From: a virus
DNA: 28,129 nucleotides
Direction: 5' to 3' (one strand)
IMG/VR virus record: IMGVR_UViG_3300035701_000215
Coordinates: 1 to 28,129 of that record
Shown: one piece after another, positions 1-28,129 of the stretch
How positions within the stretch are numbered: position 1 is the first letter of the stretch
Layout of the letters: every line of letters begins with the position of its first letter
Made by a program: the position numbers and the translations under genes
Notes under the pieces: generated by a model
Databases searched by the model: none
What the model was told of the DNA's origin: nothing
What the model saw: only the letters and a program-made list of their open reading frames with translations

Positions 1-287
1 AAAATATACGTGTACGCATCAACACAGATAAAACACTCAAAAAAAATGAAATAATTGTTGGTGAGGCAATTATTAATGTTCTTGCTAATTGGCATAAATT
101 GTTTCTTGAGGAAACGGAGATTGGTATATACAATAAGAAAATATCAAATAATTTTGCTAAAAATAAAATACTTCTTTTTCTTAAAGAACAGACAAACCTC
201 TCAACTAAGGAGATTAGGTCATCAATGAAACAATATAAAGAACTATATTTCTTACAAAAAAACGAGTTTATAAATAAGGAGCATTAA
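1..287 (+). CDS. C-terminal end of an unidentified protein (cut by window edge)
   Basis: The frame is open from the left edge of the window to a TAA at 285-287, so this is the last roughly 94 codons of a gene that begins upstream. A TTG at 99 could serve as a start, but the frame continues unbroken before it and reads like protein, so I treat it as internal. The visible part is lysine- and asparagine-rich and mostly helical in character (for example KILLFLKEQTNLSTKEIRSS). I see no recognisable motif. It lies on the same strand as the virion operon that follows, but a candidate promoter separates them, so it probably belongs to the preceding transcription unit. Function unknown. Confidence 0.7.
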   Translation, partial: NIRVRINTDKTLKKNEIIVGEAIINVLANWHKLFLEETEIGIYNKKISNNFAKNKILLFLKEQTNLSTKEIRSSMKQYKELYFLQKNEFINKEH

Positions 288-299
288 TTTCAATTTGAT

Positions 300-310
300 A
301 CTATTTATAG
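300..310 (+). promoter_or_regulatory. Candidate late-type promoter (CTATTTATAG)
   Basis: TATTTATA at 302-309 reads toward the gene starting at 324, with 14 bases between motif and ATG. The same 14-base spacing is found before the genes starting at 16078 and 23994. The preceding base is C rather than the usual G. It lies between two plus-strand genes, so its orientation is unambiguous. Promoter function is inferred from recurrence and position. Confidence 0.5.
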
Positions 311-323
311 TAAATCTATAAGA

Positions 324-710
324 ATGGCAAGAATAAAGAGAAAAAGACTTCAATTTAATGAAGATAGTTTAAATGAGTTGTATCAAGAAATTTATAATGA
401 TACCCATAATTTTAAAGCTCAGATAACTGCAATTTTATCTAAATGGTCACCAATGGTGAAAGATGAGGGTAATGTGGCTGCAATGGGTAAAGACATTGTA
501 AATTTGATGAATGCTATTGCAAGAACTAACGATCAAAAAATTGTTTTGGTTAAAATATTGAAGGATATTGTTTTCGCTAAAAAAGGTATTAACGATTCTT
601 CAAATGCTAATGATAATCCTCAACAAATTACATTGAGTGATGAAGCAAAAAGAGCGTTAATGAGAATGGCTGATGATGCCAGAAAAGGTATAGAAGATAG
701 TGGAAACTAA
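324..710 (+). CDS. Hypothetical protein, first gene of the baseplate-hub operon
   Basis: A 128-residue soluble, probably helical protein with a basic N-terminus (MARIKRKRLQF). The centre (about residues 35-90) is well-packed amphipathic helix, and the acidic tail resembles a flexible end. There is no signal peptide, membrane segment or motif I recognise. It starts 14 bases after the TATTTATA motif, and its TAA is followed by 2 bases before the next ATG, so it is likely co-transcribed with the genes through 3489. Its position before a gp5-like hub protein suggests a virion or assembly role, but this is association only. A small-terminase-like role was considered and cannot be supported. Confidence 0.75.
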   Translation: MARIKRKRLQFNEDSLNELYQEIYNDTHNFKAQITAILSKWSPMVKDEGNVAAMGKDIVNLMNAIARTNDQKIVLVKILKDIVFAKKGINDSSNANDNPQQITLSDEAKRALMRMADDARKGIEDSGN

Positions 711-712
711 TA

Positions 713-2026
713 ATGAGCGCAATTGATGATAAAAAATCTATAATAAAACAGATTGGTGTACTCAACTCGGCAAGTAAAAAAGTTGAATTACCCGATCTCA
801 ACGTTACTTTGCCTTCACTTAATAACGATAAAGAACCTATTCCTTTTATGTTAGACACCATTTCAGTTATGGCTGGTAGTCAAGGATTGGAAAAAATGAC
901 TGGCAATATTTTAACAAAATTCGTTCGTAATGTAGAACCATCACTAAAAAAATCAGTAAAAAAACAAACGGTAACACATAACTCAAATAAACCACTTACA
1001 ACAGGATTTATATCTGGATATGCGTTTCCAGTAAAATCAATTGATCTTCATGGTAAGTTAAAAACAAATCCTACTAGTGGTGTTGGAAGTTTAATTTATG
1101 GAAATAATGTTAACAATTTTGATAAATCAATATACAATACTATAAATAATGCTGGTACTGATATAACACATGGCACTGGTGCTGGTGCTGTAATAATGAA
1201 TTATGATAAAACGACAGATAAATTAAAAATAAGACCAGTTACAGGTAGTCAAACAATAGGGGCATTCATCGTTGCTTTTATTGCTGGTTTGGTTCTTATA
1301 AATGAAGTTGAGTTTGTTTCTGGTGTTATTGATGCAATATTTGGTAGTGCATCATCTAAACAAAATAAGACTTTGCAAGAAATAAAAGAAGAAGAAAAAA
1401 TAAAGAAAACGATCAATAAAATTACTAACGGTGAAAATAGTTTTGAATTGACAGAAAATGATTTGTTAGAAATAGAAAATATAGCAAATAATAGATTGGG
1501 AGGAAAACCTAAAGTTGATGTTGGTTGTAGTATTATCGATAGTAATGTTAGTTTAGATGATTTAAAAAATTTATTGGTTAATACCACAGGATCAACTGAT
1601 CCACAAAAGGTTGGTCAAAGTTATGGTGCGTTAATAGATAATAGCTTTGGAAAGGATGTAACTCAAACAAATCCATCAAATAAAAATGCTATTAGAGATG
1701 GTTTTTTTAAGAGATTAATTGCTACTATATTAGCAATTCTTATTACCTCACTTACAACTTCTCCACAAATGCGTATTTTAATTGGTATCGTTAATGGTTT
1801 AAAAAATAATGATAATTTATCTGGTGCTTTAGGGAATCCTCTTGACGACATAAAAAAAGAACATAACCTAATAAAATGTTTGGCAGATTCTGTAGGAAGT
1901 TTAATAAATGAATTTGTGTTTAATACTTTGAAAAGTGAATTAATAAAATTAACAATACCAATAACTACACTAATTTTAGGTGAAAAAATGAAATCATTTA
2001 CAAATATTCTTAATTCATTAACTTAA
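713..2026 (+). CDS. Hypothetical protein with hydrophobic segments, probably virion-associated
   Basis: A 437-residue protein. The N-terminal 170 residues are polar and Gly/Asn/Thr-rich. A strongly hydrophobic stretch follows at about 181-210 (IGAFIVAFIAGLVLINEVEF), then a charged linker of Lys/Glu at about 220-245, and further hydrophobic segments at about 334-353 (RLIATILAILITSLTT) and 410-426. There is no cleavable signal peptide. It starts immediately after the previous stop and ends one base before the next ATG, so it sits in a translationally tight operon with the gp5-like gene. Hydrophobic stretches in a tail-operon protein can belong to tape-measure, hub or membrane-penetrating proteins, but it is short for a tape measure. 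I do not recognise the family. The hydrophobic segments are seen; the virion role is inferred from neighbours. Confidence 0.75.
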   Translation: MSAIDDKKSIIKQIGVLNSASKKVELPDLNVTLPSLNNDKEPIPFMLDTISVMAGSQGLEKMTGNILTKFVRNVEPSLKKSVKKQTVTHNSNKPLTTGFISGYAFPVKSIDLHGKLKTNPTSGVGSLIYGNNVNNFDKSIYNTINNAGTDITHGTGAGAVIMNYDKTTDKLKIRPVTGSQTIGAFIVAFIAGLVLINEVEFVSGVIDAIFGSASSKQNKTLQEIKEEEKIKKTINKITNGENSFELTENDLLEIENIANNRLGGKPKVDVGCSIIDSNVSLDDLKNLLVNTTGSTDPQKVGQSYGALIDNSFGKDVTQTNPSNKNAIRDGFFKRLIATILAILITSLTTSPQMRILIGIVNGLKNNDNLSGALGNPLDDIKKEHNLIKCLADSVGSLINEFVFNTLKSELIKLTIPITTLILGEKMKSFTNILNSLT

Positions 2027-2027
2027 T

Positions 2028-2435
2028 ATGGCAATAAATTTCTCTAATTTTGATTCTATAGTGAGTGCAATAAATAAACTCCTTAAAATAAAACCAACGG
2101 GTGGTAATACTACAATACCATCACCTCTTATTATTGTGGGTGGTGAAAAGCGTTCTGGTTTATCAGCGATAAAAATAGCCAATGCTATAATTCAACGTAA
2201 GAGTGAAGCAGGTTTACCTGTGGGAGCATTACCATCTGGTGCTGTTAGTCCTGATGAAATAATGGAGAGAATTAGAATAGAAGAGATAATAAAAGCATTT
2301 CAAGAGGATGCTAAAATAACCATAGCAATTACCCCCGGAACGTCATTGACTGCAAACGGTACATCTCCAAGTGGCCCAGTAACTGTTTTTGGTAGTACAA
2401 TAACTATTGCAACTGGATATGGGGTAATACAATAA
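2028..2435 (+). CDS. Hypothetical small protein of the baseplate-hub operon
   Basis: A 135-residue protein. The first 75 residues mix a helical start (FDSIVSAINKLLKI) with a glycine-rich hydrophobic stretch (PLIIVGGEKRSGLSAIKIAN). The tail (about residues 98-135) is almost entirely Thr/Ser/Gly/Pro/Ile and looks like exposed beta structure. No catalytic motif or signal peptide is visible. The stop overlaps the next start as TAATG at 2433-2437, suggesting translational coupling. Function unknown; position suggests a minor tail or baseplate component or chaperone. Confidence 0.7.
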   Translation: MAINFSNFDSIVSAINKLLKIKPTGGNTTIPSPLIIVGGEKRSGLSAIKIANAIIQRKSEAGLPVGALPSGAVSPDEIMERIRIEEIIKAFQEDAKITIAITPGTSLTANGTSPSGPVTVFGSTITIATGYGVIQ

Positions 2436-2611
2436 TGGAAACAGAATTAACAGATACCGAAATTTTAGTAAAAATAAATTCATTGAAAATAAAACATGAA
2501 TTGTTAAAAACTGAAATATTAAATTTTATGGAAAATATTGATATTAAAGAAAATGAATTACTTTTGGTTGAAGAGGAATATGCTAAGATGATTGAAAAAT
2601 TAATTAAATAA
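2435..2611 (+). CDS. Short (58-residue) acidic helical protein
   Basis: An open frame fills the gap between the two larger neighbours exactly. Its ATG at 2435 overlaps the previous stop (TAATG) and its own TAA at 2609-2611 overlaps the next ATG in the same way. The product (METELTDTEILVKINS to KMIEKLIK) is rich in Glu, Lys and Leu with heptad-like spacing and should form a single long helix or a two-helix coiled coil. Perfect fit between two stop-start overlaps is the main evidence that it is a real gene. Function unknown; a small assembly factor for the adjacent tail proteins is possible. Confidence 0.7.
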   Translation: METELTDTEILVKINSLKIKHELLKTEILNFMENIDIKENELLLVEEEYAKMIEKLIK

Positions 2612-3489
2612 TGGCATACGAAGAAAAATATACGCAAAAAAGTAATCCTTATGGTAAAGAAACCAACAAGGAGAATGCAATAAAGAACATTTATTACGGT
2701 GAAGTTATTAGTATTGATGACGTATCTGAGGGTGGAAGAATTCAAGTTAGAATTCAAGAACTTGATTTAAGAACATTGAATGGCGATCTTCCGTTTGCAT
2801 ATCCAGCAATTCCTAAATTTATTCATATATATCCACAAGTTGGTGAGGTTGTAAGAGTATTAATAGAGGATGTGCGTTATCCACAAAGAGGTAGACATTG
2901 GGTTGGAAGCATAGTATCTCAATTACATAAAATTGGACGTGATGGATTTTTAACTGCTCTATCTACAACGAATGTTGGTTTAGGTGCTCCAGATAGAGCA
3001 CCATCAACATATCCAGATGCTGCAGGTGTTTTCCCTGATATTAAAGATATTGGAATAATAGGCCGTGATAACACAGAGATGATGTTAAAACCAAAACAAG
3101 TTTTAATACGTGCAGGAAGACATGAAGTAAAAGATATTTTAAAACTTAATAAAAAAAATCCTGCAACAATTCAGTTGGATATTAATGCAGATGGTACACA
3201 ATCTTCAATTATACAACTTGCAAATAAAATAGCGTTAATAGCACATGAAGGTGATCCTAAATTTCCTGCAATAAACTATGATGCAGATACGATAACTAGG
3301 GTTTTTAATGAGGCACATCCAATGGTTAGAGGTGATTTAGTTGTTGAGGTGCTTGAAGTATATAGAAAGGCGATTATTCAACATATTCATGCATATTCAG
3401 GTCTTCCTCCAGATATTGATGGAATCATAACAGACCTTGAAAAAATAGATTTGACACAAATCTTGCAAAATAACATAAGAATTAACTAA
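2611..3489 (+). CDS. Baseplate hub protein with gp5/gpV-type OB fold
   Basis: A 292-residue protein. Residues about 27-105 match the OB-fold domain of T4 gp5, P2 gpV and VgrG proteins: YYGEVISIDDVSEGGRIQVR, then a proline-rich loop (FAYPAIPKF) and the strand HIYPQVGEVVRVLIED, ending HWVGSI. A second recognisable block near the C-terminus (about residues 238-268) has the pattern MVRGDLVVEVLEVYRKAIIQ followed by HIHAYSGLP, which recurs in hub proteins of large myoviruses. There is no lysozyme domain as in T4 gp5, so peptidoglycan cleavage must reside elsewhere if present. The protein would form the trimeric tip or hub beneath the tail tube. It is coupled to the preceding 58-codon gene by a TAATG overlap. 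Family assignment is good; exact hub position is inferred. Confidence 0.8.
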   Translation: MAYEEKYTQKSNPYGKETNKENAIKNIYYGEVISIDDVSEGGRIQVRIQELDLRTLNGDLPFAYPAIPKFIHIYPQVGEVVRVLIEDVRYPQRGRHWVGSIVSQLHKIGRDGFLTALSTTNVGLGAPDRAPSTYPDAAGVFPDIKDIGIIGRDNTEMMLKPKQVLIRAGRHEVKDILKLNKKNPATIQLDINADGTQSSIIQLANKIALIAHEGDPKFPAINYDADTITRVFNEAHPMVRGDLVVEVLEVYRKAIIQHIHAYSGLPPDIDGIITDLEKIDLTQILQNNIRIN

Positions 3490-3498
3490 ATTTGTTTT

Positions 3499-3630
3499 AT
3501 GGGAAGAACTTGGAAAGATTCCAAATTTGATACAAAGGGAAAAAAGGAATCAAAAAAAGAAAGACAATCAAAAGATTTGAAGAAAGTCAACAAGTCTAGA
3601 TTTGATGGTAGACAACAACATGAAGACTAA
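3499..3630 (+). CDS. Short (43-residue) highly basic protein
   Basis: ATG at 3499 opens a frame ending in TAA at 3628-3630, filling the gap between the hub gene and the nuclease gene, 4 bases before the latter's ATG. The product starts MGRTWKDSKFDTKGK and is dominated by Lys, Arg, Asp, Gln and Ser with almost no hydrophobic residues, so it is probably unfolded on its own and may bind nucleic acid or a phage protein. Small basic peptides of this kind are common in phages. Evidence is positional fit and composition; no family recognised. Confidence 0.55.
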   Translation: MGRTWKDSKFDTKGKKESKKERQSKDLKKVNKSRFDGRQQHED

Positions 3631-3634
3631 TTAA

Positions 3635-4411
3635 ATGAATTTAGATATTCCCATTCCAACAGACTTATTATATAAGTTTAATGGGATCAAATTTCATGAT
3701 GATATTCATAAATATTATTTAGGTGATAAGAATCTTATCTCTGTAACTACTTTATTACATGAATATCAAGAACCTTTTAATGAACAGTACTGGTCAGAGA
3801 TTAAAGCCGTAGAATATGGTATGACTTCGCAAGGAGTTATTACCATGTGGAAAGCTGGTAATGATAAGTCTAAAATAAAAGGTTCAATCATTCACAACTA
3901 TGCAGAATTGTTGTATAACAATAAGGTTTTTAAATATCCTGCAGAAGAGGTATTAAAAAAACTTGGTGAAGATACAATAAAACCTGAGTATGATATAGTA
4001 AAAGGTTATGTTGATAATTTTTATCGAGATAGCTTCAATAAACTAATTCCAATCAAGACGGAATTCGTTGTCTATGACGAGCTATGGGGTCTTGCTGGTA
4101 TGATGGATATTCTCTTCTGGAATGTAAAGCACAAATGTTTTCAAATATACGACTGGAAGACCAATAAAGAATTCACAATGACTAATGAATATAGTCAAAA
4201 ATTGAAGTATCCACTGTCTAAACTAGATGATTCTCATATCAACATCTACTCTCTTCAATTATCGGCCTATAAATCGATTTTAATGCGTAATACAGGCATT
4301 ATTATCGAAGGGATGTATGTAGTGTGGTTCAATGAAATTAATGAAAATTACAAGGTTATAGAGTGTATAGACTACTCTAAAATTCTACCTAGATTGATAG
4401 GAAATATATAA
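3635..4411 (+). CDS. PD-(D/E)XK nuclease, RecB/Cas4-like exonuclease domain
   Basis: A 258-residue protein with the motif series of the RecB-like PD-(D/E)XK superfamily: an N-terminal SVTTLLHEY block (about 36-44), a KGSIIHNYAE block with His87 and Glu91, Glu143 in the strand TEFVVYDE, GLAGMMD with metal-binding Asp158, the active-site strand YDWKTNK (Asp173, Lys175), and the QLSAY helix (Gln208, Tyr212). The characteristic catalytic set His, Asp, Asp-X-Lys and Gln-X3-Tyr is complete, so the enzyme should be active. There is no four-cysteine iron-sulphur cluster as in AddB or Cas4. Likely role: DNA end processing in replication, recombination or degradation of host DNA. It follows the tail hub genes closely, but a separate candidate promoter comes after it, so it may be the last gene of that operon. 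Confidence 0.8.
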   Translation: MNLDIPIPTDLLYKFNGIKFHDDIHKYYLGDKNLISVTTLLHEYQEPFNEQYWSEIKAVEYGMTSQGVITMWKAGNDKSKIKGSIIHNYAELLYNNKVFKYPAEEVLKKLGEDTIKPEYDIVKGYVDNFYRDSFNKLIPIKTEFVVYDELWGLAGMMDILFWNVKHKCFQIYDWKTNKEFTMTNEYSQKLKYPLSKLDDSHINIYSLQLSAYKSILMRNTGIIIEGMYVVWFNEINENYKVIECIDYSKILPRLIGNI

Positions 4412-4443
4412 TAATTGGTTTTTATCTTAAATTCCCCTATTTT

Positions 4444-4454
4444 AGTATTTATAG
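4444..4454 (+). promoter_or_regulatory. Candidate late-type promoter (AGTATTTATAG)
   Basis: TTTTAGTATTTATAG contains the recurrent motif at 4446-4453, 43 bases upstream of the ATG at 4497. It lies between two plus-strand genes, so only the TATTTATA orientation can serve the gene. The leader is longer than for most other sites. Promoter function is inferred. Confidence 0.55.
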
Positions 4455-4496
4455 AAGTAGAAACTGGGAAATAACGATATTTTAGACTTAATTAAG

Positions 4497-5222
4497 ATGG
4501 CTAATGCTCCAAATTATAAACTTGATCATAAATTAAAATTTAAGCAGGACGATCCGCTTTATTATGTCCTTGAGGGAGATTTGGATTTGAAGTCTAACCA
4601 TATCTATCTGATGGGTATAGAATCATATATCAGTGGTGCTGGAATTGAGGCAGCAAGAGAACCGGGAGTTGAATTTGTTATGGCTAATAGATTTATACGC
4701 AACATAAACGTTTGTATGCGTGTTAATCCAGAAACACCATTAGTAATTCATATGAAAACTTGTGGGGGAGATTGGTGCGAAGGAATGAGCATCTATGATG
4801 CAATACGTACCTTCCCTTGGCCAGTAACAATATTAAACTATACACATGCCCGTTCAATGTCTTCCTTAATATTTCAAGCTGGAAATAAAAGAGTGATGAT
4901 GCCAAATAGTTATTTCATGTTTCATGATGGAACTATTGGTATTGAGGGTACTGTTAAACAAGTAAGGTCATCAATTAAATTTGAAAAAAAAGTTGCTGAC
5001 AAGACTATGTTGGATATTTACTCTAAAGTAATGAAAGAAAGTGGAAAGATGAGCAATAAGACCCTGCAATATATAAGAAAGTGGCTTCGCACTAAAATGG
5101 ATAGAGAAGAGGATGTTTATTTGACTGCAAAAGAGGCTTGTGATCTTGGTCTGGCTGACGAAATTTTTGATGCTAATTGGAGTAAATTAACTGACTACAC
5201 GGAGGCACAACTTAATAGATAA
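4497..5222 (+). CDS. ClpP-like serine protease (S14 family)
   Basis: A 241-residue protein of ClpP fold. Seen directly: a core strand-turn like ClpP (PLVIHMKTCGGDWCEGMSIY), the nucleophile region HARSMSSLIFQAG with Ser120 at the ClpP Ser-Met position, PNSYFMFHDG with His143, and the C-terminal block YLTAKEACDLGLADEI, which parallels ClpP FLSAPEAVEYGLVDSI. Counting back from that block, Asp202 aligns with the catalytic Asp, so the triad looks complete. The first 60 residues differ from bacterial ClpP and include an insertion after the first strand, which may alter docking of an ATPase. Possible roles are processing of virion or prohead proteins, or action within the host proteolysis network. 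It has its own candidate promoter and precedes a small winged-helix gene. Family assignment is strong; role is open. Confidence 0.85.
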   Translation: MANAPNYKLDHKLKFKQDDPLYYVLEGDLDLKSNHIYLMGIESYISGAGIEAAREPGVEFVMANRFIRNINVCMRVNPETPLVIHMKTCGGDWCEGMSIYDAIRTFPWPVTILNYTHARSMSSLIFQAGNKRVMMPNSYFMFHDGTIGIEGTVKQVRSSIKFEKKVADKTMLDIYSKVMKESGKMSNKTLQYIRKWLRTKMDREEDVYLTAKEACDLGLADEIFDANWSKLTDYTEAQLNR

Positions 5223-5252
5223 TCGCCAGAACATTAGGATTTCTAAATTCCT

Positions 5253-5270
5253 TTATGTAGATTTACATAA
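5253..5270. promoter_or_regulatory. Inverted repeat upstream of a winged-helix gene
   Basis: TTATGTA at 5253-5259 and its exact complement TACATAA at 5264-5270 are separated by 4 bases, 16 bases before the start at 5287. The position before a small DNA-binding protein would suit an autoregulatory operator, but a 7-base AT-rich repeat can arise by chance. Confidence 0.25.
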
Positions 5271-5286
5271 TTAAACAAATATAATT

Positions 5287-5493
5287 ATGTCTACAAACAA
5301 AAATCAATCAAAAAAAGCTAAAGTATGGGCTTACTTACGTACAGGCAAGGGAATTACATATACTCTTGCTGAAACTCGTTTTGGCGTTAAAAATTTGAGA
5401 GCAACAATCTCTAATTTGAAAAATGCTGAAAATGTGAGATTTAAAAAGCCAACTCTTACTAAAGAGGGACAAACCAGATATAGCATTGCTTAA
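5287..5493 (+). CDS. Small winged-helix DNA-binding protein (HTH_39-like)
   Basis: A 68-residue protein. After a basic N-terminus, residues about 12-45 (AKVWAYLRTGKGITYTLAE, then RFGVKNLRATISNLKNA) follow the pattern of the small phage winged-helix family often labelled HTH_39: a first helix, 'G-hydrophobic-T' turn, 'A-x-x-RFGV' helix and a recognition helix with R-A-T-I-S-N-L. The C-terminus (VRFKKPTLTKEGQTRYSI) would be the wing. Probable DNA-binding regulator or replication accessory. It lies 64 bases after the ClpP-like gene and is followed by a strong terminator. The fold assignment is from pattern recognition; the target is unknown. Confidence 0.7.
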   Translation: MSTNKNQSKKAKVWAYLRTGKGITYTLAETRFGVKNLRATISNLKNAENVRFKKPTLTKEGQTRYSIA

Positions 5494-5515
5494 TTTGGTT
5501 AGGTAAAAAAAAAAG

Positions 5516-5545
5516 AAAGGGCTGCAGTCACATGCAGCCCTTTTT
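5516..5545. terminator. Bidirectional intrinsic terminator
   Basis: AAAGGGCTGCA pairs with TGCAGCCCTTT around a 6-base loop (GTCACA): an 11-base-pair perfect stem with a GC-rich core. On the plus strand it is followed by TTTTTGTTTT, and on the minus strand by a T-rich run, so it can end both the 5287-5493 transcript and the tail-tube transcript coming from the right. Confidence 0.9.
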
Positions 5546-5595
5546 GTTTTAATAGAACTAAGGTATAAACTCTTAGATATGTGACTATCCAACTA

Positions 5596-6084
5596 TTAAT
5601 AGTTGAGAATACAACGCCAAGGTTGCAAAGTAAGGGTACATGTTTGTACTTCATCATCATCTTGTGCGTTATCGCCAAAGTCGATGTTAGTAATCATACA
5701 CTGTTGGAGTACCCATTTTTCAACTTCAACACCAGTAGGGTCTAAAGCTTTAACTGTTACAGTTTTCTTGTAACCTGCAGCATAGCCCATTCTACCTGTT
5801 AATGATTCAGCGTGAAGACGAACCCACTCCATCAATTTGGTTGAGGTTGAAGGCCCAATAGTATCGATGAATGTTACTTCAAGGGGTTCCCATTTGTACT
5901 TACCAGCAACGTAGTTAACTTCGTTAATCCAATGAATTTCAACTGGATTGATGCTCATTTTTGGTCTAGCTATTGTTTGAACCTTCCAAACTTCAATTCC
6001 AAGTTCATCTGCGAACTCTACGAAAAATCTGTTTTTCTTTTTTGGTTCATAGTCAAAGGGAATACCTCTTAATAAATCTGCCAT
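5596..6084 (-). CDS. gp19: Tail tube protein, T4 gp19 family
   Basis: A 162-residue protein close in length to T4 gp19 (163 residues). The start MADLLRGIPFDYEPKKKNRF, followed by FFVEFADELGIEVWKVQTIARP, is the classic opening of gp19-type tube proteins. The middle (KWEPLEVTFIDTIGPSTS, KLMEWVRLH) and the ending (DDDEVQTCTLTLQPWRCILNY) also fit. It would polymerise as hexameric rings forming the inner tail tube through which DNA passes, enclosed by the sheath encoded at 6549-9272. Codons ending in C or T (AAC, TAC, GGT, CGT) are more frequent here than in neighbouring genes, as expected for an abundant product. It is a single-gene unit: candidate promoter 64 bases upstream, bidirectional terminator downstream. 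Confidence 0.93.
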   Translation of the reverse strand: MADLLRGIPFDYEPKKKNRFFVEFADELGIEVWKVQTIARPKMSINPVEIHWINEVNYVAGKYKWEPLEVTFIDTIGPSTSTKLMEWVRLHAESLTGRMGYAAGYKKTVTVKALDPTGVEVEKWVLQQCMITNIDFGDNAQDDDEVQTCTLTLQPWRCILNY

Positions 6085-6120
6085 GTTTTTTATGTTTAAA
6101 ATTTAATTTATCTCGTTTTT

Positions 6121-6143
6121 AATCAATGGGTTTACCGTTGATT
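6121..6143 (-). promoter_or_regulatory. Possible 5'-leader hairpin of the tail-tube mRNA
   Basis: In the minus-strand leader AATCAA and TTGATT can pair, with a short internal loop and an inner GG-CC pair closing a UAAA loop. It would lie very near the 5' end of a transcript started at the motif at 6149-6156, a position where stem-loops can stabilise abundant mRNAs. Modest stem; inference only. Confidence 0.3.
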
Positions 6144-6147
6144 TTAA

Positions 6148-6158
6148 GATAAATACTA
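6148..6158 (-). promoter_or_regulatory. Candidate late-type promoter for the tail tube gene (AGTATTTATC)
   Basis: On the minus strand the sequence reads TAGTATTTATCTTAAAA, matching the recurrent motif with a final C. It lies 64 bases upstream of the tail-tube ATG at 6084. The long leader is shared with the tail sheath gene (62 bases). Promoter function is inferred. Confidence 0.5.
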
Positions 6159-6205
6159 TGAATAATGGAAATTTTTATTAATATTGTACAAATTTAAAAG
6201 TTCTA

Positions 6206-6502
6206 ATGCCTTCGAATAATGAAGAAAACGGATATTTTATAAAAGCATCTAGAAAGATGGATAAAAGGGAGATTTATATAAAAGCAATTTTAGAGATAAA
6301 TCGATGGGTGGAATTGTGTGATACTCTTATTGATAGTGAATTTATATTAACTAAAATTTATAGTGAAGAATTTTATCAAGCATCAGATAAATGCCTTTGG
6401 GTGTATTATTTGAATGTTGATAATTCAGAAAGATTCAGATTTTTTATTGAAACAAATTACATCAATACACAAGATATTTTAGTTAAAAGCCGAAGAAAAT
6501 AA
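6206..6502 (+). CDS. Hypothetical small protein
   Basis: A 98-residue protein with no signal peptide or membrane segment. It opens MPSNNEENGYFIKASRKM, and the centre is rich in aromatic residues and alternating charged and hydrophobic residues (FYQASDKCLWVYYLNV, SERFRFFIETNYIN), suggesting a compact alpha/beta domain. It stands alone between the divergent tail-tube gene and the convergent tail-sheath gene, and ends at the shared terminator at 6505-6530. No family recognised. Its isolated plus-strand position between two virion genes transcribed the other way suggests an accessory gene. Confidence 0.65.
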   Translation: MPSNNEENGYFIKASRKMDKREIYIKAILEINRWVELCDTLIDSEFILTKIYSEEFYQASDKCLWVYYLNVDNSERFRFFIETNYINTQDILVKSRRK

Positions 6503-6504
6503 AA

Positions 6505-6530
6505 AAGCCCCAATAAGGGGCTTCTTTCTT
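6505..6530. terminator. Bidirectional intrinsic terminator between convergent genes
   Basis: AAGCCCC (6505-6511) pairs with GGGGCTT (6517-6523) around loop AATAA. The T-run is best on the minus strand (GGGGCTTTTTTATTTTC), where it ends the tail-sheath mRNA; the plus strand has a T-rich tail (CTTCTTTCTTTG) suited to end the 6206-6502 transcript. Confidence 0.88.
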
Positions 6531-6548
6531 TGTATGGTAGTAACACTA

Positions 6549-9272
6549 TTATGCTGCGAATGAAGCACCTGATGGTGAAATAGTGAATTGTAAGCCGATG
6601 AATTCAACTGACTTGGTAGGTACAATTGCAATTTCACCATATAATTCATTTCTGTCTCTAGTTTCAGGAGTGTTATTAGTATCATCCATTTTAACACGGA
6701 ATTGTTCTAAACCTCTTTCTCTTCTAATAGTTTCAAGAATAGGATTAACTTTGTTCAAGAAATTATCAATAGTTGTTTGATCATCTTGTTCAAAAACAAG
6801 TCTGATAGCAACGTTAGAAATCAATACTTTTAATTGTAATAATAATCTTCTTACGTTAACTCTATCAAGTGATGATTGTTTCTTTTGTAAGGTTTTTTGT
6901 CCAAAAATAGCAACCCCAGTTTCAGGGAATGTAGCCATAGGATTAATTCTACCATCATACAATATATCTCTCTCACCAAGAGAAAGTTTTCTTCTTGCTT
7001 TTTTAGCATCAGTAACGCCTCTTTGTAAACCTGCAGGTGCAAACCAAGGGAATGCAATATTATCGTTAAATGCAATAGATTTTGCAACTTCAACAGTTGG
7101 AGGTAAAAATACATTCACATTGTTTGTAGTGTCTTTCAATTGAATCCAAGGATAATATACAGCAGCGTAGCTAGTGTCAATATCTGTGGTATCAAGTAAA
7201 TCAACGATGTCTTGAGCCAATGAAGATGTATCAGGTAGATCAGGTGCATCAAGTAGATATAATGAATCTGCTCTTTTTGTTTCAACCAAATCAATACCTT
7301 CGTTAATAAGTGATAAATTATCACTGAAATTAATACCGGGAGTTGCAAATAAATTTATTGTAACTTGTTCTGGATTAGAGAATGTATCAATAGCAGCTTC
7401 CCATGCTTGGAAGTCGTTGGTTGGAGTAAATCCAGCAGCAACACCATCAAATACTTTACCTTTACCATAAAGATCACCATTACTTCTACTTACTCTATGT
7501 TCATCCCATCCATCAAAACCACCATAAGGTACTAATGTGAATTTTCTTGAAGATTTTAAATTATAAGGATTAGAAACGTTATTTACATCACTAGCAGTTT
7601 GAAAATGTCCAGCACCTGTTAAGAATTGTCCAACTAATGTTGAACCATCATAATATGTACCAGTAGCACCAGAATCCATGTGAAAACCTTTAGATTTAAC
7701 ATGTCCAGATGTTGCATTTCCATTAATTCCACTAATATCAACTCCCGCAAAATTATATGCGTTTTGATTAATACCTGTACCAACTAGATTAGTAGCATCG
7801 TAAGCTCTTTCAGAAATACCTAAATATGTTCTACTAATTTTATCTGTTGTTGTATATGATTGCTTGTAATAAACTTTAGGTGTTTGACCTACAGATGATG
7901 CAGATGTTGCAGATATTGCAAAGTTGTAATATACATATCCTTCAAAACCTGCAGGGAATGAATCTTCTGGTGCGTTAGCATCAAGTTCAAGCATGATATA
8001 TTTGCTTTGTAAATCGTATTCTCCATCGATAGTACCTACTCTAGAACCAACATAATTATTAAGTCCTTTTTGCATAGAACATCTTACGAATGATTCTTTA
8101 ATATTAATAGCACTATCAGTATCAAAAAAATCACGAACGATAATGTCAAACTCTTTTGTTATAGGATCAATATTTGCAATTGAAATTTTAATTTCTTCAT
8201 TTGCTGAATTACCATCAGAGATGGAAATAAATTTGAATAATCTATCTATAGAGCTACCTCTTAATTCAGATACAACCCAAGGTGTCTCAGGTGTTTTAAA
8301 TGATTGTTGATAATTAGTGAATGTAGATGTTGTTGCGTTGATAACTGTTGTAGACACACTATAAGTAAGTCCATCAGCATCTAATTTTTTTATTAGATCA
8401 GGAAATACGGACTCAACATAAAGTTTTGTATTTTTTCCTTTTGGTCTATCACCAAGAACATTCACAATGAAATCTCTTGAATCTTCATTCAATGAAACAA
8501 TATAATCTTCGGTAGAAGAACCAACGGCTCTTAGTGTAAATTTACCAAACACATCACCAGTTCCAACAGTAGTACTATTAGAAATAATAGTTACTGTAGA
8601 AGCATCAAATACTGTTGTTGGTGCTGCATCTGTATTATCAGTTACAGTTGCTCTCGGTCTTAAAATTGCAACAACCATATTGTCATATGCTGCAATTGAT
8701 GTACCTGTATATGTGGTTGTAAGAACATGAACTGTTCCATTTCCTGCACTTAATGTAAGTACATAAATTGATCTTTTTACTGTAGTAAACAATGTAGGAC
8801 TAGTCTTAGTATATCCAGTAAATATTACTGCAGTTTGGCCTGTATTTGTAATAGTAACACCTAAATAAGTGCTGTTAGTAAATCCAACTACTGATGAACC
8901 AGAAGTGGTTAATCCTGTAGATGCGTAATTAACTGCGGAATTTATTTTAATGCCCCATGCTGTACCAGCATTATATCCTGAGAGACCTAAGACTCTAGTA
9001 ACATAAAGTTGATTCGAGTTATCTAAATATGCATTTCCAACATAAGGTAATTGAAATTTCAAGTCTCCAGTAGGAAATTTTTCGATAGATTGGCTACCAA
9101 ATCTTGAAGTAAATTGACCTTTATCTTCAACTGCTACTGGTTGAAATGCTGGCCCTTTTGGTGTTTCTCCAACTAATCCTAATGTGGTTACACCCACTGT
9201 TTTAGTTACGAATGATAAGTCTTGCTCTCTGAATTTTACTCCCGGGCTAACGAATACAAAGTTATTTGCCAT
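6549..9272 (-). CDS. gp18: Tail sheath protein, T4 gp18 family
   Basis: A 907-residue contractile tail sheath protein. The N-terminus (NNFVFVSPGVKFREQDLSFV, then VGVTTLGLVGETPKGPAFQP) and the next block (FTSRFGSQS, YVTRVLG) are typical of gp18-type sheaths. The C-terminal domain is equally clear: NPMATFPETGVAIFGQKTLQ, SSLDRVNVRRLLLQLK, FEQDDQTTIDNFLNKVNPIL and a final beta region (LYGEIAIVPTKSVEFIGLQF). It is about 250 residues longer than T4 gp18. The extra length falls in the middle, including a Thr/Ser/Val-rich region at about residues 115-290 that probably forms surface domains on the sheath. Hexameric rings surround the tube and contract on infection. It is transcribed alone from a candidate promoter with a 62-base leader and closed by a strong terminator. 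Confidence 0.95.
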   Translation of the reverse strand: MANNFVFVSPGVKFREQDLSFVTKTVGVTTLGLVGETPKGPAFQPVAVEDKGQFTSRFGSQSIEKFPTGDLKFQLPYVGNAYLDNSNQLYVTRVLGLSGYNAGTAWGIKINSAVNYASTGLTTSGSSVVGFTNSTYLGVTITNTGQTAVIFTGYTKTSPTLFTTVKRSIYVLTLSAGNGTVHVLTTTYTGTSIAAYDNMVVAILRPRATVTDNTDAAPTTVFDASTVTIISNSTTVGTGDVFGKFTLRAVGSSTEDYIVSLNEDSRDFIVNVLGDRPKGKNTKLYVESVFPDLIKKLDADGLTYSVSTTVINATTSTFTNYQQSFKTPETPWVVSELRGSSIDRLFKFISISDGNSANEEIKISIANIDPITKEFDIIVRDFFDTDSAINIKESFVRCSMQKGLNNYVGSRVGTIDGEYDLQSKYIMLELDANAPEDSFPAGFEGYVYYNFAISATSASSVGQTPKVYYKQSYTTTDKISRTYLGISERAYDATNLVGTGINQNAYNFAGVDISGINGNATSGHVKSKGFHMDSGATGTYYDGSTLVGQFLTGAGHFQTASDVNNVSNPYNLKSSRKFTLVPYGGFDGWDEHRVSRSNGDLYGKGKVFDGVAAGFTPTNDFQAWEAAIDTFSNPEQVTINLFATPGINFSDNLSLINEGIDLVETKRADSLYLLDAPDLPDTSSLAQDIVDLLDTTDIDTSYAAVYYPWIQLKDTTNNVNVFLPPTVEVAKSIAFNDNIAFPWFAPAGLQRGVTDAKKARRKLSLGERDILYDGRINPMATFPETGVAIFGQKTLQKKQSSLDRVNVRRLLLQLKVLISNVAIRLVFEQDDQTTIDNFLNKVNPILETIRRERGLEQFRVKMDDTNNTPETRDRNELYGEIAIVPTKSVEFIGLQFTISPSGASFAA

Positions 9273-9333
9273 TTGCTATTGATATTTTAGTTTAATAATT
9301 ATAATTTCTGCTTTCTGATAGATGAAACTTTTT

Positions 9334-9344
9334 AATAAATACTT
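9334..9344 (-). promoter_or_regulatory. Candidate late-type promoter for the tail sheath gene (AGTATTTATT)
   Basis: On the minus strand the sequence reads AAAAAGTATTTATTAAAAAG, 62 bases upstream of the sheath ATG at 9272. Motif position 10 is T instead of A. Leader length is nearly equal to that of the tail-tube gene. Function inferred. Confidence 0.45.
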
Positions 9345-9375
9345 TTTAATCCGTCAAAATCATTAATTTTGTGGA

Positions 9376-9390
9376 TTGTATTTATAAAAA
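9376..9390 (+). promoter_or_regulatory. Candidate late-type promoter (TGTATTTATAAAAA)
   Basis: GTATTTATA at 9378-9386 reads toward the gene at 9406, with 19 bases between motif and ATG. With the minus-strand copy 40 bases to the left it makes a divergent promoter pair in the 133-base gap. Confidence 0.5.
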
Positions 9391-9405
9391 ATAATAACCC
9401 CGACT

Positions 9406-11445
9406 ATGGATAGTAAATCATTCAGAATTCAGACCCTTGCAGGTGGTAATGATAAATACTTAAAAATTAAGCTAGAGCAAGAAGTTAATTTAGTTGAGGT
9501 ATTATCATTGCAAATCAATCAAAAAGACTTATATGCTAGTTTTAACGGTGATTTTGGGGTTTTAATTGGTAGGATTATTGCAAATGGTGGTGTTGGTGTT
9601 CCAAATGCTAAAGTTTCTATTTTTATACCAATTTCTGAGGATGATAAGCTCAATTCTGATGTATTATCAGTCTATCCGTATTCAACACCAAGGGATAAAA
9701 ATCTTGATGGAGTTAGATACAATCTTTTACCGAGAGTAGCTACGAATAATCCTTTTTTAATTGCAGGAGAATATCTACCTGTTGTTCCAATTGGAACGTT
9801 TCCAACTAAAGAAGAAATCACCACGAATCAGACCTATATTGAAGTTTTTGAGAAATACTACAAATTCACAACTATAAGCAATAATTCAGGTGATTACATG
9901 ATATATGGTGCTCCAATTGGAAATCAAATAGTTCATATGTCTGTGGATATTACTGACATAGGTAAATATTCAATGACTCCTGCAACGATGATTACTAATC
10001 TTGGCTATTCTCCAAATCTTTTTACTGATAGTGGGACTAGAGTAAAATATAGTACGGATTTAGATGTATTACCAAACGTAGAAACACAAGAAATTGCTGT
10101 TGATATAAAATCATTTTGGGGTGATGATGTAAATTTTAGTATTGGAATTACTCGTCAAGATTTTAAAATACGTGCAACGTTAATAAGTTCATTTACTATT
10201 TTTGGTGCTGCTTTTACTGATTCTTTCACAGGTGTTTGGGGTCGTGGTGGAAGTACTATTAAACAACTATATGCTATGAACGATAGCTCACCGGGAGAAT
10301 CGGCCAATTTATCTATTTCAACTAAAAGAAATGGGTTGATGAATGAAAAACTATTTTACATACCAAATACTGTTAGTGATAGTGTTATAAATGCAAACAC
10401 ATTTAATCCTAAAACTGATTATAAAATAATGGATCAAACACAATATGGTCGATATGTAAACAATGGGACATTCATTTACATTATACCTTGTAATAGAACT
10501 AAAATAATTACTAATGAGGACGGTACTGAATCTATTGTAAGTAATGATGATCCTAGAGGTATATTTACAACATTTAATGGATTTATGCTTTTGGATTATT
10601 CGGATAAGATTGCACTTCCAATTGCTGGTGCTGGTACTGTTAGTGAATATAATGGCCGTGTTCCTAACACAGATAGAATGAGATTTAAAATACCTCAAAA
10701 CGCTGCAGCAGGTATTTCACCGCCATATCAAGAAGCTGATTCAAATTCCATAACTTATAATGATACTTGGAGAAGACAACATAAGAAATTTACTGGTGGA
10801 GAATTTTATAGTGTGGCTAGATTTCAAGGTGTTGCAAATGATATTTCTGATACTGAGGGTAATGCACCACCATATATAAACACACACACAACCTCTTATT
10901 CATCAGGAGCAATTGTAACAAATTATGTTGCAGGAAATGCTTCTTGTCAATTCCCAAATAATGGACTTGATATTGCTAATGCTTCATATACTTTATTTGC
11001 TGCAGAATATATGAATTTTTCCATATATTTTCCCCAATATACACGTTATAGCTCTTTAGATATTGGTGAAGCAGGAAGATCGAAATTATTAAATTATAAT
11101 AATAGGGGGGCATATGAATCCAATCCAAATAATCAATTAATTGCAGCAACAGAAAAGAACACAATGCATATGGGTCGTGCAGATTTGAACGCAACCTACT
11201 TTATTCATGTTCCAAAAGAAGATATTCTTAATATTATAAACCAAACGGAATTAGGTCTATCACCACAAGGATTCACAAATACACAAGCACCATATACTTC
11301 AACACCTTTAATTGGGACTGAATATAAAAGTACTGGGGGGATTAAATATTTTTATAAAGGATTAAGTAGTAATGATTCAAACGTTGTAATAACTAATGGA
11401 AATGCAGATGTTTTTTTAGTTATGAGATCGTTAGGTATTATTTAG
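9406..11445 (+). CDS. Large virion protein with an N-terminal carboxypeptidase-regulatory-like beta domain (tail/baseplate)
   Basis: A 679-residue protein without signal peptide. After FRIQTLAGGNDKYLKIKLEQ, residues about 48-75 read FGVLIGRIIANGGVGVPNAK followed by VSIFIP, the opening strands of a carboxypeptidase-regulatory-like (CnaB/prealbumin-type) beta sandwich. The closing strands appear later as SGDYMIYGAPIGNQIVHMSV (about 164-183), so the domain seems interrupted by about 75 inserted residues with conserved-looking prolines. The remainder is beta-rich, with Gly, Asn, Ser and Thr abundant and no enzymatic motif. It is probably a baseplate, neck-fibre or tail-fibre-base protein. It starts the plus-strand tail block continued at 12879-15250. 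Its TAG overlaps the end of the opposite-strand lipoprotein gene by 8 bases. Virion role is inferred; the beta domain is from pattern recognition. Confidence 0.75.
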   Translation: MDSKSFRIQTLAGGNDKYLKIKLEQEVNLVEVLSLQINQKDLYASFNGDFGVLIGRIIANGGVGVPNAKVSIFIPISEDDKLNSDVLSVYPYSTPRDKNLDGVRYNLLPRVATNNPFLIAGEYLPVVPIGTFPTKEEITTNQTYIEVFEKYYKFTTISNNSGDYMIYGAPIGNQIVHMSVDITDIGKYSMTPATMITNLGYSPNLFTDSGTRVKYSTDLDVLPNVETQEIAVDIKSFWGDDVNFSIGITRQDFKIRATLISSFTIFGAAFTDSFTGVWGRGGSTIKQLYAMNDSSPGESANLSISTKRNGLMNEKLFYIPNTVSDSVINANTFNPKTDYKIMDQTQYGRYVNNGTFIYIIPCNRTKIITNEDGTESIVSNDDPRGIFTTFNGFMLLDYSDKIALPIAGAGTVSEYNGRVPNTDRMRFKIPQNAAAGISPPYQEADSNSITYNDTWRRQHKKFTGGEFYSVARFQGVANDISDTEGNAPPYINTHTTSYSSGAIVTNYVAGNASCQFPNNGLDIANASYTLFAAEYMNFSIYFPQYTRYSSLDIGEAGRSKLLNYNNRGAYESNPNNQLIAATEKNTMHMGRADLNATYFIHVPKEDILNIINQTELGLSPQGFTNTQAPYTSTPLIGTEYKSTGGIKYFYKGLSSNDSNVVITNGNADVFLVMRSLGII

Positions 11446-11950
11446 TAAATTGAATAATAATGACATAACCAAAAGTGTTTACTTTTGAAAGCTTAATTAA
11501 ATTCGTTGAAATATCCGCAGTGTTTATAATAAAAGTATCACCATTAGAAAATTTTATAGTGACTGTTCCGTCAACATTTGAATTAAGTGTCCAAGTCACA
11601 GACATATCTGTAGGGTTGCCAAGTAAACAAGGATAATTAGCAGCGACATTATTAGTACCACTATAAGTATAATTTGGTTCAGGAGTTAAACTATCCCAAA
11701 TAGTGTCTGAAAATAATCCACTGACTTTTAATTCTGTTTTAGCACATGTAGATGTTGTAGCTGTTTTGAGACCTTGAATTACTGTTACATTTTTAAATGT
11801 CCACGTTCCCTTAAGTGTAGCTTTTACTAGATCGAGATTTGTTACTACAACAGGGTTTGTATTGGATGGTGTAGGGTCTCCAGATTTTGAACAATTGAAG
11901 AATATTATTGCTATAACAGCAAATAACGATAGAAATACATATTTTTTCAT
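11438..11950 (-). CDS. Lipoprotein with lipocalin-like domain
   Basis: A 170-residue protein starting with a clear lipoprotein signal: MKKYVFLSLFAVIAIIFFNC with Cys20 as the acylation site, followed by SKSGDPTPSN. The FFNC-SK form is frequent in Flavobacteria, where Asn before the Cys is tolerated. The mature part begins LVKATLKGTWTFKNV (about residue 41 on), with Cys69 and Cys108 that could form a disulphide and alternating beta strands to the end, resembling the lipocalin-like domains of Bacteroidota lipoproteins. The product should reach the host envelope. Such phage lipoproteins often act in superinfection exclusion or host conversion, but that is inference. It lies 47 bases downstream of the pentapeptide-repeat gene on the same strand and converges on the end of the 9406 gene with an 8-base overlap. 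Confidence 0.8.
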   Translation of the reverse strand: MKKYVFLSLFAVIAIIFFNCSKSGDPTPSNTNPVVVTNLDLVKATLKGTWTFKNVTVIQGLKTATTSTCAKTELKVSGLFSDTIWDSLTPEPNYTYSGTNNVAANYPCLLGNPTDMSVTWTLNSNVDGTVTIKFSNGDTFIINTADISTNLIKLSKVNTFGYVIIIQFTK

Positions 11951-11997
11951 GATTTTTAGTTTATTTGTTATACGTAAATAACGAAAAAATGTTTTAG

Positions 11998-12843
11998 TTA
12001 ATCTATTAGACTATCAAAAAAATCTTTATGCTGTGCGAGAAATTCTTTATCAAATTTAGTAAGATATATGGTTTTACTTTTTTTCAATTGCTCAATTGTT
12101 AATCCTTTAACCCCACGCATATCAGCTTTATATAAACTAGCGTTTTCAAAATCTGCACCAATTATGTAACTATTTTGTAGATTGGCATTCATTAGAAATG
12201 CATTCTTAAAATTAGTTTTAATTAGAAAAGAATTTTTTAAATTAGCATCAATTAAAAGAGCATTTTTGAAATTAGCACCACTAGCATATGCACCAATAAG
12301 ATTGCATTGATTAAGATTAGAATCTTTAAAATTGGTTTGATTTAATCTACAATTTTCTAAGGTAATACCAATCAATTCTGAATTTGAAATGTTAGACGTA
12401 TTTAAGTTGGAACCTTTAAGATTAGTATGATTAAGATTAGTGTTATGTAAATAACAATTAACTAAATTTATCTCATGTACTTTGAGTCTGTTAAGTCTCT
12501 TAATATTACCAACTGTACGAAAAGCAGCTTCTGGAGATTCCCAAGTTCTAAAATCGTCAATTTCATCATTATAAAAACGAATTCTCTTTTGTTTTTCACC
12601 ATTTTCATTTAACCAAAACAGTAATAGTCCAATTAATCCAATGTCAAATATCATACCATGCCCTTGAATTAAAAGTTCGTACTTAAGATTGTTAAAATCA
12701 TTAACATAGTATGGTATGCTCAACACAACGACAAAAATTGAAATTATTGTCAAAAGAATTGCTGTAGTAAGTATCGGTCTTTGAATAATATAACTATGTA
12801 TTCTAAGAAATGTTTTAAATATTTTATTGGTGGTTTTTATCAT
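11998..12843 (-). CDS. Membrane-anchored pentapeptide-repeat protein
   Basis: A 281-residue protein. Two hydrophobic helices lie at about 24-47 (ILTTAILLTIISIFVVVL) and 64-78 (MIFDIGLIGLLLFWL), followed by a charged linker. Residues 130-244 form 23 uninterrupted pentads of the A/S/T-N-L/F-x-x type (for example TNLKG, ANFKN, ADFEN), which fold into a right-handed quadrilateral beta helix; a short helical cap follows. With helices at the N-terminus, the repeat rod is probably cytoplasmic, though topology is not certain. Soluble pentapeptide proteins such as Qnr mimic DNA and shield gyrase; membrane-anchored forms are mostly uncharacterised. Gene order with the downstream lipoprotein suggests a two-gene envelope module carried as a moron among tail genes. 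The candidate promoter motif ends only 3 bases before the ATG, which would require a leaderless or nearly leaderless mRNA. Confidence 0.88.
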   Translation of the reverse strand: MIKTTNKIFKTFLRIHSYIIQRPILTTAILLTIISIFVVVLSIPYYVNDFNNLKYELLIQGHGMIFDIGLIGLLLFWLNENGEKQKRIRFYNDEIDDFRTWESPEAAFRTVGNIKRLNRLKVHEINLVNCYLHNTNLNHTNLKGSNLNTSNISNSELIGITLENCRLNQTNFKDSNLNQCNLIGAYASGANFKNALLIDANLKNSFLIKTNFKNAFLMNANLQNSYIIGADFENASLYKADMRGVKGLTIEQLKKSKTIYLTKFDKEFLAQHKDFFDSLID

Positions 12844-12845
12844 AT

Positions 12846-12856
12846 TTATAAATACT
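12846..12856 (-). promoter_or_regulatory. Candidate late-type promoter abutting the start codon (AGTATTTATA)
   Basis: On the minus strand TTTTAGTATTTATAAATATG runs straight into the ATG at 12843, with 3 bases between TATTTATA and ATG. A full match to the motif, but the spacing implies a leaderless mRNA if it works as a promoter here. Confidence 0.45.
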
Positions 12857-12872
12857 AAAATTTTATTCTAGG

Positions 12873-12881
12873 CTATTTATG
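12873..12881 (+). promoter_or_regulatory. Weak candidate promoter abutting the start of the next gene (CTATTTATG)
   Basis: TATTTATG at 12874-12881 is followed by ATT and then ATG at 12885, the same 3-base spacing as the divergent partner. It overlaps the upstream ATG at 12879, favouring the start at 12885. Two mismatches to the consensus make this tentative. Confidence 0.3.
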
Positions 12882-14285
12882 ATTATGGATGAAGGGTACT
12901 CAATACAACTAGGACAAGCACAAAGTGTTAATTCAGTTAATACTGACGCATATTTATATACTAATCTTGAATTACCGTCAGTAGAAATTTTACCGTATGA
13001 TCAAACATCTGTTATTAACGCTGCCCAATTATTCGATGATGAAAGACAATCTTCCCAAATATATAGGGTCTACGGTAGTGTTAATTTTATGTCAATAATT
13101 AATGGATTAAAAATTAACTATAGCACCGTTGATGATTTTTTTACAAGACCTAGATATTCAAATGAAAGTCTAGGTTTAACTAAAAACATATTTAATTGTT
13201 TCGATGTCTATCTTTGTAGACCTTTAGGAAATAGTTATTCCGGTAGTTCAACGATAATTAGTGGAAAGACAAAACTTGACGGTACTACGTACATGCTCAA
13301 GTATGAAGTTTTAACCAACGTTAGTTCTTGTGAAATTTACAAATCTGGTTACGGAAAAAATATTTTTAATGATCAGATGCATTCATACAATTTTAATGTT
13401 GATATAGATATTGAGAATCAATATGATAGTTTTAATAAACCACTTACCAATCTTTATCTTTTTTTTAATTTTAAAGTTAACCCTAACGGAATTGGCCAAC
13501 TAGAAACAGTCAAAAAAAGAACTTTAAGTATAAGTAGAGACGCATCGATAGATAATTATGTTGGAAATGCTAGGTTCAATTGTATTACACATGGATTAGC
13601 AATAAATGATTCAATAAATATAATATCTGATATTCCAGAGTATAATGGTTTGTTTTATGTAAATTTTGGGAATGTTAATCAACTTTTAATACGAAGAACA
13701 CCTACAGGTGCATATACACAATATGTGGATGATGCTTTAATTACTTGGACTAAAATATCTAAAACAACAAACCCTTACAAAATATATGCTGCTGGAGATA
13801 TTATTGATGGAGATTGGGTATATTATTTACCAACAAATTTTGAAGAATCTGTTATTCAAAGACAAGAATATTATGTTACGTTTTATTGTAGTGGTACTGT
13901 ATCTGCGATAGAGTTTAAGTATAATCCTTTAGTTCCTATAAAACTTCAAGTTTTCGGTGATGAAATAATAACAGGTAATATTAGTGGAACAAGTGAAACG
14001 GATCAATCAATACCTGATTATGCAGTAAAAATTGATAATGATGGAAATTATTTGTGGAAGAATTTATTACCAAAAGGATATGTCGATCCAATTTCAAATA
14101 ATGGTGTTAATCATTCTTTTACTAATAAACGCAATTATGTATTTTCTAATGTGGTATTAGGTTTAAATACGGAATTAAATGATCCGGCAACGGCTGCACT
14201 ATTTGCCGAAATTGAGTTTGGAGCTAATACTTCGGTATTTAATAAACCTACGAGTAATTTAAATAATTTAGGAGACAAATGTTAA
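12879..14285 (+). CDS. Tail/baseplate-type structural protein containing the duplicated 71-residue module
   Basis: A 468-residue, beta-rich protein without signal peptide. It starts MIMDEGYSIQLGQAQSVNSV; the second Met at 12885 is equally possible and preferred if the overlapping TATTTATG is a promoter. Residues 223-293 are a module (SIDNYVGNARFNCITHGLAI onward to LITWTKI) that recurs, ungapped, in the next gene. Its 'HGL-x-x-ND-x-I ... YNGLFYV' pattern resembles the small beta domain in many phage tail proteins that databases label E1 FCCH-like. The rest, rich in Asn, Tyr and Ser, fits a fibre, neck or baseplate-rim protein. The ATG of the next gene overlaps its stop by 7 bases (ATGTTAA), implying coupled translation and equal dosage. 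No enzymatic motif. Confidence 0.75.
   Translation: MIMDEGYSIQLGQAQSVNSVNTDAYLYTNLELPSVEILPYDQTSVINAAQLFDDERQSSQIYRVYGSVNFMSIINGLKINYSTVDDFFTRPRYSNESLGLTKNIFNCFDVYLCRPLGNSYSGSSTIISGKTKLDGTTYMLKYEVLTNVSSCEIYKSGYGKNIFNDQMHSYNFNVDIDIENQYDSFNKPLTNLYLFFNFKVNPNGIGQLETVKKRTLSISRDASIDNYVGNARFNCITHGLAINDSINIISDIPEYNGLFYVNFGNVNQLLIRRTPTGAYTQYVDDALITWTKISKTTNPYKIYAAGDIIDGDWVYYLPTNFEESVIQRQEYYVTFYCSGTVSAIEFKYNPLVPIKLQVFGDEIITGNISGTSETDQSIPDYAVKIDNDGNYLWKNLLPKGYVDPISNNGVNHSFTNKRNYVFSNVVLGLNTELNDPATAALFAEIEFGANTSVFNKPTSNLNNLGDKC
13545..13757 (+). repeat. Duplicated tail module, copy 1 (213 bases, 71 codons)
   Basis: Encodes residues 223-293 of the 12879 gene. It aligns without gaps to 14879-15091; by hand count 51 of 71 residues are identical, with the core (YNGLFYVNFGNV, QLLIRRTPTGAYT) nearly unchanged and high DNA identity there. 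Indicates a duplication or recombination within the tail genes. Confidence 0.85.
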
Positions 14286-15250
14286 TACAAAAAATAGAAA
14301 TATCGAAAAATAGTGAAGATTCTAATATAAATATATTTTTAGAATCTAAATATAATTTAGGTGGATTAAGTGAAGATATAGGAAATCTTATTACTAATAA
14401 ATCAGAAGGAAGTATTAATGTTGGTACTGATGGTGAGAATTTAAGATTTTTACCATTATCGGGGTATGCTCTTAAAGTCTTTTTTTTAACAAATAACATA
14501 TATCAAACTATAGTGCCAATAGGGGATACTAGTAGTGATGCATTTAAAAATAGTTTTTATATATATCAAATATTTGACACACCATTTGAAGATAACCAAA
14601 AATTATTATATACTGGTTATTTAAATGGATTTAATTTTAATGGAATTGATAGTTCGCAATATAGTTGGGCTAGTAGTTTTGAATATGCTGATATACATAT
14701 TCCTAATTCTTTTTTAACGTCACAAACAGGCAATACTTTCTATGGTTATATGAAACTTTTCTTTTATAATGCTAGTCAGGGAAATGTAATTCCATTTGAT
14801 GCAGCAGGAATAACAAACACAGAAGCTGATTTATACAATAAAATGACATTTACGATTCCTTATATAAATAGAAATGGATCAATAGATAATTATAGTGGAA
14901 ATGCTCGATTTCTTTGTAGTGGTCATGGATTAGTTGTGAATGATTTAATAAAAATTAATTCAAATGTATCAACTTACAATGGTTTGTTTTATGTAAATTT
15001 TGGAAATGTGGATCAACTTTTAATTAGAAGAACACCGACAGGTGCATATACTGCATATGTAAGTAACGCATCAATAACTTGGAGTAAAGTATTTCCAACA
15101 TATAGTGTTTCTCCATTCATATTTAACCAAATAAATAATAGTTCGTATACTGATTCTATAAATAATAGTGTTGATTCTCTTTCAATAGAAAAACCAACAT
15201 TCCCTACAGGAAATCAATTCACTGATCATGGAACTTATTTGAGTATTTAA
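14279..15250 (+). CDS. Tail/baseplate-type structural protein, partner of the preceding gene
   Basis: A 323-residue beta-rich protein. It starts at an ATG overlapping the previous stop, with GGAG 5 bases upstream, one of the few Shine-Dalgarno-like sequences in the window. The first 190 residues (SALKV-type strands such as LSGYALKVFFLTNN, KLLYTGYLNGFNFN) are polar and aromatic. Residues 201-271 carry the second copy of the 71-residue module. The C-terminus is Ser/Asn-rich and looks extended. The last codon is 3 bases from the end of the opposite-strand gp15-like gene, with no terminator visible between. The two consecutive proteins sharing a module probably assemble together in the same substructure, perhaps a fibre or baseplate rim. 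Family unknown. Confidence 0.75.
   Translation: MLIQKIEISKNSEDSNINIFLESKYNLGGLSEDIGNLITNKSEGSINVGTDGENLRFLPLSGYALKVFFLTNNIYQTIVPIGDTSSDAFKNSFYIYQIFDTPFEDNQKLLYTGYLNGFNFNGIDSSQYSWASSFEYADIHIPNSFLTSQTGNTFYGYMKLFFYNASQGNVIPFDAAGITNTEADLYNKMTFTIPYINRNGSIDNYSGNARFLCSGHGLVVNDLIKINSNVSTYNGLFYVNFGNVDQLLIRRTPTGAYTAYVSNASITWSKVFPTYSVSPFIFNQINNSSYTDSINNSVDSLSIEKPTFPTGNQFTDHGTYLSI
14879..15091 (+). repeat. Duplicated tail module, copy 2 (213 bases, 71 codons)
   Basis: Encodes residues 201-271 of the 14279 gene (SIDNYSGNARFLCSGHGLVV to SITWSKV). Same length as copy 1 with no insertion or deletion; differences concentrate in the first 30 residues and the last 10. Confidence 0.85.
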
Positions 15251-15253
15251 AAT

Positions 15254-16078
15254 TTATCCAAAAGTACCATCGAACGTGTTATCAAACGTTCCAGATACTA
15301 GTGCAGGTATGTTGACAGTATTTTTTAGAGTTACGGATAATTTAGGTAATCTAGTCGTTTTAACAATTTGGAATTTTTTTTCATTCTGAATGAAACCCAG
15401 TAGTTTTATTTGAAAGACACTAACCTTCATTCTATCGCCTTTAATGTCTTGAACATTATCTTCATTAGTTTCCTCTAAATGAATTGCAAATGGTGTTCCT
15501 TTAATCCAACAATAAGCTTGTCTACTGGCAAACAGATTAAGAATTTGTTCATCATAGATATTAGCATTCTCCTGATATTTAGTAAATAGTCTTACTTCAT
15601 AATACATGTCAACAAATGTAGGTTCAGGAACTTTAAATCTTAGGTTGATAACCTCTCCTTCATCTATTATAGGTACATCGATATACGTAAAAGTACGTGG
15701 TTGTGGAACGATGTATCTCTTTCCAACTCTAGTTCCAAGTTCTTTCTTTGTGCGTTTTATTGTAATGAATGGTGTTAGAATATTTTTGTCATTATCTACG
15801 AATTGCCAAGTTTTTGCAAATTCTCCCCATCTTTCTTTTGATAATAAAAATGCTGGTACTTCTTTCCCATCCAGAATTAATTTCATATCTTTGTTTTTGA
15901 CATAATCAATAAAAGCAGCATCTAAATCTCTTAATTTGATGGTACGTGGTAAATAATTTGTTTTTTGATCTGTTCTTTGCATTAATTGCTCAATACGATC
16001 AAATCCATATTTTAAATATTCAGTACCAATTTTAACGGGATTTAGAGTAAAGTCTGTTTTTTTTCTTGGGAGTGCCAT
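15254..16078 (-). CDS. gp15: Tail completion / proximal sheath stabiliser, T4 gp15-like
   Basis: A 274-residue protein, nearly the length of T4 gp15 (272). The strongest resemblance is central to C-terminal: FVDMYYEVRLFTKYQENANI corresponds to the gp15 stretch IKMIYELSIFTRYEDDM; then EQILNLFASRQAYCWIKGTP matches gp15 EQILPYFQPHF..., and RMKVSVFQIKLLGFI matches gp15 RIEWSLTFEVNGWM. The N-terminal third contains TPFITIKRTKKE, comparable to the gp15 strand of conserved hydrophobic residues. In T4, gp15 hexamers cap the sheath and tube and bind the neck. Transcribed alone from a candidate promoter 14 bases before the ATG. It converges with the 14279 gene with only 3 bases between. Assignment is from remembered T4 sequence, so moderately strong. 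Confidence 0.7.
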   Translation of the reverse strand: MALPRKKTDFTLNPVKIGTEYLKYGFDRIEQLMQRTDQKTNYLPRTIKLRDLDAAFIDYVKNKDMKLILDGKEVPAFLLSKERWGEFAKTWQFVDNDKNILTPFITIKRTKKELGTRVGKRYIVPQPRTFTYIDVPIIDEGEVINLRFKVPEPTFVDMYYEVRLFTKYQENANIYDEQILNLFASRQAYCWIKGTPFAIHLEETNEDNVQDIKGDRMKVSVFQIKLLGFIQNEKKFQIVKTTRLPKLSVTLKNTVNIPALVSGTFDNTFDGTFG

Positions 16079-16090
16079 TTAATAATTTTA

Positions 16091-16102
16091 ACTATAAATA
16101 CT
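16091..16102 (-). promoter_or_regulatory. Candidate late-type promoter for the gp15-like gene (AGTATTTATAG)
   Basis: On the minus strand AAGTATTTATAGTT lies 14 bases before the ATG at 16078. The divergent + gene at 16110 has no motif of its own in the TATTTATA orientation. Confidence 0.5.
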
Positions 16103-16109
16103 TGTTTTT

Positions 16110-16463
16110 ATGTTATTAGAAAGGAAAGAACACAAAAAAGATGGTGATCAAATAACGTTAATCGAAGCGTTTTATGATTCAACCAATATTTTAAAAACAA
16201 ATTACATTCCTGAAAGGAATTTGTTGTTTATTTTTTTTAAGGGTGGATCAGTATATTCATATTCGAATATTGATCGTGAACTCTACGAGAAATTCGAAAA
16301 TTGTGAATCCCAAGGAAAGTTTTTCATTGCCGAAATCAAGAAAAAACCGCAAGTTTATAACTATTTGAAGGAATATAAAATGTATGAGTTTGAAAAACAG
16401 GACATTAATGAAATCATTGAAAATTTAAAATTAACTAAATCCCCTCAAAATGAGAACATTTAG
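16110..16463 (+). CDS. KTSC-domain protein
   Basis: A 117-residue protein whose residues about 20-82 match the KTSC domain: YDSTNILKTNYIPERN, LLFIFFKGGSVYSYSNIDRE, then YEKFENCESQGKFF and a terminal IKKKPQVY. The hallmark sequence is an S-N-I strand, a hydrophobic strand ending in G-G-x-V-Y-x-Y, a helix and the S-x-G-x-F/Y loop. The domain occurs alone or fused to nucleases and synthetases; its biochemical role is not well established, though nucleic-acid or RNA-related functions have been suggested. It opens the plus-strand accessory run at 16110-22341 and is divergent from the gp15-like gene. The tail (residues 85-117) is charged and helical. Confidence 0.8.
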   Translation: MLLERKEHKKDGDQITLIEAFYDSTNILKTNYIPERNLLFIFFKGGSVYSYSNIDRELYEKFENCESQGKFFIAEIKKKPQVYNYLKEYKMYEFEKQDINEIIENLKLTKSPQNENI

Positions 16464-16494
16464 CGCATGATATACGTATAATAGTAAAAAGGCC

Positions 16495-16842
16495 ATGATT
16501 ATGCAAAGCTATATAAAGAAAAGTACGCTCATTAGGGAATTTGGTTCTTTGGTTAAAAAGAAGAAGAGAGAGGTTATCGAAAAGCTTGATGCTTCCTTCT
16601 TTCAAATTATTAATGCAATCTTTAAAAAGAAACCACAAGACATTAAATTCCACATAACAAAAGAAAACACATTAGTTTTTAACATTAGGTTGGATGATGA
16701 TATAAATATTTATCTCGAACATTTTTATGATAAGCCACCCGATACGATAATGACAATCACTGGAGATAGTGATAATTTAATGATTACATTGCATGAAGAA
16801 TTGGAAATTTGCCTAGAAGAAATATTTAAAACATGTCATTAA
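16495..16842 (+). CDS. Hypothetical protein
   Basis: A 115-residue protein, starting MIMQSYIKK (a second Met at 16501 is possible). The N-terminal 45 residues are strongly basic and helical (LVKKKKREVIEKLD), and the rest is an alternating beta pattern (IKFHITKENTLVFNIRLDDD) ending in a helix with a Glu-rich face (HEELEICLEEIF). No known motif. It lies in the accessory run between the KTSC gene and a nucleotidyltransferase, 12 bases before the latter. Function unknown. Confidence 0.65.
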   Translation: MIMQSYIKKSTLIREFGSLVKKKKREVIEKLDASFFQIINAIFKKKPQDIKFHITKENTLVFNIRLDDDINIYLEHFYDKPPDTIMTITGDSDNLMITLHEELEICLEEIFKTCH

Positions 16843-16854
16843 TTTATACGGCAT

Positions 16855-17844
16855 ATGGGTGGTAATTTATACAAAGTTCAAAGAGTAACTAAGGATCGCT
16901 ACGATGAAATTGTGGTATCCCTAAAACCAATACTTGATAAACATTTCGGTGATTATTATAGAATCCCTATTGCCTATAAAGAAAAATCAACTTATGGTGA
17001 TGTTGATATTATTTTGGACGCTGGATTTCTATTAAATAAAAAATGGGAAGGCCCACTACTTAAAGATTTGGGTGATGTTGAAGTAAAAAAAGTTCGTAAT
17101 GTTACATCTGTTTTGTATATGAATTTTCAGGTTGATTTTTTTTGTGTGAGTACATCAAGATTTATAAGTACCAGTAATTTCATGAATTACAATATCTTTG
17201 GTAATCTTATTGGTAGAATATATCATAAATTTAATTTGAAATATGGTGAGGATGGATTAAAATATGTGCTGCGAGGATTCAATGAACATATCTCCAAAGA
17301 GATAGTACTTTCGAGAGATATGAAAAAAATGCTTGAATTTCTTGAGTTGAGTTATGATCGCTGGACTGTTGGATTTAAAAATCTAAATGAAATATTCGAG
17401 TATGTTATTGGTTGTAAATATTTTTGTTCTAATTCATATTCTGACGATTATTTCAACGTAAGAAAAAGAGCTACCGAACGACCTGATTTTAATAGTTTTT
17501 TGGATTATTTGAATGTGAATAATATTAATAAAAACTATCCTTTCGAAAAGAATAAAGAAATTTATCTTCCAATGATTAACGATTATTTTCCAGAAACTAA
17601 TCTAATTGAGAAATATAAGACTCATATTAAATTACAAGAAAAATTAAAGATCATACACGATAAATTCAACGGAAAAATCATAATGGAACTCCTGCCACTG
17701 GAAGGAAAGGAACTCGGACAATTTATCAACTCCTATAAAGAACATAAAGGAGATGATTTCGAAAGATATGTTCTTGAATCAAATCAAGGACTTATAGAAT
17801 TTTCAATTAAAAATTACTATAATATGCTTCTATATGCAAAATGA
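16855..17844 (+). CDS. Nucleotidyltransferase-like protein (Pol beta superfamily)
   Basis: A 329-residue protein. The N-terminal half has a plausible nucleotidyltransferase core: STYGDVDIILD at about 45-55, with Gly48, Asp49 and Asp51 as the first metal-binding carboxylates, and the strand FQVDFFCV with Asp94 as the third. The usual G-S pair before the carboxylates is replaced by S-T-Y-G, so the match is variant but the three-carboxylate layout is intact. The C-terminal region (FNGKIIMELLPLEGKELGQF, then INSYKEH) resembles the end of CCA-adding and poly(A) polymerase tails. A tRNA- or RNA-modifying role is plausible; so is an antitoxin/toxin-type transferase. Overlaps the next gene by 4 bases (ATGA). 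Fold moderately sure, substrate unknown. Confidence 0.7.
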   Translation: MGGNLYKVQRVTKDRYDEIVVSLKPILDKHFGDYYRIPIAYKEKSTYGDVDIILDAGFLLNKKWEGPLLKDLGDVEVKKVRNVTSVLYMNFQVDFFCVSTSRFISTSNFMNYNIFGNLIGRIYHKFNLKYGEDGLKYVLRGFNEHISKEIVLSRDMKKMLEFLELSYDRWTVGFKNLNEIFEYVIGCKYFCSNSYSDDYFNVRKRATERPDFNSFLDYLNVNNINKNYPFEKNKEIYLPMINDYFPETNLIEKYKTHIKLQEKLKIIHDKFNGKIIMELLPLEGKELGQFINSYKEHKGDDFERYVLESNQGLIEFSIKNYYNMLLYAK

Positions 17845-18125
17845 GTAGAAAAGATTTCCCACTTGATGTCAAATTAACTAATAGCGATTGGGAGCTATAC
17901 AAAAGAGAAATACTTGAGTATGCTGGCATTGTAGAGTTAAAAGATGGTGATCGTATTAACATATCTAATTGTGATATTGCATATGTTAATTATAGAACAA
18001 TAAGTTGTTATGTGGTATCAAAGTGGAAGATTTATGATAAGAATAAAAAGAAACTACCAATAAATGAACAAAGTTTTTCAATTGAAATGATTGATATATT
18101 AAAGTACCATAATAAAAATAAATGA
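17841..18125 (+). CDS. Hypothetical small protein
   Basis: A 94-residue protein overlapping the previous stop by 4 bases (ATGA), so probably translationally coupled to the nucleotidyltransferase. Residues about 12-55 (LTNSDWELYKREILEYAGIV, DGDRINISNCDIAYVNYR) suggest a helix followed by beta strands. No cysteine cluster, signal peptide or catalytic motif is evident. It could be a partner or regulator of the transferase, but this is only inferred from the coupling. Confidence 0.65.
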   Translation: MSRKDFPLDVKLTNSDWELYKREILEYAGIVELKDGDRINISNCDIAYVNYRTISCYVVSKWKIYDKNKKKLPINEQSFSIEMIDILKYHNKNK

Positions 18126-18126
18126 T

Positions 18127-18654
18127 ATGTTGAATTTAACAGCAAAACAAGTAGAAGATGCAATAATATTTGCAACTGAGAAGCATAAGGGTCAGGTAAG
18201 AAAAGGTGATGGTAGACCATACATCCTACACCCAATTTCAGTCTTGATAAGATTAAATAACGTGAAGGAGTCTAAAAACATCTTTCTGTTGATGACTGCA
18301 TGTATTTTGCATGATGTTGTGGAGGATTGTGGTGTAACTCTCGATGAAATTTCTAAGAAATTTGGACTTCATGTCGCTGGATTAGTAGAAGAATTAACTC
18401 TTGATAAAAGCAATTATGAGACCATTGGTAAAAAAGAATATCTGGCACAGGAAATGGTACATATGTCAAGTTATGCATTAGCAATTAAATTGTGTGATAG
18501 ATTAGATAATGTCTCAGATATGAAATCTATGTCAGAGGATTTCAGAAAGAAATACAAGGATGAAACGAATTTCATTCTTAATAGGTTGTCTGGTCGTAAA
18601 TTAACTAAAACACATTTGAAATTGATTAAGGAAATAAGAAAAGTTGTTGCCTAA
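18127..18654 (+). CDS. HD-domain hydrolase, small-alarmone-hydrolase (MESH1/SpoT-HD) like
   Basis: A 175-residue protein matching the hydrolase domain of RelA/SpoT and the stand-alone small alarmone hydrolases. Visible motifs: HKGQVRKGDGRPYILHPISV (residues 20-39) with His35; ACILHDVVEDCGVT with the metal-binding His62-Asp63 and Glu66-Asp67; and ALAIKLCDRLDNVSDM with Asp124 as the final metal ligand. It lacks the synthetase domain, TGS and ACT domains of long RelA/SpoT proteins, and fits single-domain length. Expected reaction: manganese-dependent removal of the 3' pyrophosphate from (p)ppGpp, or a related nucleotide. In a phage this would lower host stringent signalling or counter alarmone-based defence; that is inference. 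Shares its stop with the next start (TAATG). Confidence 0.85.
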   Translation: MLNLTAKQVEDAIIFATEKHKGQVRKGDGRPYILHPISVLIRLNNVKESKNIFLLMTACILHDVVEDCGVTLDEISKKFGLHVAGLVEELTLDKSNYETIGKKEYLAQEMVHMSSYALAIKLCDRLDNVSDMKSMSEDFRKKYKDETNFILNRLSGRKLTKTHLKLIKEIRKVVA

Positions 18655-18857
18655 TGGAAGAGAATATACCAAACCCTATATCTGAAAGTGAATACGAACC
18701 TGCAGATATTATTTGTGGAGATTGTGATGGTAATATATTACAAATTAAAATACCTCTTGAAAAACCGAAATTGTTTAGTGCGAGTTATTACATAAAGTGG
18801 GCTTATTTCTGTCAAAAATGTGGTAAACAAAGTAAAACTTTTTGTTCAAGAAAATAA
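18654..18857 (+). CDS. Small zinc-ribbon protein
   Basis: A 67-residue protein with two CxxC knuckles, Cys21-x2-Cys24 (ICGDCDG) and Cys53-x2-Cys56 (YFCQKCGK), spaced as in a zinc ribbon, plus a further Cys64. The rest is short beta strands. Zinc ribbons of this size often bind nucleic acid or other proteins. It begins on the overlapping TAATG of the alarmone-hydrolase-like gene and is followed after 5 bases by the next ATG. Partner and function unknown. Confidence 0.7.
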   Translation: MEENIPNPISESEYEPADIICGDCDGNILQIKIPLEKPKLFSASYYIKWAYFCQKCGKQSKTFCSRK

Positions 18858-18862
18858 AGATT

Positions 18863-19237
18863 ATGGGATATAAACAAAGTACATATGATGGACGTAGATT
18901 GGATCATGATGATATGACTCATCAACATCTTAGTAATTGTGTATGGCATTTTCGTATTTGGTCAAATGCAGTAGATTCTAGATTGACACATTTTTTCGAA
19001 ACCTTAGAAAGAAGATTTAATGGTGAATTATTGCCGTTTCGTCCACCTCTTCGATTTAGAAATGAAATAGAAGGGTTATATAAGGCAGATTTAGTTGTAC
19101 CTGTCGATGAATATAAAAGCAATATAGTTTATAAAGGAGTTATAATTGGTGAAATATTTAATTCACAAGAAGCTGAGATAGCTTTTTATGAACGTGAGGC
19201 GTATAATAGAGATATTGATGAATTAATAAAAGAATAA
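18863..19237 (+). CDS. Hypothetical protein
   Basis: A 124-residue protein when started at ATG 18863; an upstream TTG at 18842 would overlap the zinc-ribbon gene and is less likely. It is rich in His, Arg and Asp near the start (YDGRRLDHDDMTHQHLSN), then Phe/Arg-rich (FRPPLRFRNEIEG), and ends in a helical Glu-rich tail. No signal peptide or membrane segment. The His/Asp clustering could bind metal, but no family is recognised. It lies 3 bases before the next gene within the accessory run. Confidence 0.65.
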   Translation: MGYKQSTYDGRRLDHDDMTHQHLSNCVWHFRIWSNAVDSRLTHFFETLERRFNGELLPFRPPLRFRNEIEGLYKADLVVPVDEYKSNIVYKGVIIGEIFNSQEAEIAFYEREAYNRDIDELIKE

Positions 19238-19240
19238 ATT

Positions 19241-19663
19241 ATGATGGGGGTATTATTTTTAATCGTCATTTTGAGTTTTTTGTATCTTATTATACAAAAT
19301 ATTGAATCAAAAGATCATTCAAATCAAATGTGGGAAATATTGGTTCCAGCATCAAATAAAGATCAAGAATTTAGTTATGATCATCATAAAGAATGGGATT
19401 TATATGTAAAATCTTTGGCTGGTGGATTAACCATTATGAAGACTGCTAAAGGCGAATGGTTAAATGCTGAGGGTAAATTATACATAGATAGGGTCATACC
19501 AGTTCGAATTAAGTGCAAAAAGAAGCATATTAAAAAAATTATTGAATTTACTATTAAACATTACAACCAAGAGGCCGTTCTTGCGTATAAGATAAGTGAT
19601 GATGTGGTATTGGCTCACAAAACCAGTACTGGAATCCTTTTTGAACGAAAAAACAAATTCTAA
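19241..19663 (+). CDS. Small membrane-anchored hypothetical protein
   Basis: A 140-residue protein. Residues 2-20 (GVLFLIVILSFLYLIIQNI) form one transmembrane helix at the N-terminus, without a cleavage site. The remaining 120 residues form a soluble domain with the pattern SLAGGLTIMKTAKGEW, YIDRVIPVRIKCKKKHI, IIEFTIKHYNQEAVLAYKIS, an alpha/beta arrangement. I have seen similar 'GGLT ... G-x-W ... QEAVL' proteins in phages and bacteria without an assigned function. It starts 3 bases after the previous stop; its TAA overlaps the next ATG (TAATG). Confidence 0.65.
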   Translation: MMGVLFLIVILSFLYLIIQNIESKDHSNQMWEILVPASNKDQEFSYDHHKEWDLYVKSLAGGLTIMKTAKGEWLNAEGKLYIDRVIPVRIKCKKKHIKKIIEFTIKHYNQEAVLAYKISDDVVLAHKTSTGILFERKNKF

Positions 19664-20883
19664 TGGGATATTTGAAAGAAAAATATACACAACAGTTCAT
19701 CCGAGATAATAATCTTATCTTGGGTGAGGTTATTATAGGGTCGTATGCATTTAATCTGCATACCCCTAAATCTGACCGTGATTTATATGGTATCTATCAT
19801 CTTACAAAGGATGATTTTTACTCATTACATCATCGTGCTGATAAGTCGTATAACGATGTTGTTGAAAAACAAAGTCCGAAGGATCAGGATATTACTTATA
19901 TGGAAGTGGGAAAATTCTTTGAACTTCTGGCTCATGGTAATCCAAATGTTCTTGAAATGCTTGCAGCATATCAAGATATAAACAATGCTATCAATTGGAA
20001 CGGCAATACTCATCTTATTGACGAAATTGACATCAATAGAGTATTATCAAAAAAATGTCAAACATCATTTGGACAATATGCTGCAACCCAAATAAAGAAA
20101 GCTCGTGGACTTAATAAGAAAATTGTTAACCCTGTAGAAGTAACGAGAAAAACTCCTATTGATTTTTGTTATTTATTAAGCAAAGGAAAAACAAAACCAC
20201 TAAAAAAAGCACTTGAAGCAATTAATTTTCCGCAAAAATTTTGTGGTGTTGTTGCATTACCAAATGCTAGAGATATGTATGCCATCTATTTTGATGTTGT
20301 ATCACATGCTTTATTTGGAGGACATTTTAGTGAGGAACGTGTTGAAGGAATGAAAGAGTCAAGACGTAGGGATGGTGAACCAATGGGATATGGATTTAAA
20401 GGGATTGAACTTGAAAATTCTAATGAAATTAGGCTATCATCGATTCCTAAATTGGAAACAATACCTAAAGGGGATATTTACTTTGTGGGTCATATAAACT
20501 ACAATAAAGACGGTTATGTCCAGCACTGCAAAGATTATAAAGAATATTGGGATTGGACGAATAATCGCAATGAAGAGCGTTATAATAACAATCTCAAGCA
20601 GAATTATGACACCAAGAACATATCTCATTGTGTAAGGCTTTTAAGCGTTGCTAAAGAGATTGCAGAAGGAAAGGGTATAATCCTCAAGCGTACAGAAGAT
20701 CGTCAATTCTTGATGGATATAAAGCTTGGGAAGATCGAATATGACGTTGCTATGGGATATGCAGAAAATATTGCCAATTCTTTGGAAAATTTGTATAAAA
20801 ACAGTACCTTGCCGAACGATCCAGATTTTAATTATCTGAACGATAAACTTATCGAAATTCGCAAGAAACTATATGACGCATAA
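19663..20883 (+). CDS. RlaP-type nucleotidyltransferase (Pol beta superfamily)
   Basis: A 406-residue protein that fits the RlaP/PF10127 family of predicted nucleotidyltransferases. Residues 26-46 contain GSYAFNLHTPKSDRDLYGIY, the family signature GS-x-A-x-x-L-x-T-P-x-S-D-x-D with metal-binding Asp38 and Asp40. A third acidic region follows in QDITYMEVGKFFELL (about 75-89), and the family block GNPNVLEML at 92-100. The rest is a long helical C-terminal domain (about 120-400) of unclear role. RlaP proteins have been linked to RNA repair gene neighbourhoods, so RNA 3'-end modification after damage is the leading idea, not proven. It overlaps the thymidylate synthase gene by 11 bases in another frame. 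Family assignment strong, reaction inferred. Confidence 0.85.
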   Translation: MGYLKEKYTQQFIRDNNLILGEVIIGSYAFNLHTPKSDRDLYGIYHLTKDDFYSLHHRADKSYNDVVEKQSPKDQDITYMEVGKFFELLAHGNPNVLEMLAAYQDINNAINWNGNTHLIDEIDINRVLSKKCQTSFGQYAATQIKKARGLNKKIVNPVEVTRKTPIDFCYLLSKGKTKPLKKALEAINFPQKFCGVVALPNARDMYAIYFDVVSHALFGGHFSEERVEGMKESRRRDGEPMGYGFKGIELENSNEIRLSSIPKLETIPKGDIYFVGHINYNKDGYVQHCKDYKEYWDWTNNRNEERYNNNLKQNYDTKNISHCVRLLSVAKEIAEGKGIILKRTEDRQFLMDIKLGKIEYDVAMGYAENIANSLENLYKNSTLPNDPDFNYLNDKLIEIRKKLYDA

Positions 20884-22069
20884 TAATCCCTACCAAGTCC
20901 AGTACTATGATATATTGGCAAGTTTACTATCTAATCCAGATAAAGAGGTTGTAAGCCGTGTTGGAGAAGTAAAAAGTAGATTTTCAGAAAAGATGAAAAT
21001 CGACCTTACTAAGGAATTCCCATTGATGGACATTAAACAAACTTCATTCAAGAATATTCTTGTTGAATTGTTGTGGTTCATTAATGGGAATACTAATATC
21101 AAATATCTTGTTGACAATGGATGTAATATTTGGAATGATGATGCATTTCGTTGGTATAATGAGAAGTATGTACCTCAAGGATTACCACATATCACAAAAG
21201 AAGAATTTGTTCAACGAACAAAAGATGGTTCTAAACATGATATTACAGAAACAGTTCTTGTAAGTATCGAATCAAATTTTGGTTATACAGATCAACGTGT
21301 GATGCATACTTACGTATACGGTGATCTTGACATCATTTATGGCCGTCAATGGAGAGCATTCGGTGGAACAGTAGATCAATTGGGTGATGTTATAAAAATG
21401 CTTAAAACTAATCCAGATGATCGTAGAATGATAATTACTGCACATAATCCTGCAGACATTGCGGATGGCAAAGTAGGTTTGCCTTCATGTCACAATTATA
21501 TGCAATTCTACACACAGCCAATACCACTTAACAAAAGAGTCCAACATGCTATCGATAAAAATTTAATGACTCCAGAACTGCAGTCGTTAGCCGATACTTA
21601 CGTGTTCTATAAATTCGGTAAACGTAAACTTGAAATTACTAAAGAAACCCTGAACGACATCGATTCAAAACTTGATGCCGTTGGTGTACCTAAGAGATAC
21701 ATATCAGTACTGGTTAATATCAGATCGAATGATTTCTTTTTGGGTAATCCATACAATATAGCATCTTATGCACTACTTGTTTCAATGATTGGTCAGTGTG
21801 TTAATATGATACCATTGGTTCTTTCTTGCGAGATGGTTGATTGTCATTTATATGATAAGCATATTGATGCTGCTAATGAATGGATCGCTCGTTTTGAAAA
21901 ATTATTGAATGATGAAGATAAATTAATGGATGTGAGTGAAGATTTTTATTGTGATGCTAGATTGATATTAAATCCATTAGTAAAAGAAATCGATAAATTT
22001 ACTTTAGCTGATTGTGCTATTGAGGACTATAAATCAATGGGAAAAATTTCAGCCCCACTTTTGACTTAA
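20873..22069 (+). CDS. thyA: Thymidylate synthase (ThyA type), enlarged
   Basis: Converts dUMP to dTMP using methylene-tetrahydrofolate, supplying thymidine for phage DNA. Seen: an N-terminal block like MTHNNPYQVQYYDILASLL, IYGRQWRAFGGTVDQL (about 155-170), the phosphate-binding pair in PDDRRMIITAHNPADI, the nucleophile LPSCHNYMQFY with Cys206, and RSNDFFLGNPYNIASYALL. All catalytic parts are present, so the enzyme should be active. At 398 residues it is far longer than E. coli ThyA (264): one insertion of about 45 residues lies before IYGRQWR, and a second of about 75 residues between QFY and the RSND block. It overlaps the RlaP gene by 11 bases. A near-universal phage nucleotide-metabolism gene, here in the accessory run. 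Confidence 0.95.
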   Translation: MTHNNPYQVQYYDILASLLSNPDKEVVSRVGEVKSRFSEKMKIDLTKEFPLMDIKQTSFKNILVELLWFINGNTNIKYLVDNGCNIWNDDAFRWYNEKYVPQGLPHITKEEFVQRTKDGSKHDITETVLVSIESNFGYTDQRVMHTYVYGDLDIIYGRQWRAFGGTVDQLGDVIKMLKTNPDDRRMIITAHNPADIADGKVGLPSCHNYMQFYTQPIPLNKRVQHAIDKNLMTPELQSLADTYVFYKFGKRKLEITKETLNDIDSKLDAVGVPKRYISVLVNIRSNDFFLGNPYNIASYALLVSMIGQCVNMIPLVLSCEMVDCHLYDKHIDAANEWIARFEKLLNDEDKLMDVSEDFYCDARLILNPLVKEIDKFTLADCAIEDYKSMGKISAPLLT

Positions 22070-22083
22070 AATGAGAAATAAAA

Positions 22084-22341
22084 ATGGTGGCATTTTTATT
22101 GGTATTGGTAATAATACTGACAGGTAGTGTTATCTACACGTATTTTCAATACATTGCGGAGAAGAAGAGAAGGATAAAGCTTGAAGAAGATAAAATTTCC
22201 ACCAAAGATTTACAATTTATTGAATTTACTGTTGATATGTATATCAAATATGCACAAGAACTAGATATACATTCAAAAGAACAACACGAATATATCGTTA
22301 AGCAATTGGAAAGGATTCGAAAAAAATATTTGAATCTTTAG
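22084..22341 (+). CDS. Small single-pass membrane protein
   Basis: An 85-residue protein: one transmembrane helix at about 3-22 (AFLLVLVIILTGSVIYTYF) and a charged helical tail (EKKRRIKLEEDKIS, YIVKQLERIRKKYLNL) that should lie in the cytoplasm by the positive-inside rule. The topology would fit a membrane recruiter or regulator, and holin-like use is possible but nothing specific supports it. It is last in the plus-strand run and its stop overlaps the end of the opposite-strand gp14-like gene by 4 bases. Confidence 0.6.
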   Translation: MVAFLLVLVIILTGSVIYTYFQYIAEKKRRIKLEEDKISTKDLQFIEFTVDMYIKYAQELDIHSKEQHEYIVKQLERIRKKYLNL

Positions 22342-22874
22342 ATATTTGTTAGGAAAGGAAGTACGTCTTCCTTAACAGGTATGGCAACGATTTTTTTCCA
22401 ATACGGTCTAAATCCACCAACAGTTCTTGATGTAATGTCATTAACATTATCAGCCTCTATTATTTCATAAAATCTTTCTTTTTCTCCAGAAAAATTAAAT
22501 GAAAGATAATTACCTCTAAGAATTTCTGTTTGTTTTTCGTTGATTTCGTCTACGTAAATTCCAATAGTTAACGGCCCTGAATCATTTCTAGGTAATCCAT
22601 CTTCCCCAAAATATTTAGTTTCTCCGTCTTCAATATCAAGCATTACATGAAATTCAATTGGTGCAAAAAATTTCTTATCTCCGGGTTTTGCTTCACCATA
22701 GACATCATCAACAACTGAATTAATAGCGTCAATTCTATAGTATTTTACTTTGAATGGTGAGTCTGAATTAAGATATTCTCTTCCATACATAATATCAAGA
22801 TCGAAACTATTATCACTCATAAAGAGGCCGTAACGTTCTTGTTCAAGATCAATTTTTTGTTTTTTCTTAGCCAT
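22338..22874 (-). CDS. gp14: Neck / head-completion protein, T4 gp14-like
   Basis: A 178-residue protein, shorter than T4 gp14 (256). The alignment is by pattern: LDIMYGREYLNSDS then FKVKYYRIDAINSVVDDVYG corresponds to the gp14 start where YYVPREYV...LIFGED follows; FFAPIEFHVMLDIEDGETKY matches gp14 FFSNFGMQVQDEVTL; and GNYLSFNFSGEKERFYEI matches gp14 DLIYFPMDNSLFEI. Synteny adds weight: it lies directly downstream (2-base gap) of a gp13-like gene, the T4 order. In T4, gp13 and gp14 form the neck connecting portal and tail. The C-terminus (FRPYWKKIVAIPVKED) has no T4 counterpart I recognise. Assignment moderate. Confidence 0.65.
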   Translation of the reverse strand: MAKKKQKIDLEQERYGLFMSDNSFDLDIMYGREYLNSDSPFKVKYYRIDAINSVVDDVYGEAKPGDKKFFAPIEFHVMLDIEDGETKYFGEDGLPRNDSGPLTIGIYVDEINEKQTEILRGNYLSFNFSGEKERFYEIIEADNVNDITSRTVGGFRPYWKKIVAIPVKEDVLPFLTNI

Positions 22875-22875
22875 A

Positions 22876-23994
22876 TTATCCTGTCATGATAGGGAACATT
22901 GGAGGTTGAAATCCTCTTTCTTTGTTTACGTTGGCAGCAATTTCTGCTCTATCTCTTGTCATTTGAACTAGAGATAATTTCATTAAAGATTGAAGAATTA
23001 TTTCTAATGTTTTTTCCTTTAATTGAATACCTTCTTCAAGAATATGTCTATAGTCCATAGTCAATTCTTTTTGTGCTGAACCAAGTTCACCACTATAAAA
23101 TCCTCTAATACCTCCAATAGATATTTTACATTGAGCAATAAATAAATCTCTTATTTGTGTTCTCGCTACAGTGTTCAATTTATCCCATTTAAGAATATTT
23201 ATAGGAGCATCACTAGGTAATTTTATAATATCAGTATTATCTTCTAAGCATTTATCTCTTCCTTGGTGGTTGGTATCGTAGTAGAAATACCAAACTTTTG
23301 ATCCTTCGTAATGTCTTGAAAAACCATTAGAAATTTCATGACGACTTCCCGGGATTGGATACAAATACAATAATTTAGTACCATTTGGGCCACCAGTAAC
23401 TCGGTATGTTAATTCGGATTGAAGAATTCTTCTTTTTGTGCTTCTATCTTGTGCTGAAAGAAGTAAAGAATATGTGGGTTGTACATATTGGGCAGGTCTA
23501 CCAAGATAGCTCCATCCGAAGTTACTAGCACTCCAATTGGTTAATGCGAAGGGGTCTACAAGACCACTATCGATCTGTGGTGGGGTCGTCCATAGGATTT
23601 CATTGATCTCTCTATGGGCTGGAATTACATAAATTTGAGTGTCTGCAGAGATAACCACGAAATCTCTCTGTAGATGCCAAGAATTGCCCTCTGGAGCGTT
23701 CATACCTAGTCCAACCTGCTTAGAGTAGGCATGTGTGAAACTACGCATAAAGTCGGTAGATTTGCTTGTATAGGCTTCCACGAAATCGGCACTATTTATC
23801 TCTAAACCTTGTAGTGCAACCCATTGTTGTTCAATTAACCAATTATTCAAATAACTACTATAATCTTCAATTACCATTTCCAGATATGAGTCCATCATTT
23901 CCTCTTTTAATTCAAATGGTCTGAGAGGATAACCCATTACGTGTTTTACGAAAAGGTATAATTTTTCTCTATCTTCTTTGGTTATTAGTGACAT
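22876..23994 (-). CDS. gp13: Neck protein, T4 gp13-like
   Basis: A 372-residue protein, longer than T4 gp13 (309). The opening, REKLYLFVKHVMGYPLRPFE and LKEEMMDSYLEMVIEDY, aligns with the gp13 start VKTQLDNFIKNKLGKPVINV and the helix that follows. The mid-region contains FVVISADTQIYVIPAHREIN (a strand like the gp13 VPEDTIGV region) and a Trp-rich stretch. A helical C-terminal region (QLKEKTLEIILQSLMKLSLV) may mediate oligomerisation. Together with the gp14-like gene downstream it reproduces the T4 neck pair. Transcribed from a candidate promoter 14 bases before the ATG, divergent from the 24028 gene. The assignment relies on the N-terminal match and synteny. Confidence 0.7.
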   Translation of the reverse strand: MSLITKEDREKLYLFVKHVMGYPLRPFELKEEMMDSYLEMVIEDYSSYLNNWLIEQQWVALQGLEINSADFVEAYTSKSTDFMRSFTHAYSKQVGLGMNAPEGNSWHLQRDFVVISADTQIYVIPAHREINEILWTTPPQIDSGLVDPFALTNWSASNFGWSYLGRPAQYVQPTYSLLLSAQDRSTKRRILQSELTYRVTGGPNGTKLLYLYPIPGSRHEISNGFSRHYEGSKVWYFYYDTNHQGRDKCLEDNTDIIKLPSDAPINILKWDKLNTVARTQIRDLFIAQCKISIGGIRGFYSGELGSAQKELTMDYRHILEEGIQLKEKTLEIILQSLMKLSLVQMTRDRAEIAANVNKERGFQPPMFPIMTG

Positions 23995-24007
23995 AATCGC
24001 TTATTTT

Positions 24008-24018
24008 ACATAAATACT
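24008..24018 (-). promoter_or_regulatory. Candidate late-type promoter for the neck genes (AGTATTTATG)
   Basis: On the minus strand TTAGTATTTATGTAAAA lies 14 bases before the ATG at 23994, the same spacing as at 302-324 and 16093-16078. The last base is G instead of A. The divergent + gene at 24028 has no TATTTATA motif. Confidence 0.5.
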
Positions 24019-24027
24019 AATAAATCT

Positions 24028-24525
24028 ATGTTTTCATTTGAATACTCTATAGAGTTAAATCCACATGGTAGACCAGTCATTACACCCACAGAAAAGACAG
24101 ATAAAGAACTTGATTTCATTGAACATAAGTTTATGGCTCTGGAATTGGCAAGAACAATCATAACCAATACAATAGATAATCACGATGAAAATCCTGAAAA
24201 GTATTCATTGCAGCCATCTGACCTTGCAGGTTTATTAGCTGCTAAATCTGATATTGAAAAAATTTGTGATATATTTGCAAACGCAATAAAGAACCAAATG
24301 AATCTAATGGATGATGCTAATGCAATACTTAATCCACAAACATATAATTTACAGGTCAAAACAATGAAAGATTTATATTCATTAAATTATAATGGTATCA
24401 TCTATGACACTACAATTTTTAAAAGAGTAGAAGGATTACGAGTAAAAGTTCTTGCAGATATGAGAATTTATGAATTAAGAGGTGGAATAGATAATAACAA
24501 CTGGATTGATGTCACAAACGAATAG
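24028..24525 (+). CDS. Hypothetical protein
   Basis: A 165-residue soluble protein. It starts with a beta strand (FSFEYSIELNPHGRPVI), then is mainly helical (ELDFIEHKFMALELARTIIT, PSDLAGLLAAKSDIEKICDI). No enzymatic motif is visible and no signal peptide. It overlaps the following helicase start by 17 bases in another frame, suggesting joint expression with a DNA-metabolism gene. Divergent from the neck genes. Not recognised. Confidence 0.7.
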   Translation: MFSFEYSIELNPHGRPVITPTEKTDKELDFIEHKFMALELARTIITNTIDNHDENPEKYSLQPSDLAGLLAAKSDIEKICDIFANAIKNQMNLMDDANAILNPQTYNLQVKTMKDLYSLNYNGIIYDTTIFKRVEGLRVKVLADMRIYELRGGIDNNNWIDVTNE

Positions 24526-26083
24526 CATAACACATAATTACGATCCAAGATCAACACCAGAACAAGTAGCTATTTATGATTGGGTCGTGAATGGAACTGG
24601 TAATTTATTAATTAGAGCACGTGCTGGTTCTGGAAAGACTAGTACGTTGGTGGGTATTTCTAAACTTCTAGACCCATCGATCAGAACCACATTTCTAGCA
24701 TTCAATAAACACATCCAAGTTGAATTAAAAAGTAAATTACCAAAACATGTATTCTGTTATACTGCACATGGACTTGGATATTCAGCTATTAAGAAGAAAT
24801 ATAAAGATGTCGTTGTCGATAATCTTAAGGTTGATAAGTTGATAAATAAACATCTTAAAACTTGGAACCCCAAACAAATTGATAATATTGTTCTATATAT
24901 TAGAAATTTCAAGAAAATGATTAATCTCATTAGATTATCATTAACACTAAATAAGAAATATGTCCCTGATTTGTGTGAAAGATATGATATAAAATTTGAC
25001 ACTCAAGACATTGATAGAATGTTTTTAATTTTAGAGGAAATGCTCAATGATAAGAAGACTATTGATTTCACGGATATGGTATATCTTCCTGTTGTTGACC
25101 CAAAGATATGGCTATTTCCTCAAGAATTTGTTTTAATTGATGAGGCACAAGATTTATCTAAAGCACAACATGAGTTGGTAAAAAAATGTGTGAAAAAAGA
25201 TAAAGCAGGAAAGTTTGTTGGACGAATGGTTTTTGTTGGTGATGATATGCAAGCTATTTATGGTTTTACAGGGTCGGATGCATTTTCATTCATGAATCTT
25301 TCGAAAATACCTAACACTATAATACTCCCATTGACTACGACATTTAGATGTGCTAAAAATATTGTTCTAGAAGCTAATACCATCGTAAAGGATATTAGAC
25401 CTATGGATAATGCTCCTGATGGTGTTGTAAGAAAAGGATCAGTATTGGATGAGGCTGTTGCAGGTGATTTTGTATTATCTAGAAAAACATTTCCTTTAGT
25501 AAAAATGTTTTTTGATCTTCTTGTTCAAAATAAAAAGTCTTATATTAAAGGGAGTGATATTGGTAAAACCTTGATAGATTTTACATATGGAAAAAGTTCA
25601 ATGTCACAATTAGATGCTTCACTAACAAACAAATTATCTGAATGTAGAACTAATTTATCCAGACATGGTGTCATTAATTATCAAGATGATATAGGTTATA
25701 CCACTTTAAATGATATGATAAAAATACTTCGTTTTTTTATGACTATGGTCGATGGAAATATAGAAGCATTAAAAGAACGTATACTATATATTTTTAAAGG
25801 TGGTAGTTCCGAAGATGATCTAGTGGATGAGAATGGTATAGCAATATTAAATAAAAGTGATGGAATTGTTTTAAGTACAGTACACAAATCAAAGGGTCTT
25901 GAATCGGATAAAGTGTTTATCATCATGCCTAAAGATATGCCTTTGAGAACATCACAACCTTGGCAATATCAACAGGAAATGAATTTAAAATATATTGCAA
26001 TTACACGAGCTAAGAGAGAATTGATTTATGATATGGATTGGGTTGTTGATGACGGTACATTCGAATCATTTACTAATGATTAA
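24509..26083 (+). CDS. UvrD/Rep-like superfamily 1 DNA helicase
   Basis: A 524-residue helicase started at ATG 24509 (a TTG three bases earlier also fits). Motifs in order: Q-type DPRSTPEQVAIYDW; Walker A IRARAGSGKTSTL with Lys43; Walker B LIDEAQD (about 209-215); motif III VFVGDDMQAIYGFTGSDAF; motif IV TFRCAKNIV; motif V STVHKSKGLESDKVFII; motif VI YIAITRAKRELIY. The set is complete, so it should be an active ATP-dependent 3'-to-5' helicase of the UvrD/Rep type, though it is shorter than UvrD (720) because the B subdomains are small. In the phage it could unwind replication or recombination intermediates; T4 uses the SF1 helicase Dda in a related role. Its end overlaps the opposite-strand membrane gene by 11 bases. 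Confidence 0.9.
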   Translation: MSQTNSITHNYDPRSTPEQVAIYDWVVNGTGNLLIRARAGSGKTSTLVGISKLLDPSIRTTFLAFNKHIQVELKSKLPKHVFCYTAHGLGYSAIKKKYKDVVVDNLKVDKLINKHLKTWNPKQIDNIVLYIRNFKKMINLIRLSLTLNKKYVPDLCERYDIKFDTQDIDRMFLILEEMLNDKKTIDFTDMVYLPVVDPKIWLFPQEFVLIDEAQDLSKAQHELVKKCVKKDKAGKFVGRMVFVGDDMQAIYGFTGSDAFSFMNLSKIPNTIILPLTTTFRCAKNIVLEANTIVKDIRPMDNAPDGVVRKGSVLDEAVAGDFVLSRKTFPLVKMFFDLLVQNKKSYIKGSDIGKTLIDFTYGKSSMSQLDASLTNKLSECRTNLSRHGVINYQDDIGYTTLNDMIKILRFFMTMVDGNIEALKERILYIFKGGSSEDDLVDENGIAILNKSDGIVLSTVHKSKGLESDKVFIIMPKDMPLRTSQPWQYQQEMNLKYIAITRAKRELIYDMDWVVDDGTFESFTND

Positions 26084-26393
26084 TACCACCTTTAGTATCT
26101 TCAATATTTGATTTTTTATCCATAGTTTGTTTTAAAATTATCTCAAGATAACTACCTGATTTGATTTGCATATCTCTAACATCACTGACATCATTCTTGG
26201 TTTTATCTAAATCGACTTGAATTTTTTCAATGGTTTTCTGCGTTTCATTGTGTCTTTCATTCATATTAGACATTGCAATATTATAAAAAGTATAAAATAG
26301 GGCTGTCATTCCCAATATAATACCTAGTACATATGATATTAATTCCTTGAGACCAATGGTTAATGTAGTTTTTTCTGAATCTATTTTTGTCAT
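26073..26393 (-). CDS. Small membrane protein with coiled coil
   Basis: A 106-residue protein with one transmembrane helix at about 18-40 (ISYVLGIILGMTALFYTFY) and a long charged coiled coil (HNETQKTIEKIQVDLDKTK) to about 75. No cleavage site. It is the last gene of a minus-strand group of five small membrane or exported proteins (26073-27926), one base beyond its neighbour, and converges with the helicase end by an 11-base overlap. It may belong to a lysis or envelope cassette, inferred from cluster context. Topology not certain. Confidence 0.65.
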   Translation of the reverse strand: MTKIDSEKTTLTIGLKELISYVLGIILGMTALFYTFYNIAMSNMNERHNETQKTIEKIQVDLDKTKNDVSDVRDMQIKSGSYLEIILKQTMDKKSNIEDTKGGINH

Positions 26394-26394
26394 A

Positions 26395-26829
26395 TTAATA
26401 ATATTGAATGCTTTCCCAAGTTAAGGAAAAATTTAAATTAGTTTCATTTGTCTTATACCAAAAGATAACAGTACTATTTTCAAATGGTATTATAGACCAA
26501 AATCCTTCTGGAAATGCACCACTAATAAGAATGCCATTTGCAAATGTTCTAATACCTGAAATGTATATTCTCGTTTGATTACCTTGATACCAAGAATGAT
26601 TTATTATATTAAATTCATATTTGGTATTGTATATTGGATCATCTATTTCTGTTTTAGTTATATATATTGACATTCGTATATGCGTTGCTAATGAAGCATC
26701 ACCATAGATTACATCATCAAATTTTTGGTGTAATACTTTATTGTTCGATTGAATTTGATTATAGTTTTGAGCATTAGAATTCCATATAATTGAAAGTAGA
26801 AGAAAAAATAGTAATATAGTTTTTTTCAT
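26395..26829 (-). CDS. Exported protein with cleavable signal peptide
   Basis: A 144-residue protein with a typical Sec signal peptide: MKKTILLFFLLLSIIWNSNA with a cleavage site after SNA, before Gln21. The mature part is beta-rich with aromatic residues (YEFNIINHSWYQGNQTRIYI, GAFPEGFWSIIPF). It contains no cysteine and no known catalytic motif. The product should reach the periplasm or outer membrane. It follows the coiled-coil gene at 26833-27330 by 3 bases in the same cluster. A role at the host envelope is likely from export; the precise one is unknown. Confidence 0.7.
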   Translation of the reverse strand: MKKTILLFFLLLSIIWNSNAQNYNQIQSNNKVLHQKFDDVIYGDASLATHIRMSIYITKTEIDDPIYNTKYEFNIINHSWYQGNQTRIYISGIRTFANGILISGAFPEGFWSIIPFENSTVIFWYKTNETNLNFSLTWESIQYY

Positions 26830-26832
26830 AAT

Positions 26833-27330
26833 TTAGTTGTTTGCTTGTACTATAAATATACACAAAAAGAAAAAAACTGCTAATCCCTTCCAAATATAAA
26901 CCTGTGTTTGACCCTTTTGCATTCTTATGACCTTACTTTTTTCATCATAAAATGATCCATTTAAATGTCTATAGCTTTTATCTAATTCAGAATATTTCTG
27001 TCCCATTTCTAAAATTTTAGCCTTTAAAGACTCTACCTCATTCTCCATAGAAGCTATTTGAATGTTTGCCCTTTTTAATTCATCAAATGTTTTTTCGGAA
27101 GTTTTTGACTGTCTTTCAAGATCAGCCAATGTAGTTTCATAATCAATTTTTATTGATTGGTATCTAATTAATAAATTTTTATAGTCTTCAATATCTTTTC
27201 GAAGGGCATCATGTTTTGTTTTAGTTAAAACAATTAATTCCTCATCATTACTTTTGACGTTTGGAATTGACTGGCTCAATATCACTCCACTTATATTTAA
27301 GAATAAGACTAGCAAGAGAATCTTTTTCAT
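26833..27330 (-). CDS. Exported coiled-coil protein with C-terminal membrane helix (spanin candidate)
   Basis: A 165-residue protein: Sec signal at residues 1-19 (MKKILLLVLFLNISGVILS), a long coiled coil at about 40-135 (for example EVESLKAKILEMGQKYSEL), and a terminal hydrophobic helix (VYIWKGLAVFFFLCIFIV) at about 143-161. This places the coiled coil in the periplasm, tethered at its C-terminus, an arrangement resembling a spanin component. It has no lipobox cysteine, so it is not a classical o-spanin or u-spanin lipoprotein. Its first 83 bases overlap the end of the upstream gene in another frame, as in Rz/Rz1-type pairs. Lysis role is inferred. Confidence 0.65.
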   Translation of the reverse strand: MKKILLLVLFLNISGVILSQSIPNVKSNDEELIVLTKTKHDALRKDIEDYKNLLIRYQSIKIDYETTLADLERQSKTSEKTFDELKRANIQIASMENEVESLKAKILEMGQKYSELDKSYRHLNGSFYDEKSKVIRMQKGQTQVYIWKGLAVFFFLCIFIVQANN

Positions 27331-27631
27331 GTATTAATTTTATTATTTGAATATTTTTTTCGCTAATTATCGTATTATTTTGTTTTTGTTCATTGGTAAT
27401 AATATCGATAACACCACTAAGAGCATCAATACTATCGTTTTTTGTGAGTAATATTTTGGTTAATGCTTCATTAACCGCAACATCTCTTTTTAATTGTTCA
27501 TCATTAGATCGAATACTAATAGCTAAATTGGATGTGTTATTAAAGAACACATATCCACTAAATGATGCAAAAATCAGAATGAAAACAACGAATCCGATTA
27601 TTCCTAATTTATTTAATTTTTGTTTATCCAT
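27248..27631 (-). CDS. i-spanin-like membrane protein (N-terminal TM, coiled coil)
   Basis: A 127-residue protein: short basic N-terminus (MDKQKLNKLG), transmembrane helix at about 10-30 (IIGFVVFILIFASFSGYVFF), then a periplasmic coiled coil (KRDVAVNEALTKILLTKNDS to KLIHEKDSLASLILKY). This is the architecture of Rz-type inner-membrane spanins, which span the periplasm to an outer-membrane partner during lysis. Its last 83 bases overlap the start of the next gene in another frame. Spanins diverge greatly in sequence, so assignment rests on architecture and gene order. An endolysin is not in the window. Confidence 0.6.
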   Translation of the reverse strand: MDKQKLNKLGIIGFVVFILIFASFSGYVFFNNTSNLAISIRSNDEQLKRDVAVNEALTKILLTKNDSIDALSGVIDIITNEQKQNNTIISEKNIQIIKLIHEKDSLASLILKYKWSDIEPVNSKRQK

Positions 27632-27635
27632 GTTG

Positions 27636-27926
27636 TTATTTATCTATTTTAAGTTTTATATACACATCTTGAATTTCTTTTCTTAAATCCTCTTCTGCTT
27701 TAATTCTCTCCTTTAAATCAGCAATTCTTTCATTTGAGACTTCACTGATTTTTAACCATAATTTCACAATCACACCCGCTTGTACCACAACAATAAAATA
27801 TAGAATACCAACAACTGCGTTATTTTGTCTTAAACTATCGATTGCACCACCAGCATCAACCAATGTTTCTGTTTGTGCTAGTACAAATAAGTGTAGTAAT
27901 GCCATTAGAGAGAAATATAATTTCAT
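27636..27926 (-). CDS. Small membrane protein, holin candidate
   Basis: A 96-residue protein. An N-terminal signal-like segment (MKLYFSLMALLHLFVLAQ) is followed by a short polar stretch, one transmembrane helix at about 38-57 (AVVGILYFIVVVQAGVIVKL) and a charged coiled-coil tail (RIADLKERIKAEEDLRKEIQ). With the tail positively and negatively charged and cytoplasmic by the positive-inside rule, it looks like a small holin- or antiholin-type protein, but no family is recognised. First gene of the five-gene minus-strand cluster, with a candidate promoter 11 bases before its ATG and 4 bases to the next gene. Not secure. Confidence 0.6.
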   Translation of the reverse strand: MKLYFSLMALLHLFVLAQTETLVDAGGAIDSLRQNNAVVGILYFIVVVQAGVIVKLWLKISEVSNERIADLKERIKAEEDLRKEIQDVYIKLKIDK

Positions 27927-27935
27927 ATTCTTTTT

Positions 27936-27947
27936 TTTATAAATACT
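27936..27947 (-). promoter_or_regulatory. Candidate late-type promoter of the membrane-protein cluster (AGTATTTATA)
   Basis: On the minus strand AAAAAGTATTTATAAAAAAAAG lies 11 bases before the ATG at 27926. The neighbour upstream is on the same strand and ends at a terminator, so the TATTTATA orientation is unambiguous here. Confidence 0.5.
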
Positions 27948-27975
27948 TTTTTTGTGTTAAAAAATAAATAAAAAA

Positions 27976-27999
27976 AAGGGTAAGATTTCTCTTACCCTT
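27976..27999 (-). terminator. Intrinsic terminator after the right-edge gene
   Basis: On the minus strand AAGGGTAAGA and TCTTACCCTT form a 10-base-pair stem with a GAAA tetraloop, followed by a long T-run (CCCTTTTTTTTATTTATTTT). It lies just downstream of the gene stopping at 28022-28024 and is immediately followed by the promoter motif of the next cluster. Confidence 0.88.
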
Positions 28000-28021
28000 A
28001 GAATTTTAATTACCCAATAGA

Positions 28022-28129
28022 TTATTGAAGTAAACCGATACCGAATGTATCCAAACCATCACACAATACCTTACCGAAGTAACGGTTGATGATGAATTTC
28101 TTAGCGTATCTGGTCATAATACCTCTGAT
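28022..28129 (-). CDS. C-terminal end of an unidentified, probably abundant virion protein (cut by window edge)
   Basis: The last 35 codons and the TAA of a minus-strand gene extending beyond the window, ending MTRYAKKFIINRYFGKVLCD followed by GLDTFGIGLLQ. The codons favour C endings (ATC, AAC, TAC, TTC) and CGT/GGT more than most genes here, like the tail tube, which is expected for strongly expressed virion genes. A strong terminator follows. The major capsid protein is a reasonable guess from codon use and from being separately terminated, but the short peptide does not prove it. Confidence 0.6.
   Translation of the reverse strand: MRGIMTRYAKKFIINRYFGKVLCDGLDTFGIGLLQ

Follow-up and report, generated by a model that had tools for sequence, protein, structure and literature searches.

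The question raised by this locus is how a large phage marks the genes that build its particle. The window, by which we mean the whole stretch of 28,129 nt (28 kb) analysed here, is a genome fragment of a phage with a contractile tail, and contigs holding its relatives reach 388 kb. A sequence-only reading had proposed that a recurrent directional motif, TATTTATA, is a phage-specific late promoter distinct from that of T4. The recurrence is real: the window has 16 matches to TATTTATA against 8.6 expected, a count that none of 100 shuffles reached, and 20 matches to AGTATTTATA with at most one mismatch where 10.0 were expected, a number equalled by a single shuffle of the 100. Exact AGTATTTATA occurs four times and its reversed control once. 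The bare 8-mer TATTTATA is unspecific because nine of its 16 matches fall within called genes; GTATTTAT in gaps, unlike it, is specific. The sites that had been listed are present, and the features of the window are as follows.

3 to 287, + strand: last 94 codons of a gene for a sigma-like protein, truncated by the left end of the window; candidate reader of the motif
300 to 309, + strand: putative late promoter ACTATTTATA, serving the gene at 324
4444 to 4453, + strand: putative late promoter AGTATTTATA, serving the head-protease-like gene at 4497
6148 to 6157, − strand: putative late promoter AGTATTTATC, serving the tail tube gene 5596–6084
9334 to 9343, − strand: putative late promoter AGTATTTATT, serving the tail sheath gene 6549–9272; orthologous sense site in 60 of 60 loci
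9377 to 9386, + strand: putative late promoter TGTATTTATA, serving the gene at 9406
12847 to 12856, − strand: putative late promoter AGTATTTATA, serving the gene 11998–12843, whose ATG would fall on the predicted start base, leaving the message leaderless
16093 to 16102, − strand: putative late promoter AGTATTTATA, serving the gene 15254–16078
16455 to 16480, + strand: putative promoter of a second class, AAC-N17-CGTATA, before the gene at 16495, the first of the metabolic run
24009 to 24018, − strand: putative late promoter AGTATTTATG, serving the 372-aa gene 22876–23994; sense before its orthologues in 21 of 26 loci (30 loci were found and 26 used)
27938 to 27947, − strand: putative late promoter AGTATTTATA, serving the gene 27636–27926

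The coordinates give the common spacing of 14 bases to the starts at 324, 16078 and 23994, and the motif is absent, as claimed, from the gaps before the genes of the metabolic run at 16.5–22.3 kb. The weak site proposed at 12874 is not credible because it overlaps the ATG at 12879. Upstream of the gene at 26829, a copy of ATATTTATAG at 26851 (− strand) was not counted: it falls within the last part of a coding sequence, and its first base is the less usual one for the clade of the window, in which the motif takes the form [A]GTATTTAT[A].

Every site had been said to read toward the gene that it precedes. At the three gaps between same-strand genes (302, 4446 and 27938) the motif is indeed in the sense orientation, 3 of 3; the divergent gaps are silent on direction because some gene is served whichever way the motif points. 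The decisive test of direction lies in the same-strand gaps of the relatives, not in the window. There, GTATTTAT occurred 40 times in sense and never in antisense in G001 (175 gaps), 48 and 10 times in G003, and 22 and 2 times in G007, while ATATTTAT gave 32 and 2 in G011 and 41 and 3 in G012. The cultured relative immuto, a Flavobacterium phage, has [AC]TATTTAT in 18 sense and no antisense instances between 110 and 160 kb. In 10 of 12 relatives AGTATTTATA was commoner than the same motif reversed, a conservative comparison because TATTTAT is identical when read backwards. Unbiased ranking of 8-mers by strand asymmetry placed GTATTTAT first in G001 and G003, and with T4 as control it yielded TATAAATA; the motif was also recovered from pooled relatives, a set with some overlapping loci from the same contigs. 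The enrichment and sense bias on which the sequence-only reading staked its proposal are thus both found in the relatives, and the motif discovery that it suggested recovers the element. Chance A+T-richness as the origin of the motif is ruled out by the shuffles, the strand asymmetry and the bias in same-strand gaps. The base preceding TATTTAT is G, A or C depending on the clade. One record, LR756508, has no promoter set of the TATTTATA type in the 66 of its 484 kb examined (TATTTAT in one sense and two antisense gaps of 44), despite encoding a homologue of the sigma-like protein (E 6.6e-35).

The motif had been placed before virion and envelope genes. In all 60 loci compared, the tail-sheath gene has a sense [ACG]TATTTAT site ahead of it, and 13 carry an antisense site. 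These loci were drawn from 80; truncated matches, loci with short upstream sequence and repeats of a contig already represented account for the 20 set aside. Of the 11 named virion genes of immuto with a gap before them, nine have the site; the gene for the major capsid protein and a tail fibre gene lack it. In the annotated late region of immuto 17 of 31 gaps carry a sense site and none an antisense one, and in the early region (1–50 kb) six of 28 gaps carry a sense site. The gene lists behind these counts omit two small minus-strand genes from each region, together with a cut gene from the late region and, from the early one, the tRNAs and the cut gene at its end. Among the G001 genes exclusive to one promoter class, 17 of 50 with the late motif and 20 of 35 with the second were scanned against PHROG, too small a sample for a test; the named matches were sheath, baseplate hub, tail fibre and portal in the former and rIIA and polynucleotide kinase in the latter. 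The motif is not confined to virion genes, since the ribonucleotide reductase and tRNA nucleotidyltransferase genes of G001, also among the named late matches, have it too. Very probably TATTTATA is the on-switch for many particle-building genes, and the label 'late' is drawn from gene content. The sense bias, the recovery by 8-mer ranking, the conservation at the sheath and the excess in the late region of immuto support a phage-specific late promoter distinct from that of T4.

Aligned sites (52 in G001 and 63 in G003) show neither a conserved −35 nor a TTG at −33, and most probably TATTTATA is a single-element, −10-like late promoter. An A occupies positions +12 and +13 in 84% and 81% of 211 sites, and the RNA would begin at this conserved A, 4–5 nt 3′ of TATTTATA, judging from sequence conservation. 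The distances from motif to start codon, with modes at 4–5 and 15–18 nt, might suggest a signal in the RNA leader, acting in translation or processing, rather than a promoter. We regard this as very unlikely: the distances spread from 4 to over 60 nt, and an ATG lies 0–3 nt after the 8-mer, exactly where the initiating A would lie, in only two of 263 sites, compared with 29 at 4–6 nt.

The late promoter of T4 likewise consists of one −10-like octamer, lacks a −35 and stands before virion genes. The element here had been described as its reverse complement; it is indeed distinct, but better seen as a central change, from TAT-AA-ATA to TAT-TT-ATA, as TATAAATA and TATTTATA share the outer TAT..ATA and differ only in the two central bases. 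The sense octamer here is TATTTATA and not that of T4: in upstream gaps TATAAATA is less frequent in sense than in antisense (nine and 22 in G001, 22 and 52 in G012). Unlike that of T4, the motif has an extra clade-specific base in front. T4 gp55 works with gp33 and the gp45 clamp; phrog_223, the sole clamp family searched, matched two of 14 records, T4 itself and, weakly, G004 (0.0013).

A phage sigma-like factor had been presumed but not seen in the window; the C-terminal fragment of the likely candidate is in fact present at 3–287. This reading frame matches full-length relatives in phmmer and HMM searches (the L007 protein is 91% identical), and the family occurs in 16 of 18 records, with a second weak match in G001 at 219853–220170. 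Its members have about 250 residues and a conserved, helix-turn-helix-like C-terminal end, and are longer than T4 gp55, which resembles them as a phage protein with sigma region 2 (predicted here). There is moderate support from modelling and profile searches for a region 2 of the sigma-70 superfamily. Residues 15–124 of the predicted model (pTM 0.46) align with region 2 of sigma-E (4lup) over 93 residues at rmsd 2.8 and Z 8.6, a range (Z below ~13) in which, by the caution given for VIA-align, helical proteins may match by chance. Plain Foldseek on the PDB returned nothing at E ≤ 0.001, with scattered sigma chains amid unrelated helical proteins. The viral structure library gave no match at E ≤ 0.001 either; among the 50 matches listed, the seven with probability ≥ 0.95 were four named sigma factors (two late), one uncharacterised protein and two without names. 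In 8 of 24 family rows, the first row not among them, a PHROG scan matched phrog_1740 (RNA polymerase sigma factor; best 4.2e-4). Pfam Sigma70_r2 matched eight of 24 (best 8.6e-4), mostly below Pfam's curated standard. ZW10_C2, matched in 12 rows (best 1.2e-4) and so outnumbering Sigma70_r2, was read as a chance helical match. Comparison of the gp55 profile with the family was weak (hhalign probability 7%, E 0.0048), and phrog_234 gave 0.008 with the immuto protein and 0.03 with that of G011. A link between the clade-specific base and region-2 residues was dropped for want of a clean pattern in 15 aligned proteins. The late promoter is absent upstream of the sigma-like gene itself in 22 relatives with 130 nt of upstream sequence (L007 offers only 12 nt).

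Probably the 3–287 family protein reads the motif. A different phage sigma, of ECF size (~180–210 residues) or encoded by a small gp55-like frame, is a much less probable reader of the same late promoter. Of 14 records, 11 have Sigma70_r2 matches over the cut-off, frequently at least two each, and small frames in G010 (E 1.8e-9) and G005 (0.002) are closer to the gp55 family of T4 than the 3–287 protein is. Yet G007 and immuto have the motif and the 3–287 family without any Sigma70_r2 match at E ≤ 10, and the other promoter class of G001 and G003, a −35-like AAC plus a −10 CGTATA, would suit the ECF sigmas, whose consensus it would fit. Further sigma genes are present in most relatives.

The −7 element of Bacteroidota is TAnnTTTG, and its TA..T is common to the motif, as would be expected if the host primary sigma read TATTTATA as a strong variant promoter. 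That reading is improbable in view of the missing TTG at −33 and of a distinct sense-biased host-type class, TTG-N20-TAnnTTTG, in the same genomes (52 sense and 9 antisense in G011, 30 and 6 in G012, 18 and 4 in G003; 13 and 1 with an N19 spacer in G007). Least probable, and hardly to be expected, is that an RNA polymerase of several subunits, encoded by the phage itself, uses the motif as its late promoter. AR9 and phiKZ are jumbo phages, as are the phages here, and have short late promoters; they carry their own polymerases, and the motifs given in passages of the source, AACA-N6-TA/G or TATG, differ from ours (PMC5312081). Rpb1_2 (PF00623) matched none of 14 records and all 14 cellular genomes used as control, a search that divergent phage subunits could escape. 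The search for single-subunit polymerases (PF00940; 0 of 14 records) says nothing because its control gave no match.

Given the enrichment, direction, conservation, virion-gene association, conserved A, limit on ATG distance, co-occurrence of the protein and predicted region-2 fold, we consider it likely that TATTTATA is a −10-like late promoter read by the 3–287 family sigma on the host core polymerase. The Bacteroidota core would take the phage protein, encoded by the gene of which 94 codons remain at the left end of the window, in place of the host sigma; the holoenzyme would recognize [A]GTATTTAT[A] as the sole −10-like element, without need of a −35, presumably late in infection; and messages would be leaderless where the ATG falls on the initiating A. 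Counted against this explanation were the LR756508 homologue without a motif set, the extra sigma genes, the immuto sites at 1–50 kb, the capsid and fibre genes without a site, the weak gp55 profile score, the low Z, the Foldseek null and the pTM.

Among the matches listed in a literature search, the motif was nowhere described as a late promoter. Passages on phage Aeh1 describe a late motif that has shifted (CTAAATA) alongside a gp55 that has diverged, a precedent with a different sequence and host group (PMC1524935). Group 2 jumbo phages, some with Bacteroidetes hosts, encode sigma factors, and the passages describing them report no RNA polymerase of their own and assign no promoter motif to those factors (PMC7824862).

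More tentatively, this group of large, mostly uncultured Bacteroidota phages (160–390 kb) may run a staged, sigma-swapping programme of host-type TTG-N19/20-TAnnTTTG, ECF-like AAC-N17-CGTATA (in some clades) and late TATTTATA promoters, the last possibly read by an unrecognized sigma family without a gp45-type clamp and giving some leaderless messages. If true, this would reveal the way in which phages of Bacteroidota rebuilt a late switch resembling that of T4, and the motif would offer a readable map of late genes in huge phages known mainly from metagenomes. Immuto can be grown on an isolate, Flavobacterium sp. LMO8, which puts the entire model within reach of experiment. In the cultured immuto phages the sigma-like protein (in MW353175, at about 78.2–78.9 kb) is annotated as 'hypothetical', and it now gains a probable identity as a late sigma factor.

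The window (28,129 bases, from an IMG/VR virus record) carries, among others, the following genes:

3635-4411, exonuclease-like gene
4497-5222, head-maturation-protease-like gene
5596-6084 (-), tail tube gene
6549-9272 (-), tail sheath gene

It also contains genes for an RlaP-type nucleotidyltransferase (RNA repair) and a UvrD-like helicase (19663-20883, 24506-26083). A search of IMG/VR with the window sheath protein yielded 107 relatives, of which 80 were kept; the contigs of some of these are 247-388 kb long (contigs or genomes of relatives bear G numbers below). Named phages matching the window include the cultured Flavobacterium phage immuto, which has T4-type capsid genes (gp20, gp23).

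The sequence-only reading had proposed a TATTTATA-type element as a late promoter (here, late motif). Its sites were found where it had placed them, apart from that at 12874, which overlaps an ATG and was struck out. Motif counts in the window exceed the shuffled expectation, 9 of the 16 bare TATTTATA matches fall within called genes, and only three sites are in same-strand gaps, where direction is informative (3/3 sense). Because direction-informative sites were so few and in-gene matches so many, whole relatives were analysed.

Scanning the relatives in both orientations, a check that the same reading had suggested, revealed sense bias in same-strand gaps. In 10 of 12 relatives (for instance 35 vs 0 in G004 and 51 vs 7 in G003), AGTATTTATA outnumbered its reversed control; there was no excess in G011 (5 vs 6) or G012 (6 vs 6), where the first motif base is A. 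In same-strand gaps of at least 20 nt between mechanically called genes (ATG, at least 60 codons), sense/antisense counts of GTATTTAT were 40/0 in G001 (175 gaps), 48/10 in G003 (200 gaps) and 22/2 in G007 (144 gaps), and those of ATATTTAT were 32/2 in G011 (214 gaps) and 41/3 in G012 (187 gaps). For [AC]TATTTAT in immuto, the counts were 18/0 at 110-160 kb (23 gaps) and 6/2 at 1-50 kb (31 gaps). In shuffled controls for these gap sets the sense count averaged 0.6 to 7.1, and convergent gaps of G001, G003, G007, G011 and G012 held 4, 2, 1, 1 and 2 sites. When 8-mers were ranked by sense minus antisense counts, GTATTTAT was top in G001, G003 and the pooled relatives, ATATTTAT in G011 and G012, ACTATTTA in the L093-L114 group of loci and TATAAATA in T4; in G007, TATTTATA came first, host-type TATATTTG second and GTATTTAT fourth. 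Thus, the core TATTTAT is shared among the relatives and the base preceding it is clade-specific.

The motif is conserved before the sheath gene. Where 100 nt or more of sequence upstream of this gene was available, sense [ACG]TATTTAT was present in 60 of 60 loci and antisense in 13, at sheath identities as low as 31%. The 372-aa gene (22876-23994) has a sense site in 21 of 26 loci (antisense in 4), and at 12 sites the distance from the 8-mer to the gene start is exactly 15 nt. Among gaps of at least 20 nt in the annotated late region of immuto, 17 of 31 have a sense site and none an antisense one; at 1-50 kb, the corresponding figures are 6 and 3 of 28 (Fisher p 0.015). Nine of the 11 named virion genes of immuto with a gap of at least 20 nt are preceded by a sense site (terminase, portal, a tail fibre, a structural protein, a tail-fibre-like protein, sheath, tail completion, hub and tape measure); the remaining two, the major capsid gene and a further tail fibre, lack one.

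At 211 late-motif sites with an ATG at least 12 nt downstream (first motif base = 0), the base is A in 84% at position +12 and in 81% at +13, compared with 41-49% at +17 to +23. The ATG follows the 8-mer by 0-3 nt in 2 of 263 sites, by 4-6 nt in 29 and by 13-19 nt in 97; another 12 called ATGs fall inside the motif and are probably miscalled starts. When the ATG is 4 or 5 nt after the 8-mer, its A is exactly base +12 or +13. Given this coincidence with the A peak, the A at +12/+13 is the likely start base of the transcripts, and some messages, e.g. that of window gene 11998-12843, are likely to be leaderless. The position of this A and the ATG spacing speak for a promoter rather than an RNA signal; upstream of the motif, no -35 element was visible.

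The T4 late octamer TATAAATA occupies positions -13 to -6 (PMC1524935). That TATTTATA is its reverse complement, as the sequence-only reading had it, is formally true, but a change of the two central bases is the more useful description because the sense strand carries TATTTATA. In Aeh1, a late motif that has shifted (CTAAATA) goes together with a diverged gp55, which sets a precedent (PMC1524935). The late promoters described for AR9 and phiKZ are unlike the motif here and belong to phages that encode a polymerase of their own (PMC5312081); the records examined yielded no Rpb1_2 domain. For Group 2 jumbo phages, sigma factors but no polymerase are described (PMC7824862).

Profiles of T4 gp55 and sigma region 2, run on the relatives, led to a candidate reader of the motif, a 257-aa protein in G002 with orthologues in G001, G003, G011 and immuto and a truncated one in window ORF 3-287 (+), which is 91% identical to that of locus L007. 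In many relatives, G007, G011, G012 and immuto not among them, its gene sits past the sheath gene at a distance of ~4-8 kb and on the other strand, as in the window; in these four the surroundings may differ. The family HMM found this sigma-like protein in 16 of 18 records, with no match in T4 (which has gp55) or G014 (a 127 kb fragment). Sigma70_r2 had no match at E <= 10 in G007 or immuto, which have both the sigma-like protein and the late motif; this is therefore the sole sigma-like family found everywhere the motif was found (G001, G003, G007, G011 and G012 in whole, immuto over 100 of 160 kb). A tblastn search of 50,697 phage records matched only the four immuto records, where the gene is annotated as hypothetical, and LR756508. 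The latter is counter-evidence: it encodes the protein, but TATTTAT occurs in 1 gap in sense and 2 in antisense, of 44 gaps in 66 of its 484 kb.

In the AlphaFold model (mean pLDDT 78, pTM 0.46), residues 15-124 align with sigma-E region 2 (4lup; Z 8.6, rmsd 2.8, 93 residues), a Z value of the kind that, by the alignment tool's own warning, may be chance among helical proteins. By title, the 50 structure matches listed are all sigma factors or sigma-containing complexes. The highly conserved C-terminal part ends in a predicted helix-turn-helix-like pair, which gp55 is not known to have. Comparison with seven gp55s was weak, so the protein is not assigned to gp55. By analogy with T4 gp55, whose region-2 domain reads a -10-like element on the non-template strand (PMC7892883), its region 2 would read the motif in the same way. 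No late motif was found upstream of its gene in 22 relatives. Also counting against this protein as the reader, small ORFs (about 118 aa) at G010:98389-98535 (-) and G005:279636-279911 (-) match the T4 gp55 family (1.8e-9 and 0.002) better than the sigma-like protein does; both genomes also carry the sigma-like gene. Next to this gene, some relatives have another ORF, of ~125-145 codons, that matches the family HMM (E 1e-18 to 1e-23) and is possibly a duplicate or co-factor:

L033:11920-12312 (-), second family-HMM ORF
L028:13117-13491 (-), second family-HMM ORF
L031:18458-18832 (-), second family-HMM ORF
L045:10230-10613 (-), second family-HMM ORF
L063:7095-7532 (-), second family-HMM ORF

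The sigma-like gene match at G009:101994-102842 (-) contains one in-frame TAA.

The k-mer ranking further yielded ACGTATAA and AACCTT, which are parts of one bipartite element, AAC-N17-CGTATA. Its counts against the reversed control were 40 vs 8 in G001, 24/6 in G003, 17/6 in G004, 11/6 in G008 and 1/0 in the window, with no excess in G002, G005, G006, G007, G009-G012, immuto or T4. The window has:

16455-16480 (+), AAC-N17-CGTATA site before the metabolic run (genes at 16.5-22.3 kb)
11969-11974 (-), ACGTATA with AAAC one base off, before gene 11438-11950

The metabolic run is thus preceded by this element and is without the late motif. Of the CGTATA sites, 23 of 37 in G001 fall at 160-280 kb and 20 of 30 in G003 at 160-240 kb, stretches in which only 3 of 52 and 5 of 63 late sites lie, respectively. 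The element resembles ECF-sigma promoters; ECF-sized sigma genes occur in genomes with this second class and also in several without it, so their pairing with it is tentative. TTG-N19/20-TAnnTTTG, the host-type Bacteroidota promoter consensus, is strongly sense-biased in upstream gaps of G003, G007, G011 (52/9) and G012, pointing to Bacteroidota as hosts.

Follow-up and report, generated by a model that had tools for sequence, protein, structure and literature searches.

This locus raises the question of whether five adjacent small ORFs, all on the minus strand of the 28,129-nt window (the whole stretch of DNA that was analysed), encode the lysis machinery of a phage or serve another purpose at the cell envelope. 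To our knowledge, lysis by Bacteroidota phages is poorly described, and we are not aware of a lysis system that has been worked out for the jumbo phages of this phylum. The window comes from a member of a clade of T4-like Bacteroidota phages that are 250-370 kb in size, and a Bacteroidota host, as the initial annotation of this DNA had proposed, is probable. The genes, which we term A (27636..27926, 96 aa), B (27248..27631, 127 aa), C (26833..27330, 165 aa), D (26395..26829, 144 aa) and E (26073..26393, 106 aa), follow the gene for the T4 gp23-like major capsid protein, of which the window holds the C-terminal 35 codons (28022..28129, minus strand) and the relative L004 the complete gene. On the other side is a UvrD/Rep-like helicase gene (24506..26083, plus strand), which is convergent with E, overlaps it by 11 bp and forms the conserved right border of this variable interval. 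Relatives of A were found in L004 (93%), L169 (67%) and L083, and those of B in the same three phages. The tight spacing that had been reported was borne out by the measured gaps of 4, -83, 3 and 1 nt in the order A to E, and all five of the consecutive small membrane or exported proteins described earlier were present as ORFs, with which the hydropathy agreed. In two long relatives only 15-17% of the genes have a membrane- or signal-type segment and the longest run of such genes is 3-4; five consecutively would be expected by chance with a probability of about 1e-4.

A comparison of the window with L004 gave dN/dS values of 0.035 for A, 0.26 for B, 0.09 for C, 0.33 for D and 0.13 for E, which indicate that all five genes are under purifying selection. 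Moreover, dS was 0.06 inside the B/C overlap compared with 1.1-1.3 outside it; to judge from these substitution rates, the 83-nt overlap is dual-coding, with both frames constrained. Because of the dN/dS values and the depressed dS in the overlap, A-E can be regarded as genes and not as chance ORFs.

Based on the signals around them, the five genes form a transcription unit of their own, which is set apart from the capsid gene by an intrinsic terminator (27976..27999, minus strand; 10-bp stem and T-run) between that gene and A and by a promoter motif. The latter, the single motif that had been noted before, is AGTATTTAT (27939..27947, minus strand), which was found 21 nt upstream of A and is the same late-promoter motif that precedes the virion genes of the phage. 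In a 365 kb relative, 52 of the 133 occurrences of GTATTTAT were located 20-30 nt before gene starts; in a relative of 371 kb the count was 25 out of 80, and control octamers gave 0-6. This motif is found upstream of the sheath, tube, neck and capsid genes and of A, and in other phages upstream of D. Since the promoter motif is common to the virion genes, expression of A-E appears to be late, together with the capsid genes. The motif also marks candidate lysis genes genome-wide. The position of A-E among the head genes and the common motif would also suit minor capsid or tail proteins encoded beside the capsid gene. However, the signal peptide of D, the TM segments of A, B, C and E, the terminator and promoter separating the unit from the capsid gene and the many relatives without A-E genes make virion components very improbable.

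All of the products are predicted to be directed to the cell envelope, either as membrane or as exported proteins. Hydropathy analysis of A revealed a signal or weak TM1 (residues 5-23), TM2 (38-56) and a charged C-terminal helix; its orientation is probably C-in. When compared with class II holins, A offers the two hydrophobic segments and the charged C-terminal helix, the first segment possibly being a cleaved signal. B has a positively charged N-terminus, a TM at 11-29 and an extended polar domain and is probably oriented N-in/C-out. Its hydropathy and flank charges agree with the i-spanin pattern (N-terminal TMD, N-in/C-out, periplasmic helical domain), in line with the i-spanin-like topology that had been ascribed to it. 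C consists of a signal peptide, a long coiled-coil-like domain and a C-terminal TM (144-162), inside which lies its single cysteine (157), with none near the signal. D, which carries a signal peptide ending in NAQ and has no TM and no cysteine, is predicted to be soluble, and its AlphaFold2 model is an all-beta sandwich (pLDDT 90.8). E has one TM (18-36) and was modelled as one continuous helix (residues 15-95; pLDDT 70.9) with a disordered tail, the C-terminal tail containing Gly; the charges either side of the TM do not settle its topology.

The initial annotation had read the locus as a candidate lysis or envelope cassette. Envelope targeting, late expression and co-transcription speak for that reading, while a nearby endolysin, a lipobox and a conserved five-gene unit were not found. 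No endolysin was detected in the window or in a 39 kb relative, and the searches with PF00959, PF01520, PF08291, PF01551 and PF01510 were all negative in the window and in the L004 contig, both of which are fragments. The amidases of the clade belong to a conserved block (L119, L148-L160), which also includes a 2-TM protein and a TM-coil protein, is separate from A-E at a distance of approximately 125-220 kb and is present in phages both with and without D/E. D/E are not the cell-wall-cutting enzymes of the clade. The possibility that D/E substitute for a missing lysis gene was rejected, as no such pattern appeared when the amidase blocks were compared; a putative holin beside the fibre genes of G005 (133,029-133,307) was also set aside, being present in no other genome tested.

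A core lysis cassette, with A as the holin, B/C or D/E as the spanin complex and the endolysin elsewhere as in T4, would agree with the late expression, the i-spanin topology of B and the 83-nt overlap, in which C starts within B as in overlapped spanins (PMC6139136) and both frames are constrained. Moreover, the holin, endolysin and spanin genes of T4 are likewise apart (PMC6139136). We nevertheless consider it unlikely. None of A-E has the lipobox expected of an o-spanin or u-spanin; C, in both the window and L004, has the C-terminal TMD of a unimolecular spanin but no lipobox. Likewise, an E i-spanin/D o-spanin pair would need D to be a lipoprotein, and there was no cysteine at the signal cleavage site in any of the 28 D homologues, the only signal-region cysteines being at 18 in L004 (then KAQ) and 15 in L050. 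B lacks cysteine altogether and C has none outside its TM, which leaves the predicted periplasmic parts of both without a cysteine for covalent dimers. Additionally, A-C are absent from most members of the clade and D/E from many, and the amidase block, which includes TM proteins of its own, is located elsewhere.

Database searches were in line with the earlier remark that none of the proteins belongs to a recognisable family. In the Pfam and PHROG scans of A-E there was no match above noise and none that would tie any of the five to lysis; the topologies resemble holin/antiholin and spanin parts, as had been suggested for holin and spanin, but the noise-level family matches and the missing lipobox lend that assignment no further support. 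The coiled-coil matches (PHROG 739, PHROG 1009, Fez1 and others) were weak and mixed and were not accepted as a family; those to PHROG 739 had E-values of 0.0037 for E and 0.011 for C, which is noise level for coiled coils. Among deposited phages neither the cassette DNA nor protein C had a match, and a search of 84,980 species genomes with the D alignment gave no relative. Foldseek with D gave no match below E 0.04, and the best VIA-align hit was a DUF1425 protein (Z 6.6), followed by MATH and ApaG domains, which is within the range of common arrangements. This weak likeness to generic periplasmic beta-sandwiches, together with the envelope-directed and late character of all the products, would be compatible with a remodelling of the host envelope apart from lysis or exclusion, e.g., altered secretion or protection of the host cell while a jumbo phage goes through its long infection. 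We consider this reading very unlikely.

D and E are adjacent in all 28 loci that have D, between the capsid and helicase genes, and also in the distant G022, in which the E partner was recognised only by its position and layout. A and B occur together in only four phages of the clade. C is found at this site only in the window and L004; it is missing from the site in L169, which has a homologue of C at another place in its genome. C-E are missing in L083, A-C in most relatives and D/E in many. The "cassette" is, on this gene content, three modules (A+B, C and D+E) and not one conserved set. Placed on the capsid tree, D/E required 11 changes, seven of which were forced by well-supported branches; the inferred history is thus one in which the pair was gained or lost at least seven times and D/E are dispensable. 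This repeated gain and loss is easier to reconcile with an accessory function than with a step that lysis requires.

Gain and loss of accessory genes also suit the main rival, superinfection exclusion or envelope shielding, in which late D and E (and A-C) in the envelope would keep further phages, of the same or a rival kind, from adsorbing or from delivering their DNA. D would be the specificity-determining, fast-evolving part, and it is the fastest-changing of the five (52% identity to L004 compared with 87-97% for the flanking genes). An exported soluble protein with a membrane protein recalls the T4 exclusion proteins Sp and Imm. However, the exclusion genes of T4 are expressed early, whereas the promoter motif of A-E is of the virion-gene type, and there was no family match; we therefore consider exclusion possible but rather unlikely.

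The explanation that we tentatively favour, at somewhat less than even confidence, is that A-E are a late operon encoding an accessory envelope module that tunes lysis in a jumbo T4-like Bacteroidota phage. D would be secreted to the periplasm and cooperate with E, the helix in the membrane. B and, where present, C would extend into the periplasm, and A would be located in the inner membrane. The module would adjust the last envelope step, either by holin/antiholin-like timing or inhibition of lysis or by aiding disruption of the outer membrane, and would not provide the essential lysis machinery. On the sequence side, real genes, a virion-type promoter motif, products predicted to be membrane or exported proteins, the dual-coding B/C overlap, the invariable pairing of D with E, the gain and loss of whole modules and the absence of amidase linkage speak for this explanation; against it are the lack of any above-noise family match of A-E to lysis, an E helix that is unlike T4 holin T and flanking charges that do not fix the orientation of E. 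The fast evolution of D would be expected just as well from an arms race, for instance over superinfection exclusion. In T4, the exported antiholin RI has a cleavable signal peptide (PMC8385771) and acts on the single-TM holin T (PMC12162936).

It is also conceivable, though quite unlikely, that A-E, or the B/C or D/E half, are a lipoprotein-free system for outer-membrane disruption or lysis control. Either oppositely oriented coiled-coil inner-membrane proteins, with an N-terminal anchor in B and a C-terminal one in C, or a soluble beta-sandwich and a membrane helix would take the place of the lipobox spanins or T/RI of other phages. Such a system would amount to a new mechanistic class, as has been anticipated for phages that lack spanins (PMC6139136).

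With this analysis, D/E as an accessory and strictly paired envelope module can be told apart from the conserved amidase block, and it becomes testable which of the genes carry out lysis and which of them tune it or guard the cell. D/E are a fixed but dispensable pair across the virus group, which may tune the manner or timing of the burst or exclude rivals.

Among known systems, the amidase block resembles the locus in its late-motif genes, small TM proteins and TM-coil protein, alongside its Amidase_2 enzymes, but no homology to A-E was detected. B resembles the overlapped two-component spanins (Rz/Rz1-like; PHROG 739) in its N-terminal TM and in the extended part that is predicted to be periplasmic, and the start of C lies within the end of B, so that the overlap encodes its signal; unlike them, C lacks a lipobox and ends in a TM, and the predicted periplasmic parts have no cysteine. 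The unimolecular spanin is the only spanin type reported in Bacteroidetes phages (PMC12596118). C is similar to the T1 gp11 type in its N-terminal signal, coiled coil, C-terminal TM and lack of periplasmic cysteine, but without the lipobox cysteine it has no known outer-membrane anchor. For D/E, neither gene matched the T or RI families in PHROG or Pfam, T/RI were absent among the structure matches listed for D, and D, being all-beta and without a match, was dropped as an RI homologue and is not claimed as one. D is an all-beta sandwich without a sequence match to T/RI, E is one long helix whereas T has a TM and a globular periplasmic domain, and D and E are adjacent while t and rI are not. 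By analogy, RI/T would still be the closest working model for D/E, as in both cases a single-TM protein is paired with an exported partner carrying a cleavable signal, in the manner of a dispensable lysis regulator.

The five minus-strand open reading frames described in the initial annotation are present in the window, a viral fragment of 28,129 bases, as genes A (27926-27636), B (27631-27248), C (27330-26833), D (26829-26395) and E (26393-26073), which under a simple longest-ORF scheme of gene calling are spaced, in this order, by 4, -83, 3 and 1 nt. They are preceded by the C-terminus of a T4 gp23-like major capsid protein, whose full-length version was found in the 39 kb relative contig L004, and followed by a UvrD-like helicase that is convergent with E. 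Comparing the window with L004 (IMGVR_UViG_3300032046_000082) gave dN/dS values of 0.035 for A, 0.26 for B, 0.09 for C, 0.33 for D and 0.13 for E; all five are genes under purifying selection. In the 83-nt B/C overlap, dS was 0.06 compared with 1.3 in the remaining B and 1.1 in the remaining C, as expected for translation in both frames. Of the genes in this region, D changes fastest: its identity to L004 is 52%, while A and C reach 93% and 87% and the nearby genes outside the cassette 87-97%. Moreover, a hydrophobic segment was present in about 15-17% of the genes of two long relatives, so the chance of five consecutive genes of this kind would be about 1e-4.

The transmembrane (TM) and signal assignments were made using a Kyte-Doolittle scan and inspection, without a dedicated predictor, and the topologies are predictions. 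For A, the prediction is a signal-like segment followed by another TM and a charged C-terminus; for C, it is a signal and a C-terminal TM. The positively charged N-terminus of B suggests an N-in/C-out orientation, while that of E is unsettled because the charge is similar on either flank of its TM. D has a predicted signal peptide and a confidently predicted all-beta fold (pLDDT 90.8) with generic matches only. In the predicted structure of E, a single helix runs from the membrane segment through residue 95 and is followed by a disordered tail, which carries a Gly-rich, GGSFG-like motif in many homologues.

An intrinsic terminator (27999-27976) lies between the capsid gene and A, and the putative late-promoter motif AGTATTTAT (27939-27947, minus strand) is found 21 nt 5' of A. 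Virion genes of the window, among them those for sheath, tube and neck, are preceded by this motif as well, and on the basis of this sharing A-E look like a late transcription unit. GTATTTAT was also found before the capsid gene of L004. In two relative genomes, G005 (365 kb) and G031 (371 kb), 52 of 133 and 25 of 80 occurrences, respectively, were located 20-30 nt before a gene start, compared with 0-6 for control octamers, which included the reverse complement. Many other phages have the motif immediately before D, mostly downstream of the capsid terminator. (A)GTATTTAT is a putative clade-wide late-promoter motif, mostly 20-30 nt before start codons, with further sites in the window at 24017, 16101, 12855, 9342 and 6156 (minus strand) and at 9378 and 4445 (plus strand). 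The reverse complement of this motif extended by one base includes TATAAATA, which places the T4 late-promoter octamer on the opposite strand. Late-stage transcription of structural genes was reported for lake Bacteroidetes jumbo phages (PMC9723584), not necessarily members of this clade. Among the other genes of the window, a ClpP-like serine protease (4497-5222, plus strand; Pfam E 4e-21) with a late motif adjoins the tail tube and sheath genes. A lipoprotein gene (11438-11950, minus strand) and a gene for a TM protein with pentapeptide repeats and a late motif (11998-12843, minus strand) lie between tail genes, and genes of similar appearance occur at 24.4-25.8 kb of G031. An HD_4 hydrolase (SpoT-like; 18127-18654, plus strand) and an RlaP-type nucleotidyltransferase (19663-20883, plus strand) are followed by a thymidylate-synthase-like gene.

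Searching IMG/VR with the capsid protein yielded 80 loci, many on 250-365 kb contigs; the deposited relatives, Flavobacterium phage immuto and Rhodothermus phage RM378, are distant (<60% identity). The labels Bacteroidota and Bacteroidales on two metagenome-assembled contigs whose capsid gene shows 73-76% identity make Bacteroidota the likely host phylum. The capsid gene and the convergent helicase enclose an interval whose position is conserved and whose content varies. In loci L006-L085 it is a hotspot for 120-600-aa inserts 3' of the capsid gene, some GIY-YIG-like and others recurring families without assignment (MEAYQYKIRKE..., MKKIIINKTIILFLN...), perhaps homing endonucleases. In profile searches, D followed by E was found in 28 loci and E without a detectable D in one (L054), while A and B were confined to the window, L004, L083 and L169. 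The order in L169 (371,504 bp) is capsid-A-B-D-E, so C is an insertion that the window and L004 have between B and D; a C-related signal-coil-TM protein is encoded elsewhere in the L169 genome (348,911-349,423), with an alignment score of 123, whereas 500 shuffles reached no more than 91. G022 is a distant phage whose head gene region encodes a weak relative of D (E-value 3e-6); the next gene, overlapping by 1 nt, takes the place of E and specifies a small TM-plus-coil protein. Mapped on a tree of 51 capsid proteins, D/E presence required 11 changes, at least seven of them forced by well-supported branches, and D was not found anywhere in several 320-335 kb contigs, which are metagenomic and may be incomplete. 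Judged from these distributions, the D/E pair is dispensable and repeatedly gained or lost.

The initial annotation had proposed a lysis or envelope cassette and a search for a nearby endolysin. Peptidoglycan hydrolases of five Pfam families were absent from both the window and the 39 kb contig. The Amidase_2 genes of the clade share a conserved block with genes for a 2-TM and a TM-coil protein, at 295-311 kb in G005 compared with 78 kb for D/E, and one amidase gene there has its own late motif. The block occurs in D/E-positive phages (G002, G005, G016, G018, G019 and G031) and D/E-negative ones (G003, G004, G006, G007, G009, G015, G021 and G025), and the first of two amidases was not found in the block of some phages of both kinds. 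In loci L119 (that of G005), L148-L160 and L195, it comprises two Amidase_2 genes and genes for three TM proteins (a 122-aa 2-TM, a 64-aa TM and a 250-275-aa TM-coil protein). This block, seen in nearly all members, is a better candidate than A-E for the lysis machinery of the clade. A late-motif 181-aa protein of G031 (L204:18628-19173; 338.6 kb), M15-peptidase-like by eye and without a Pfam match, and a small lipoprotein-like gene near it (CADCAC; L204:17259-17504; 337.3 kb) are possible endolysin and o-spanin candidates. None of the A-E proteins has a lipobox, so the published definitions of o- and u-spanins (PMC6139136) exclude all five; nor do they follow the cysteine rule given there for the two-component type. 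In T4 the holin, endolysin and spanins are encoded apart (PMC6139136), so distance alone would not exclude a lysis role. Because of the repeated loss and the missing lipobox, however, a core lysis role appears unlikely; of the original proposal, the predicted envelope direction stands, while core lysis is disfavoured by these features and by the amidases elsewhere.

A module that is late, envelope-directed, dispensable and constantly paired is what would be expected of a factor that regulates or assists the final envelope step, and we tentatively propose that A-E may adjust lysis, which is quite possible but short of probable. Superinfection exclusion, which we consider rather unlikely, would explain equally well that the module is dispensable and that D evolves fast, and is disfavoured mainly by the late promoter motif. 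For a lysis-adjusting module, T4 and ICP1 offer models: the T4 antiholin RI is exported with a cleavable signal peptide (PMC8385771), the T4 holin T has a single TM (PMC12162936), and in the ICP1 pair TeaA/ArrA the antiholin is non-essential (PMC7182436). No homology to them was found in sequence for A-E or, among the matches listed for D, in fold; T4 RI/T or ICP1 TeaA/ArrA would be the nearest working model for the module, with a likeness in layout only.
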